Assembly (NCBI GenBank): GCA_964023275.1
Contig: OZ029929.1
Coordinates: forward strand, 558,001-622,000
Direction: 5' to 3'
Source: Norana najaformis
Lineage: Eukaryota > Annelida > Clitellata > Crassiclitellata > Hormogastridae
Length of the DNA: 64,000 nt
Shown here: one piece after another, positions 1-64,000 of the stretch
How positions within the stretch are numbered: the stretch's first letter is position 1
Layout: every line of letters begins with the position of its first letter
Translations under genes and position numbers: made by a program
The notes under the pieces: generated by a model
Seen by the model: only the letters and a program-made list of their open reading frames with translations
Database searches by the model: none
Told to the model about the DNA's origin: nothing

Positions 1-174
1 GAAAGAGCGAAGAACCTTAAGAGCTGTTTGATCTATATGCATATTCGAGGACAAAGTAGCCTAAGAATTGGTCTAAAAACAGAAACAAGGACTTGACCTA
101 AATTACAGTCTATGGCTGTGCGAGATAGCAGACAGATGACAATCTAATTGCAGGTGATCAAATTTCTAATTTAC

Positions 175-287
175 CTGAACTGTTTTAAGAAGTCTATGAT
201 GTTAGCATCATCCTCCAGCTGCTGAGGCTGGTAAGGTGCCGAGGCGACGAGAGTGGCTAGAAACACGATGCAGACAAATGGAGACAT
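175..287 (-). CDS. IL17-like: IL-17-like cytokine, copy 0: first coding exon only (partial gene)
   Basis: This 113-nt exon begins at an ATG (287-285) and ends in phase 2 at a GTAA donor (174-171). It encodes 37 residues: a signal peptide of about 17 residues (MSPFVCIVFLATLVASA), then a short acidic propeptide-like stretch ending DFLKQF. The same exon precedes the cytokine exon in five complete copies further right, so the rest of this gene should lie beyond the left edge; positions 1-174 are its intron. All 113 nt are identical to exon 1 of copy 3 (18990-19102), more similar than to the adjacent copies 1 and 2. The protein is predicted to be secreted. Its identity rests on the other copies, because no cytokine domain is visible here. 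Confidence 0.75.
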
Positions 288-438
288 GACGACGATTCTC
301 AACAAGTCAAATAATTCAGATATAAATTTATAAATATAAATAATACAAATGCGTAAAATTCGAGATCCTCGGTTAGAAGCTGAACTGTTTGTAGTCTACT
401 GCTTAACTCTGTTTGATTCTGTTCGATCTCTTCGTCCC

Positions 439-446
439 CTTAAATA
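439..446 (-). promoter_or_regulatory. TATA-like core promoter of IL-17-like copy 0
   Basis: On the minus strand this reads TATTTAAG, followed by GGGACGAAGAGATCGAA. It lies about 150 bp upstream of the ATG and is kept in all six copies. A conserved block with the Ets-like core AGGAAG (plus strand gcatgagtaaagaggaagcc, 658-677) lies about 215 bp further upstream. Promoter function is inferred from position and conservation. Confidence 0.5.
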
Positions 447-1216
447 CTCATCCGAAGTCGGTACAATGGGGTGCGTTAACCCCAGTGACGAAATCATGAC
501 TGACAGAAAATTATCCGGCGTTTCAACGTCTCCCCGACACACATACTGTAGACACACAGACTCGCTCCTGGTTATTCTTGAGCCTTGAACGCCACAGGGC
601 CTGCCTCAGACAGGCATTTCCAATGGGTAGGATCATTGTTTCGACAACTTTTGTCCAGCATGAGTAAAGAGGAAGCCTTATATCTTTGCATGTGTTTCGT
701 TTCTATATCATATTTTGACCACGTGGATATATTTAAACACATGCGTGTATCGACGCACGCATGCGTGTTTATGTACAAATATGTTGTATATATAGTTTCG
801 AGGCGTATGCAAAGCCGCCGACGTGTACTTCAGTACACTAACAGGATGTAAACTGGTCGTCATTAATCGTGTGATGTAAACAAGGCCAAGAGGGCCGTAA
901 TTTTGAACGGAGCGCTGTCGCGTAAACGCTCTCTCGGTGTAGGTCAATGCGCCCTGACTAATAAATTACTGTAAGGGAATGTCCTGTATTTATCCGCGGT
1001 TTGAAAGCTGTATGGCGGATGGGGGTGGGGTAAGAGAAACGAGAGCGTGAAGGAAAGAATCGATTCCTTAGTAATGGGTACATATTCACGCTGATTATCA
1101 GGTATATCCCGGATGCATACCCAGAAAGAGACACATTATTATCATTAGTTGAATATCATTATCTATTTATTATTATTACTTGTTACTAATTATTATTAAT
1201 TATTGTTTTATGTTAT

Positions 1217-1470
1217 TATTAATATTACTACTACTACTACAACAACTACAAGATCTACAACAACTACTACAACATTTTTATTGTGTGTCACAGAACTAAG
1301 CAATCTTATTCCTCTCAAAAGTAACATGCACAGACATGAAGTAAGACCTGGACTACTCCAATTACAGACACACCTTCCTCAAAATTCTTATGCAATTGTC
1401 CCTCTATCCATTCATCCATCTATCCATCCATCCATCCACCAAAATGTCCATCCATCCAAATATCCATCCG
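1217..1470. repeat. Simple repeats: (ACT/ACA)n and (CCAT)n
   Basis: An interrupted trinucleotide tract (act, aca) runs from 1222 to 1275, and a CCAT tetranucleotide run from about 1406 to 1470. The open plus-strand frame across both is a by-product of the repeats. Confidence 0.8.
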
Positions 1471-1487
1471 ATGGAAGCAGAAATTAC

Positions 1488-1676
1488 TCAGTTGCAGAAG
1501 ATCCACGAGGCTGGATCGATCCTCGATCCGTGGTAAACGACCTGGTAGTGGGTGTGGTCAGTCATTCCAGAGCCATAGCAACCACAGTGAAGACCTGGTG
1601 CGTAGCAACGGCCTGTCCCTCTGAGACAGTCGCTGGCATAGAAACGCGGTCCGGTTTTCAGTAGAAGATCACAAAG
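1488..1676 (-). CDS. Candidate terminal exon of a small cysteine-rich protein (unknown family)
   Basis: On the minus strand a pyrimidine-rich tract ends in CCACAG at 1682-1677, a good acceptor. From 1676 the frame is open for 62 codons to a TGA at 1490-1488. The peptide has six cysteines at exon residues 2, 17, 24, 31, 33 and 61, including a GLHCGCYGSG core, and ends WIFCN. I do not recognise the family. No upstream exon or signal peptide was found with confidence. The corresponding sequences in the next two repeat units (about 6690-6885 and 14675-14868) are frameshifted and have lost cysteines. This is therefore either the surviving member of a co-duplicated gene or a decaying relic that happens to be open. 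A secreted, disulphide-rich product is only a guess from the composition. Confidence 0.35.
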   Translation of the reverse strand, partial: LCDLLLKTGPRFYASDCLRGTGRCYAPGLHCGCYGSGMTDHTHYQVVYHGSRIDPASWIFCN

Positions 1677-1844
1677 CTGTGGCCTAAAGAAGTGGAAAAA
1701 GCATAAACAATGCCCTCTATGTTTTACTTATAGCTTAGCTTTCTCTAATGATTCTCACACTATTAGCCAAACAATAGTTTTAACGAAAGGGAGTTAGAAG
1801 GAGAAGACATTGGTACCCGCCACTTTCCAGTCCAAAGGTACATC

Positions 1845-2090
1845 CATGATAAAAACGCGTTTTAAAACCTCTTAAGGGCGTTATAGTTGGAAACACACAT
1901 ACATGCATGTACACATACATACATCGTAATCGTAATCGTAAATTTGTAAAGCGCCTCTTCAAGGTAGCCTCATCAGAGGAGATCCCGGTCCGGCCCAGAA
2001 CTGGGAATAATACGGTCTTCAAGCGCCTACGGAAGAGGGAGGGGAAGAGGGAGACAAGCTCCAATTAAAAGGCCGGCAGGTAAGTCATTC
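1845..2090. repeat. Dispersed-repeat fragments
   Basis: Positions 1845-1900 match one arm of the inverted repeat described at 7045-7700. Positions 1925-2085 start with cgtaatcgtaatcgtaa and the tttgtaaagcgcctcttc type of tail seen near other retroelement ends in the window. No intact coding sequence is present. Confidence 0.5.
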
Positions 2091-2330
2091 CATACATACA
2101 TACATACATACATACTTACATGCACACATACATAATACACACATACACACATATATACATGCATACATACATACATACATACATACATACATACATACAT
2201 ACATACATACACACATACATACATACATACATACATACATACATACAATACATATACACATATACACACATACATACACACATACATACACACATACATA
2301 CATGCACACATATATACTAACTTACTTGAT
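2090..2330. repeat. (ACAT)n microsatellite
   Basis: A near-perfect acat/acac tetranucleotide array of about 220 bp. Long open frames exist on both strands only because the repeat lacks stop codons. Confidence 0.95.
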
Positions 2331-3077
2331 ATCTGTGTCATTTTGATTTGGTAATTATTTGTCTTACGGTGTATATGCTCACCCTTGCGCCGCATTCGGG
2401 TGCAGTCAGTGAACAACTGAACATGTACAGCGCCCTTTTTCTGTCTCAAATGGACCACGGTGCTCTATAACTCGTCTCATTGGACTCATTATTATCATTA
2501 TTTTATGAGAGTAACAGTAGTAGTAATCGTATTAGGGGTGGAGGTGGTGGTGATAGTAATAATAACAACGACAGCAAGAACAACAATGAGAGTAGTCGTA
2601 ACATTTATAATGATGGCCATCAGCGATGAAGGTAGCAAAAAATAGCACTTCCACTATTCTCTACCCACTTTATTTTGCTGAACACACTTAACGTAGTTTT
2701 CGCAACTAGCTTAGAAGAAAGTCAACAACGGCAAACCAGTCACCCACCTCGTTCAGTTACCTAAAATCCCCCGCAATCAGCAGGACCGAATCCACTCCAG
2801 CCAAAAGACACGACGAATAAGAAAACAAAGGAACATTGTAAGTGAAGAAGATGTATGCTATCGCACGAAAGGAAAGGTAAAGCCATTAAAGAAAAGTGAT
2901 GACACAGGCAGGTAATTCAATACAAGGCATTATAAAGCAAACAATCACATTGTTAAGTCAGTCAGTCAAATGTAAAGTAAGGTAAGTGAAGCCATGGTAA
3001 GTCGAGCATATGATACTAGGTACCCCCTATTCTATGTAAACATTTGCAAATATAAAACATTATACAATTCGGAGAAC
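2331..3077. other. Intergenic, no gene seen
   Basis: This stretch separates the microsatellite from the end of the copy 1 downstream region. It is AT-rich with short interrupted repeats. Related sequence recurs at about 8300-8680 and 16300-16700, so it belongs to the tandemly duplicated unit. No exon was recognised. Confidence 0.5.
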
Positions 3078-4446
3078 TTTATTCAAATATTTTTAAGTCA
3101 AACATCTAACACGAGTAAACAATAAACACTCGAAAATGAAAACTAATTCTAAATAAATTAGAAAATATGTACAAAAGACAAAATACTTATTTTCGAAGTT
3201 CTTTAAAATGAACCAATTCTTAACTCAACTGACGGAATGCGTAAAAACACACATTGAGCAATAAACAGAGACAACGAATTGGACATGACAAGCACTCTCA
3301 CAAAATAAATTATTGAAAAAGTATTTAATATTTCGAAACCTAAAATATTATTAATACACGCTAAATTTAATTAGCATAATATCTTTTAAAGCAGAGAAAT
3401 GTGTATAAGAAAGAAGGGTTGAAAATATGCTATCTTACTCGGCAAAATCGTAACAGAGTGATTACCGAGGACGGACAATAGTAGAGGAAAGTTTCGTAAT
3501 ATACTTTTATTCACTGGCAAAGCAAAAGAACCAAAAAATATTCGAAATATTATTATGCAGTATACCCAATTTTATTAAATATCAAATATAAAATGAGAAC
3601 ATTCCATTGAAACACAGTAGTGAATAAGTTATTAACATTTCTTAATTGTCCAACGTACAAAAGCAATAAATTAATGCGGAAATTCGATTATGCATCACAA
3701 TGTCTTCCAACAAAACCAAGTAGTAGATGAAATCTCACGAGCAAAATACTGACAGGTTTGAATCTCAAAAGATCACAAAACTCATAAGAAAATCTTAATT
3801 AGACTCTAACAGCCCACAAAACATGAAACGTCTTTGCAACGACAACATGAACAAAAACAACGGCGTGTAAAATAGACAACCCGCGTAAGGACTTTGAACA
3901 AATCGCAACAAGTATAATAATCTCTACTGCAGTTTCCATCCCTAAACTAATGAATGATATTAACGCCGCGTTAACTCACAGGATGATGACGACAACAAAA
4001 AAGATCAAGGTGTCATGATGATGATTAAAAAACTCGACTACTCAAAAAAGTGGCCAAAAGGCATCACAAAACAATAAATACATAAATACGAAATAAATAC
4101 ATAAATAGAAAAAATTCGAGCAAATATATAATTTAAATACTATAGTTAAATAGATTAATAAATACGAAGTATATAGATTGAGTCGTATTACAGGAACCTA
4201 CACTTGTGCACAGTTGGCCCAGTGTGGGACCAAGTTCATAGAATTGAAAGACATATCCAGTCAGTCAGTCGTTGACAAACATGTCAATCATTAAGTCTCG
4301 AAATTTCTATCCATTCTGTATGACCTAGACTAGAGTTTTCTCGCATCAATTGATCCATACAGTAATTTCATATATACGAACAATAATCTTTTATATGTAG
4401 ATTCCTTCAAGTGATATGGTTGATCCCGAAAATCCCCTTTGGCTCC
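3078..4446 (-). other. Predicted long 3' UTR of IL-17-like copy 1
   Basis: This AT-rich segment of about 1.37 kb follows the stop codon on the sense strand. It is nearly identical in copies 2 (8687-10058) and 3 (16702-18083), and diverged versions follow copies 4 and 5. At its far end the minus strand carries AATAAA (plus tttatt at 3078-3083), and the variant ATTAAA occupies the matching position in copies 4 and 5. UTR status is inferred from this conservation and needs transcript support. Confidence 0.4.
4073..4108 (-). promoter_or_regulatory. AU-rich element cluster downstream of copy 1
   Basis: On the sense (minus) strand this reads as four AUUUA pentamers within about 32 nt, with more scattered just upstream, around 340-370 nt after the stop codon. 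Clustered AUUUA motifs are the classic mRNA-destabilising element of cytokine transcripts. The tract is also a TAAAT-type simple repeat, so function depends on it being transcribed. Confidence 0.45.
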
Positions 4447-5512
4447 TTAGGATAACGTTGGCTCCTCGGTCGGGCCCGGCTGGTTGTCCGACTGCTGTGT
4501 TCGTGGAACAGCCAACGTGCATCCAACCTGCCACTTCAGCCAGTCGTCGGTCCACGTGACCACACCAGATGATGACGTCTTTTTGACTTTGATTGGCACG
4601 TAGTAATAGACATGTTCACAGACGTTGGCCGATCCCTCAACCATGGACCCTGTGCATTCAGCTTTGACAAGGTCAGCTGGCTGGCGGTTGGAGTCGGTTT
4701 GGACAGTGTATGTCCAGGGGCAGACGGATCGGTTCTGGAGGTTGGATGTGGAGTCCTGAAGAAGACGGATGGTCAGCGATGCGTCACGTCGTGTCCTAAC
4801 CTTGACCTTTTCGGTGGCTTCTGAAGGTGTCAAGGTTGTGCTGAGAGATTCGTCAGATCTAAACAAGTTAATAAGAAACGTTCTCTGTTTTACAACCATT
4901 GCAATTTCACAGTGTTTGAACGTAATCTAACGTCTACAAATTCCTGTGGTGTAAAGTGTTTTGTCATCCGATTTGACCGAACATTCATTTGTTGCATTCT
5001 AATCTGATCTGATCCAATCTAATCTGATAACTTCTATAGCGCCGTTATTTTATTGCACAAAGTATTTTATTCTAAGCGACACAACATTCAAAATTTGAAA
5101 TCCACGGAGTGATTCGCAATACAACTAAGGTGAATCCAAGGCACCTTTTGATGGTCATTTCTCAATTATATCTAGATACATCTTGAGGCGAGAGGCCCAA
5201 AAGTTAAGAAACCTAACTCTATTCTAGAAAGAGCAAAATACCGCAAAATCTGTATGGTCTGAATGCATTGTCGAGGATAATGCAGCCTAAAAATGGTCTA
5301 AAAGCTTAATCAGGGACTGGACCCAATTCTAGTCGATGGTCGTGATGCGATGACAGTCAGGCGACAATCTAATTACAGATGTTCGATTTTCTAATTTACC
5401 TGAACTGTTTTAATAAGTCTACGATGTCAGCATCCTGCTCCAGCTGCTGAGACTGGTAAGGTGCCGAGGCGACGAGAGTGGCTAAAAACACGATGCAGAC
5501 AAATGGAGACAT
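4447..5512 (-). CDS. IL17-like: IL-17-like secreted cytokine, copy 1
   Basis: Two exons: 5512-5400 (113 nt, ending AG|GTAA) and 4858-4447 (acceptor TTGTTTAG), joined in phase 2 through a split Arg codon to give 174 residues. Residues 1-17 are a signal peptide; 39-80 are a Ser/Thr/Arg-rich linker with a basic RTRR run. The cytokine domain starts at SVCPW (82-86), followed by the NRQP motif (95-98), AEC (104-106), NVC (116-118), YYYVPI (122-127) and VGCT (149-152). These match the IL-17 family pattern of PW, NR.P..L..A.C, VP and VGC. Mature cysteines are only C84, C106, C118 and C151; the second Cys of the usual VGCTC is Leu153. It probably acts as a dimeric secreted ligand of IL-17 receptors in innate immunity (family knowledge). 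Exon 2 differs from copy 2 at one residue (Ala52 here, Val there). The intron (4859-5399) carries an old repeat insertion with ttctatagcgccgtt, present in all copies. Confidence 0.87.
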
Positions 5513-5663
5513 GACGACGAATCTCAACAAGTCAAATAATTCAGATATAAATTTATAAATATTATTAATACAGATGCGTAAAATTCGAGATCCTCGATTA
5601 GAAGCTGAACTCTTTGTAGTCTACTGCTTAACTCTGTTTGATTCTGTTCGATCTCTTCGTCCC

Positions 5664-5671
5664 CTTAAATA
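5664..5671 (-). promoter_or_regulatory. TATA-like core promoter of IL-17-like copy 1
   Basis: TATTTAAG on the minus strand, about 152 bp upstream of the ATG. The preceding bases read TTAT rather than the GAGT of copies 0 and 3-5, a variant shared only with copy 2. The upstream Ets-like block lies at 5891-5910. Confidence 0.5.
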
Positions 5672-6429
5672 ATAACCCGAAGTCGGTGCAATGGGGTGCG
5701 TTATCCCCAGTGACGAAATCATGACTGACAGAAAATTATCCGGCGTTTCGCCGTCTCCCCGACACACAACTGCAGACACATAGACTTGCTCCTGGTTTTT
5801 CTTGAGCCTTGAACGCCACAGGGCTTGCTTCAGACAGACGTTATTCACTCATTTCCAATGGGTAGTATCATTGTTTCGACAACTTGTCCAGCATGAGTAA
5901 AGAGGAAGCCTTGTGTCCTATAATATGTTCCGTCTCTATACAATATTTTAAGCACGTGGCTATATTTATACACACGCGTGTATCTATGTACGCTTGCGAG
6001 TGTTCGTATAAATATGTGGGTATGTATATATGTTCTCGGCTTATGCAAAGCCGTAGACGTGCATACGCGGTAAACAGGATGTAAACTGGTCATTGATAGT
6101 AGTTTGATCTAAATAAGGACGTGATTTTGAGCGGAGCGCAATCGCATAATGAGGCTACTCGCTGCAGGAACTGAGATTGACTAATAAGTTATTGTAGTAA
6201 GGGAATGTCCCTATGTTTGTCTGCGGTTTGAGAGCTATATGGGTGGGTGGAGGTGGGGCAAGAGAAGCGAGAGCGTGAAGGAGAGGATCGATTGTTTAGT
6301 TATGGGTACATGTTCACGTTGATTATCAGGTTTATCCCGGATGCATACCCAGAAAGAGACACATTATTATCATTAGTTGATTATCATTATCTATTTATAA
6401 CTATTTCTTATTAATTATTATTTAGTAAT

Positions 6430-6480
6430 GTTATTTGTTATTATTAATATTTTTACTACTACTACTACTTCTGCCATTGC
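6430..6480. repeat. (ACT)n-type simple repeat
   Basis: Interrupted tta/act trinucleotides, repeated in the next unit at about 14410-14480. A conserved open minus-strand frame over 6431-6790 is driven by this repeat and the decayed cysteine-rich exon. Confidence 0.6.
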
Positions 6481-6687
6481 TGCTGGTACTACTACTTATA
6501 CTGCTAATTCTTTTATTGTGTCTCTCAGAACTAAGCAATCTTTTTCCTCTCAAAAATAGCATGCACAGACATAAAGCAAGACCTGGACTGCTCCAATTAT
6601 AGATATATCTTCTCAGAATTTTCATGGAATTCCTCATTTTTCCGTCGATGCATCCATGCGTCTCTCCAACCATCCGATGGAGCAGAA

Positions 6688-6885
6688 ATTCCTCAGTTGC
6701 AGAAGAAAGATGCAAGAGGCTGAATCGATTCTCGTTGCGTAGTAATCGACCTGGTAGTGAATGTGGTCCGTCATTCCAGAGCCATAGCAACCACAGTGAA
6801 GACCCCGGTGAGTAGCAACGGCCTGTCCCTCTGAGACCGTCGCTGGCATGGAAACGCGGTCCGGTTTTCAGTAGAATATCACAAA
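6688..6885 (-). pseudogene. Decayed copy of the cysteine-rich exon (unit 1)
   Basis: This aligns with the open exon at 1488-1676 and keeps the GLHCGCYGSG stretch in one frame. It has an extra G in the middle, which shifts the frame before that stretch, and a 4-nt insertion near the end that removes the stop. The second cysteine is Gly. No continuous product is possible. Confidence 0.45.
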
Positions 6886-7044
6886 GCTGTGGCCTAAAGA
6901 AGTGGAAAAAGCATAAACAATGCCCTCTACGTTTTACTTTTAGCTTAGCTTTCTCTAATGATTCTCATACTCTTAGCCAAACAATAGTTTTAACGAAAGG
7001 GGGTTAGAAGGAGAAGACATTGGTACCCGCCACTTTCCAGTCCA

Positions 7045-7700
7045 AAGGTACATCCATGATAAAAACGCGTTTTAAAACCTCTTAAGGGCGTTAAAGTTGG
7101 AAACACATATAAGCACACATACATGCACACATACAGACACACATACATACATACATACATATATAATAATAATAATTATTATTATTATTACTGTTATTAT
7201 TATTACTATTATTTTTATTATTATTAATAATTACTTACTTGACTAGTTTTATATCTAGCTTCTTATCAGTTCATCCCTTTGGCCTTCGAGACCCTTGGTC
7301 CGATAAATTTACAGGGCCTGGAGTTCTTATCTAATCTGGGTGGACACTTGACCAGGGTTTCCGGAGACCCAAGAGAGACCGCTTTCCTTTTCCAACGTGT
7401 TGCCTGCACAATTCAACGTTTTAATTTGATTGCCTTCCAGGGCACTTTCGAGGAGTCTGACATCAACGAAGATCAGCCATCCCAGAAAACAATTTTTTCA
7501 TCCGGATAATTTTTCAGCTCCCTGAGGGATCATAAATACCTCGGGGCAAAAAAATAATTATAATATTAATAATAATAATAATTATTATTATATATGTATG
7601 CATGTATGTATGAATGTATGCGTGCCTGTATGTGTGCTTATGTGTGTTTCCAACTTTAGCGCCCTTAAGAGGTCTTAAAGTGTTCATTATCATGGATGTA
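7045..7700. repeat. Inverted repeat with ~130-bp arms around a retroelement fragment
   Basis: The left arm (about 7045-7180, running tacatccatg, cctcttaagggcg, gttggaaacac, acataca, ataataat) is the reverse complement of the right arm (about 7565-7700), with a few mismatches. The spacer carries the plus-strand fragment at 7262-7508. The same structure occurs at 15025-15685. Such a foldback arrangement fits a composite element or inverted insertion of two copies of one repeat. Confidence 0.6.
7262..7508 (+). pseudogene. Retroelement polyprotein C-terminal fragment
   Basis: The plus-strand frame reads FAFETLGPINLQG, FLSNLGGHLTRVSGDPRET and FLFQRVACTIQRFN. This resembles a conserved tail segment found after the reverse transcriptase in invertebrate retroelement proteins (FxPIAxETLGP, LGRRI, GDxRET, FLFQRxS). 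Only this segment is present and no RT domain is attached, so it is a 3' fragment. The exact clade is uncertain. Confidence 0.55.
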
Positions 7701-7760
7701 TTTTATAATAATAGTAATTATTATTATTATTATTATCATCATCATCATCATCATCATCAG
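7700..7760. repeat. (ATT)n(ATC)n microsatellite
   Basis: Trinucleotide tract between the inverted-repeat arm and the second retroelement fragment. It is expanded in the equivalent unit at 15675-15778. Confidence 0.8.
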
Positions 7761-7761
7761 A

Positions 7762-8220
7762 GTGCAGACGTTCCAAGCACGAAGGAGCCAATAGGTCTCC
7801 TGAGGACTGACAGCAAGCGGCCCGATGGTGCTACACTTGTTGCTTGGGCGGCTGGTAAATATATGTATGACCTGGGATGCTACAGTGGTCCATACTTGTG
7901 CCATCTTCTACTTGTCGCAGACAGCGATTTCAGCAGGTTCTGCAGCTGAAGAAGCAGCAACCCAAAAGTCTGCAAAATATGCACTTTTGCCTACAACCCA
8001 CAAGTTTGTTCCCATTGCCTTTGAGACCCTTGGTCCAATACATGCTGAGGGCACAGAATTTCTTTCAGAGTTGGGGTGTCGCATTTCAGCAGTCGCCGGA
8101 GACGACCGTGAGACTCGTTTCCTGTTCCAGCGCCTCTCTATCTGTGTCCAGTGCTACAATGCCATTACATTCAGAGGCACATTTTCAGACGGCTGTGAAA
8201 ACTACTGGGACGAGGCCTGA
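7762..8220 (+). pseudogene. Second, longer retroelement polyprotein C-terminal fragment
   Basis: It opens with DVPSTKEPIGLLRTDSKRPDG. Near 7860-7870 the frame must shift by one base to continue as WDATVVHTCA, then KFVPIAFETLGPIHAEG, FLSELG, GDDRETRFLFQRLS and a TGA at 8218-8220. The two frames together follow the usual order of this retroelement tail (EP.GL.R.D.KRPDG, WD.TV, FETLGP, FLFQR). The frameshift makes this copy non-functional. A near-identical copy lies at 15775-16262. Confidence 0.6.
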
Positions 8221-8686
8221 TTTCTCAGAGATCATTTTATACTCCTAACTTAATTTTTCAGTTCCTGAGGGATCATTTCTACCTCGGGTTAAAAAATAAT
8301 AAAAACAGTGACAGCAAGAACAACATTAAGAGTAATCATAACATTTATAATGATGGCCATCAGAGATGAAGGCAGCAAAATAGCACTTCCACCACTATTC
8401 TCTACCCACTTTATTTTGCTGAACACACTTAAGGCAGTTTTCGCAACCGGCTTAGAAGAGGGTTTAACAAGGTAAAGCGATTAAAGAAAATTGATGACAC
8501 AGGCAGCTAATTCAACTCAAGGCATTATAAAGCAAATAAACACACTGTAAGGTCAGTCAGCCAAACCTAAAGTAAAGTAAGGTAAGTAAAGCTATGGTAA
8601 GTCGAGCAGAGATTTGAGATTTTGACTATGTACCTCTATTCTATGTAAACATTTGCAAATATAAAACATTATACAATTCGAAGAAC
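8221..8686. other. Intergenic, no gene seen
   Basis: AT-rich sequence between the retroelement fragment and the copy 2 downstream region, shared with 16263-16701 at high similarity. No exon or RNA gene was recognised. Confidence 0.5.
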
Positions 8687-10058
8687 TTTATTCAAATATT
8701 TTTAAGTCAAACATCTAACACGAGTAAACAATAAACATTCGAAAATGAAACTAATTCTAAATAAATTAGAAAATATGTACATAAGACAAAATACTTATTT
8801 TCGGAGTTCTTTAAAATGAACCAATTCTTAACTCAACTGACGGAATGCGTAAAAACACACATTGAGCAATAAACAGAGACAACGAATTGGACATGGCAAG
8901 CACTCTCATAAAATAAATAATTGAAAAAAAGAATTTAATATTTCGAGACCTAAAATATTATTAATACACGCTAAATTTAATTAGCATAATATCTTTTAAA
9001 GCAGAGAAATGTGTATAAGAAAGAAGCGTTGAAAATATGCTATCTTACTCGGCAAAATCGTAACAAAGTGATTACCGAGGACGGACAATAGTAGAGGAAA
9101 GTTTCGTAATATACTTTTATTCACTGGCAAAGCAAAAGAACCAAAAAATATTCGAAATATTATTATCCAGTATACCCAATTTTATTAAATATCAAATACA
9201 AAATGAGAACATTCCATTGAAACACAGTAGTGAATAAGTTATTAACATTTCTTAATTGTCCAACGTAAAAAGCAATAAATTACTGCGGAAATTCGATTAT
9301 GCATCACAATGTCTTCCAACAAAACCAAGTAGTAGATGAAATCTCACGAGCAAAATACTGACAGGTTTGAATCTCAAAAGATCACAAAACTCATAAGAAA
9401 ATCTTAATTAGACTCTAACAGCCCACAAAACATGAAACGTCTTTGCAACGACAACATGAACAAAAACAACGGCGTGTAAAATAGACAACCCGCGTAAGGA
9501 CTTTGAACAAATCGCAACAAGTATAATAATCTCTACTGCAGTTTCCATCCCTAAACTAATGAATGATATTAATGCCGCGTTAACACACGGGATGATGACG
9601 ACGACAAAAAAGATCAAGGTGTCATGATGATGATTAAAAAACTCGACTACTCAAAAAAGTGGCCAAAAGGCATCACAAAACAATAAATACATAAATACGA
9701 AATAAATACATAAATAGAAAAAAATTCGAGCAAATATATAATTTAAATATTATAGTTAAATAGATTAATAAATACGAAGTATATAGATTGAGTCGTATTA
9801 CAGGAACATATACTGGTGCACAGTTGGCCCAGTGTGGGGTCAAGTTCATAAAATTGACAGTCAAATCCAGTCAGTCAGTCGTTGAACAAATATGTCAATC
9901 ATTAAGTCTCGAAATTTCTGTCCATTCTGTGTGACCTAGACTAGAGTTTTCTCGTAACAATTGATCCATACAATAATTTCATATATACGAACAATAATTT
10001 TTTATATGTAGATTTCCATGAAGTGATATGGTTGATCCCGAAAATCCCCTTTGGCTCC
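8687..10058 (-). other. Predicted long 3' UTR of IL-17-like copy 2
   Basis: Nearly identical to the region after copy 1, with the far-end minus-strand AATAAA at 8692-8687. Small indels and substitutions relative to copy 1 show that the two are separate loci or haplotypes. Confidence 0.4.
9683..9717 (-). promoter_or_regulatory. AU-rich element cluster downstream of copy 2
   Basis: Four AUUUA pentamers on the sense strand in the same spacing as in copy 1, about 345-375 nt after the stop codon. Confidence 0.45.
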
Positions 10059-11124
10059 TTAGGATAACGTTGGCTCCTCGGTCGGGCCCGGCTGGTTGTC
10101 CGACTGCTGTGTTCGTGGAACAGCCAACGTGCATCCAACCTGCCACTTCAGCCAGTCGTCGGTCCACGTGACCACACCAGATGATGACGTCTTTTTGACT
10201 TTGATTGGCACGTAGTAATAGACATGTTCACAGACGTTGGCCGATCCCTCAACCATGGACCCTGTGCATTCAGCTTTGACAAGGTCAGCTGGCTGGCGGT
10301 TGGAGTCGGTTTGGACAGTGTATGTCCAGGGGCAGACGGATCGGTTCTGGAGGTTGGATGTGGAGTCCTGAAGAAGACGGATGGTCAGCGATGCGTCACG
10401 TCGTGTCCTAACCTTGACCTTTTCGGTGACTTCTGAAGGTGTCAAGGTTGTGCTGAGAGATTCGTCAGATCTAAACAAGTTAATAAGAAACGTTCTCTGT
10501 TTTACAACCATTGCAATTTCACAGTGTTTGAACGTAATCTAACGTCTACAAATTCCTGTGATGTAAAGTGTTTTGTCATCCGATTTGACCGAACATTCAT
10601 TTGTTGCATTCTAATCTGATCTGATCCAATCTAATCTGATAACTTCTATAGCGCCGTTATTTTATTGCACAAAGTATTTTATTCTAAGCGACACAACATT
10701 CAAAATTTGAAATCCACGGAGTGATTCGCAATACAACTAAGGTGAATCCAAGGCACCTTTTGATGGTCATTTCTCAATTATATCTAGATACATCTTGAGG
10801 CGAGAGGCCCAAAAGTTAAGAAACCTAACTCTATTCTAGAAAGAGCAAAATACCGCAAAATCTGTATGGTCTGAATGCATTGTCGAGGATAATGCAGCCT
10901 AAAAATGGTCTAAAAGCTTAATCAGGGACTGGACCCAATTCTAGTCGATGGTCGTGATGCGATGACAGTCAGGCGACAATCTAATTACAGATGTTCGATT
11001 TTCTAATTTACCTGAACTGTTTTAATAAGTCTACGATGTCAGCATCCTGCTCCAGCTGCTGAGACTGGTAAGGTGCCGAGGCGACGAGAGTGGCTAAAAA
11101 CACGATGCAGACAAATGGAGACAT
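10059..11124 (-). CDS. IL17-like: IL-17-like secreted cytokine, copy 2
   Basis: Exons 11124-11012 and 10470-10059, exactly 5612 bp to the right of copy 1 at every boundary. The predicted protein has 174 residues and is identical to copy 1 except for Val instead of Ala at residue 52. It has the same signal peptide, PW, NRQP, AEC, NVC and VGCT motifs and the same four mature cysteines (84, 106, 118, 151). The intron and several kilobases of flank are also nearly identical to copy 1, so the duplication is recent, or gene conversion keeps the two alike, or one is an assembly duplicate. The promoter (11276-11283) and 3' region match copy 1, so expression is probably shared. Confidence 0.86.
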
Positions 11125-11275
11125 GACGACGAATCTCAACAAGTCAAATAATTCAGATATAAATTTATAAATATTATTAATACAAATGCGTAAAATTCGA
11201 GATCCTCGATTAGAAGCTGAACTCTTTGTAGTCTACTGCTTAACTCTGTTTGATTCTGTTCGATCTCTTCGTCCC

Positions 11276-11283
11276 CTTAAATA
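11276..11283 (-). promoter_or_regulatory. TATA-like core promoter of IL-17-like copy 2
   Basis: TATTTAAG on the minus strand, about 152 bp upstream of the ATG, with the Ets-like block at 11506-11525. It shares the copy 1 variant of the preceding bases. Confidence 0.5.
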
Positions 11284-11957
11284 ATAACCCGAAGTCGGTG
11301 CAATGGGGTGCGTTATCCCCAGTGACGAAATCATGACTGACAGAAAATTATCCGGCGTTTTACCTACTCTCGGACACACATACTGTAAACATACAGACTT
11401 GCTCCTGGTTTTTCTTGAGCCCTGAGCTCCACAGGGCTTGCCTCAGACAGACGTTATTCACTCATTTCCAATGGGTAGTATCATTGTTTCGACAGCTTTT
11501 GCCCAGCATGAGTAAAGAGGAAGCCTTGTGTCCTGTCATATGTTCCGTCTCTATACAATATTTTAAGCACGTGGCTATATTTATACACACGCGTGTATCT
11601 ATGTACGCTTGCGAGTGTTCGTATAAATATGTGGGTATGTATATATGTTCTCGGCTTATGCAAAGCCGTAGACGGGCATACGCGGTAAACAGGATGTAAA
11701 CTGGTCATTGATAGTAGTTTGATCTAAATAAGGACGTGATTTTGAGCGGAGCGCAATCGCATAATGAGGCTACTCGCTGCAGGAACTGAGATTGACTAAT
11801 AAGTTATTGTAGTAAGAGAATGTCCCTATGTTTGTCTGCGGTTTGAGAGCTTTATGGGTGGGTGGAGGTGGGGCAAGAGAAGCGAGAGCGTGAAGGAGAG
11901 GATCGATTATTTAGTTATGGGTACATATTCACGTTGATTATCAGGTTTATCCCGGAT

Positions 11958-12032
11958 GCATACCCAGAAAGAGACACATTATTATCATTAGTTGATTATC
12001 ATTATCTATTTATAATTATTTCTTATTAATTA
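11958..12032. repeat. Left ~75-bp direct repeat flanking the inserted element
   Basis: It runs from gcatacccagaaagagac to the end of ttcttattaatta and is repeated from 14326 onward with one substitution. In the uninterrupted unit (about 6343 on) the sequence occurs once. The inserted DNA begins at 12033 with cactggccaac. Confidence 0.75.
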
Positions 12033-14325
12033 CACTGGCCAACACATAATTTGTTGCCTCAAATGTTAGAACTGTTTCTGGGTATATTTGACCTGCTGAT
12101 TCCAGAAAAGGCACCAGTTTTCTCCCAGCAGGTCTAGTTTTCGAGATATAGAACATTATGCCATATACCAGTCCTTGCCTCTGCTCGTCCATAAAACATA
12201 AGGCTATAGCTATAATTATGTAGTGCTAAATTTATTATGTGATACACTAAATAAACATAATAATACAAATACTTAAAAGAAAATGGTAGTACCTGAAACT
12301 GTACTTACATGATACCAAACAGAACAAGTTTGTTACAAAAATTTCAAGTCATTCGACACCGAAGAAGCTCCTTTTGTACGATTTCCGAGTGTGGCATCTG
12401 CCGGAACAATCGCGCATAATATTCCAGCAATAGTCTGCCATCATGTGTGCATCCCATCTTCCTTGATATCGATTTTCCATTGTTTTGATGTCTTGGTGAA
12501 ATCTTTCACCTTGCTCTTCGCTGAAGTCACCAAGATTCTCTGGAAAGCGATCTAAGTGACTGTGGAGATAATGGACTTTAATGCTCATGTTGCAGCCAAG
12601 CTTGTTGAAATGAAGAAGCATATCCTCTACTAGTTGTGCATAATTGTCTGCCTTCTTGTTGCCAAGAAAATTTTTAGTTACAAGAACAAAGGAAGACCAG
12701 GCACAAGATTCGATTTCATTCATTGATGGTATGAAAAGTGGGTCATTCATAAGTTGCCTGATCTGTGGACCATCGAAGATTCCAGCCTTCAATTTTTCCA
12801 TTGTAATTCCTGGTAACTTGTGTACTATGTATTCGAAGCATGAACCTTCTTTATTCAAAGCCCTGACAAATTGTTTCGTCAGGCCTAGCTTTATATGTAG
12901 TGGTGGCAGTATGATCCTATCTCGTGCCACCAAAGATTCCTTGATTACATTTTGAGCTCCAACCACCATGTCTTTCCTCGAAGGCCAATCTTTTCTTGTC
13001 CAATGTTCATGCTTGGCTCTACTGTCCCAAAGACACAAAAAGCAGGGATACTTTGTGTAGCCACTTTGTTGACCAAGGAGGAAATTTACCATCTTCAAGT
13101 CTACACAAATTACCCATTGATGTTCTTTGTATTTTATCTTTTCCAGTACTAAAGAGATGGCATTGTACTCTTCTTTCATCCTGGTGGAGTGACCGATTGG
13201 AATAGAACCAAATTTGTTGCCGTTATTTAAAAGCACACATTTCAGACTACGTTTTGAACTGTCGATAAAAAGACGCCACTCATCTGGGCTGTAATCCGAC
13301 AGACCAATTTTCTTCAATAAGTTGCTGATGTCATTACAGAATACTAGGTTGTTGTCTTCGGTAAAGAATGGCAGCAAATCCTTTTCTCTGTTTCTATAAA
13401 TTGTAATTTTCGTTCCAGGCTGAAGTGCATTCTTTTCCTTTAGTCTGGACGCAAGCAATTCAGAGGACTCTTTGGAAAGATTTAAGTCCCTGATCAGATC
13501 ACTCAACTCTTTTTGGTCAAAACGTTCACTGTGTGAAGTTGATTGGAAATCACTGTCACTGCCCCCACTTTCTTCACTTTCGTCATCTTGTCCGATATTG
13601 GACATGCAAGTCTCATCGTCTGAGAGCTGAGGTAGTTCACGAAAAGGTGGAACTGGTACAATATCCGAATGCGGAACAGGTCTCCTGGCTGAAGGTATAT
13701 CAGGGTAAGACAACTTGTGACGATTATTTCGATTGATGCCTATGATATTAACCATACAAAAGTAACAGTCGTCGAAGTGGTTTATCTGTTCCCTCCAAAC
13801 CAATTGTCCAGTGGCGCAATTGTTCAATATAAGTTTTGCATACTGTATGAGGAGCCCATTGCTTATCTTGATCTCCAAGTTTCACACCAAAATAACCTAC
13901 ATATGCTCTTTTTACAAACTCAGAAATCGGTTTCCTGTTTGCTTTTAGTGTGTATTCCCCACAAATGTAGCAGAATATGTCTGGATGGTTAATGCAGCTC
14001 CGTCTGGAAGTAGCCATAACCTTAAGGATGTTCGCATCTGAGGAATTAAATGACTAACCTAAAAAATAGTAAGAACATGTAGTTATTTAATGCTCACATT
14101 CACAGATTGTTCTTGCGACCAACTCTTAATATGCCCTAAGACGACTGCGGCTGCTCTAGCTTTCAGGAGGCGGTTAATATAGGCTATAAATGCTGACTTC
14201 AGCATAATCTATTTACATAGTTCGAAACCATGAAACGCTGTATAAGCACAAATAAATTCTAAATGAGGCCATGAATTTAGTGCTGAGTAAGCTGTAGGCT
14301 ACGGAATAGTTATTTCGTTGAATCA
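12033..14325 (-). mobile_element. 2.3-kb inserted element carrying a broken ORF
   Basis: Comparing this unit with the neighbouring unit at 6343-6430 shows 2.3 kb of extra DNA here, bounded by the ~75-bp direct repeats. The left end starts cactggccaac. No matching inverted terminus (ccagtg) is seen at the right end, so that end may be truncated. The only coding content is the minus-strand gene at 12358-14017. It is absent from the other IL-17 units, so it arrived after the unit was duplicated, or was lost elsewhere. Confidence 0.6.
12358..14017 (-). pseudogene. Broken transposon-like gene of a multicopy invertebrate family
   Basis: Two overlapping minus-strand frames make up one gene. The first (ATG at 14017) reads MATSRRSC, FCYICGEYTLK, KLGDQDKQWAPHTVC and RHWT. 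The second continues VWREQINHFDDCYFCMVNIIG, ARRPVPH, a Ser/Asp/Glu-rich linker, CVDLKMVNFLLGQQ, YPCFLCLWDSRA, LPPLHIKLGLTKQFV, GDFSEEQGERFHQDI and MADYCW, ending near 12358. Cys pairs (CYICGEY, DCYFC, CFLC) suggest metal binding. As I recall the family, about ten residues normally lie between RHWT and VWRE; here they are missing and the frame shifts near 13790-13800. The rest, over 480 codons, is open. Similar proteins occur in many copies in arthropod and cnidarian genomes with no defined function; transposon origin is inference. Confidence 0.6.
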
Positions 14326-14400
14326 GCATACCCAGAAAGAGACACATTATTATCATTAGTTGATTATCATTATCTATTTATAACTATTTCTTATTAATAA
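14326..14400. repeat. Right ~75-bp direct repeat flanking the inserted element
   Basis: Second copy of the flank at 11958-12032, after which the normal unit sequence resumes (ttatttagtaatg). Confidence 0.75.
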
Positions 14401-14670
14401 TTATTTAGTAATGTTATTTGTTATTATTAATATATTTACTACTACTACTACTTCTGCCACTGCTGCTGGTACTACTACTTATACTGCTAATTCTTTTATT
14501 GTGTCTCTCAGAACTAAGCAATCTTTTTCCTCTCAAAAATAGCATGCACAGACATAAAGCAAGACCTGGACTGCTCCAATTATAGATATATCTTCTCAGA
14601 ATTTTCATGGAATTCCTCATTTTTCCGTCGATGCATCCATGCGTCTCTCCAACCATCCGATGGAGCAGAA

Positions 14671-14868
14671 ATTCCTCAGTTGCAGAAGAAAGATGCAAGA
14701 GGCTGAATCGATTCTCGTTGCGTAGTAATCGACCTGGTAGTGAATGTGGTCCGTCATTCCAGAGCCATAGCAACCACAGTGAAGACCCCGGTGAGTAGCA
14801 ACGGCCTGTCCCGATGAGACCGTCGCTGGCATGGAAACGCGGTCCGGTTTTCAGTAGAAGATCACAAA
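14671..14868 (-). pseudogene. Decayed copy of the cysteine-rich exon (unit 2)
   Basis: It carries the same extra G and the same 4-nt insertion as the copy at 6688-6885, so the breaks predate the duplication that made these two units. Confidence 0.45.
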
Positions 14869-15024
14869 GCTGTGGCCTAAAGAAGTGGAAAAAGCATAAA
14901 CAATGCCCTCTATGTTTTACTTATAGCTTAGCTTTCTCTAATGATTCTCATACTATTAGCCAAACAATAGTTTTAACGAAAGGGGGTTAGAAGGAGAAGA
15001 CATTGGTACCCGCCACTTTCCAGT

Positions 15025-15682
15025 CCAAAGGTACATCCATGATAAAAACGCGTTTTAAAACCTCTTAAGGGCGTTATAGTTGGAAATACATATAAGCACA
15101 CATACATGCACACATACAGACACACATACATACATACATACATACATATAATAATAATAATTATTATTATTATTATTATCATTATTACTATTATTATTAT
15201 AATTATTAATAATTACTTACTTGACTAGTTTTATATCTAGCTTCTTATCAGTTCATCCCTTTGGCCTTCGAAACCCTTGGTCCGATAAATTTACAGGGCC
15301 TGGAGTTCTTATCTAATCTGGGTGGACACTTGACCAGGGTTTCCGGAGACCCAAGAGAGACCGCTTTCCTTTTCCAACGTGTTGCCTGCACAATTCAACG
15401 TTTTAATTTGAATGCCTTCCAGGGCACTTTTGAGGAGTCTGACATCAACAAAGATTACAAGAATACAATTTTTTCATCCGGATAATTTTTCAGGTCCCTG
15501 AGGGATCATAAATATCTCGGGGCAAAAAAATAATTATAATAATAATAATAATTATTATTATTATTATATATGTATGCATGTATGTATGAATATATGCGTG
15601 CCTGTATGTGTGCTTATGTGTGTTTCCAACTTTAGCGCCCTAAGAGGTTTTAAAGCGCTCATTATCATGGATGTATTTTTAT

Positions 15683-15685
<3 letters not shown>
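15025..15685. repeat. Inverted repeat with retroelement spacer (second copy)
   Basis: Counterpart of 7045-7700. Arms are at about 15025-15160 and 15550-15685. The spacer holds a plus-strand FAFETLGPINLQG fragment at 15246-15488, which ends slightly differently owing to a small deletion. Confidence 0.6.
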
Positions 15686-15751
<66 letters not shown>

Positions 15752-15778
15752 CATCATCATCATCATCATCATCATCAG
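15675..15778. repeat. (AAT)n(ATT)n(ATC)n compound microsatellite
   Basis: About 12 aat units run directly into about 12 att units and then atc units. The aat/att halves are reverse complements, so the tract can fold into a hairpin of about 35 bp. The equivalent tract in the neighbouring unit (7700-7760) is much shorter. Confidence 0.9.
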
Positions 15779-16262
15779 AGTGTAGACGTTCCAAGCACGA
15801 AGGAGCCAATAGGTCTCCTGAGGACTGACAGCAAGCGGCCCGATGGTGCTACACTTGTTGCTTGGGTGGCTGGTAAATATATGTATGACCTGGGATGCTA
15901 CAGTGGTCCATACTTGTGCCATCTTCTACTTGTCGCAGACAGCGATTTCAGCAGATTCTGCAGCTGAAGAAGCAGCAACCCAAAAGTCTGCAAAATATGC
16001 ACTTTTGCCTACAACCCACAAGTTTGTTCCCATTGCCTTTGAGACCCTTGGTCCAATACATGCTGAGGGCACAGAATTTCTTTCAGAGTTGGGGCGTCGC
16101 ATTTCAGCAGTCGCCGGAGACGACCGTGAGACTCGTTTCCTGTTCCAGCGCCTATCTGCGTCCAGTGCTACAATGCCATTACATTCAGAGGCACATTTTC
16201 AGACGGCTGTGAAAACTACTGGGACGAGACCTGATTTCTCAGAGATCATTTTATACTCCTAA
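15779..16262 (+). pseudogene. Retroelement polyprotein C-terminal fragment (second copy of 7762-8220)
   Basis: It has the same EPIGLLRTD, WDATVVH, FETLGPIHAEG and FLFQRLS segments with the same frame break, plus a further small deletion after FLFQRLSA. It was duplicated together with the cytokine unit rather than inserted independently. Confidence 0.6.
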
Positions 16263-16701
16263 CTTAATTTTTTAGTTCCTGAGGGATCATTTCTACCTCG
16301 GGTTAAAAAAATAATAAAAACAGTGACAGCAAGAACAACATTAAGAGTAATCATAACATTTATAATGATGGCCATCAGAGATGAAGGCAGCAAAATAGCA
16401 CTTCCACCACTATTCTCTACCCACTTTATTTTGCTGAACACACTTAAGGCAGTTTTCGCAACCGGCTTAGAAGAGGGTTTAACAAGGTAAAGCGATTAAA
16501 GAAAAGTGATGACACAGGCAGGTAATTCAATGCAAGGTATTATAAAGCAAATAAACACAATGTAAGGTCAGTCAGTCAAACCTAAAGTAAAGTAAGGTAA
16601 GTAAAGCTATGGTAAGTCGAGCAGAGATTTGAGATTTTGACTATGTACCTCTATTCTATGTAAACATTTGCAAATATAAAACATTATACAATTCAGAGAA
16701 C

Positions 16702-18083
16702 TTTATTCAAATATTTTGTAAGTCAAACATCTAACACGAGTAAACAATAAACATTCGAAAATGAAAACTAATTCTAAATAAATTAGAAAATATGTACATA
16801 AGACAAAATACTTATTTTCGGAGTTCTTTAAAATGAACCAATTCTTAACTCAACTGACGGAATGCGTAAAAAACACACATTGAGCAATAAACAGAGACAA
16901 CGAATTGGACATGACAAGCACTCTCACAAAATAAATAATTGAAAAAGTATTTAATATTTCGAGACCTAAAATATTATTAATACGCGCTAAATTTAATTAG
17001 CATAATATCTTTTAAAGCAGAGAAATGTGTATAAGAAAGAAGGGTTGAAAATATGCTATCTTACTCGGCAAAATCGTAACAAAGTGATTACCGAGGACGG
17101 ACAATAGTAGAGGAAAGTTTCGTAATATACTTTTATTCACTGGCAAAGCAAAAGAACCAAAAAATATTCGAAATATTATTATGCAGTATACCCAATTTTA
17201 TTAAATATCAAATATAAAATGAGAACATTCCATTGAAACACAGTAGTGAATAAGTTATTAACATTTCTTAATTGTCCAACGTACAAAGCAATAAATTAAT
17301 GCGGAAATTCGATTATGCATCACAATGTCTTCCAACAAAACCAAGTAGTAGATGAAATCTCACGAGCAAAATACTGACAGGTTTGAATCTCAAAAGATCA
17401 CAAAACTCATAAGAAAATCTTAATTAGACTCTAACAGCCGACAAAACATGAAACGTCTTTGCAACGACAACATGAACAAAAACAACGGCGTGTAAAATAG
17501 ACAACCCGCGTAAGGACTTTGAACAAATCGCAACAAGTATAATAATCTCTACTGCAGTTTCCATCCCTAAACTGATGAATGATATTAACGCCGTGTTAAC
17601 TCACGGGATGATGACGACGACAAAAAAGATCAAGGTGTCATGATGATGATTAAAAAACTCCACTACTCAAAAGAGTGGCCAAAAGGCATCACAAAACAAT
17701 AAATACATAAATACGAAATAAATACACAAATAGAAAAAATTCGAGCAAATATATAATTTAAATACTATAGTTAAATAGATTAATAAATACGAAGTATACA
17801 GATTGAGTCGTATTACAGGAACTTATACTGGTGCACAGTTGGCCCAGTGTGGGGTCAAGTTCATAGAATTGAAAGACATATCCAGTCAGTCAGTCGTTGA
17901 CAAACATGTCAATCATTAAGTCTCGAAATTTCTATCCATTCTGTATGACCTAGACTAGAGTTTTCTCGCACCAATTGATCCATACAGTAATTTCATATAT
18001 ACGAACAATAATTTTGTATCTATAGATTCCTTCAAGTGATATGGTTGATCCCGAAAACGTACTCGGCAATACCCGATTGCTCC
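16702..18083 (-). other. Predicted long 3' UTR of IL-17-like copy 3
   Basis: Closely similar to the downstream regions of copies 1 and 2, with the far-end AATAAA at 16707-16702 on the minus strand. The AUUUA cluster sits at 17699-17734, where one of the four pentamers is lost by a t-to-c change. Confidence 0.4.
17699..17734 (-). promoter_or_regulatory. AU-rich element cluster downstream of copy 3
   Basis: Three AUUUA pentamers on the sense strand; the fourth position reads caaat on the plus strand instead of taaat. Confidence 0.42.
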
Positions 18084-19102
18084 TTAGGATAACGTTGGCT
18101 CCTCGGTCGGGCTCGACTGGTTGGTCGACTGCTGCGTTCGTGGAACAGCCAACGTGCATCCAACCTGCCACTGCAGCCAGTCGTCGGTCCACGTGACCCC
18201 CCCGTTTGATGACGTCGACTTGACTTTGATTGGCACGTAGTAATAGACCGCCTCGCAGACGTTGGCCGATCCTTCAACCATGGACCTTGTGCATACAGCT
18301 TCGACAAGGTCAGCTGGCTGGCGGTTGGAGTCGGTTTGGACACGGTATGTCCAGGGGCAGACGGATCGGTTCTGGAGGTTGAATGTGGAGTCCTGAAGAA
18401 GGCGGATGGTCAGCGATGCGTCACGTCGTGTTCTAACCTTGACCTTTTCAGTGACCTCTGAGGGGGTCAAAGTTGTGCTGAGAGATTCGTCAGATCTGAA
18501 CAAATTAATAAGAATCGACGTTTGCTTTACAACCATTGCAATTTGAGTGTGGTTGAATGTGATCTAATGTGTACGATTATATGCAAAGTGTGATGTTGTG
18601 CGAATTGGTCAAACTTTCATATGTTGCATTCTAATCTGATCTCATCTGATATCACCTGAAGGCTTCCATAGCGTCGTCGTCTTATTACACAAGGCATTTT
18701 ATATTAAACAACATGGCACTCAACTTTCAAGATCGATTTATTGACTAGCACAATCACTGTTTAAAATCCGAAGGAACTCCAGAGGGTCAGTGTTCATTGT
18801 TACCAAAATGCAAATAGCGGTGAGAGGCCCTAACTTTAGAAAGAGCAAGGCAGCTTAAGAACTGCATTGTCTAAATGCAAAGTGGAAAACTAAGTAGCCT
18901 AAGAATTTGTCTAAAGGCAGAATCCATGATGGCTTTATGAGATAAGTCGGATGAGAGACTAATTAGAGATGATTGAATTTCTAATTTACCTGAACTGTTT
19001 TAAGAAGTCTATGATGTTAGCATCATCCTCCAGCTGCTGAGGCTGGTAAGGTGCCGAGGCGACGAGAGTGGCTAGAAACACGATGCAGACAAATGGAGAC
19101 AT
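18084..19102 (-). CDS. IL17-like: IL-17-like secreted cytokine, copy 3
   Basis: Exons 19102-18990 (113 nt) and 18495-18084 (412 nt), predicting 174 residues. Exon 1 is identical to copy 0. In exon 2 the IL-17 landmarks are kept: SVCPW (82-86), NRQP (95-98), AVC in place of AEC, NVC, YYYVPI and VGCT, with mature cysteines 84, 106, 118 and 151. It differs from copies 1 and 2 at roughly 18 positions, mainly in the linker, the AVCTRS loop, the TSSNGG hairpin and the C-terminal tail (QSTNQSSPTEEP), so it is an older paralogue that may differ in receptor or partner choice (inference). The intron runs 18496-18989. Promoter at 19283-19290. Confidence 0.86.
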
Positions 19103-19282
19103 GACGACGATTCCGAAGGAGTCAAATAAATAACTCAGATATAAACTTATAAATATAAATAATTTAAATGCGTAAAATCGAGATCCGAGGTTAGAAGCTG
19201 AACTCTTTGTAGTGCACGATTTAGTTCTGTTCGATTCTGTTTGACTCTGAGTGTGTTTGATTCTGTTCGATCTCTTCGTCCC

Positions 19283-19290
19283 CTTAAATA
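19283..19290 (-). promoter_or_regulatory. TATA-like core promoter of IL-17-like copy 3
   Basis: GTATTTAAG on the minus strand, 181 bp upstream of the ATG (farther than in copies 1-2 because of an insertion). The Ets-like block is at 19514-19533, with gtatgag in place of gcatgag. Confidence 0.5.
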
Positions 19291-20059
19291 CTCACCCGAA
19301 GTCGCTGGAGCAAGCGTTATCCCCAGTGATGAATACATGACCGACAGAAATTTCTGCCCGGTTTACGCGGCGTCAATCTCTCGCTGTCTGTCTCACCGAC
19401 AAACACAAACTCACTGGTTGTTTCATGAGGCTTGAGCGCGACATGACTTGTTTCAGAATGGCGTCATCCAACCAATTGAAATCGATTCAGGATTTGGACT
19501 ATTTTTGTTCAGTGTATGAGTAAAGAGGAAGCCTTAGGTCATATGTTCCGTCTGTATTGGCCTACCAAATATTAACCATTCGTACATATATTTACAGACA
19601 CGCGCGTTTCGATACATGCAAACGTATGTATGCGATCATATAGTTTATATATATAGTTTATATATATATATATTAGTGCGCGAATACAATGCCATTGACA
19701 TAAATATATAACAAATTAACAGGATGTGAAATGGTCATTGTTGATCGGGTGGTCTAAATAGTGCCAAGAGGGCCTCGATTTTAAACGCAGTGCCACCTTG
19801 TAAAGGCTCCTGTCACAGTAGTACACTAAGATATGACTAAGGACTAAAGAATTATTTTAGCAAGGGGATGTCCCTAAACTGCAGCCTTAGCTATAGAGGC
19901 TACACTATCTAGACCTGCATGCCTTAGCTTATACAGTTATGATAAAGCTCTATAGACGGTTGGAGGGGTGTAGATGGGTGAGCAGATGGAGGGTGTCGCT
20001 TGTTGAGTTGTAAGTTTGTATACAGAGGAAATATCGGGCAGGGCACAGATGATGACGTT

Positions 20060-20069
20060 TAGAAGAGAC

Positions 20070-20119
<50 letters not shown>

Positions 20120-20140
20120 TGACTGACTGACTGACACGTA
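20060..20140. repeat. (CAGA)n(CTGA)n microsatellite
   Basis: About 14 cagA units followed by ctga units upstream of copy 3. Confidence 0.9.
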
Positions 20141-20229
20141 GCTAGACGTAGGGTGCATACACTCAGATAAACAGACTCACAGGTAGACATACAGACATCC
20201 CCTGTGGTTTACGACAGTTACGACAATTC

Positions 20230-21140
20230 GCATCTCAGGACGGAGATAAAGTAAGTGCGGTCTTTAGAGTTTGTTCCCGGATGCTCTGGGATTCGGCCGC
20301 CAAAGAGGGAGCGGCCACTGAGGCCAGGCAGTACATCGTCTCCGTCTGCGAGCCTTTGATTGGCAGCTGCCTGTCTCGGCAACACGCAACGGCCGCGCGT
20401 AAAATCCGCCAGCGGGCAATGTGATGATAGCTAGCACGAGTCGTGCCTAAGAGGAGTGGTTTGACGATTTCCCAGGCGATTGCATATGGCTTCGGCACGT
20501 GTCATGGGGTTGTTCCCCAAACCTCGGAGGTCACCACAAAAGACTGCGCGTATTCAACGATAACGTCGTCCCGGATTCGATTCTTGATGGAAAAAAGGCA
20601 ACAGAGACTGTCATGCAACACGTTGACAACGGTGGTCCGGTTGCTGGATTCCAGTCATGACGGAAATCTCCCAAATGGAGAGCCACTCCTGCGGCGACTA
20701 TGATACTATGACACTACGATACTACGACTCTATCACTCTGATTAGACAGAACAGTTACCTTACTTTACCACTCACTGCCTTACATCAACATATCTTAATA
20801 TAATACATTGCAATACAATGTAATGTAATACAATACAGCTGTAGTTTGGTAATGATCTCGTTACTATGTTCAGAGAGCTGCACACTGCAGCGGGCAACAG
20901 GAAACGTTACGAACTATAAACAGACTGGATCCGTGTAAGTCTTCGGTTTAGAGCGAGAGACTGCACACAAAGAAGACTGTTTCACAAAATATAGAATCTA
21001 GATCTTAAATTAGCTCGACATAAATGCATCCTGATTTAGATGACCTTACCCTATCATATCTTACCCGATCTGACTTTACCTTACGTAGCTTTAATAAACC
21101 AGCTAACGGTTTAAATAAATCCTGGAGAATGTCAAGGTTG
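20230..21140. repeat. Duplicated block, part 1 (partner at 33655-34790)
   Basis: Matches 33655-34790 in order: the ggatgctctgggattcggcc segment, the ttcttgatggaaaaa and aggcaacagagactgtcatg segment, the run of tacgatactacgactctatc, and the agagcgagagactgcacaca segment. It contains no intact gene. It lies upstream of copy 3 as its partner lies upstream of copy 5, so the cytokine genes and this flank were duplicated together. Confidence 0.6.
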
Positions 21141-21189
21141 TCAATTGTTCACATGTTGTTGTCAATTAGCATTAATATTGTAGCTAATG

Positions 21190-21390
21190 TGAGACGTGGT
21201 GGTGTAATGGTATGTTCGATGCCTCGTAACCGGAGGGTCGCGGGTTCGAATCTACCTCACGCCACTGGGTAGCGACCTTGGACAAGTTGCTCACCCACAA
21301 TTGCCTGTGAGGAAGGCAACGGGAAACCACCTCACTCATCTCATCCCCGGGTGGCATAAAGCCAGTGGACCTGCCTTCGGGCAGAAAACG

Positions 21391-21435
<45 letters not shown>

Positions 21436-21436
21436 T
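21190..21436 (+). repeat. tRNA-derived SINE with (CAT)n tail, family C
   Basis: The A-box-like segment tggtgtaatggta and the B-box-like gggttcgaatc lie at tRNA-like spacing. They are followed by a non-tRNA body ending in a cat trinucleotide tail. A reverse-strand copy is at 55570-55797. It is a retroposon, not a tRNA gene, because the 3' half does not close a tRNA fold. Confidence 0.75.
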
Positions 21437-21619
21437 GTAGCTAATACTGTAATTAACATTTGGCCTATTAAGCCTAGGCCTGCTATTACTATAAGACTGT
21501 TTAGGCTAGTAATATTATCCTTTTGACTCAAGGTAAAAATGATCACATTAGAAATTGAACTAGATAAAATAAAATCAAATGAAATCATTCGTATCAGTCT
21601 TGGCGGTATTTCTGATTTA

Positions 21620-21867
21620 TTAAAGTTAAATCTTGAAACAGGAAACAGATATTGCAAAGGTAGAAATTTTAAACAACAGCCCAGTTCTGCAGTTAATTGG
21701 GTTTTGGAAACAGCTCTATGACGCCGGAAAATCCCCAGGCGTCTAAAGTTAAATCTTGAAACAGGAAACAGATATTGCAAAGGTAGAAATTTTAAACAAC
21801 AGCCCAGTTCTGCAGTTAATTGGGTTTGGAAACAGCTCTATGATGCCGGAAAATCCCCAGGCGTCTA
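21620..21867. repeat. 124-bp direct repeat, two copies
   Basis: The segment beginning taaagttaaatcttg and ending ccccaggcgtc occurs at 21620-21743 and again at 21744-21867 with very few differences. Confidence 0.85.
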
Positions 21868-22544
21868 AAAATAGCACCAAGTGCACATGTACTCGAGTAG
21901 TCCATACAAAGGTGCTCCTTGTGTGCATGAGTGTTTGGAGGAAATGATTAACAACTGGTGCTCAGGTGTTTTCACGACGGACTGGATCTTACCCCACGAC
22001 CACTTGAGGAGTTGTTTATTAGCTCGTAAATGAGTCTCAACCTCGTTTATTCGCATTGGATACCGTTCAGAAATTTACTATCGTTTGGGCTATTATTGGG
22101 CTTTTATTCGTCTTTACTAAGCAACGGAAAAGTACTTCGGTGGTTACACGCTGTACAAATTAAAATCGCTGCCATTATTTGGTTTGAAAGATCGGAGTGA
22201 CGAGTAGCTTGAAGTTAATTGGCTCACGTTTGAAATTCTGCAGCTTTTCCAGTAGTATCCTGAAATAGGAAAGAGCATTAACATCGACTCTTCCAATCTT
22301 TCCAGCAATTTAACTCTTTTTCCTCTTTTTGTATGCTTTTGGAAATCCGCAGAATTTTAAACACGTGCTATCTTAGAAACTCTTGAATCGATATGGCGTC
22401 GGTATTTAAGATGGTCTTCGTGGTTTTTGTGTGGCTTTGAAAAATTTCGGGATTTTCCATTTTCTGTACAACTCAATGCATGGTGAAACTTTTAATGGTC
22501 CTCTTGCCATCATAAATCGCATTAATGTGCATCTTACCAGCACT

Positions 22545-23095
22545 TTGATGTGCCCCCTCTGGAATGAACTCCCGCCAGACTTGCGACAATAATCTGATCC
22601 ATACTACGAACCAGATTTAACCATAGACGTGGGGAGCGGTTCCCCGGCCCTCTTGCTTACTTGTCGGCGCCCCTCAGACCTGAAACATCTATGTTAGGCT
22701 GCCAGAGTGTGGCGCCCTTCTGGAAATGCCCTTGACTCTCAAGAAAGCAATCCTGGAGCCGCCACTGCCACAAACTCAACACCACTTCTCCACTTCGAAT
22801 CTCTGCGCAGGTCTTTTCCTTAAAACTGAAAACACTCCTGTTCCACAAATCCTATACTGAGTCCTCTTGTCCTTCGTATCCTCTCGTTGTTTCAATTCAA
22901 AACACCATCCACTGTAGCTGTCTGCTTGTCTGACCTTTGGATCTTGACCTAGGACCGGATCTGACTGTCTCTGCCTATCGATTTTGTTTTGACTGAGTGC
23001 CCGTGAATAAGCCAGTTCCCACGACTTCGCTTTCCTTTGGCGCTGTAGAAATCTCGAATTTACCATTACGATTACGGTGTCGGCAGGTAAGACCA
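22545..23095 (+). repeat. Non-LTR retrotransposon 3' end fragments
   Basis: The plus strand has ctctggaatgaactcccg (LWNELP) followed by PDLR, the usual C-terminus of a CR1/L2/RTE-type reverse transcriptase ORF. Next comes the family's 3' region with gattttgttttgactga, gaataagc and gctgtagaaatctcg, ending in an attacgattacg tail. An unrelated segment interrupts it near 22600-22770. Other 3' ends of this family lie at 26740, 40840, 44860, 46555, 47230 and 52215. Confidence 0.65.
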
Positions 23096-24145
23096 TTAAT
23101 CCTTCCCTCCCACATGGGGTTTTCTAAGCGGGCGCTGCCTCCCACTCATTGGGGAGGTAATCGTCGAGAAATGGCAATCGATGGTGAAACACCCTGCCTT
23201 ACATCAACATATCTTAATACAATACAATGAAATACAATATAATGTAATACAATACAATACAGCTGTAACTTGATAATGATCTCCTTACAAAGTTCAGAGA
23301 TGCACATCGAAGCGGGCAGCAGGAAACATTACGAACTACAAAGAGACTGCGTCGGTGTAAGTCTTCAGTTTAGAGCGAGGGACTGCACACACGGAAGATC
23401 GGTTCACAAAATATAGAATCTAGATCTTAAGTTCATGTGAATAGCTTTGATGTGAAAAATGAAGACTGGCTTTTAGACACTGAATCATTGATATACATAT
23501 TTATAAGTCTATGCATGCTCAAGAGGCCCAATCTAAGTCATCAAGTGAAGGGGCGAAGTAAAGGTGGGCTGAAAAAAAAACGTAAGTGTGCCACGCTTTA
23601 GGGGTCGTTGCTCCTGTACACCCCCGCTCAAGTGACTCCTCTCGCTGCATTAAAAATTATATTTACCACTTCATTAAAAATATCTATTTACCACTTCATT
23701 AAAAATATCTATTTATCACTTCATTAAAAATATCTATTTACCACTTCATTAAAAATATCTATTTACCACTTCATAGATGCATATATTTGACAGTAGTTTT
23801 GTGTTGTCATGTCGGAAGAGCCTCTGATGAGTTTATCTTAAAGTGTCGCTATATGAATTTGCGATTACAATTACAGTTACAAAATCAATATATGACGTTC
23901 TGCGCTTGAAACGGGGCTGTAAAATCAACCTGCAGCTTGGCATGAAAAACACTTGTTAATTTTGAGACCGTGCTGTCCTCTGGCGAATGAAACATAAACT
24001 AAAACGTAATCATTCCGCAGATGTCGCTTCTCTGACACGCTTCTGAGGTCACTAAATCGAACTGACGTGTGACATCTAGCGAAAGAGACAGAACTAAAAT
24101 GCCGGGTTTGTTCCGGCCTTGCTTTAGTAATCATAATTGTAATCC
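23060..24145. repeat. Duplicated block, part 2 (partner at 35325-36060)
   Basis: Shares ordered segments with 35325-36060 (tcccactcatt, atggcaatcgatggtgaaa, gaagactggcttttag, tatgcatgct, aagaggccc, atgcatatatttga). No gene was recognised in it. Confidence 0.55.
23655..23775. repeat. 25-bp minisatellite, about five units
   Basis: Unit atttaccacttcattaaaaatatct in tandem, with one c/t variant. The partner block at 35690 has no such expansion. Confidence 0.9.
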
Positions 24146-24732
24146 CGAAAATTTCTAAAGCGCTGCTTCAAAGATAAGCGCAAGGAACCAGCATAGTTAC
24201 AAGTGCTGCGTCAAGTCAGAGGGGTTGTTCAAAAATGCCAAGGGAACAAATTCGGGTTGCAAGAAGACCAGAGAGAGCAAGTCAGACAGGAGCTGTTACT
24301 GTGGGCTGTATTTAGTTTGAGAGAAATGGGAAGGCGGCCGATTGGAGGGATCAGGGTAAGATTTCTTGAAAAGATGAGACTTAAGCAGTAGACTTCAACG
24401 GTAGATTTATTTCGCTCCAGTGTGTGGTTGAAACAATAGAATTCTATTGAGCACAAGACTTGTTGGAGGGACAGCATCCAGAGCTGTGACCATTTAAAAG
24501 TTCTCTGACATGACTCAATTCATTCGCTATGCAACAGGCTATGTGCATTCTCTGCTTCTGATTTTTAGGCGAAAAAGTAAATTTTCCAAACGTGAATAAA
24601 TTCACACCCTATCGCTCCTTCCAATTGTTCTTCTCCCATCCAGATGGTTCACACCCACTAAAGTTATATGTCCCATTTCTTCACGCATTTCTCTTCTACC
24701 CTGCATAGGCCTTTCCCTTCCACTAATCTCTG

Positions 24733-24915
24733 TGGGGCACGGTGGCCGATTGGTTAGAGCGTTCGGCTTGTAACGCGGCGAGTACGGGTTCGAGGGTCCT
24801 CCTCTGAGGCGGTTACTGTGCAGGGACCTTGAGCAGGTCATTCACTGACAATTGCTCTGCGGCATCAGTTGATGCTTTGTCGTTGGATAGTGACGCCTAA
24901 TAAATACAATAATAT
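24733..24915 (+). repeat. tRNA-derived SINE, family A
   Basis: The head is ggggcacggtggccgattgg, then ttagagcg, ttgtaacgcgg and B-box-like gggttcgag. A body with gaccttgagca and ccta|ataaa follows, with a short AT tail. Related copies are at 36642, 38372, 43007 (plus) and 49661, 50380, 56160, 56355 (minus). Confidence 0.75.
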
Positions 24916-24919
24916 GCCT

Positions 24920-25132
24920 TCGAAATATTGGGTCCAATTAATTTCGCCGGGGTCAATTTCATTCGTGAATTTGGCCGTCGTCTTTCGACCATCTCTGGAG
25001 ATCCACGTGAGGTCACTTTCCTTTTTCAGCGCCTTTATATCTGTTTCCAGCGCTAAAATTCCATTGCTTTTCTTGGCATGTTTTCAGATGTTCATCAGGA
25101 CGAGGCCTGAGTTTCGAGATACCCTTTAACAG
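24920..25132 (+). pseudogene. Diverged retroelement C-terminal fragment
   Basis: Frames read GPINFAGVNFIREFGRRL, then SGDPREVTFLFQRL and a stop-interrupted continuation, the same segment as at 7262 and 7762 but an older insertion with different flanks. Confidence 0.45.
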
Positions 25133-25406
25133 CTCATAGCGTAAAATTTCGTTCCTGGGGGATTACGCTTACCTCGGTCAAAATAATAATAATAATGTCG
25201 ATCTTAATAATAGTCGCTCTTAATTCCGAATCGAACCACCGAACGAGAAGATTAAACATGATGCGGGAAGTTCATCGACGATGGAACGTATATGATGGCT
25301 TCGGGAAGCTCGAATAGCAGCAGCAAGTCAAGCTTAGACTTAAGATCTGCTACTATGCTGTGTAAAGGGTTGGAAACGAAAACTGATGCATTTCTGAGTT
25401 TTTTCA
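25133..25406. other. Intergenic, no gene seen
   Basis: Partly shared with 29640-29855 (ttaattccga, gcgggcagttcatc-like, aagtcaagct). This is the corresponding position in the copy 4 and copy 5 units. Confidence 0.4.
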
Positions 25407-26295
25407 TTTAATTATTTTTGCAAAACAAACATCTTCCACTTATACACAAGGAACATTCGAAACAACAACAAATTTAAGTAAATAAGAACCGGCTGATAAA
25501 AATGTGTAAATGAGAAGACACAATTATTTTCCTGTTTCCTCTAAATATACCACAACAATTACCGATTCAGCAGACTATACCGAACTATAGCAATATTTAC
25601 AAAAGAAACCTTAAAGTTAGTTACATATATCAAACTTTAGCTTAGCTAAGGCGACCCTTCTACCAAGCTGAACAAGCACTCGAGACCATGTATATGGCTA
25701 AAGCATAAACTCTTAAACCAAGCACCCACAAGCGCATATAGGCTATACACTACAAAAACAGAAAAATTAACACTCGCTATATACACTTATGTTGACGAAG
25801 ACCAGGGGAAGTTAAGCACTTCACAACTTCTCAAGTTCTCGTCACTTCGGTCACGGCCTGGCTCTTCCAGTCACTCTGACCGAATCCTGCTCCGAATCCC
25901 CCAAAAATCTTTCGCCCTGATCGACGACTCCTTCAGTTCGCTCTGTCCCTCAGCGACTTACTCAACCCAGCGAGTGACCTGAGAACTTCTCGACATTCGG
26001 CCTCCTTCTTCGTCACTGTGCACACAAGCCCAACCTACCTTCGGGCCAATCAATAAGTCTTTCTCGCGCATAAGGTAGGGTATCAGCTTATAAATTATTT
26101 TGTGCCAAATATTATAAGTAATTAAAATAATATATATAAATTGCCAATTAATACAATTAATTATTTCCTTAGATAATTAGCAGCAGAACGGCTGAGTCGA
26201 AAAGCGGGACCCCATAATGGTGTTCAGGTGACCCATAATAATGAAATTATACGCTTAATCTAGACAATGCATTCGGGTCTCATGAGATTGGTTCC
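25407..26295 (-). other. Predicted 3' UTR of IL-17-like copy 4
   Basis: Diverged counterpart of the copy 1-3 downstream region, about 0.9 kb, with minus-strand ATTAAA at 25412-25407 in the place of AATAAA. The AUUUA cluster of copies 1-3 is absent and a segment is replaced by unrelated sequence at about 25780-26060. Confidence 0.35.
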
Positions 26296-27627
26296 TTAAG
26301 ACGTCGTTGGCTCTTCAGTCGGGTTCGGGTGATACGCAGGCCACGTCCGTGGTGCAACCGACCTGCATCCAACCGACCACTTCAGCCACTTGTCGACCCA
26401 CGTGATCACCCCGGTTTCCGACGTAGACTTGAATTTGATTGGCAGGTAGTAGAAGAACGGTTCGCAGACGTTGGCTGATCCATCGACAATAGACGATGTG
26501 CATTCGGCGTGGGCAAGATCAGCTGGCTGGCCATTAAAGTCGTTTAGGACACGGTGTGTCCAGGGGCACACGGATCGGTTCTGGAGGTTGGGCGTGGAGT
26601 CATGAAGAAGCGATGCGTGGCGTCGTGTCCTAATCTTGCCCTTACTGGTGACTTCTGAAGGGGTCAAGGTTGTGCTGAGAGATTCGTTTGATCTGAACAA
26701 GTAAGTAAGAAGCGATATCTCTTTTATCGCCTGCAATTTCTGCTTCGGACTTTCACTCAAAACATTCCTCCTTCACAGATCGTACCCTGGCACCCCTTCT
26801 TCCTCTTATCTCTCTCTCCTCTCCAACCCCAAACACCATCCCCCTTAGCTGCCACGCTGTCTCTCCGTCTGACGTTTGGATCTCCACCTCGAACCGAACC
26901 CCTTTGCCTATCGATTTTGTTTTGACTGAACGCATGTGAATAAGCTGGCCCCAGCGGCGCGGCTTTCGTAGGGCGCTGTAGAAATCTCGGAATTACGATT
27001 ACGATATTATAAAAATTGCAAATTTCACTCTGGCTGAATGTGATCTAACGTATACGATTTTTTGTGTAGTCTAGCATAATGTTGTGCGATTTGATTGAGC
27101 ATTAATTTGTTGTATTCTTGTCTGATCTAAGCTGATCTAATCTGAAAACTTCTATAGCGCCGTCATCTTATTACACAAGACATCTTATTCTAAGCAACAT
27201 GGCATTCAAAATATGAATGCATTTAATGACGCGCACAGTGACTGCCGTGAATCCGAGGGAACTCGAGCGGGTCATTGATACCAAGATGCATTGAGAGGCG
27301 AGAGGCCCGAGGGTTAAGAAACCTAACTCTATTCTAGAAAGAGCGAAGTATCTCAAGAACTGCGTGGTCTAAATGGACAGTCGTGAACTACTAAGTAGCC
27401 TAAGAATTGGTCTAAAAGCAGATCCAAGGACTCGACATAAATTACAGTCGATGGCTTTGACGAGATAACAGTCGGATGACAGACTAATTAGAGAAGATCG
27501 AATTTCTAATTTACCTGAACTGTTTTAGGAAGTCGACGATTTCAACATCATCCTCTAGCTGCGGAGGCTGGTAAGGTGCCGAGGCGACGAGAATGGCTAG
27601 AAACACGATGCAGAGGAAAGGAGACAT
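26296..27627 (-). CDS. IL17-like: IL-17-like secreted cytokine, copy 4
   Basis: Exons 27627-27515 (113 nt) and 26692-26296 (397 nt), in phase 2, predicting 169 residues. The signal peptide reads MSPFLCIVFLAILVASA. The domain has SVCPW (78-82), AEC (100-102), NVC (112-114), YYLPI and VGC (145-147), so mature cysteines are 80, 102, 114 and 147. The conserved NRxP motif reads NGQP here, losing the Arg, a change shared only with copy 5. The VGC is followed by Arg-Ser, with no second Cys. The linker is five residues shorter than in copies 1-3. The intron (26693-27514) is longer because a retrotransposon 3' end lies in it at about 26740-27005. Confidence 0.85.
26740..27010 (+). repeat. Non-LTR retrotransposon 3' end inside the copy 4 intron
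   Basis: Same family as 46555-46860: atcgattttgttttgactga, a gtgaataagctgg segment, gggcgctgtagaaatctcg and an attacgattacgat tail. It is antisense to the cytokine gene and absent from the introns of the other copies. Confidence 0.7.
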
Positions 27628-27782
27628 GACGAAGATTCTCAGCAAGTCAAATAACTTTGATATTAACTTTCATTTATGTAATTTAAATGTAGAAAAATTG
27701 AGATACGAGGTTAGAAGCTGAACTCTTCGTTGCCCACTGTTTGACTCTGAACGTGGTTGAATCTGTTCGATCTCTTCGTCCC

Positions 27783-27790
27783 CTTAAATA
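27783..27790 (-). promoter_or_regulatory. TATA-like core promoter of IL-17-like copy 4
   Basis: GTATTTAAG on the minus strand, 156 bp upstream of the ATG. I could not find the Ets-like block that lies further upstream in copies 0-3 and 5. Confidence 0.5.
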
Positions 27791-28139
27791 CTCACCCAAA
27801 GTCGTGGGGTTGAGTGTTATCGCCATTGATGAATTCGTGAATGAATAGAACACTTTCCCTCGTTTACGCTGTGAATGTGTCTCCATGTCTCACTAATACA
27901 TAAACACACCGACGCACTCGTTGTTTCTTGAGATCCGAGTGAAGGGAACACAATTCCATTGATATTTATATATATATAAAGTATATTAATAGAATATCTA
28001 ATGGTCGTCGTTAATTTTGTGCTGTAAATAAGGATACGAGAACGCCTTCTTCGACGCCGACTGACCGTAGTTTGGCATTGAGATATGACTGAGTATTTGA
28101 GAATTATTTTAAGAGGCGATGTCACTAAACGGTTGTCTT

Positions 28140-28620
28140 ACTACAACATGCAGTTTGAAGAAGAGAGCTCTGTGGGTTTTGAGAAGAGACCTCTGTGGGT
28201 TGTTGGAGGCGGGACGATTTGATAGAGGAAGGAGTAGACGAATTTATGGAGGAAAAATAAGCGAGTGAATGTAGGGGATTGACTGTTTACGTGTGGGTTT
28301 ATATAACACTGAATGTCGGGTAAACCGTCGGTGGAACAACTCGTTGAAGACGGCTACACTTGAGCGTGCTTAAGAGTTTTCAGGCGAACTAGTTTCAGCC
28401 AGACTGTCATCGGTTTATGCACCTGAAATTTTAAGATGAACTGTCGCCTTAATGTGGGCCTCATGGATCAACTTCGGCTAAAGATGGGCCATATCTTACC
28501 ATAACGCACCTTTGCATTATATACCTACCCTACCTTTAATATACTTTACGTTACCCTACCCTAGCAGAACCTAACCCAGCCATACCGTGCCTAACCGTAC
28601 CTACCTAACTTATCTTTACT
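28140..28620. other. Intergenic, no gene seen
   Basis: Unique-looking sequence with a short run of cctacc/taccct repeats at about 28520-28620. No exon was recognised. Confidence 0.4.
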
Positions 28621-28621
28621 A

Positions 28622-28627
28622 TGATTA

Positions 28628-28677
<50 letters not shown>

Positions 28678-28700
28678 TTAAAATTAAAAAAATAATAATA
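28622..28700. repeat. (AAT)n(ATT)n microsatellite
   Basis: About nine aat units followed by about ten att units, a self-complementary tract like the one at 15675. Confidence 0.9.
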
Positions 28701-28861
28701 GAATGAAACGTAGCCGTTCCAGATTTTCATTAGTGTCTCCGGACAATTTTTTTCACCAACTGAAGGATAATACCTGGTAAAAAATAATAGTATTAGGTCC
28801 TCACTGCCCCTTGTTGTCCAAGGTCTTTAGACAGTAACCACCTCCGGGTATATAGACGCAC

Positions 28862-29045
28862 TTTGGCTTTTGAGACTCTTGGCCCAGTCAACAGCAGTGG
28901 CCTACCCTTCATAACAGACTTAGGGCGCTGTCTCTCGTATAACCGGTGACACGAGAGATATCAGTTATCTTTTCCAGCGCATTGCTATCACAATTGAATG
29001 CTTAAATTCTATGACCATCTCTGCCATGCAGGATGTTTAATAGGT
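28862..29045 (+). pseudogene. Decayed retroelement C-terminal fragment
   Basis: FGFETLGPVNSSGLPFITDLGR followed by stops and frame changes; it matches the segment at 7262 and 7762. The neighbouring minus-strand RT fragment lies in the opposite orientation, so the two are separate insertions. Confidence 0.45.
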
Positions 29046-29089
29046 CTGATGACCTCACATAGCCCTGTCGAACCCTTTTCTTGACGAGG

Positions 29090-29435
29090 AACCCTCGGGT
29101 AGTGTACCGGCTGCTACCACTCTGGCTTGCTGTTTACAGTAGAATCCAGAAAGCAGGTTGACGATATGAATAGGGTAACCCATGTCTATCAAGGCTAGGC
29201 AGAGCTTCTAATGTGAGACACAGTCAAAAGCCTTCTTTAAATCAACAAAAGCACAGATAGAGGGACTGCTGATTCTCTCTAGTAATCTGCTTGCTGATTC
29301 TAAGATTTGTGACTAGATCTCGTGTTCCCGTTCCTCTTCGAAATCCAGCTTGTTCATCTGCCACCTCAGATTCTGTCTTCATCCTAATCCCTCCCAGGAT
29401 AATCTTTAGGATGATTTTACTGGCATGCGCGTCCA
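29090..29435 (-). pseudogene. Non-LTR retrotransposon reverse transcriptase fragment
   Basis: The minus strand reads SKIILKIILGGIR, VADEQAGFRRGTGTRDLVTN and, after a frame change, FVDLKKAFDCVSH, then DMGYPIHIVNLL and QARVVAAGTLPEGS. EQAGFR..G.RD and FVD.KKAFD.V are fingers/palm motifs of non-LTR reverse transcriptases. One internal stop and at least one frameshift make it inactive. Confidence 0.75.
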
Positions 29436-29855
29436 GAAGCGATAGTGGTTGTTAGGGCAGCAGTGGCCACGGTTGTTGCACCTGCATTGTCTCATATCGC
29501 CTTTCTTTGGAAGAGAAAGGAAGATTCAGTTTATCCAACCTACTCGCCATTCCCAGCCTTCCATAATGCCTCACATACTCAATGCATCTTTCCACTGTTG
29601 TTTCTCAACTATGCTGGAACAGCAAGCTGAAACCACATCTTAGTTATTTAATCGCTCTTAATTCCGAGGCTAACCACTGAGGGAGAGTATTAGGCCTAAA
29701 CCTGATGCGGGCAGTTCATCCTTGACGGCACGTATACGATGGATACAGAAAGAATATCAACAATAAGTCAAGCTAAAACTTAAGTTTTGCTATTAAGTAG
29801 CGCTATTCTATGTAAAGAGTTGAAAACAAAAAATGACGCAATTAAGAGTTTTCCA

Positions 29856-31279
29856 TTTAATTATTTTTGTAAAACAAACATATTACACTTATATACAATG
29901 AACATCTGAAAACAACAATAAATTTAAGTAAATAAGAAACGTCCGATAAAATATGTAGGCCCCTAAATAAGACTACACAATTGTTATCCTGGTTCTTTTA
30001 AACAAACCAATTCCATTGAAGGAATCAAGTGAAGGAACTCAAGTGATGGAACTCAAATGAAGGAATTCAAGTGATGGAACTCAAATGAAGGAATTCAAGT
30101 GATGGAACTCAAGTGAAATAATGCCTTCAATAACACGTGTTAAACATTGAAACAGAGACTATAAATTCGACATGGCACTCTGTAACAACAGTATTAACTA
30201 AATCGTCATTTAACAATACTATAGTTTTCGAGCTAAATTAACTTTAGCTTTAATATTGACAGCAAACAATCGACGAAAACGGAGAAGTGGTTCCAAGAAA
30301 GAAGCACTTTTTAAAATGCAGAGAATTCATAACTCGGAGAAGTCATAACTAAGCGATTACCGAGGAGGGACGATAATAGAAAAACTTCCTGATAAGTGTC
30401 CATTCACAGGCAAAGCGCAAGATGCAAAAACCAATATTTTAAAATACGAAACCTGAAATGATAGCATTCCACCAAAGCACAATAGTCAGTAAGTTGTTAA
30501 AATGACCTGACTGTCCAACGTGCAATGCAAGAAATTACTGCGGAACCTCGATTAAGAAATGCAATCTCGTCCAAATAAACCAAGCAGTATATGAAATCTC
30601 ACGAGCAAAAGACTGACTCTCAGAATGCAACAATCTCAGCGAATCGTAAACAGAATCAAACAGCGGAAATAAGATGATACGGCTGAGCAATATCAAAAGA
30701 ACAACAACTGCGTGTAAAAAGACAGCTCGCTTAAACAGTTTGAACAAACCGCAGTAAGAACAATAATCTCTCGAATACGGTTTCCATCTCTGAACTGAAG
30801 AACTATAATAATGCCGGGTTAGCTCACAGGATGATGAAAACGATGACAACTAAGGAGAAGAAGATGGTGATTCTTAAACTCTCGAATACTCGAAAAAAGT
30901 CCCCTATAAGCACCACAAAACAATATATAAGTTCACAAAGAGAAAAAATTAGACCAAATATGTGATTAAATACTATACTGAATTTAATGTCATTCAATTA
31001 ATGCAATTATTAATTATTTCTTAAATAATTAACGGCAGAATTGATTAATGGTAGGGCGGAACCCCACAATGGTGTAGATGTAACCCAGGGTGGTGCCATT
31101 CTCCTAAAAATGGTCAGTCAAACCCAGTCAGTCATTGGTTTAGCAAATATGTTAATCAATAGGTCTAGAATCTTCTATTGAATCGTTTCCTCGTATCAAT
31201 CGGTCCAGTATAATACTGGGATCCTTGAAGTGGTGTGGTTGATCTTGAAAAAGTACTCTTCTTTCTCGGGTTTGGCTCC
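29856..31279 (-). other. Predicted long 3' UTR of IL-17-like copy 5
   Basis: About 1.4 kb, related throughout to the region after copies 1-3, with minus-strand ATTAAA at 29861-29856. The position of the AUUUA cluster (about 30910-30960) is eroded and holds no pentamer run. A minisatellite lies at 30025-30120. Confidence 0.38.
30025..30120. repeat. Minisatellite, ggaactcaaatgaagga type
   Basis: Alternating ggaactcaagtgat and ggaattcaagtgat units, about six in tandem. Confidence 0.85.
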
Positions 31280-32328
31280 TTAAGTTATCGTTGGCTCCTC
31301 GGTTGGGCTCGGCTTTTTGGCCGGCTTCAGCAGCGGTGTAAACGAAGTGCATCCAACCGACCACTTCAGCCACTTGTCGACCCACATGTCCACCCCGGTT
31401 TCCGACGTAGACTTGATTTTGAATGGCAGGTAGTAGAAGAACGGTTCGCAGACGTTGGCTGATCCATCGACAATAGACGATGTGCATTCGGCGTGGGCAA
31501 GATCAGCTGGCTGGCCATTAAAGTCGTTTAGGACACGGTGTGTCCAGGGGCACACGGATCGGTTCTGGAGGTTGGATGTGGAGTCCTGAACAAGCGATGT
31601 CTGGCGACGTGTCCTAATCTTGCCCTTACTGGTGACTTCTGAATGGGTCAAGGTTGTGCTGAGAGATTCGTTTGATCTGAACAAATAAGTAAGAAGCGAT
31701 GTTTCTTTTGTTACCATTGCAAATTTCACTCTGGCTGAATGTGACCTAACGTATAAGATATCTTGTGTAGTCTAGCATAATGTTGTGCGATTTGATTGAG
31801 CATTAATTTGTTGTATTCTTGTCTGATCTAAGCTGATCTAATCTGAAAACTTCTATAGCGCCGTCATCTTATTAAACAAGACATCTTATTCTAAGCAACA
31901 TGGCATATAAAATATGAATGCATTTAGTGACGCGCACAGTGACTGCTGTGAGTCCGACAGAACTCGAGCGGGTCGTAGATACCAAGATGCATTGAGAGGT
32001 GAGAGGCCCGAGGGTTAAGAAACCTAACTCTATTCTAGAAAGAGCGAAGTATCCCAAGAGCTGCATGGTCTAAATGCATAGTCGTCATCTACTAAGTAGC
32101 CTAAGAATTGGTCTATAAGCAGAACCAAGGACTCGACTTAAATTACAGTCGATGGCTTTGACGAGATAACAGTCGGATGACAGTCTAATTAGAGAAGATC
32201 GAATTTCTAATTTACCTGAACTGTTTTAGGAAGTCGACGATTTCAACATCATCCTCTAGCTGCGGAGGCTGGTAAGGTGCCGAGGCGACGAGAGTGGCTA
32301 GAAACACGATGCAGAGGAAAGGAGACAT
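31280..32328 (-). CDS. IL17-like: IL-17-like secreted cytokine, copy 5
   Basis: Exons 32328-32216 and 31676-31280, phase 2, predicting 169 residues. It is closest to copy 4: same NGQP in place of NRQP, HAECTSS, NVCEPFFYYLP and VGC, with cysteines at 80, 102, 114 and 147. The linker (RQTSLVQD) and C-terminal tail (FTPLLKPAKKPSPTEEP) differ, so the region after the last cysteine has changed most between the two. The intron (31677-32215) lacks the retrotransposon end found in copy 4. It is the right-most member of the array and lies next to its promoter at 32484-32491. Confidence 0.85.
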
Positions 32329-32483
32329 GACGAAGATTCTCAGCAAGTCAAATAACTTTGATATTAACTTATATTTATGTAATTTAAATGTAGAAAAATT
32401 GAGATACGAGGTTAGAAGCTGAACTCTTCGTTGCCCACTGTTTGACTCTGAACGTGGTTGAATCTGTTCGATCTCTTCGTCCC

Positions 32484-32491
32484 CTTAAATA
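32484..32491 (-). promoter_or_regulatory. TATA-like core promoter of IL-17-like copy 5
   Basis: GTATTTAAG on the minus strand, 156 bp upstream of the ATG. A variant of the Ets-like block (gcatgaataaggaggaagcc) lies at 32700-32719. Confidence 0.5.
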
Positions 32492-33294
32492 CTCACCCAA
32501 AGTCGTGGGGTTTAGTGTTACACCCATTGATGAATTCATGACTGACAAATTTATCCTCTTTTACGCTGTGAATGTGTCTCCGTCTACCGACACAAAAACA
32601 TACAGACGCTCTCGTGGTTGTTTCTTGATCGATGAGCGCAGCAGAGCTTCCCTCAGTTGGGAGTAATTCATCCATTTCAAATCGAGTCTATTATGCTCAG
32701 CATGAATAAGGAGGAAGCCTGGCCTTGTGCGTTCCGTCTCTATACCAAATGTTAACCGCGGATACATTCACATATATCCGCGCGCATCGACACATGCAAT
32801 GGTATGTGGTATGTGGCATAGGTATCTGTATGTAGGCTTATGCATATAGTCGTATATTTATTACCGCGCGAATTCACTTTCATTGACATATATCTACAGT
32901 GAATTAGCAGCATAATTAATATTCCTAGTTAAACGTGTGGTGTAAGGAAGGCGACGAGAGCGCAGTACCGCCGTATGAAGGGTATTCTCGGGAAAGATCA
33001 TTGAGATATGAATAACGACTAAATAATTTTCTTTATAAAGGAATGTCCCCAAATTGTTGCCTTAATAATATGCAGTTTTGAGATAGCTATATGGGCTGTG
33101 GGAAGTGTCGAGTGGATGGAAGGGATCGCTTGTTTGCTTGTGGGTTTTTACAGACGCCTTAATGTCTAGCAGAGCACGGATAAAGTCGGTCAGAGATAAG
33201 CGGGCATGCAGAAAGAGAGACGCATAGAAAAGGACACCGTTGTGCTGTATATGTTTCTGAAGCCATCAGGAGATCCTGAAAAGCCGCTATTTAT

Positions 33295-33445
33295 ATTTCT
33301 CGCTATCTCATCCAATCTAATGACTTCTGTAGCATCGTTATCGTAATACACGAGAAGTCAATCGATGGTTGTTTCAAGTAGAACCGTTGGAGAAGCCGGC
33401 CTGTCGAAATCCGATAGGTTAAAAAATCAAGTCAGGCTACGATGG
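33295..33445 (+). repeat. Dispersed repeat with ttctatagc core, fragment
   Basis: Starts atctcatccaatctaatgac, continues with ttctgtagc and caatcgatggttg, and includes gttggagaagccgg. The same family occurs at 34285-34625, 48055-48530 and 58780-58935, and short pieces occur in every IL-17 intron. Confidence 0.6.
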
Positions 33446-33464
33446 GTAACCAGAACTATCATAT

Positions 33465-33560
33465 ATACATACATACATACATACATACATACACACGTAC
33501 GTACATACGTACGTACGTACATACGCACGAACAAACATATAGACAGACATAGAAAGACAG
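33465..33560. repeat. (ACAT)n/(ACGT)n microsatellite
   Basis: acatacat array passing into acgtacgt units and then gacagaca units. Confidence 0.9.
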
Positions 33561-33654
33561 AATGGTAAGACTGACGCACCTAGCTAGACATACACTCAGA
33601 AACACAAGCTCACAGGTTGACATACAAACATCCTATACGATTGACTGACTGTTT

Positions 33655-34790
33655 CTCTTCTCAGAACGGAGATAGAGTAGGAGAAGTCGTTAAAGTCCGG
33701 ATGCTCTGGGATTCGGCCACTGGAGAGGGAGTGGCCACCGAGGCCTAGCCTTAGCCTGGGAGGCTTTGATTGGCAGCTGCCTCTCTCGGCCGCGCGTAAA
33801 TCCGCTAGACAGCAGTGTCATAACTCGCACTTATTATTGTCTAACAGGAGCGGTTTAACGATTTTCTAGGCGACTCGAAAAGACTTAGCGACGTGTCACG
33901 TGACACGGGGTTAAGCCCCAAACCCCGGAGGTCACCACGTCGTAAAAGACTGCGCGTATTCAACGATAACGCCGTCCCGGATTCGATTCTTGATGGAAAA
34001 AGGCAACAGAGACTGTCATGCAACACGTTGACAACGGTGGTCCGGTTGCTGGATTCCAGTCATGACGGAAATCTCCCAAATGGATAGCCACTCCTGCGGC
34101 GACTATGATACTATGACACTACGATACTACGACTCTATCAGATTAAGATTAGACAGAACAGTTACCTTACTTTACCATTCACTGCCTTACAGCAACATAA
34201 TCTTTAATACAATACATTGCAATACAATGCAATGTAATACAATACAATACTACTATAATTTGATAATGATCTCCTTTTAATCTAATTTAATCTAATGACT
34301 TCTATAGCGAAGTTATCATAATGCTCAAGGCATCAATCGATGATAGCTTCAAATTAATTAAAATCGCAGTCAAAAATCATATACTGTTGGAGAAGCCGGG
34401 TCGTATTCCGATGGGTCAGAGAAACCAGAAGCCAGGCTACGATGGGTAAGCAAGTTGAAAGAGATGCGTCTTTAAGTTTAGACCTGAACTTACAGTAGAA
34501 CCTTACAAAGTTCAGAGATGCACACTGAAGCGGGGCAACAGGAAACATTACGAACCGTAAACAGACTGCGTCAGTGTAAGTCTTCGGTTTAGAGCGAGAG
34601 ACTGCACACAAGAAAGACTGTTTCACAAAATATAGAATCTAGATCTTAAATTAGCTCGACACAAATACATCCTGATTTAGATTATCTTGTTTTAACTCAT
34701 CTTACCTACCCTATCTTACCCGATCTGACTTTACCTTAAGTATCATTAATCAAGCAGCTAACAGTTTAAATAAATCCTGAAGATATAATT
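33655..34790. repeat. Duplicated block, part 1 (partner at 20230-21140)
   Basis: Right-hand copy of the block upstream of copy 3, here upstream of copy 5. It contains an inserted ttctatagcg-family repeat at 34285-34470 that the partner lacks. Confidence 0.6.
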
Positions 34791-34884
34791 GTTGTCAATA
34801 AATTATTGTTGTTTTTGCCAATTGTTATTGTTCATATGTTGTTATCAATTAATATTAATATTGTTGCTACTATTGTAATTAACA

Positions 34885-35320
34885 GTGAGAGAGAAAGAGA
34901 GATTTTATTGACAACCAAAATAATTAACAAATACAATCATAGTCTGTCACATACAGTGGTGCCAATGGACTGACCTAAAAGGAACAAACAGTTCCGCTAC
35001 GAAGGTCACCTATTTACATCATGGACTACAAATAGGTGACAGCATAATACTGAGTAATAACAATTAATAATCAAAGATATAAAGTAATTAACAGTAGGCC
35101 CATTAATAGGCCTGCTCTTACTATAAGAGTAATAATATTATGATTATTGATGCAAATATGACAGGAGGTAAAATTGTTCACACTGAAAATTGAACTAGAT
35201 CAAATCAAATGAAATCTTTACTATCAGTCAAAGTTGTATTCATGATTTATTAGAGGTGGAAACAGATTCTACAAAGGACGGAATTTTAATCCACGGCGCG
35301 GTCCTGTAGTCCTGGTTTTG
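34885..35320. other. Intergenic, no gene seen
   Basis: Partly related to 21440-21700 (gcctgctattacta, aattgaactagat segments). The inserted stretch at 34890-35080 has a short gagagaaagag run. No exon was recognised. Confidence 0.4.
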
Positions 35321-35324
35321 GGCG

Positions 35325-36060
35325 CCGTACAAATCTCAAGTTACGATTACTATTACGGTGTTGACAGGTAAGGCCATTAAAACGTCTAACCCACATTGGA
35401 TCTTCTAAGGTGACACAGCCTCCCACTCATTCGAGAGAGAAAATGGCAATCGATGGTGAAATTGAAGACTGGCTTTTAGGTACTGAATCACTGATATTCT
35501 TCAAGGCGTAAACAGGCCTAAGTCTATGCATGCTTAAGAGGCCCTATCTAGGTCAACAAGTGAGGGGGCAAAGTGAAACTGGACCGTGGAGCATTACAAG
35601 AAAAACACCTAAAAGTTAGTCTGCCATGTTTTTGGTTGTCGTCGTCATGTCCGCCCTCGCTCAAGTGATAATTGCAATACAAATATTTGATTATCACTTC
35701 ATATATGCATATATTTGATCTTGTCTTCGTATTGTCAGGTCGGGAGCGCCTATCGTTGGTCTATCAGAAGTGGCACTAAATAAATTTGCGAATACAATTG
35801 CACTTTCAATTTAATGCGTTCCGTTCTGTGCTTAAACGGGCGCTATAAAAAGGTTATCTTTGCGCTATAAAATCACACTTCATCATGGCGTGAAAATCTG
35901 TTTATTAGTTGTGAAGGTGTATGTCACCTGGTGAATGGAATAGAAACTTTGGCATAATCACTCAATGAATTGCTTGTTCCAGTTTTGCTTTGGTGTCGAC
36001 TGTGCAACGGTAAATTTGTAATTTTAATTATAAAATTTATATAGCGCTGCTTCTAGGTGT
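35325..36060. repeat. Duplicated block, part 2 (partner at 23060-24145)
   Basis: See the partner block. Together the two blocks place about 2.5 kb of shared flank beside both copy 3 and copy 5. Confidence 0.55.
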
Positions 36061-36234
36061 GTTCGAAAGTTCCAGTAGACGCGAAATTCAAGGTAGATTT
36101 ATCTGGTTCCAGTATGTGGTTGAAGAATCGAATTCTACTGAAAACTAGACTTGTTGGACTGACAGCATTTAGAGTTTTGACCAGCGGGCTACTTACAAAT
36201 TCTTCAGCTTGAAACTTTTCACTCGCTATGCAAC

Positions 36235-36430
36235 ACACTAAAGAAAGAGATCATCGAAGGCACAATTCCTGGTTTCAGAGCTCGGGGAAGACCCAAGATG
36301 ACATGGATTGTTAACATCAAGTCGTGGACTGAATTATCGTTCGACCAGTTATTACAGGAGACGAGGGACAGAAGCAGATGGCGCAGAATTGTCTGCGGTG
36401 CAGCCAATCCTCGGCTCGAAGACGGTTCAA
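36235..36430 (+). pseudogene. Retrotransposon ORF C-terminal fragment
   Basis: Frame reads KKEIIEGTIPGFRARGRPKM, then TWIVNIKSW, DQLLQETRDRSRWRR and AANPRLED. The RGRPK.TW..(N/D)I..W and R.RWR pattern is typical of the C-terminus of RTE/CR1-like ORF2 proteins. It is only a tail, with a SINE inserted shortly downstream. Confidence 0.65.
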
Positions 36431-36641
36431 GACAACACAAGCAACAGGCTATGTACAGTCTCAGCTTCCGATTTGTAGGTGAAAAGGGGAATCCATCTCC
36501 TGTGAAACAAGTTCACGCCTAATCGCTCCTACCAGTGGGTCTTTCCCAATCCTGCTGGTTCACACCAACCCCACTAAAGACATATTTCTTCACGCATTTA
36601 TCTTCTGCCCAGCATAGGCCTTCCCTCCAACTTAGTCTCTT

Positions 36642-36835
36642 TGGAGCAAGGTAGCCGACTGGTTAGAGCGTTCGGCTTGTAACGCGGTGAGTACGGGTTC
36701 GAGCCACCTCTTCTGAGACGGTTACGGTGTAGTGATCTTGATCAAGTCCTTCGTTCACAGTTGCTCAGCGCCATCGATTGATGTTTAATCATTAATAGTG
36801 GAGTTCAATAAATGCAGAAGCGATAATAATAATAA
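36642..36835 (+). repeat. tRNA-derived SINE, family A
   Basis: Same head (gccgactggttagagcg), B-box-like cgggttcgag and tail (caataaatgcag, then ataataata) as the copy at 24733. Confidence 0.75.
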
Positions 36836-37480
36836 CTGGTTCAGAGTATCTCAGCTTGAAGATGGATATTCCCTTATGTCCGTCCGCAGATACTCTTCCC
36901 AGCTGCCAATCACATATCAGCCCCTATGCGGTCTTAGTGTCTGCTAACAGTACACGCTGCTGTGACATTCAGAACGTGTAGAGACTCAAGCTGTCTAGCG
37001 ATGAAGTTCAGCGATCGTCAAAATGACTCAATCGTGTAGACATGGTCCACTGACTTTAATAAGTCTAAAGGATACTCACTAGCGAAGGACATCCTCCACA
37101 GAGCAGGGATTCCGCACCTCGTTCCTTGCTAGAAAAGGCAGCCAATTAATTTATCTATCGCCCTTATAGATGCCCCAAGAAGCAGGTAGAGTGCCAGCCG
37201 AGGTGAAATCGGACTGACGCTGGCGATTTCCAAAGGCTGGTCAGCCAAGCGCATCAGTGTGGCGCAATTATGCATGCAGAGAACGCAGAGTATGTATTGA
37301 TCACGTCAGCTGGATACCATCCTCCGAGACGGATATCGAACATTCCGCCATCTGACGAATGAAAGAAACGGTGAAGCTCAGAAACTGAAACTTTTATCCT
37401 CCTGAAATGAGCACAGAACAGTAGAATTAAGCAACGTTCAGAGTGGCAGAGGCAGTTACTATTCCACACTTATTTGAAAC
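36836..37480. other. Intergenic, no gene seen
   Basis: No coding exon, repeat family or RNA gene was recognised here. Confidence 0.4.
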
Positions 37481-37654
37481 GGTATTTGCTATCTTTTCTA
37501 ATCTTATCAAAGCCAACATCTACGTGGATCTCACCCAATAAATTCATTTTAAAATGAGCAGGGTTGAGGCCCTACGGTGGCTACAGAAAACCAGTTACAT
37601 TTTTCTCAGAATCTTACCCATCTAAACTCATCAGAACACATAGAATATCCCCAC

Positions 37655-37815
37655 CATATAATCTATTCAAACTTAATCAAATCAAATCTATTCCACATCA
37701 ATCTAGAAAATTACCTCATCTAATCTAAGCTGGCCCCTTGACCCCGACAAATTTAATGTAATCTAATCTAATCTAATTCGATCTAGAACATTGCCTAATC
37801 TAATCTAATCTAAGC
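37655..37815. repeat. (AATCT)n-rich tract
   Basis: Imperfect taatctaatcta pentamers and derivatives, repeated around ctgaccccatgaccccgaca. It adjoins and slightly overlaps the stop of the homeobox gene. Confidence 0.7.
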
Positions 37816-39970
37816 TGACCCCATGACACCGACAGATGGCTTTCTAGACTGAACCTGCTGTCCTGATACGTTGTCCTCTGACCCGGAACTGGACGAACTG
37901 TTCGCATCACGTGACCTCTCTCTGCCGAGAGATGACTGAACATGTGGTGGCGGCAGTGGCACTGGTGGACCAGCTGGTGCAGAGACCGGAAGTGGTGGAG
38001 GAGGTGACGAGTAGGGACCACAGAGAAAGTGAAAATAGCTCGACGGAAGGACTCGAGGTCTTGGGTTGTGTGACATGGTCGCCGAACCCATCATGAGACT
38101 ACAAGACGACACGTGACCAACGCTAAACTAAGCATTTATGGAGCGCCTAATTTCTGACGACAGAAAGCTGCAAAGACTGACGAAGGACAAACAGTTCGAC
38201 ATGACGTACCAGGATTGGAATCTCTGATAAATGAACGAACGGATGACCGAACGAATGAATTATTTATTTATAAATTAGTCTCTGATTTGCCTATTTACGA
38301 ATAATTTATTTACTAATTGAATCAATAAATTTGTCAATAAAAATATATGTGCCACCATAAAGTCGAGTCACTGGGGCACGGTAGCATATTGGAAAGGGTG
38401 TTTGGCTTGTAACGCAGAGAGGACAGGTTCGAAACTCCCTGAGACGGTTACTTTGTAGGGACTTTGTAGGGTTACTTTGTAGGGACCTTGAGCAAGTCCT
38501 TCACTCACAACTGCTCGGCGCCATCAACTGATGCTAAGTCATTAGATAGTGGCGCCTAATAATTGCATAAATAATTACATAAATAATAATAATAATAATA
38601 ATAATAAATAGTTGCTCAACTATTGCGCTATTGTATCTTCCCACCTCTCTCCCATCTCTATCTCTTCCTCCTTCCCTCTCTCCCTCCCTCCCTCATAGGA
38701 CCGAGCAGAACAAACTTAGGATACCAACCGCTCTAAGGCAGAAGGACTGGTGCCATGTGAATTAGACACCGGCGCTATAGAAGCTGCTAATTAGGCCTAA
38801 TATCAATTATCAATACCTCTCCTGTAGCTGCGAGTAAGCGAGTGCAGCTGCTCCCATCGTCTCCTCGTAGAAGCTCTGTACGTGAGGAGTGGCATGGCCA
38901 GAGCGACCGGGGGTCGACGCGGCACCTAGCGGACTGGACAGCGACTGACCAGCAGCGGCGGCGGCGGCGCTCATGACCCCCGGCGGCAGAGGGAGCCACG
39001 GACTGGACACTGGACGCAGGACCATTGGCCGCACGAGTCGCCATTGGTCACGGCCCAACTCACTCCGTAACGACTTCCGCCACTTGGCTCGACGGTTCTG
39101 AAACCAAACCTGGTCGAAACGCACAGACACAGGCGCCACATAAATCACCACAACTGCGACTATTACTGCGCTACATAAAGCACCCGTATTCGTTTCTGGG
39201 TGGAAATTTTCTCAAAGGGTGCCTCATACAAGAATGAATGACCGATTAAAGGAACGAACGATTGAATAAACGAACGAATGAGCGAATGAAGAAATGAAAG
39301 AATGAATGTATGAATGAATGAATGAACGAATGAATGACTGAACGAAGGAACGAATGAAGGAACGAAAGAATGAATGAATGAATGAATGAATGAACGTTGA
39401 AAGTGCCAACCTGGACCCTGGCCTCTGAGAGATGAATCCTCTGCGCCAGGTCCTCTCGAACGAAGATGTCCGGATAACGAGTCCGGGAGAAAAGGTCTTC
39501 GAGAGCAGCCAACTGCTGAGCAGAAAACGTCGTCCTGTTCCGCCTCTGACGTCAAACAGACATCGATGCAAATGTAAATGTAAACCTCCAAAATATCTCG
39601 GCGCCACACAAAAGCTGCATCAGGGAGATCCTTCAGCTTAAACACCGATGCAGCGATGCTACGTCAAATCAAGTCCGCAAGAGCCCTGTGGAATAAAGGT
39701 TGAGAAATTCGAAGGGTATTGTAGCTAAGATATATAATTTTGAAAATAGCATCACCACCACTACAATCACTACCACTACAATCATCAAACTACCATCACC
39801 AGACTCACCTGTCTCTTGACCGTGGCCAGCATGAGTTCGTCTACGATGAGGTGCTTGGCAGGAACTGCCCCACCACCTCCGCCACCACCAACATCACCAC
39901 TTCCTCCTGCTCCTCCTGTTCCACTGGAGCAGATGCCCCGGTCGTCTGGATTCTGAGACAGGAACGACAT
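37810..39970 (-). CDS. Paired-class (Q50) homeobox transcription factor
   Basis: Four coding exons fit in frame: 39970-39809, 39545-39411, 39109-38817 and 38098-37810, predicting 292 residues. The homeodomain starts at the last residue of exon 1 and includes [37 protein letters not shown], then [15 protein letters not shown]. Homeodomain residues are R5, W48, F49, Q50, N51 and R53, which bind TAAT-type sites. An intron splits residues 46 and 47, the classic paired-class position. It resembles Prrx (FVREDLA) and Drgx (RRAKWRK) about equally. N-terminal to it is a Gly-rich stretch; C-terminal parts are Ala- and Pro-rich. No paired domain and no OAR motif are seen. A stop lies directly before the ATG, also readable as an acceptor (TTTCGTAG), so more 5' exons are possible. 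The last exon join is phase-consistent but its acceptor has a weak pyrimidine tract. Introns hold (GAAT)n repeats. Confidence 0.82.
38372..38606 (+). repeat. tRNA-derived SINE, family A, in a homeobox-gene intron
   Basis: ggggcacggtagcatattgg head, a B-box-like gacaggttcga and an internal duplication of the tttgtagggac segment, with an ataataataat tail. It is antisense to the gene. Confidence 0.75.
38640..38700. repeat. Pyrimidine-rich (CTCC/CCCT)n tract
   Basis: Imperfect tctcccatctctatctcttc and ccctccctccctc run within the last intron of the homeobox gene. Confidence 0.7.
39225..39398. repeat. (GAAT)n/(GAAC)n repeat in a homeobox-gene intron
   Basis: Imperfect gaatgaat/gaacgaac array between the two homeodomain exons. 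It creates long open minus-strand frames rich in Ser, Phe, Ile and His. Confidence 0.9.
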
Positions 39971-40079
39971 CTACGAAACCAACGCAACTCAGCAGCAGAG
40001 GAAACCAGAGGGATCTCTTCATGTGACAAAGGATCTTCAATCAATAACAACATATATTATTAACTACTTCTTCTTCTCC

Positions 40080-40310
40080 TTCCTTCTGGCTGGAATTAAT
40101 CCCTCCCAGGGGAGGGGTCAGCCACAGGAATCCTTCTTTTCCATTTGTTTCTATCTCCAGTATTTTCTTTCTTCAGTCTGAGAAGCTTTAGGTCTTGTTG
40201 AATCATGTCTCCCCATCTCTTCTTTTGTCTTCCCCGACTGCGGCGTCAATCGGAGAAGACAAAAAGAAGAGATTGGGAGACATGATTCAGCAAGAGCTAA
40301 AGCTTCTTAT
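40080..40310. repeat. Head-to-head retrotransposon 3' fragments forming an inverted repeat
   Basis: The minus strand from 40240 reads GRQKKRWGDMIQQDLKLL, then RLKKENTGDRNKWKRR and a stop, the C-terminus of an RTE-like ORF. Positions 40251-40308 carry a second, opposite-strand copy of the first part, so 40181-40235 and 40251-40308 form arms of about 55 bp with a 15-nt loop. Confidence 0.65.
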
Positions 40311-40839
40311 TAACTACTGCTTCTTATTAACTTCGTCCATTGAAACAATCTTTATAGGAAAACTTACATGTAAATATATAATCTTTCGCCGGTCCTGGGC
40401 TGGCAGCGCTCTGGGTAGACCTCTTAAAGAGGCGTTATATAAATGCTCTAAATGAATACAAGGTAAAGAAGGATAAAGGTAACGACCTTGTTTACATGCC
40501 TCTTTTTAAACTTCCCATGCAAAAGCGTAAAGATAAAGGTAACGCACTTATTAACACGCTTCTACAGAAGCAAATCAGAAGTTTGGCCTAATCTAATCCA
40601 ATCCAATCTAATCATATCTATACTCTCAGTCACGTGTAGGCTATGTATATCAACTCTGCAATAGGGGACTCTATAAAAATGGCTGCTATAGGTGGCGCCA
40701 GAGTGTAATGTGGTCTAAGCAGGACTTCCGTAAAATCTTGTTCATTGATGTGGGTGTATTTATGTGAAGGTGATCGAAGGTATATCTAATAAAAATGCCT
40801 ATGTGTTGTTGCGGTTTGAAATGCAAAAGAAAACGTTGA

Positions 40840-41108
40840 AACGTTGTGTAGTCAAATGTTTCTCCTCTTCCGCAGACCCTATCCTGATTCCCCTTCTTCC
40901 CCTTGCATCTGTCCTGCAGATCCAAGTCCAAACACCACCACCGTAGCCGTCTGACGCATTTCCCTGCCTGCCTCTTGGATCTTGACCTGGAACCGAACCA
41001 TTCCTGGCTATCGATTTTACTTTGACTGAGCGCCTGTGAATAAGCTGGTTCCCGCGACTTAGCTTTTGTTGGGAGCTGTAGAAATCTCGAGTTTACGATT
41101 ACGAAATC
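40840..41108 (+). repeat. Non-LTR retrotransposon 3' end fragment
   Basis: ttgaaacgttgtgtagtc start, then the ccctatcctgattccccttc, gccgtctgacgc, ctatcgattttactttgact and gtgaataagctgg segments and an attacgatta-type tail, matching 46555-46860. Confidence 0.7.
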
Positions 41109-41109
41109 T

Positions 41110-41430
41110 ATTGCAATCCAGTCCTGATTTGACTGGCATGGTCTAATTTTGACTTCTCTTGCCATGTTTATGCTGGCCTAAAATTTAGTGGAACCCACCG
41201 CAGGTTCTAATTCCAGACACATTTATCTCCCCTGGACCAGATAAACCAATACGATGCCGTGTTAAGACAGTGGAAGGGAGCGTCGACGGATGACACGGAA
41301 TCGTGCTAATCGCTATCCGTCTAAATCCCTGCCTCAGTTTCTTACGAGATGTTCGGCATCTCCCGGCCGCATCGTTGTCGCGGGATTTCGTATCGCATGG
41401 CTGATGAACACGATTGCACGGATCTGCTTT
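41110..41430. other. Intergenic, no gene seen
   Basis: No coding exon or recognised repeat family. It is followed by a ctgt/ccgt-rich low-complexity stretch to about 41530. Confidence 0.4.
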
Positions 41431-41639
41431 TTCTCATACTCCGTCCGTGTGTCTGTCTGACCGTCTCTCTGTCTCTGTCCGTCCGTCTGCCTGTCCGTTG
41501 GACCGTTCGTCCGTTTGTCATTTTGATCTGTCTCTGTCGGAAGAGGTTTTCCTTACGAAGATGGTCGGTGACTGAGATCGTGTTCACTCCACGTGACAAA
41601 TTTAAAGTCCTAACATTCAGCGCCTCATCTATTTCCTTT

Positions 41640-42140
41640 ATCATATTGATAGATCCTCTTACTCCTCCCTTCCTCTTTCCTATCCTCCTTTTCCTCGTCC
41701 TCCTGTACTTCCTCTTTTAACTCTTCCTCCTCCTCCTCTTCTTTCTTTTTTCCATGTCTTACATATTCTTCCTCCTCTTCTTTCTGTCCCTCCTCTTCCT
41801 CCTCTTTTTCCTCTTCCTTCTTCTTCTACTCCTCCTCCTCTTTCTTCCCGTCCTTTTTTCCTCCTCCTCCTCTTCCACTTCTTTCTCCTCTGTCTTCTTT
41901 TCTTCCCCTTCCTCTTCCTCCCGGTGGCGGATCTAGGATTGCTTGCGGGGAGAAGAGCGTTTCCAGAGGGGCGCCACATTCTGGAAGTCCATGCAAGGTC
42001 TTGTCTAAGGGGCGCCGTCATATAACCAAGAGGGGGGCAGGGGGACGAAGCGCTCCCCGCGCCCATAGCTAAATCCACCACTGCTTCCTTCGTCTGTCCT
42101 TTAACCTTCCTTTTCCTCCTCCTCCTCCTTTCCTTCAAAC
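41640..42140. repeat. Pyrimidine-rich (TCC/TTC)n tract
   Basis: Strongly pyrimidine-biased plus strand (cctcctcctc, cttcttctcc) over about 300 bp, interrupted at 41925-42080 by a segment with ggcggatctagg and gcgccacattctgg that resembles retroelement sequence at 22640-22740. The minus-strand Arg/Lys/Gly-rich frame is a by-product. Confidence 0.8.
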
Positions 42141-42144
42141 TCCC

Positions 42145-42995
42145 CTCAAAATCCGATTGCAATTTCGAACATATAAGACAAAACCTTTTTCATCAAATCT
42201 AGCCAAGAAGACCAAGAAACCATATAAGCAAATATCTCTAAATTCATCTTTTTATTTCCAGTTGCTTTTGCTCATCAGTGTTCATAAGCAAATACAGCAG
42301 TTAACCGCAGATAGTCACGTATTTTCGCCCTATAAAGGAGCTAAATAAATCCTATCCAATGATTTTTTGCAGGAGGCGTTGCTACATTGCCTCACGATTT
42401 AATTTTCGGCCGGGGCTGTAACAGACCCGACCGACAAGAAAGATTAAAATAACAACCAAATCATTGGAGGCATGTCTTCCAATTTTCCCGACGCCCTCGG
42501 CAACCAATTTTCCCCATCGTCCGTCCTTCCCTCCCGTCAACACCAGGCCTCTCCCCGACCCAGAGCCCACGAAATGAAGAACAAACCTGGGAGGGAGTTA
42601 CCAGCCGGGGTCGTGATGAGCAGCGGAAGACAGCATCTCTGGTGACAACTTTACAGGTGGATGAGGCGCTAATCACGCTATGAATTCTGTTAGTTTTCGT
42701 AACCTAATCGCTCAAGATGTCGCTGTTATTCCGGTCATGCGTCGTGAACGCCGGACGAGATCTCGTCGCTCGACGAGATTAAAACGATCGGCGGCGACCG
42801 ACCTCTAGCGGCGGCGATCGTGAGCTGCTGCACAATAGAATGAAGAACTCGGCCACACACGTGCGCGACGGCCAAAGAGATTGTGTATCTACAGTTTAAT
42901 CATCATCTTTGTCGTCGTCGTCGTCACCATAATGGAGCGGTCCTTTGTTTTTCTGCCTCAGCTGGGTTGAAATCGTAGCACAAGGTTAAGGTTAA
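42145..42995. other. Intergenic, no gene seen
   Basis: Contains a locally GC-richer stretch at 42730-42860 with several cgacgag and gcggcg motifs, and a short gtcgtcgtcgtcgtc run. No splice-bounded coding frame was recognised. Confidence 0.4.
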
Positions 42996-43006
42996 AGGTA
43001 ATTTCG

Positions 43007-43220
43007 TGAGGCAAGGTAGCCGATTGGTTAGAGAGCACAGAGAGTACGGGTTCAAGCCTCCTACCATGTGACGGTTACTGTGTAGGGACCTTGAGCAAGT
43101 CCTTCACTCACAATTGCTCAGTGCCATCGATAATGCTTAGTTACTAGCTAGTGGTGCTCAATAAATGCAGAAATAATAATAATGATGACGACGACGATGA
43201 TGATGATGATGATAATAATG
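43007..43220 (+). repeat. tRNA-derived SINE, family A, with (GAT)n tail
   Basis: gcaaggtagccgattggtta head, gagtacgggttcaag B-box-like segment, tgtagggaccttgagca body and an aataaatgcag tail running into gatgatgat units. Confidence 0.75.
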
Positions 43221-43224
43221 ATAA

Positions 43225-44270
43225 TAAAACCAATATAAACCACTCGAAGCAAAACACAACGTCCACCAACAGACAAAAACGATAGACGGATTTAAAACGA
43301 TTACAAAGGTCTCCGAAAACCAGACAAGTCATCTCGCAGGATGATAAACACTATTAGTCCAGAGACTGGCAACAAAATTGATAACGCAGGATCAACAACC
43401 AAAATCCAGTCTGAGTCGTGTTATATTTAACGACGCTGTCTCCTATCGAAGATGATTAGAGTCGCCCTCAACCTTTATCTAGGCAACGGACTGGCATCAC
43501 CCAATTTAAAGCCCGTATTAAACACAAAACCTTTATATAAGGTCGCCTTTCCCGGCAAAATGTGCAGATGGCGTACCACGTACATCCTGGTTAATTACAT
43601 TGGTAACGCGTACGTCAAGGTGTCTCTGAGCGTGAGGATGCCGGTTCGCATACCGATAATAGTTATATTTCAGAGAGTTGAATCTCGGGTTAGCAAGGTC
43701 CGTACACCGGGATCTTAAATGGCGTGGCACCCATTCAAACGGGCAGGCGTGGTGAAGGATCTCACACGATAAATTCATTGAAAAATGAGCAGAGTCAAGG
43801 CCATAGGGTCGCTATAGAAATACGTTTACATTTACATTTACCACAACTTCACCTACTCGGTCCTATCCTTTAAGCCTTACGTAACAACTTATGTAGGCTG
43901 TGTATTCAAGGCGACTGCCCCACTCGACCATCTTCAATTTAAATCAACTTAATGAATCTTCTTTTCTCATACACGTGGACACAAGTTGTCATTACTTGAG
44001 TCATATAATATACGTAGAAACTTACATGTGTTTGGCGGAGAGGAATCTTTCTTCCGTTATTAAATGAAACACGATTACCCAACGTCAACCGCGCAGTGCA
44101 CCAGTTTGGCCATGGTAGGTAGCCATGCTATATAGATTGCCGCATCTCCCATCCCATCCTCTTCCCAGGTCATCTCATCACCTGCATCAGCAGCAGCAGT
44201 GTCTTTTCTTGCTTCTTTTCTTCTCCCTTCCTCCGCCGATCCAATTACAACTAATGAAATCGTCTCTGAT
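43225..44270. other. Intergenic, no gene seen
   Basis: Mostly unique-looking sequence. Positions 43760-43830 (aattcattgaaaaatgagca, agagtcaaggcc) resemble 37540-37600, so a diverged dispersed repeat is present. No exon was recognised. Confidence 0.35.
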
Positions 44271-44289
44271 CACCAGGTGACTTCGAACA

Positions 44290-44402
44290 TACACGTATGC
44301 ATGTATGTATGCATGCATGTATGTGTGTGCATGTTTGCATGTATTTAGGTATGCATCCCTGTATATGTGGATACGCATGTATGTATGTATGTATGTATGC
44401 TT
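44290..44402. repeat. (ATGT/GCAT)n microsatellite
   Basis: Imperfect atgtatgtatgcatgcatgt array. Confidence 0.85.
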
Positions 44403-44859
44403 TTAGTCGGGTGAAGTACCAGTCCGAAGCCCTGTCAGAAGTTATTAATTACAATTACCTACATATTGCATACGTACGAAAGTGTTCGCGAAGTAAAGTT
44501 CATCACCGCATAAGTTAAATATGAAATATTTTGGAAAGACAAAAATCAGAATAGGGTAAAAATGTAAATCCGCTGTCTTTCTTGTCACTGCACAAACAAA
44601 CCATCATCCCTGACAACCGCACTTGCACTTTTTACATGTAATCTCTCGTCAATCCCTCCTACTTGACGCAGAGCTCGTGAATAAGTTTCTGCCATGCACT
44701 TAGCTCTCAAGCGGCGCTCTATAAATTCTCTGACACGATTACGATTAATAAATTTGACCTAAATCTATCGAGTTAGACTCTAGATGGTAGGCCAAATCGC
44801 AGTCTATGCTATAGAGGTTCTGTAATTCACATTCACACTTGATCAGCGTCGCTGTAAAA

Positions 44860-45240
44860 CCAGGAGTGGCGCCAGTCACCAGTTCACCCCTCTGGAATAA
44901 ACTCCCACCCGAATTACAAGTATCTGACCCATCATAAGAACTTCCCAACACTTCAACTCTTGCAATTTCTGCGAGGTCTTCCACTCACAACTGAAAACAC
45001 TCCTCTTCCACAAACCCTATCCTGATTTTTCCTCTTCTCCCTATCTCACTTGCCATTTCAATTCCAAACACCATCCTCCGTAGCAGTCTGACTGTCTGCC
45101 TGCCTCAATCTTGACCTGGAACCGAACCCCTCTTGCCTAACGATTTTGTTTTGACTGAGCGCCTGTGAATAAGCTAGTTCCTGCGATTTAGCTTTCGTTG
45201 GGTGCCGTAGAAATCTCGAGCTCACGATTACGATAGCAGC
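44860..45240 (+). repeat. Non-LTR retrotransposon 3' end fragment
   Basis: It begins with cccctctggaataaactccc (LWNKLP) followed by PEL, the reverse transcriptase C-terminus, and continues to the gaaatctcgagctcacgatt tail. It is the fullest copy of this 3' end in the window. Confidence 0.7.
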
Positions 45241-45300
45241 TGTTGGACTTAACAGACAGAGGAGAAACTTCGGTTTTATACAATACAGTACAACTGTAAT

Positions 45301-45570
45301 TTGCCTAATTTGAAGATGCCCTCCTTACAATTTTCAGTATTGCACATTCAAGTCGGGCAACAGAAATCATTAAAAACCACAAACACACCGGAAGAGGTAA
45401 GTTTTCTGTTGAGCGTGAAAGATAGTCTCAGTAAGATAGATGCGAACATGAGGAGGGAGAGTTCCAGATGGAGGGACCACCAACTGCGAATGAACGCCGG
45501 CCAAAGACAAGACGTGTACCAGGAACAACATACTTTCGAGAAGATGCTGATGGAAGTGGAAGACCTATAA
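45301..45570 (+). CDS. Small ORF of unknown status (89 codons)
   Basis: An open frame from ATG to TAA. The first half overlaps repeat-like sequence related to 34515-34590 (gcacactgaagcggggcaac). The second half (KDSLSKIDANMRRESSRWRD, then a Gln/Glu/Met-rich helix-like stretch) is not obviously repeat-derived and has protein-like composition. No family was recognised and no splice partner found. It may be an exon, a relic or chance. Confidence 0.18.
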   Translation: MPNLKMPSLQFSVLHIQVGQQKSLKTTNTPEEVSFLLSVKDSLSKIDANMRRESSRWRDHQLRMNAGQRQDVYQEQHTFEKMLMEVEDL

Positions 45571-45597
45571 ACGCCGTTTAACTTAATTAAGCAACTT

Positions 45598-45892
45598 AGT
45601 GCGGCACGGTGGTCTATCGGTATCACTTTTGGTCAATGCTCATGCGGTTGCGGGTTCGACTCCGTGTAAAGACCCTGGGCAAGATGTTTGCGCCGATCAT
45701 GCTTCTGTCACCAAGCAGTAAAATTTGGTACCGGCATAAGCTGATAGGTAAACGACAAGTCCTGTGATGCGCTGGCCAAGTGTTCAGGTCCTTGGGATTC
45801 GTCCATTTCCGTCTCAAGGCCGAAAGAAAAGGAAATGAGCGCCTCACATACGTCTCACTTGTGGGATAATATGGAATGCTTTACTTTAACTG
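45598..45892 (+). repeat. tRNA-derived SINE, family B
   Basis: gcggcacggtggtctatcgg head, catgcggttgcgggttcgac B-box-like segment, then a body with gtcctgtgatgcgctggcc and cgcctcacatacgtctcac. Copies are at 49419-49660 (plus) and 61965-62195 (minus). Confidence 0.75.
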
Positions 45893-46550
45893 AAGAATCT
45901 TTAAAAATTTGATCTAACTGAATTAGGTAAAGAGACAGCATATAGTCAGCTGAATCTTTTGAATCAGAGCGTATATTTAACGGAAGATTGTACCAGAACG
46001 AGCGTCCTCTGCCTGAGCTGAAGTGCGGAAGAGAGGCACCCGTAAAATACGAGTTAGAGTTATCCAGTTGGTAAAACAAAACCATCTGATTTCAATTAAA
46101 TATCCAGACTAAAATGACAAAGCATCTATCAACCAACTACTCTTCTCAATGTAATCTAATTAGAGACAAATTGCAGACGGTCAGTTCGAATGCTTTTCCG
46201 CACCGTATTGCTTACCTGGGCTGCTGAACACGTCCAGGTAAGTAGTGGAAGATGCCGATTAAAAGCGTGCGGTTTTCAGACATACCGCGTCTCAATAGGA
46301 GAGCGGGGGCGTGGCCCGGTCGACCAATACCATTGCTCCTCGATTTTTACTGGCTGCGATGAAGCTGCAACAGTTCTAGGAGCGCGCAGGACGATGGGCT
46401 GCGACATGAATAAAATATATTCACGCTTGTAAAGAAAAGCAGCGAGGGCGGTATGATCAAAGGCGCGGGTTGTCTGGTAAAAAGTATCTACAGTTTTATC
46501 TGGTGAAGGTCACACTACATGTCTGTCTGCAGGCAACAGTCATTGTGCTT
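45893..46550. other. Intergenic, no gene seen
   Basis: No recognised exon or repeat. Short open frames on either strand lack family resemblance. Confidence 0.35.
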
Positions 46551-46554
46551 CACA

Positions 46555-46862
46555 GCAAAATTGTTAGCACGTCATCTCTTGCAATTTCTGCGCGGGCCTC
46601 TCACTCACAACTGAAAACACTCCTCTTCCACAAATCCGATCCTGATTTTTCCTCTTTCCCCTTATCTCACTTTCCGGTTCAATTCCAAACACCATCCACC
46701 ATAGCCGTCTGCCTGTTTAAGTCTTGGATCTTGAACTGGAGCCGAACCTTTCTTGCCTGTCGATTTTGTTTTGACTGAGCACCTGTGAATAAGCTGGTTC
46801 CCGCGACTTAGCTTTCGTTGGGCGCCGTAGAAGTCTCGAGCTCACGTTTACGATCACACAAA
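46555..46862 (+). repeat. Non-LTR retrotransposon 3' end fragment
   Basis: The plus-strand frame ends SQLKTLLFHKSDPDFSS, a typical continuation of a CR1/L2-like ORF C-terminus, followed by the common 3' region and tail. A second partial copy follows at about 47230-47460. Confidence 0.7.
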
Positions 46863-47229
46863 CATAATTATTTCTAATGCCGAACTTCTCGGAGTTAGGA
46901 AACCGGAGGTCAGCTGGCTCAGAAGACAAAGATGTGCGGCTCACTATCCCCTCCTCTTCCCCTTCTCTCTCTGGTCTTCTGGCAACCGGACCTGGTTCTT
47001 GACATGGCATCTTTGGACAACCCCACTGACTTGACGCAGGGCTTATGAATAGTCTGGTACCCTGCGCTTAGCTTTTAAGAAGGGCATTAGGAATGTCGAG
47101 TTTACGATGCCGATTATCTCTTCCAACGTCTTTCCATCTGAGTCTCTAACTGTTGTTGTCTTCAAAGGTATTCTTCCTGCTGGCGGACCTGTGGGCGAGG
47201 TGTGATTTTTTGCAGAAAATAATAACATT

Positions 47230-47465
47230 TTTACTTCAATTTCTCTTCTTCCCCTTATCTATCCTGCAGATCCAATTCCAAACACGACCCACCGTAGCCG
47301 TCTGACTGTCAGCCTGCCTGACTCTTGGATCTTGACCTGGAACCAAACTTTTCTTGCCTTTCGATTTTGTTTTGACTGAGTTCCTGCGAATAAGCTGGTT
47401 CCCGCGACTTAACTTTCTTTGGGCGCTGTAGAAATTTCGAGTTTACGATTACTAAACGTATTATT
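47230..47465 (+). repeat. Non-LTR retrotransposon 3' end fragment
   Basis: Starts at cttccccttatctatcctgc and ends with gggcgctgtagaaatttcga and gtttacgattact. Confidence 0.7.
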
Positions 47466-47728
47466 TAATTTCTGAAGAAACACCCCTACCTCAGATTAAA
47501 AATTTTTATTTTTATTAATGTTAATGATTGATTTAGTTGTCGCAGGAATTATAAAACTGTCTGTGATGCCGTTCCTTTGGCAAATACGATCTATGATCAA
47601 TGCTGCACCTTCTACAAAGCGCCTCTAGCCACAGCCCACCTCCACCAAATATAATCAACACTTCGGCTATTGTGTCGCCCCTATCGGTAAGATGAGGCAA
47701 CGTAGGGAGCTGTAACGTCGTCGACACA

Positions 47729-47986
47729 ATGTCCACTATACAGACTGACCAGTGTCTTGACCAGCGCAGCTCACCGTCCAAACTGACCGCCTTCAAAGAG
47801 ACGCAAAATCTTTTTATGGCGTATCAACGTAATTTATATACGGCCCCTTACGCGGCAAGATCAAAAGCGGACGACTTCAAAGGCGCCGACTTTCTAAGTG
47901 ATTATGATCGGTTGAGAAGAAACAGGTCGGCGTTGTATAAAGCGACCATTAGTCAATTAGTTAGAGGTTTAAGACTTGCTGAATAA
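47729..47986 (+). CDS. Small ORF of unknown status (85 codons)
   Basis: An ATG-to-TAA frame beginning MSTIQTDQCLDQRSS and ending SQLVRGLRLAE. Composition is protein-like and it does not overlap a recognised repeat. No family, signal peptide or domain was recognised and the opposite strand is also open over part of it. It may be a real single-exon gene or an exon of an unseen gene. Confidence 0.2.
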   Translation: MSTIQTDQCLDQRSSPSKLTAFKETQNLFMAYQRNLYTAPYAARSKADDFKGADFLSDYDRLRRNRSALYKATISQLVRGLRLAE

Positions 47987-48054
47987 GCAGCACAGAATCA
48001 ACAGTGGTAATGTAATGTAGGCTTTTGGTATTCCGCTCGAGAGCGGACGTCTGC

Positions 48055-48530
48055 AAAGGGAATCTAATCTAATGACTTCTATAGCGCCGTTATAGGCATC
48101 AGTTGGTGGTCCATTCAAGTCAAAATCGCAATTCAAAATCAATCCACTGGAGAACTCAGGTCGAATTCCTATTGGTCAGAAAAACCAGGAGCTAGGTGTG
48201 GTGGGTAAGCAAGCTGAAAGAGACGAGTCTTAAATTTAGAGTTGACTGACATCACAGAAGTGACAGAACGAAACAGAACTTGGCAGCGAATTCCAAGCCG
48301 TGGACCAGCAACAGATAACTCTCCAGAGCCCAACACTGTTATGGTACCAGGAACAACAAGAGTCAGCATCCACTGATCGAGTGGGGATGGGGAGCCAATA
48401 CCAAATGCGGACAAAGGTGGATGGATGGGTTCAAAGTAGGTCAGTTTTAGCCTGAAGAAGAACAAATGAAGCAAGAAAGACAAGGTTTTGAGAAATTTAT
48501 GTCTCAGAACCTTACAATACATTTTCAGAG
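48055..48530 (+). repeat. Dispersed repeat with ttctatagcgccgtt core
   Basis: Longest copy in the window: aatctaatctaatgacttct start, then gcatcagttggtggt, ccactggagaactcaggtcg, tcctattggtcagaaaaacc and aagctgaaagagacgagtct. No coding capacity was recognised, so it may be a SINE or an internally deleted element. Confidence 0.6.
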
Positions 48531-48534
48531 TTGC

Positions 48535-49038
48535 ATTTCAATCAGCCAGATGGATTTTCAAGATTACCAAATCATAGACATATATCAGTCAATCTAATTC
48601 AATTCCACAAAAATCAAATATTAATGCAGTGAATTTACACGTATCTATGCTCTGATCAATGTAGCCAATCAGTCCAAAGGGGTTTCACACAGTTTGGCAA
48701 TGCGACCTATGTCTAAATAAGGCGTTATTTCCATTAATCATCTGATGACATCTTAAACCTTTATTACAAAATATCATTCACTCTGCCGCTCTATCAGTCC
48801 AGATTTTGTTGACATCTGCCACACCTGGTGGAAAATATCTACCACAGTCTACCTATGCAAGTACATTCTCTTCACAATTAAAATTTATATATCGATTTTT
48901 AATATACTATATTATATTATATATACAGTATCTGCATGTATATATAAGTAAATGTATTTTAATTGAAAAATTTATGTAGCACCGACAAAGTACATGCGGT
49001 TGAATACCACATTTTAATTTTCAATCGATGTGACCGTA
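48535..49038. other. Region downstream of CARNMT1, no gene seen
   Basis: AT-rich sequence after the CARNMT1 stop codon on its sense strand, probably including its 3' UTR. The end of the transcript could not be placed with confidence. A ta-rich run lies at 48895-48935. Confidence 0.4.
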
Positions 49039-52000
49039 TTATTTTGAAGTTCGGCCCAAGGCACCCTCGGCGAACCGTGTGTAGTCGATGAGACCGTTTG
49101 CTGGCGCCACCTGGAGGGGCTTTCGTGCGACAAGAAATATGCAGTCATACTCGTACTTGAGCATCGAACGTGGATTGTGTGTGTAGCATGCTGGAATATG
49201 CGTCTTCTCCTTCTACAACACGAAAAGGCTTTAATCAACGAAGGATGCTCTGCTTGAGAGGTCGCTTTGCCGAACTGTACGTTACTAAGGTTGCAATGTC
49301 TACTGGGTTGAAAATGTTAGCAGTAATCGTAATTTGATAAAATTTTAAGCCCAAATAATAAATAATACTGACTATATTATTGCTATTTCTGAATTTGTGA
49401 AGTGCCACTATCTGCTGGGTGCAGCACGGTGGTCTGTTTGGTCAATGATCATGCGGCTGCAGGTTCGACTCCATGTAACAACCCTGGGCTAGTTGTTTGT
49501 GCACACCATGTCTCTGTCACCCAGCAGCAAGTCCTGTGATGCACTGGCCCCGTGTCCAGGACCTTATTATTCATCCATTGCTGGGTCAAGAACCTAAAGA
49601 AAAGGAGATGAGAGCCCCACCTACGTCTCACTTGTGTGATAAGGAATAGTTTACTTTATTGTCTAATGACTAACCATCAATCGATGGCGCTGAGCAATTG
49701 CAAGTGAAGAACATGCTCAAGGTCCCTAAAAAGTAACTGTCTAAGGGAAGGAAGCTTGAACCTGTACTCTTTGCATTACGAGTCAAGCTCTCTAACCAAT
49801 CAGTCACCTTGCCCCAAGGAGTACTAAATAAAGGTATGGCAGGGTAAGGTCAGGTGAGACAAGTTTAAATAATTGGGTCGGGTGACCTAAATAATTTGGG
49901 CGGGTGACCTACGATAAGTGAGTAACTTGTACAAATGAGGTTCAGATAACAATATAATTCTGTACAAAGACCAAAGCTTCACTGTAGAAATTGATTACTA
50001 AAAAGATTACTAATAAGTGATAGAAAAATGAGACTCCAGAAACTCACGACAATTTCAAAGTTGAGCTTTTGAGCGACTTTTCGCACTTCTTCATAACTCA
50101 GCTCAACGGAGGATTGGTCCGGCATATCGGCGAAATGGTACAGGAGAGGACCTAGGTACAAAAAACAACCAAAAACCACTCTAAAACCAATTAAACCAAA
50201 GACCAACAGTAACATCAACGATAAGGCCGATAACAGGACCACAAAACCCGGTCCTCAACTGCCTCCGCCTCTAGTCCAGTCCACCTTACCTTGTCGTATG
50301 TTACCTTCTCCAATTTTAAACCTTACCTTATTCTACCCTCCTCTGCCCTAACTTACCCTGTCTTGTTATTTTTATTTTTGCATTATTACGCAAGCAAGGT
50401 CAGTAAATCTGAATCTGAGGCACTGAGCAATTGTGAGTTAAGGACTTGCTCAAGGTCCCTACACAGCAACTGTCTCATGGGAAAAGCCTTGAACCCATGC
50501 TCTCCAGGTTACAAGCAAGAGCTCTAACCAATCGGCTACCATGCCCCACAATCTTACCTTACATCATACATATCAAGACAATTAATATAGTGCTTTGTAC
50601 TATCTTAAACATATCTTACTTTACCTTACCCTATCATACTCTACCCACTTTTTCTTGTGCTATGCCTACCATATCTCAAACTCATCTTATCTTACTCAAC
50701 CCTATCCCATCTTGTGCTACCTTACCCCAGTAAGTATCTACTCCCATATGCCACATCCGAGGGTCATTCTGGGATTGGAATTCAGCCCATTGGCCCCAAT
50801 TAGACCCCGGATTACCCAGAACCTCGTATACGAACCGAAGTTGACCCAGCAGCCGCCTGGTTTCAGGATCCGGTGGATGGTCTCCATGTAGGCGATGATG
50901 TTGTGCGCTGTGTCGAGAAAGAAAACGGTTGCTACGCAGTCCCACCGATCTAACAGAAACGACCAATGATGTACACAGACAAGCCTTTATATAGCGCCGT
51001 TCACGGCTTCTTAAAGGTATCAGAAATGATCGGGTTCTAGAGGATTCAGTAAATAAGGATTAAAGAGAGGTCAGATCAGATCAGATGAGGCAGAACATGA
51101 TAAGGTCAGGTAAGGTAAGGAAAGGCAATGCAAGGCAAGGTAACATAAGGTAAGGTAAGGTAAGGAAAGGCAATGCAAGGCAAGGTAACATAAGGTAAGG
51201 TAAGGTAAGGAAAGGCAAGGTAACATAAAGCAATGCAGTAAGGAAAGGCAATGGAAGGTAATGTAACATAAGGTCAGGTAAGGTAAGGCAATGCAAGGTA
51301 ACAAAGTAAGGTCAGGTAAGGAAAGGCAATGCAAGGTAAGGAAAGGCAGGGTATGGTAAGGTAAGATCAGGTAACATAATACAGGATAATTTAAAGTAAA
51401 AGGTATATTAGAATTTTCATATTAAATGGTTGTTGGCAAAAGAGGTCTACCAGGTTCTGTGTAGACTTCAAGGAAGTCTCCGGCGGCCATTGAGAAGTTG
51501 GCGTTGGGTGGCAGAGCGCTTGGATTGGCGTCAGGGAAGAGGATCGCCTGCGTCTGGTCCTTCGAAGACATGTTGTTGCAGAACTGATGGACCCACGGAT
51601 AGAGTGCATGACTGTTGACCTTCTTACACCTGTTTTCAAAATGCCAATCAACACACACAGTGTTTGCTTTTGTTGAATATTCAGCATCTGATTAACATTA
51701 AGTACATGCTACATATTCATTTGTACTGAATATTAATTAGATGAATTCTTGCTACAGGAGTCATATATCAATGCCTGCATACTAATGCAGTAACATTCCT
51801 TAAAACTGGACATGGCAGCGTTAAAGTAAACCACTCCGTATCACAGTAAGCCCTGCAAAATCAACACAATAGCGTCTAGACCTTAATACTCAGTTTAAGT
51901 GTGGACATCATCAAAGGGGTGTAGGGAGAATATTGCTACACGCAGACAAGAAAGAGGTCCAATGTAAGTCATTTTTCCAGAAGTCCTTTATGGACGACCC

Positions 52001-54487
52001 TAACTCTTTCTCAATATTAATAAGATACATCAAAATAGAACAGAAACTCGTTCTAATCAGGTGATCTTTTATTGCTGAACTAATCATAAGATATGTGCTA
52101 CACATATATATGTATATATATATATATGTATATATATATGTATATATATATATGTATGTATGAAGCGTGTGCTATACGTGTGTGTGTGTGTGTGAAGCAC
52201 ATCATAATAAGCTCCACTGTACTAATTGTAATCGTAAGCTTGAGATTTCTACAGTCCCCAACTAAAGTAAGTTGCAGACACCAGCTTATTCACATGTGCT
52301 CAGTCAAAACAGAATCGATAGGCAGACAGGGTCAGACTGGGTAAATGGTCAACATCCAAGAGTCAGACAGGTAGACAGTCAGACGGCTGTGGTGGGTGGT
52401 GTTGGAACTGAACCGGAAAGTGAGATATGGAGAAGAGGAAAAATAAGGATAGGATCTGTGGAACACTAATTACTAATCAACGCATCATACTTGTTAAGAA
52501 TAAAGTTTGATGTGAAGAGCATAAAGAGGCTGAACTCGTTTCCCTGACACGTGTAGCCAAGTTTGGCGATTTCATAGGCAAGTCGGCCAAGACCGGCACC
52601 AGGTACGAGCACAGAAATCTGCGATGGATCGCTGGAAAAGACAAAACATGTCCAATGACTTCTATAGCAACGAATTCACAGCATCGATGAAATAATAACT
52701 GATCCCTGCAGAGGGAAGAAGGAATGCACATACTTTATGTTAGAAAGAGTGAAACCACTTTGGAGAGTATGTATGTCACTTTAAATACGTCACTTGGCTG
52801 GTGACATAATTAAAAGGCGCTGTGCAAATAGCCATATACATACATCAATGCACACACATACATACATACATATATACACACATACATACACACTTACATG
52901 CATACATACACACATACATACACACATACATGCATACAGTACATACATGCAAATGGACAAATCTTGGATTCAAATACTGGAACATATACAGGTTAAAAAC
53001 ATAAAAATAAATTAAAACATGCAAACAGACAAACTGAACAAAAATATTCAAGAATTTACAACAAACTAATGCCCTGAGTCATTATTCAGTAAGTAAGTCA
53101 GTTGTTGCATCAATACTGATTTAATTCGTTCATTCATTCATTTAAATAGTCTGTCGGCCAGCCAGCTAGCCTACAAGCCAATAACCAGCTAGCATATCAA
53201 CAGTAAAAGACCAGCCAGCCAATAAGCCAGATAGCCAAAATCTGCCAAATAAGCCACTCAGTCAGTCAAAAAGCCAGCCAGTCAGCCCAGAAGCCAGCCA
53301 ACCATCTCACAAACCAGCCAACCAACCGTGTAGTTTCTCCAGCCAAGCGATTCCGTTCTTCTTGACCTACCACTCATCCGGTGGAAACCGAAGCACAATC
53401 TCATCCAGAACTGGTTGGTAACAGGCGGCACGTTCCAGCGCTCCGTCGACGCTCCAGTCCCTGACGATCTGTTTCAACGTACTCTTCACTTTGTCCATAT
53501 CGAAACTACTTGCCGGAAGCAGGACACCAGGCTGATTCTTAGAGAAAACAATTCAAACATTGTCTTAAATGATGTTATTGCCACCTAATGTAAAGTAAGA
53601 TAACGTAGTGCAATGTTATGTGAGGCAATGCAAGAATAGGTAAGGTAAAGTATGGCAAGGTACGGTAAGGCTTTATCAACATAAGGTAAGGTAGATGAAT
53701 CCCTCAACAGAAAACAATGCATTTACCAATCACTAGGTTTGGATTTTGGAGTCTGTAAAGAACAAAGGCACCCTTAATCTGAACAAATATAATTAATAAT
53801 AACAACAATAATAATATAAAAACTAAATAATAAACAATGAGATCCAAATGATGTTCCATGCATACGCTTTTGCGATTCATTAAAGGAGCTATATAAATAT
53901 TCTGATACCATAAATACATCTCCCCCAGAGCAAAACCGACTTACTGCTGGATTTTCGTGCTGAACGTTTTCGAACATGACGTCCGTGTCTGCGATGATCA
54001 ACTTGATTATTTCGAAATTCTGTTCCGTGCATTTGCGGATCGCTCGAAGATTCTCGAGAAAATCGGGAATCAAGTCGCGGTGGTGGACTGGTAGATTGGT
54101 GTAGTGCTTTTCGGCCGCGATCAATCGCTTCAGCGAGTGTACCCTAAAAATTAGCACAACTCGACTTCAAATAACCAGGTATTTTAAGCCTGTCCTTCCG
54201 ACAATATCTACACAATAAATTTGTGGCCGGCATTTAGCTAACCCAACGGGAGATATTGAGATGGGCAGCCAAATGAAATAGGCGCCTTCATTTCCAGGAC
54301 TTAGATGGACCCAAACCGGCCGACCAAAGATGGCGATTGCCATCATGAAATATTTGAGGAATTTTGCTGGCAACCTATAGTATCTGAAAGCATGGATTAT
54401 TCTTTGAAAGTGCAATCTTTCTTCTTTTTCCTCTTGTGAAATATCTGATGAAATTGTTTCGCCCCTCTCTTTCTTCGCTTCATCCAT
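49039..54487 (-). CDS. CARNMT1: Carnosine N-methyltransferase
   Basis: Transfers a methyl group from S-adenosylmethionine to carnosine to make anserine; the family also methylates histidine in some proteins. Eight exons join in consistent phase: 54487-54375, 54143-53945, 53537-53371, 52631-52491, 51629-51451, 50949-50836, 50151-50048 and 49212-49039, giving 396 residues against about 409 in human. N-terminal helices read [13 protein letters not shown] and [15 protein letters not shown]. Exon 3 has [20 protein letters not shown]. The SAM-binding loop is [20 protein letters not shown] in exon 4, followed by CQGNEFS. Then come LYPWVHQF and [26 protein letters not shown] and LKPGG in exon 6, GPLLYHF in exon 7 and [15 protein letters not shown] in exon 8. 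At the exon 3/4 joint the Trp of the usual RWDP reads Cys (TG|C). Exon 3 could also start at 53531, two codons shorter. Introns hold a SINE, a purine repeat and a retrotransposon end. Confidence 0.95.
49419..49660 (+). repeat. tRNA-derived SINE, family B
   Basis: cagcacggtggtctgtttgg head and gcaggttcgactcc B-box-like segment, in CARNMT1 intron 7 and antisense to it. It directly adjoins a family A SINE in the opposite orientation. Confidence 0.75.
49661..49818 (-). repeat. tRNA-derived SINE, family A
   Basis: Reverse-strand copy ending in accttgcccca, the complement of the ggggcaaggt head. Confidence 0.7.
50380..50548 (-). repeat. tRNA-derived SINE, family A
   Basis: Reverse-strand copy in CARNMT1 intron 6, ending aatcggctaccatgcccca. 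Confidence 0.75.
51060..51400. repeat. Purine-rich aggtaagg minisatellite in CARNMT1 intron 5
   Basis: Short aggta/aggca units organised into longer repeats (gcaatgcaaggcaaggtaac, then ataaggtaagg). A weaker example is at 53580-53700. On the plus strand it contains many gtaagg donor-like sequences, but the gene is on the minus strand. Confidence 0.85.
52105..52195. repeat. (AT)n/(GT)n microsatellites
   Basis: tatatgtatatata run followed by a short gtgtgtgtgt run in CARNMT1 intron 4. Confidence 0.9.
52215..52470 (-). repeat. Non-LTR retrotransposon 3' end fragment in CARNMT1 intron 4
   Basis: Reverse complement of the common 3' region: it starts with gtaatcgtaagcttgagatt and includes agtcaaaacagaatcgatag. 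Confidence 0.7.
52830..52955. repeat. (ACAT)n microsatellite in CARNMT1 intron 3
   Basis: Imperfect acatacat array with acac interruptions. Confidence 0.9.
53145..53330. repeat. Degenerate (CAGCCAGCCAAT)n repeat in CARNMT1 intron 3
   Basis: Repeated agccagccag/aagccagcca words close to exon 3. Confidence 0.65.
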
Positions 54488-55565
54488 TTTTCTCGTGGCT
54501 AAGACAGATTACACATCGTAATTCAACATGCTTCTCAATGATGTAATTTCCTGCGTAGCGCCATCTAGTAGATTAGAAACTTCCAATAAGCCGCCGTAAT
54601 AAGTAAGTACAAATAATTAAGCACATTTGTCTTGACATCTGCTGCTCAGTTTAACGTAAGAACTAAAACAACTTTATCTTACTTACTCTTTAAAAACGAC
54701 TAGGAAGTTGCAACCTTAAACATTGCTAAAGCCAAATCCTGGTCAAAATCATTGAGTACTATTTTCTGGCTGTTTTTATTGTGCCTTTGCTCTTCTAAGA
54801 GGGATTACCTGTCCCATACTTCCATCTCTTACATATACTTACTTACTTACTTACTTACTCACCAGTTAACATTAGTATCAACGGGTAGCTTCACTCTAGC
54901 TGTGCCTTGCATTAGAAAAGTGTTGGGTTCTTGGAGTCTGGTCCAAAGCTTCAGAATTTGCTGCCCAGTTCTCTACGTTTGGGTATTTCTCTGCCATTCA
55001 GAACTGAAAGGAAACTGCATCTGTTTCAGCTTAACCACTGTAGCCTGTCTTTCGATTTCTCTGACTTATCGGGTCTCAACCGAACTTCTTCTAACGAATT
55101 ATGATTTTGCTTACAATTTTCCTTGAAATGACCATTAATTGATGCCTTGTGCGTTATGATAACGGCATAGAAGTCCTTGGAATGGTACACAGGTACAGCA
55201 TCAGCTTTAACAGCCAAGCTAACATTTGCTAGTGCCTAACGTTATTTTACCCCTAGCTTTCTATCCTGCATCAGTGAAAGTTTGACAAAATCAACAAGAC
55301 AGCAGATCACGAACCATTTGCCAAATTATTTTATTACAAGCCACTGAAAACATGTGCTTAAACTGCTATAAACAGAATGTGGAATGCTAGCAGCAGTTAG
55401 TAAGGATAATCTGCTTCTATAGCACCACAGAAAACCAAGTCCGAGAAACACATGCCATCTCTGCTTAGTGTCCAACAGTTAGAAATACTGTTCCGTTTTC
55501 CAAGTGGTCGGTTAAGAAATCTCACAGCCACTCAAAGCCTATTGGCTCAATATCATCAACTGTGG
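54488..55565. other. Intergenic between CWC22 and CARNMT1, no gene seen
   Basis: The right part must hold the CARNMT1 promoter and 5' UTR, but no TATA box is evident. A (CTTA)n run lies at 54835-54860. The plus-strand frame at 54752-55126 has no recognised motif and includes sequence resembling a retroelement tail, so it was not called. Confidence 0.4.
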
Positions 55566-55569
55566 AACC

Positions 55570-55797
55570 ATCACAGAGGATGATGGTGATGAAGAGTCCT
55601 CTGCCCGAAGGCAGGTCCATTGGCTTTATGCCACCCGGGATGAGAAGAATGAGGTGGTTTGCCGCTGCCTTCCTCACAGACAACTGTGGGTGAGCAACTT
55701 GTCCAAGGTAGCTACAAAGTGGCTTGAGGCAGATTCGAACCCGTGACCCTCCGGTTACAGGGCACCAACCATACCACTACACCACTGTGTCCCACCA
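55570..55797 (-). repeat. tRNA-derived SINE, family C
   Basis: Reverse complement of the element at 21190-21436: ctctgcccgaaggcaggtcc near the tail end, gattcgaacccgtgaccctc B-box region and accataccactacaccac at the head. Confidence 0.75.
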
Positions 55798-56159
55798 TCA
55801 GAGGATACAGAATCGAAATCTAGGCAATTCCAGCATCACCTCATCTTAAAGTGACATGTACACACAGCAAAACTGAAGGTTTTGAGAATAGCAATGAGCA
55901 AGGCATGGTTACCACTGACTTATTTTTAACACGACTGCCAACACTATTTCACACAGGTGCAACCATCCCATATTTCGGCTGAAGTTCAACTTCACAAGTA
56001 TCTGAAAAGATCAGCCATTAAATGCACCAGACAACAAATGACGGACTTGGTCACACTTCCCAGTTACTTTAAAACCATCTGAAAAATAACGAGGTCAAAA
56101 TAGAATTCACAGCACAATTGTACATCGATTAAATCCACCTCACATCTCAAGTTGCACAA
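55798..56159. other. Region downstream of CWC22, no gene seen
   Basis: No exon or repeat was recognised. It may include part of the CWC22 transcript end, although SINEs lie between it and the stop codon. Confidence 0.35.
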
Positions 56160-56459
56160 GAGTTTTTATTGGTATTATTATCTTGCATTTATTACACACG
56201 CAAAGTCAGCAAATCTGAATCTGAGACCCGCAGCAATGGGGAGTAAAGGACTTGCTGAAGGTCCCTACACAGTAACCGTCTCAGGGGACACTCGAACCTG
56301 TACTCTACATGTCACAAGCCGATCGCTCTATCCAATCAGCTATCGTGACCCACACACAAGCCGAGCGCTTTACAAAGTAACCATCTAAGGGGAGGCGGCT
56401 CGAACTCGTACTATCTGTGTTACAAGCAAAGCGCTTTATCCAACTGGCTGCTATGCCCC
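56160..56459 (-). repeat. Two adjacent tRNA-derived SINE fragments, family A
   Basis: 56160-56352 is a near-complete reverse-strand copy (gaaggtccctacacagtaac, then gaacctgtactct). 56355-56459 is a second partial copy (aagtaaccatct, ggctgctatgccc) of the head part only. Confidence 0.65.
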
Positions 56460-56652
56460 TGATAAGTTCATTAAACTGTTGATTATAAATTGAACAAACA
56501 CCAAATGAATGTCTGTCCTGCACAGGTCGTAGGTCAACGTTTGGTAGCGTCCAGAATTTAAATGCATCAGTCTCAGCTCTCTTCATGATATGGGTAGCAA
56601 ACGACAAGAATCAGTCCGTCGCAACTTGACAGCGTTTGGCTATAATCAACTT

Positions 56653-59600
56653 TTAAGACCTTGAACGCCGTCTCCGCCTCTCTCCCGATTTGTCCCTCTT
56701 CCGTTCACGTCCCCTGCTGCTCTCATCGCTACTGCGTCTGCCTTTGCGTTCTCTGTCCTTGTCGCTTGCACTGTCCTCGCTGCGCCTTTTGTGCTTTCGT
56801 CCTCGGTCGCTCTCGCTGTCCTCTTCATGCTTCCTTTTGTCTTTATGTCCTTTCTCGCTGTCCTCGTAGTTTCGACGTCTGTCCTCATCCGGTTTTCTGT
56901 TTCTTTTTCGCTGTTCTTTCTCACGCTCACTCTCGCTGTCACTTTCTTGTCCTTGACGGTGGCCTTGTCTGTCGTCGTTATGCCTCGGGTGCGTTTCTCG
57001 TCCTCTGTCACGGCCTCGTGAGTCCTCGTCACGTTTCTGGCCAAGGCCTCGCACCTTTGCCTTGTCTCTTTCCGAGTCTTTATCTTCGGGCAACTGACCA
57101 TATGACGCAAGTTTCATCAGTCGCAGTTGCATTGAAGTCGGTCCTTCCGACTTATGTGATGACTTCGCTGGAGTCAGCGACTTTTCACACTGCTGTGAAT
57201 GCTTCGACTTTCGTCTGTCCCCCGACTTGTGAGACTTCTCTGGCGTTTCAGACGGTTGGACTCTTCGTCGCTTCTTGGCTGGTGACGGTTCAGAATCTTT
57301 CAGAAAAAACAATAAACATTTTATTTTATTATCAGTAAAAAACCTAAACAGCAACTAAACTATGGTTTAAAACCTAACTACTACTAGCAACTGTTTAAAA
57401 CCTAACTACTACTAGCAATTAAGATACTCTTTGCCAGTAAGTAAGCTACTAACATTATACAAAACTGTAATCACTATTAGCAACTACAGCTACTAGAAAC
57501 AATGAGTATTAACAAATGTGTTGGTATTACATGTGAGTATGCAAGTACGTATGTATGTATGTAAGTTTGTATAGATGTATGCATTTATGTATGTATCTAA
57601 GTTGTCTTAAGGTTAATTAACAACAAGTTCATGGGTCAGCAACTAATGCTGACTGAAAAAATGCATAATCGAAAAGTCACCACTGGCTGCACCCACACAC
57701 AAGTAGAGCCTAACCAAAACATTCTGTATCAAAAAAGGAAGCAACAGATGCCAGCAGTCACCTGAGGAAGATGACGACGAAGACGATGAATCGCTTGAGG
57801 AAGAGGAATCTGAATCATCTTCGGATGACGATGACTCCGACTCTGAGGAACTCAACTCGACTGGAGTCGGTGACTTGTTCGGCCGCTTAGGAGCGGACTT
57901 CAGATGGTCTCGCAATTCGTCGCTAAACAAACAAAAAACATACATGACATGTAAAACTATTTAAGAAAATCACCAGTAAAGTAACAACACACAAATTACA
58001 TCATACACACGGTACACCAGAGACTCATTAAAAATTATTGTTAGTATTATTATTATTATGCAATTACTACATGCCCCATTTAAAGTGTTTCATCAGAGCA
58101 TGAATTCTGACACAGAACATAGATCCCAGAATTTCTTCAACTAACATAAACTCTGTATAACATTAGGTCTTCATAACATGATTCTTGATATGGCTACCAA
58201 GATAGCATCATAAGAAGTTCTGTTGCATGCAGTATATACATAAAATGCAGGAATATATGTAGAAAAGCCACCCCTTGAGCTAGCCCCCCCCCAAACATGC
58301 AGCCAGAGGTAGGAAGTGTTATCGCAATGGTGGATTTCGCTAGAGGCGTGGGACCAGTTCGCTCCATAGTGCCCCTCTTGGCTATATGCCTATGTCCCTC
58401 AGACCAGACCCGTGCATGATGGACTGGCAGAATGTGCGCCCACACGGACATGCCCCTGCCCCTCCATGCAAGCAATCGTGGAGCCACCACTGTGTTATCG
58501 ACTTCATTTTTCTTAGCCTCGGTTTATGGGGGCAGATGGCCAGTCCTCTCCCTCGTCGCCTGATCCTCTCACTGAAAGTGTGCAGTCACTGTCATCAATT
58601 AATGGCCCAGTTTGCCAGGGACACCAGCAAAGAAGAAATTTTTAAGGACCTTTCTTCTCTGACAGGGATTGAACTTCTAAACTCTTGGTCGATAGTCCAG
58701 CAAACAAACTACTGGACTACATGTTGTATCACTAAAAACATACTGTGCGGGGTAACATGAGACAGCAACTCTTCATGCAAATCTAATCTAACCTAAAGAC
58801 TTATACAGCGCCGTTATCATAATGCCCAAGGAATCAGTCGACGGTTGCTTCAAGTCAGACTCTCAGTCTAAAATCAATAATCCGTTGGAGACGCCACATC
58901 GAATTCCGATAGGTCAGAGAAAAAACTGTCTTTTGACCTAAGCAACACGTAAGATATGGTTGTCCAGTTGCTCTTTAAGCGTTGCTGGGTTACAGCTTCA
59001 GCCAAGAGACCCTCAAACACTGGAAAACTCTTCCCCAGTAGATTAAAACTGCCAAGTGATTAGAAATGAGGAAACTGGAACGTACGTTAATCCACCAAGG
59101 CCGATGGATGTGAAGAAGTTGATGGCAAATCTCGTGTTTCTCGGGTTGTCCCTCGGAAATAGACCCTCAAAGTATTGCTGCAGCGTCCTGTAAATAGCGA
59201 AGTTTCTTGTGGAAAATTATTCAGCAAATAATTAATAAATACTAAAATGACAGGTGATATTTAAGTTCTTCTTTTGAGGTCTTCACAATAGGTCTTTATT
59301 TGGTCATTCAGGTCTTATGAATTAACATCTCATGGACTGTCATTAAGGTCTGATGAATGGTCATTTAGGTCTGATGAATGGTCACTTAGGTCTTATGAAT
59401 GGTCACTTAGGTCTGATGAATGGTCACTTAGGTCTGATGAATGGTCACTTAGGTCTGATGAATGGTCACTTAGGTCTTATGAATGGTCACTTAGGTCTTA
59501 TGAATGGTCACTTAGGTCTTATGAATGGTCAATAAGGTCTTTAGTCAATTAATTAATGTTGGGATTCTTTAGGTCATAAACCAAACAATCTCAGTTTGCT

Positions 59601-62600
59601 TCATAAATTATCCTTACTATGCTTTTCCAAATGACCTGGCAAAGAGGTCATTTAAACTGTATTAACATGCTTAAAGATAAGTGCAGATAAATGACTCACG
59701 ACACATTTCTGTCAAACAGCTGAAGATCTAAGTGTTTTATACCAATTTGTTCCAGGATGGCCATCTGACGGGTTCACACACGCTTGCTTTCGTACTTAGT
59801 AGTAAAGGTAAACAGTTACTTAATGGTTTTCTAAAAAAGCGAGCTGTGGTAATTTTAAGAATTCACTCATGGTGGTCATTTAACAGTATTAGAAGCAATT
59901 CAAGGTCAATAAACGATAAAGTGATTTACTCACACATCTTTGAGACGATCGTTGAGCTTTGAGAGACCCATAAATTCGGAAAGTTCCTGGAAAAGGATCT
60001 TTATGAAGATTCTTCCAGACGAAGTCGTGTCATCTTCGTTTAACCGGACGCACTCCAAGACCTGGTAAAGAAAAAAGAATGTATTTTAGTTCACCTCTCT
60101 CTTTGTAAACACCTCTCTTTCAATTTCTCTGTCTTAAATCTCCATCAATTTCTCTGTCTTAAATCTCCATCAATTTTTGTCTTAAATCTCCATCAATTTT
60201 TCTGTCTTAAATCTCCATCAATTTTTCTGTCTTAAATCTCCATCAATTTTTCTGTCTTAAATCTCCATCAATTTCTCTGTCTTAAATCTCCATCAATTTC
60301 TCTGTCTTAAATCTCCATCAATTTTTCTGTCTTAAATCTCCATCAATTTCTCTGTCATAAATCTCCATCAGTTTCCTGTCCACCAATTTCCAAAAAAACT
60401 TTTCCCCAGCTTAAAAAATGTTAAAAAACGGCTCCCGCATAATTGCAAAATTCCCTTTAAAAATATTAATTCACTCCAATCAGTCATTTACAACAAGTCT
60501 TTAAAAGTCACCCAGCAGATTTGCAAAACTTGTTTCCTGCGTTGCAGTAACATCGATAACTTCAGTATTATCATTCGTCCTCACCCAGGGTACACATGAC
60601 CCGTGACGAACAACAAAAGAAAGAAAAGCACGTTGAACCAGCTGCTCTCATTCACACTGAGATCTGCAAACTTCTTCTTTCTATTATTATGATTATTATT
60701 TTTTCTGGAACACTCAATTAGCAAGAAATGCATCTGAACCAACATTCATCCCCAATGATGTCTTTGAACAGACATAGTGTCATCATTATGCTATGCGCAA
60801 ATAATAAGGCACTGAAAATGATGGATTGTCTCACATGGATCACCAGAATTATTATTATTATCATTACTATTATTATTATATTATTTTCTTAACCTGAGGT
60901 AAGTGTAATATCACTCAAGAACAAAAAATCTTGAAAAACAGATCTCATCCTCAATATTATTATTATTATTTTTCTTATTATTAATGGTTTAATAATAATA
61001 CTGAAGTTGTTCATACCTTCCAATCAATTGCATCCGTGTGCAGAAGATGTGAAAAGAACTTGGCGACGTTGCGGAGTTTGTTAGTCTCAAGTCGGTGAAC
61101 CGTGTCGTACTGCTCCTTGAAGATCTTCTGAAACGGTTCCAAGAACTTCTTTTCCATCATGCAGAACCGCTGAAAACACAACGTAAACAATCAACAACAT
61201 CTGAATCAGGGAAGAGAAATCTTGCTTTTCTTTCAACTGTGGTGTTGATTTGAACCCCAAGCTCTGGGTTAACAGTCAAGAACACTAACCTCTAGACCAA
61301 TAAATAAATGTAAACACATGCACGCACCCACACACACATGGTGCATGACATTCTAGTGATTGGCATGCTGGTCTGTCAATCAAAAGGTCAGGGGTTCAAA
61401 TCCTCACCAAGACAGAATTTGTTTGGAGATTTCAGCTCCACCTTCACACTTGATTCCAAATAAGCACAACACACACAGCATTGATAAATGCTAAAATGAT
61501 TGTACTGGAAAAGGTGTAGAGCTCTCTGGCTTTCTGGGATTTACGCTTTGCTGGTAAAATATGACTATGGTAATTGAACCTAAATAAAGGAGCTTCTATA
61601 GCGCCGTTGTCGTATTACTATGCAAACTCACCTGAGCCAGAAGACCAAAGAATTTTTCGTAGGTGCGTTGTTGAGCACAACAGTCCAGAATCATGTTGCA
61701 CAGTTCATCCTAGGAAAAACAAATTCAAATATGCTGGTTGAATATATGAATATTCATGACTGTTTAAGGCTCAGAAATCTATTAATCACTTTTTAAGAAG
61801 CTGATTACAGTAAGTTAATATCATTTAATATTTGCACAGCAATTCAGACACATCACACTTTTCTCATGCACTCAACCATTCCTTTCTTCCAATTAAAATT
61901 AGAACATCGCCACCTGAAACAAACATTTTTAGCTAATCCTAAGACACCCTTTTCCAGACCTAATCTAATCTGTGAGACTAAGGGGGGTGCTCATCTCCGT
62001 TTCTTCAGGCCTTTGAGCCAGCAATGGATGAATCCCAAAGCCCTGAACACTGGGCCAGTGCATCACAGGAATTGCCGTTTACTTCCCAGCTCATGCCGGT
62101 ACCAATTTTACTCCCAGGGTCACTACATGGAGTCGAACTCGCAACCGCATGATCATTGACCAAAAGCATTACCGACAGACCACAGTGCTGCACCATTATC
62201 ATAATATATAACTCATCATTTCATGGCATTTTCAAATAAAACCCAAGTCAAGTCGCGATCCGTTGGAGAAGCTCAGTCAAAACAATCTAACAGGTCAGAG
62301 ACAATGGTAGAGAAGCCATGTTTCAGCCCTTTACTGAGGCTCTCAAAGCTGCATCGCAAATGTTTAGGTGTATCTAAAATTAGCAATTCTCATGAGTATT
62401 CAGTAAAACCAGACTGAGGCTGAAAGCAATGAATATGCATGATTCTTTCATAGGCTGCTGACCTCCTGACCCGGCTTAATTTCCATCTTACGAATCTTGT
62501 GCGCACATTCCTCAAAGTCCAAACTCGACTGAATCGTCAGGTATAACGTTCGTCGAAAAGCCACAAGGTTCGTCTCTGTGCTGTCAATGATAACTGTTTT

Positions 62601-63505
62601 CTCCTTTCCTACAATCAATCAGTCAATCAATCATTCAGTTAGTCAATCGATCAGTTAATCAATCAGTCAATAAGTGAGTCAAACAGTCTAGTCAATCAAT
62701 CAATCAGTCAGTCAATCAATCAGTTAATCAGTCAGTCACTCAGTCAAACATTCAGTCCAACAGCCAGTCAATCAATCAATAAATCAATCAGTAATCAGTG
62801 TAAGTGTAATTTAAACTTTGAACATCGCCACTTCAAGATAAACTCATCAGTAGTGCTCTCTGCGCTAACCGCAGAGATGTTAGAATTGTCACTAAGATCA
62901 TAAAGTTTATCATTTAGCAGTCAATTGTTAGAAGAAGTAGAAAAGTAACAGGTGACTAGGCCGCGCACACACGCAGAAGCCTCCCAACGGATTCCCATCC
63001 AGAGTAGACGGATGACACAACGTTCAGAGAGTCCCCGGACCAAGCAGCGTTGAAGAAGTAGGACGACGTTGAGCGACAGCGTCGCACACACGAGAGCACT
63101 ATCGTCCACGACGTCTCGCGTAGGTGGCAGAAGACGCGCGTGTTCAGGACATTTGCTACAGCAGGCAGGTCGATCCTTAGTAGACAGCACTTTGATTGAT
63201 GGTACAAGTCCCTTCTGTTAGATGGTTGAAGCAGATCTGATGCCTTACCTCGTTTGCCGCAACCGTCCATCTCGACAAGGGACCTGACATCCCCTTGACT
63301 GGAGATGGACTCTTCCAATGTTGAATGGGCATTAAACACGTGCAGAATAAACAAACGAATAACAAAAGACCAAAATATTTCTGCCACCAACCTTCTCCAT
63401 CTCCACCATCTTCATCGTCTTCATCATCTTCATCCTCATCATCACCTTCTCCGGATTCCACATCCTCTGCATCTTCATCATCCGAATCTCCCTCGTCAAG
63501 ATGTT
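56653..63505 (-). CDS. CWC22: Pre-mRNA-splicing factor CWC22 (C-terminal part; 5' exons outside window)
   Basis: CWC22 is a spliceosome component that recruits eIF4A3 and so starts exon-junction-complex assembly. Eight exons join in phase: 63505-63392, 62608-62463, 61709-61632, 61169-61017, 60061-59934, 59187-59086, 57922-57762 and 57296-56653, encoding about 508 residues. In order they show the acidic [14 protein letters not shown] linker; the MA3 domain ([95 protein letters not shown]); then [20 protein letters not shown] and TDELRDHLK; a serine-rich acidic stretch (mostly Ser, Asp and Glu); and a 213-residue Arg/Ser/Asp/Glu-rich tail ending RRRRSRS, similar to RS-type nuclear speckle signals. 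The MIF4G domain that binds eIF4A3 should lie beyond position 64000. Introns carry three minisatellites and a SINE pair. Confidence 0.95.
57935..58780. other. CWC22 intron, no other gene seen
   Basis: Contains a segment at 58270-58500 (ccccccccaaacatgc, cgcaatggtggatttcgcta, gtggagccaccactg) that resembles retroelement debris at 42000-42080 and 22720-22770. The overlapping open frames have no recognised motif. Confidence 0.4.
58780..58940 (+). repeat. Dispersed repeat with ttatacagcgccgtt core
   Basis: Fragment of the family at 48055-48530, in a CWC22 intron and antisense to it. Confidence 0.55.
59340..59545. repeat. 21-bp minisatellite in a CWC22 intron
   Basis: Unit ggtctgatgaatggtcactta (21 bp, variant tcttatg) repeated about nine times. 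Because 21 is a multiple of three, it gives a false heptapeptide-repeat frame (MNGHLGL). Confidence 0.95.
60113..60372. repeat. 24/25-bp minisatellite in a CWC22 intron
   Basis: Unit tctgtcttaaatctccatca followed by atttt or atttc, about ten copies, beginning some 50 bp upstream of the 60061 splice acceptor. On the CWC22 sense strand the units are purine-rich. Confidence 0.95.
61339..61545 (+). repeat. tRNA-derived SINE-like element, family D
   Basis: The head ttctagtgattggcatgctg, then tcaatcaaaaggtcaggggt and ttcaaatc, keeps A- and B-box-like segments and is followed by a body unrelated to a tRNA. Single copy in this window, in a CWC22 intron. Confidence 0.55.
61965..62195 (-). repeat. tRNA-derived SINE, family B
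   Basis: Reverse complement of 45598-45892: gtcgaactcgcaaccgcatg B-box region and gaccacagtgctgca head, in a CWC22 intron and in its sense orientation. Confidence 0.75.
62612..62800. repeat. Degenerate (AGTCAATC)n repeat in a CWC22 intron
   Basis: cagtcaatcaatcagt-type words fill about 180 bp immediately upstream of the exon at 62608-62463, so the pyrimidine tract of that acceptor lies inside the repeat. Confidence 0.85.
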
Positions 63506-63582
63506 CTACAAATCATAAACCATATACAAAAACTCTGCCAATCCAATGCCAAAAATCAACTGGAAATTTGAGGGAAGCACAG

Positions 63583-64000
63583 TTTGACTACCTTAAAGTA
63601 GGTCACAGCTCCTCCTATCGCTATCCTTTGCCAGTTTGGCCACCTAAAGTAGGCCAAAGGCACTTCAGGTTGGCTACCTAAAATAGGTCAGATAATCCTA
63701 TTTGGCTACCTAAAGTAGGTCAAAGTCACTCCCACATGGCTACTTAAAATAGGTCAAAGTAACTCCCACTTGGCTACCTAAAACAGGTCACAGTTACTCC
63801 CACTTGACTACTTAAAGTAGGTCAAAGTCACTCCCATTTGGCTACTTAAAGTAGGTCAAAGTCATTCCCACTGGGCTACTTAAAATAGGTCAAAGTAACT
63901 CCCACTTGGCTACCTAAAACAGGTCACAGTTACTCCCACTTGACTACCTAAAGTAGGTCAAAGTCACTCCCACTTGGCTACTTAAAGTAGGTCAAAGTCA
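63583..64000. repeat. 34-bp minisatellite running off the window edge
   Basis: Unit of about 34 bp, ggctacctaaagtaggtc followed by aaagtcactcccactt, at least ten copies with variants (cacagttactc, aaaataggtc). Each unit contains the near-palindrome acctaaagtaggt. It lies in the CWC22 intron upstream of the 63505 exon and continues beyond 64000. Confidence 0.95.

Follow-up and report, generated by a model that had tools for sequence, protein, structure and literature searches.

A cluster of seven two-exon IL-17-family genes and the probable homogenisation of coding exons in five of them

Similar two-exon genes recur within the 64 kb stretch of DNA analysed here (the window), raising the question of which family they belong to, how many there are and how the copies came to resemble one another. 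The first-pass annotation had described IL-17-like genes on one strand, represented by six copies of the first exon and five of the second, with splice sites and a phase-2 junction, and this layout was borne out: six copies of exon 1 and five of exon 2 lie on the minus strand within positions 175-32328. The five introns in the window are 494-822 nt long, all in phase 2, start with GTAAAT and end in TTTAG or TTCAG, and the first exons are spaced at 4.7-8.5 kb along the array. The genes are listed below; positions are those of the window, and those with the prefix C17 fall outside it.

C17:551698-552785, plus strand: gene 1, whole gene, to the left of the window
C17:557226-557637, minus strand: gene 2 exon 2
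175..287, minus strand: gene 2 exon 1, with the start codon, a putative signal peptide and the first part of the propeptide
4447..4858, minus strand: gene 3 exon 2, with the remaining propeptide, RTRR site, IL-17 domain and stop
4859..5399, minus strand: gene 3 intron, 541 nt, GTAAAT...TTTAG, phase 2
5400..5512, minus strand: gene 3 exon 1
10059..10470, minus strand: gene 4 exon 2
10471..11011, minus strand: gene 4 intron, 541 nt
11012..11124, minus strand: gene 4 exon 1
18084..18495, minus strand: gene 5 exon 2
18496..18989, minus strand: gene 5 intron, 494 nt
18990..19102, minus strand: gene 5 exon 1, all 113 bases identical to gene 2 exon 1
26296..26692, minus strand: gene 6 exon 2, under the Pfam cut-off
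26693..27514, minus strand: gene 6 intron, 822 nt
27515..27627, minus strand: gene 6 exon 1
31280..31676, minus strand: gene 7 exon 2, under the Pfam cut-off
31677..32215, minus strand: gene 7 intron, 539 nt
32216..32328, minus strand: gene 7 exon 1

The joined open reading frames of genes 3 to 7 encode 174, 174, 174, 169 and 169 amino acids. Chance open reading frames are ruled out by the open frames and matching splice sites of all seven genes and by the gaps between copies, which in the six gene pairs compared (out of 21) measure 3 or 12 nt in exons, multiples of 3, and 1 to 283 nt in introns. A dispersed repeat at about 26726-27005 accounts for the extra 283 nt of the gene 6 intron relative to that of gene 7. 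Chance is likewise excluded because the copies match one another with E values of ~5e-15 to 8e-92 in tblastn searches of the 64 kb, while the best match outside the listed exons anywhere in the window reaches only 0.24 (none with E < 0.2).

The array had been expected to run past the left edge of the window, and it does, but only by exon 2 of gene 2 and one inverted gene. Leftward extension, the check proposed for counting copies, completed the sixth gene and added a seventh; tblastn found no further copies left of gene 1 in C17:518001-551600 (~33 kb). Copy number in the present assembly is seven array genes, all intact. Gene 1 is opposite in orientation to the other six, so the purely head-to-tail order first described does not hold.

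An alternative to seven loci is that the assembler set the two haplotypes of one locus in tandem, so that some copies, chiefly genes 3 and 4, would be false duplicates. These two genes are identical at all 94 four-fold sites and at all but 1 of 511 intron bases; over 3.6 kb their units align at about 97%, a level of divergence within the heterozygosity seen in many marine invertebrates. However, the stretch from -1000 to -500 differs by 12% between them. Among genes 1, 2, 5, 6, 7 and the 3/4 pair, introns diverge from one another by 6-32%, which leaves no fewer than six loci or very old alleles. We consider false duplication rather unlikely and treat genes 3 and 4 as a fresh duplicate.

The proposed IL-17 family identity was upheld. 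Three of the five window proteins score above the 24-bit cut-off of Pfam IL17 (PF06083), at 28.8, 29.7 and 30.1 bits; those of genes 6 and 7 stay under it, at 15.7 and 16.1 bits, and the profile check suggested for all five therefore succeeded for three. Exon 2 of the two sub-cut-off proteins is 60-65% identical to that of the three passing ones. A profile search of the genome with Pfam IL17 placed four of the seven array genes above the cut-off, the other three not being among the matches listed. The sequence matches among solved structures are IL-17F, IL-25 and IL-17A, and IL-17F is the best solved relative (E 8e-5 in a PDB profile search, 7e-6 with phmmer). A first structure model, built from five paralogues, was too poor (mean pLDDT 38.1), and a model of the mature domain alone was still weak (mean pLDDT 59.5). 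With a low-confidence model, Foldseek rows 1-14 are IL-17-family ligands or their complexes, no row reaching E 0.001, and the first five rows of the VIA structural list, again for a low-confidence model, are IL-17 entries.

Spaetzle entries occur among the fold matches as well (Foldseek ranks 15 and 17; VIA ranks 6, 28 and 33), and neurotrophins typically have a cleaved propeptide, both of which could be expected if the array belonged to another, Spaetzle/neurotrophin-like, cystine-knot family with a mere resemblance to IL-17. We find this scarcely credible and rejected it: the IL-17 rows stand above Spaetzle in both structural lists, the sequence matches are to IL-17 proteins, and three of five proteins pass the IL17 profile. 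The assignment of the array proteins to the IL-17-family cytokines holds by Pfam, PDB profile and structure ranking.

With human IL-17F, IL-17A and IL-25 the array proteins share RS-x-x-PW, AxC and VGC and, in most copies, D-x-N-x-x-P. They differ from the human proteins in having CPW for SPW, in being without the second cysteine of CxxxxC and of CxC, and in carrying both a cysteine within the CExVYY motif and an RTRR site. The PW/NRxP/AxC/VP/VGC pattern noted initially is not shared by every copy: the two rightmost genes have NGQP for NRQP and LP for VP. The mature chain contains four cysteines. The CPW motif and the cysteine in the CExVYY or CExFYY motif, whose cysteines may form the third pair that marks invertebrate, CPW-type IL-17, are present in all seven array genes, and the equivalents of IL-17F C72 and C122 are the sole canonical knot cysteines. 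Equivalents of C77 and C124 are missing from all seven array genes and from three of four dispersed paralogues, and are present in the fourth, the C12 paralogue; the array and the other three paralogues (C16, C8 and C6) keep four of its eight domain cysteines. The knot cysteines of IL-17F presumably form two intrachain disulfides, C72-C122 and C77-C124. Judged from the sequence, the array proteins appear to lack one of these two canonical disulfides. The missing C77 and C124 point to a divergent IL-17 member rather than a non-member, because four-cysteine or cysteine-poor members have been published: mussel IL-17 isoforms 18 and 21 are reported likewise to have just four conserved cysteines, though not necessarily the same four (PMC8353272), and sea urchin IL-17 subfamilies 3 and 9 are described as being without two C-terminal cysteines (PMC5457136). 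If confirmed, the four-cysteine pattern would tell which knot disulfide the IL-17 fold can spare.

The N-terminus of the array proteins, MSPFxCIVFLAxLVASA, is hydrophobic, a putative signal peptide. All five window proteins share an invariant RTRR at residues 59-62, which also occurs in genes 1 and 2; this furin-type site suggests a cleaved proprotein. Each gene would encode a secreted precursor in which exon 1 supplies the signal peptide, a short propeptide runs up to the RTRR site, and a mature chain of ~107-112 residues comprises the IL-17 domain and an unconserved tail. We found no published report of a furin site or propeptide in invertebrate IL-17 in the open-licence literature collection searched. 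Our statements on selection rest on codon-model estimates in place of pairwise NG86 dN/dS: omega is 0.37 in the prepro part, where omega = 1 is rejected (lnL -490.81 vs -495.91), and 0.78 in the mature part, where it is indistinguishable from 1 (lnL -1056.54 vs -1057.27).

A comparable precursor is that of crustacean female sex hormone (CFSH), an IL-17 homologue described as a preprohormone with a dibasic site, in which the IL-17 domain likewise lies inside a preproprotein with a basic cleavage site (PMC6056722). This shared layout of signal peptide, propeptide and basic site would fit an array of IL-17-fold hormones or neuropeptide-like factors rather than immune cytokines; however, CFSH is a crab neurohormone whose mature chain is reported to have eight cysteines (PMC6056722), against four here. 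Within 500 bp upstream of the seven genes we found no NF-kB, AP-1 or ISRE-type consensus, which also favours the hormone alternative. Against it, the genes have duplicated repeatedly and omega in their mature part is close to 1, a combination commoner in immune ligands than in hormones. On balance, hormones are distinctly unlikely, and we prefer immune cytokines.

How did the copies come to resemble one another? Nine of the ten pairs among genes 1-5 differ at 2-8% of four-fold sites and 20-32% of intron positions (p 1.1e-4 to 2.2e-8), the tenth being genes 3 and 4; in all ten cross-group pairs (1-5 against 6 and 7) the two rates are alike, at 23-28% (p 0.65 or more), as they are in pair 6-7 (p 0.34), these being pairwise Fisher tests that have sequences in common and hence are not independent. 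The low four-fold but high intron divergence in these nine pairs fits gene conversion limited to the exons. Genes 2 and 5 share all 113 positions of exon 1, while their 250 nt upstream are 81% and their introns 72% identical. In FastTree analyses the partner of gene 2 is gene 5 by coding sequence, genes 3/4 by the 500 nt upstream and gene 1 by the intron. A codon-model tree of the whole coding sequence groups gene 5 with genes 6/7 and not with gene 2; the coding topology is not stable across methods, the two trees disagreeing on gene 5.

Exons could also be more alike than introns through selection on synonymous sites, with coding constraint on exons and possibly additional synonymous constraint. 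This we hold to be quite improbable: in 10 of 10 pairs between the two subgroups, four-fold sites have diverged at the pace of introns, so synonymous sites are not generally constrained, and such selection sits poorly with a wholly identical exon 1 within diverged surroundings in genes 2 and 5. Gene conversion remains our preferred reading; titles and abstracts in the open-licence literature collection searched yielded no published report of it in molluscan IL-17. The suggested birth-and-death evolution was supported, with exchange between copies: similarity is mosaic, and the copies are of very different age (genes 3 and 4 near-identical; genes 1-5 and 6/7 ~25% apart at four-fold sites).

We are confident, if short of certain, that the locus holds seven IL-17-family cytokine genes in a lineage-specific cluster, encoding predicted secreted, furin-type precursors and shaped by duplication and exon homogenisation. 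The cluster would have grown by repeated duplication, with one copy in inverted orientation. Genes 1-5 were probably homogenised in their coding exons, most likely by short gene-conversion tracts, with introns remaining diverged. By analogy with the family, the mature chains would most likely form dimers that engage IL-17 receptors on epithelia or haemocytes, a step that may switch on NF-kB-type immune genes. A more speculative proposal, which we think has a modest chance of being right as a whole, is that the array and C16, C8 and C6 form a reduced-cysteine IL-17 clade that dropped one canonical knot disulfide as a whole pair, retaining one canonical and one invertebrate-specific pair. Its members would be furin-activated proproteins, and the array a small ligand library, its mature-ligand exons reshuffled by exon-limited conversion and its co-expressed copies giving many heterodimers.

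Tandem IL-17 arrays have been described before, in mussel, scallop, octopus and sea urchin (PMC8353272, PMC5457136), and the existing picture of tandem IL-17 expansion in marine invertebrates is unchanged. A close parallel is the purple sea urchin, where eight two-exon SpIL17-1 genes and the adjacent SpIL17-10a occupy 59.8 kb of one scaffold (PMC5457136). There too two-exon IL-17 genes lie in tandem; however, the host is an echinoderm, and its exon 1 is described as encoding only Met and one residue (PMC5457136), against a putative signal peptide plus the propeptide start in the array. Tandem repertoires are reported for Mytilus galloprovincialis, Mizuhopecten yessoensis, Octopus bimaculoides and Saccoglossus, and in mussel two exons are the commonest IL-17 structure and the CPW motif occurs, as in the array (PMC8353272). 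In two gastropods surveyed IL-17 is reported not to be expanded, and the available part of this mollusc and Saccoglossus survey makes no mention of exon-limited homogenisation (PMC8353272). The array adds a chromosome-level case of invertebrate IL-17 birth-and-death with testable material: because its copies are of graded age and have intact frames, gene conversion and rapid change of the mature ligand can be separated.

The flanks are also partly shared. A 29-nt block that starts at the TATA-like TATTTAAG is invariant in all seven array genes; within the window the TATA-like element lies as follows.

439..446, minus strand: gene 2 TATA-like TATTTAAG, position -159
5664..5671, minus strand: gene 3 TATA-like TATTTAAG, position -159
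11276..11283, minus strand: gene 4 TATA-like TATTTAAG, position -159
19283..19290, minus strand: gene 5 TATA-like TATTTAAG, position -188
27783..27790, minus strand: gene 6 TATA-like TATTTAAG, position -163
32484..32491, minus strand: gene 7 TATA-like TATTTAAG, position -163

The common 3' structure initially ascribed to the whole array does not extend to the remaining gene pairs, whose 3' flanks are 44-79% alike, and is confined to genes 3-5, at 92-99%.

All six exon-1 copies and all five exon-2 copies lie where the first-pass annotation placed them, on the minus strand, and the two-exon design holds in the window, with GT-AG introns of 494-822 nt and phase 2 junctions. The five complete frames run to 174, 174, 174, 169 and 169 codons, and tblastn detected no further copies within the window at E < 0.2. 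The suggestion that the array continues off the left edge as a head-to-tail series held in part. Searching 40 kb leftward of the window (C17:558001-622000, in a genome of 608.4 Mb and 17 contigs), we found exon 2 of gene 2 at C17:557226-557637 and a further copy, gene 1, at C17:551698-552785; gene 1, however, has the opposite orientation, tail to tail with gene 2. Since no additional copies were detected left of gene 1 down to C17:518001, the array comprises seven genes, six arranged head to tail, across about 39 kb. Each of the seven has an open frame and a GTAAAT donor. Genes 3 and 4, which are nearly identical, could be two haplotypes.

The array adds another case to a type of cluster already described, because tandem IL-17 arrays have been reported for mussel, scallop, octopus, sea urchin and acorn worm (PMC8353272), with expansion documented in Octopus minor as well (PMC6279123). 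Two exons are the commonest structure among mussel IL-17 genes (PMC8353272), and the purple sea urchin similarly has eight two-exon SpIL17-1 genes plus SpIL17-10a within 59.8 kb (PMC5457136). Among gastropods, the homologues reported number twelve (PMC5440852) versus eight (PMC8353272) in Biomphalaria and four in Aplysia (PMC9334734). The genome-wide IL-17 count in Norana najaformis is a lower bound, as the family search gave eight places and missed three of the seven array genes.

A hydrophobic start, MSPFxCIVFLAxLVASA, and roughly 20 more residues are encoded in exon 1; in exon 2 an invariant RTRR (residues 59-62) stands ahead of the IL-17 domain, after which comes a short tail. The furin consensus is R-x-K/R-R, which RTRR matches, and a propeptide is therefore likely to be cleaved at this site. 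In the array genes the domain carries four cysteines, one each in CPW, AxC, CExVYY/CExFYY and VGC. In an alignment of eleven genes (the seven array members and one other IL-17 gene each on contigs C12, C16, C8 and C6), the C12 gene has eight domain cysteines, and the genes on C16, C8 and C6 share the same four core positions with the array, the C6 gene having two extra cysteines nearby. The four positions absent from all but the C12 gene include the equivalents of IL-17F Cys77 and Cys124, which pair with each other; one whole canonical disulfide thus seems to have been lost from the predicted proteins and the Cys72-Cys122 equivalent kept. Reduced forms as such are not new, since mussel isoforms 18 and 21 likewise conserve only four cysteines (PMC8353272) and the two at the C-terminal end are described as missing from sea urchin subfamilies 3 and 9 (PMC5457136). 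Seven residues ahead of the VP motif stands the CExVYY cysteine, which may correspond to the one reported to replace the vertebrate serine in invertebrates (PMC4517768).

In nine of the ten pairs within genes 1-5, four-fold sites differ by 2-8% and introns by 20-32% (Fisher p 1.1e-4 to 2.2e-8; here and below the p-values are not independent, as pairs have sequences in common), while pair 3-4 is nearly identical throughout. Slow evolution of the exons as a whole is ruled out as the cause of this low four-fold divergence by the cross-group pairs, because four-fold sites keep pace with introns in all ten pairs that set one of genes 1-5 against gene 6 or gene 7 (p >= 0.65), and also in pair 6-7 (p 0.34). 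Judging from these comparisons, homogenisation limited to the exons can explain the contrast, and the inverted gene 1 appears to take part in it: genes 1 and 2 differ at 3 of 80 four-fold sites versus 96 of 483 intron bases. Genes 2 and 5 share an exon 1 identical over 113 bases, with 81% identity in the upstream 250 nt and 72% in the intron; between genes 3 and 5 the 3' flanks are 94-98% identical and the introns 68%. With FastTree, gene 2 pairs with gene 5 on coding sequence (support 0.93), with genes 3/4 on the upstream 500 nt (1.00) and with gene 1 on the intron (0.90). When the whole coding sequence is analysed under a codon model, the tree places gene 5 with genes 6/7 instead, so the coding-sequence topology is not firm.

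The first 62 codons, which make up the signal and propeptide part, are evolving under constraint, with omega 0.37 (lnL -490.81 vs -495.91 at omega 1), and the mature part gives omega 0.78, no different from 1 (lnL -1056.54 vs -1057.27), though such estimates can be biased by conversion. For the mature ligand this fits relaxed or diversifying change; positive selection is not proven. Upstream, TATTTAAG occurs in all seven genes at -159 to -188 from the ATG, opening a 29-nt block that is invariant among them. A search of the 500 bp upstream of each gene turned up no NF-kB, AP-1 or ISRE-type consensus, a result by which immune induction is neither supported nor excluded.

Other features of the window are as follows.

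7243-7509, 7804-8220, 15225-15485 and 15822-16262, plus strand: two related intergenic frames, repeated, with FIPLAFETLGP / FVPIAFETLGP
38810-39551, minus strand: homeobox gene of at least two exons (Homeodomain E 4e-14; the other exon 0.0016, below its cut-off)
about 50000-54500, minus strand: Carnosine N-methyltransferase gene of several exons (CARME E 2e-16, in one frame)
about 56650-57960, minus strand: frames rich in serine and arginine, of which one weakly matches the AFF4 C-terminal domain (E 0.0024, short of its cut-off)

The repeated intergenic frames, two of which were scanned and gave no Pfam match, presumably resemble a non-LTR retrotransposon tail. We take the homeobox gene to be paired-type by its look. 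In the methyltransferase region the second of two scanned frames had no match, and the remaining exons were recognized by eye; the serine- and arginine-rich frames are possibly an AF4/FMR2-family gene. An insertion of ~2.3 kb at 12033-14325, between genes 4 and 5, is missing from the otherwise 97-98% identical gene 3 unit; with a duplicated ~75 bp stretch on either side and a minus-strand frame of 510 codons that has no Pfam match, it looks like a recent mobile element. A dispersed repeat of ~250-280 bp lies near the acceptor in the gene 6 intron (26726-27005), with relatives at ~22.8, 40.9, 45.0, 46.6, 47.2 and 52.2 kb as well as beyond the window's left edge. Finally, 20090-24908, upstream of gene 5, and 33531-36816, upstream of gene 7, are piecewise collinear at 70-85% identity, which points to a duplication that was larger and older; for some of these pieces there are also matches to dispersed repeats in other parts of the window.
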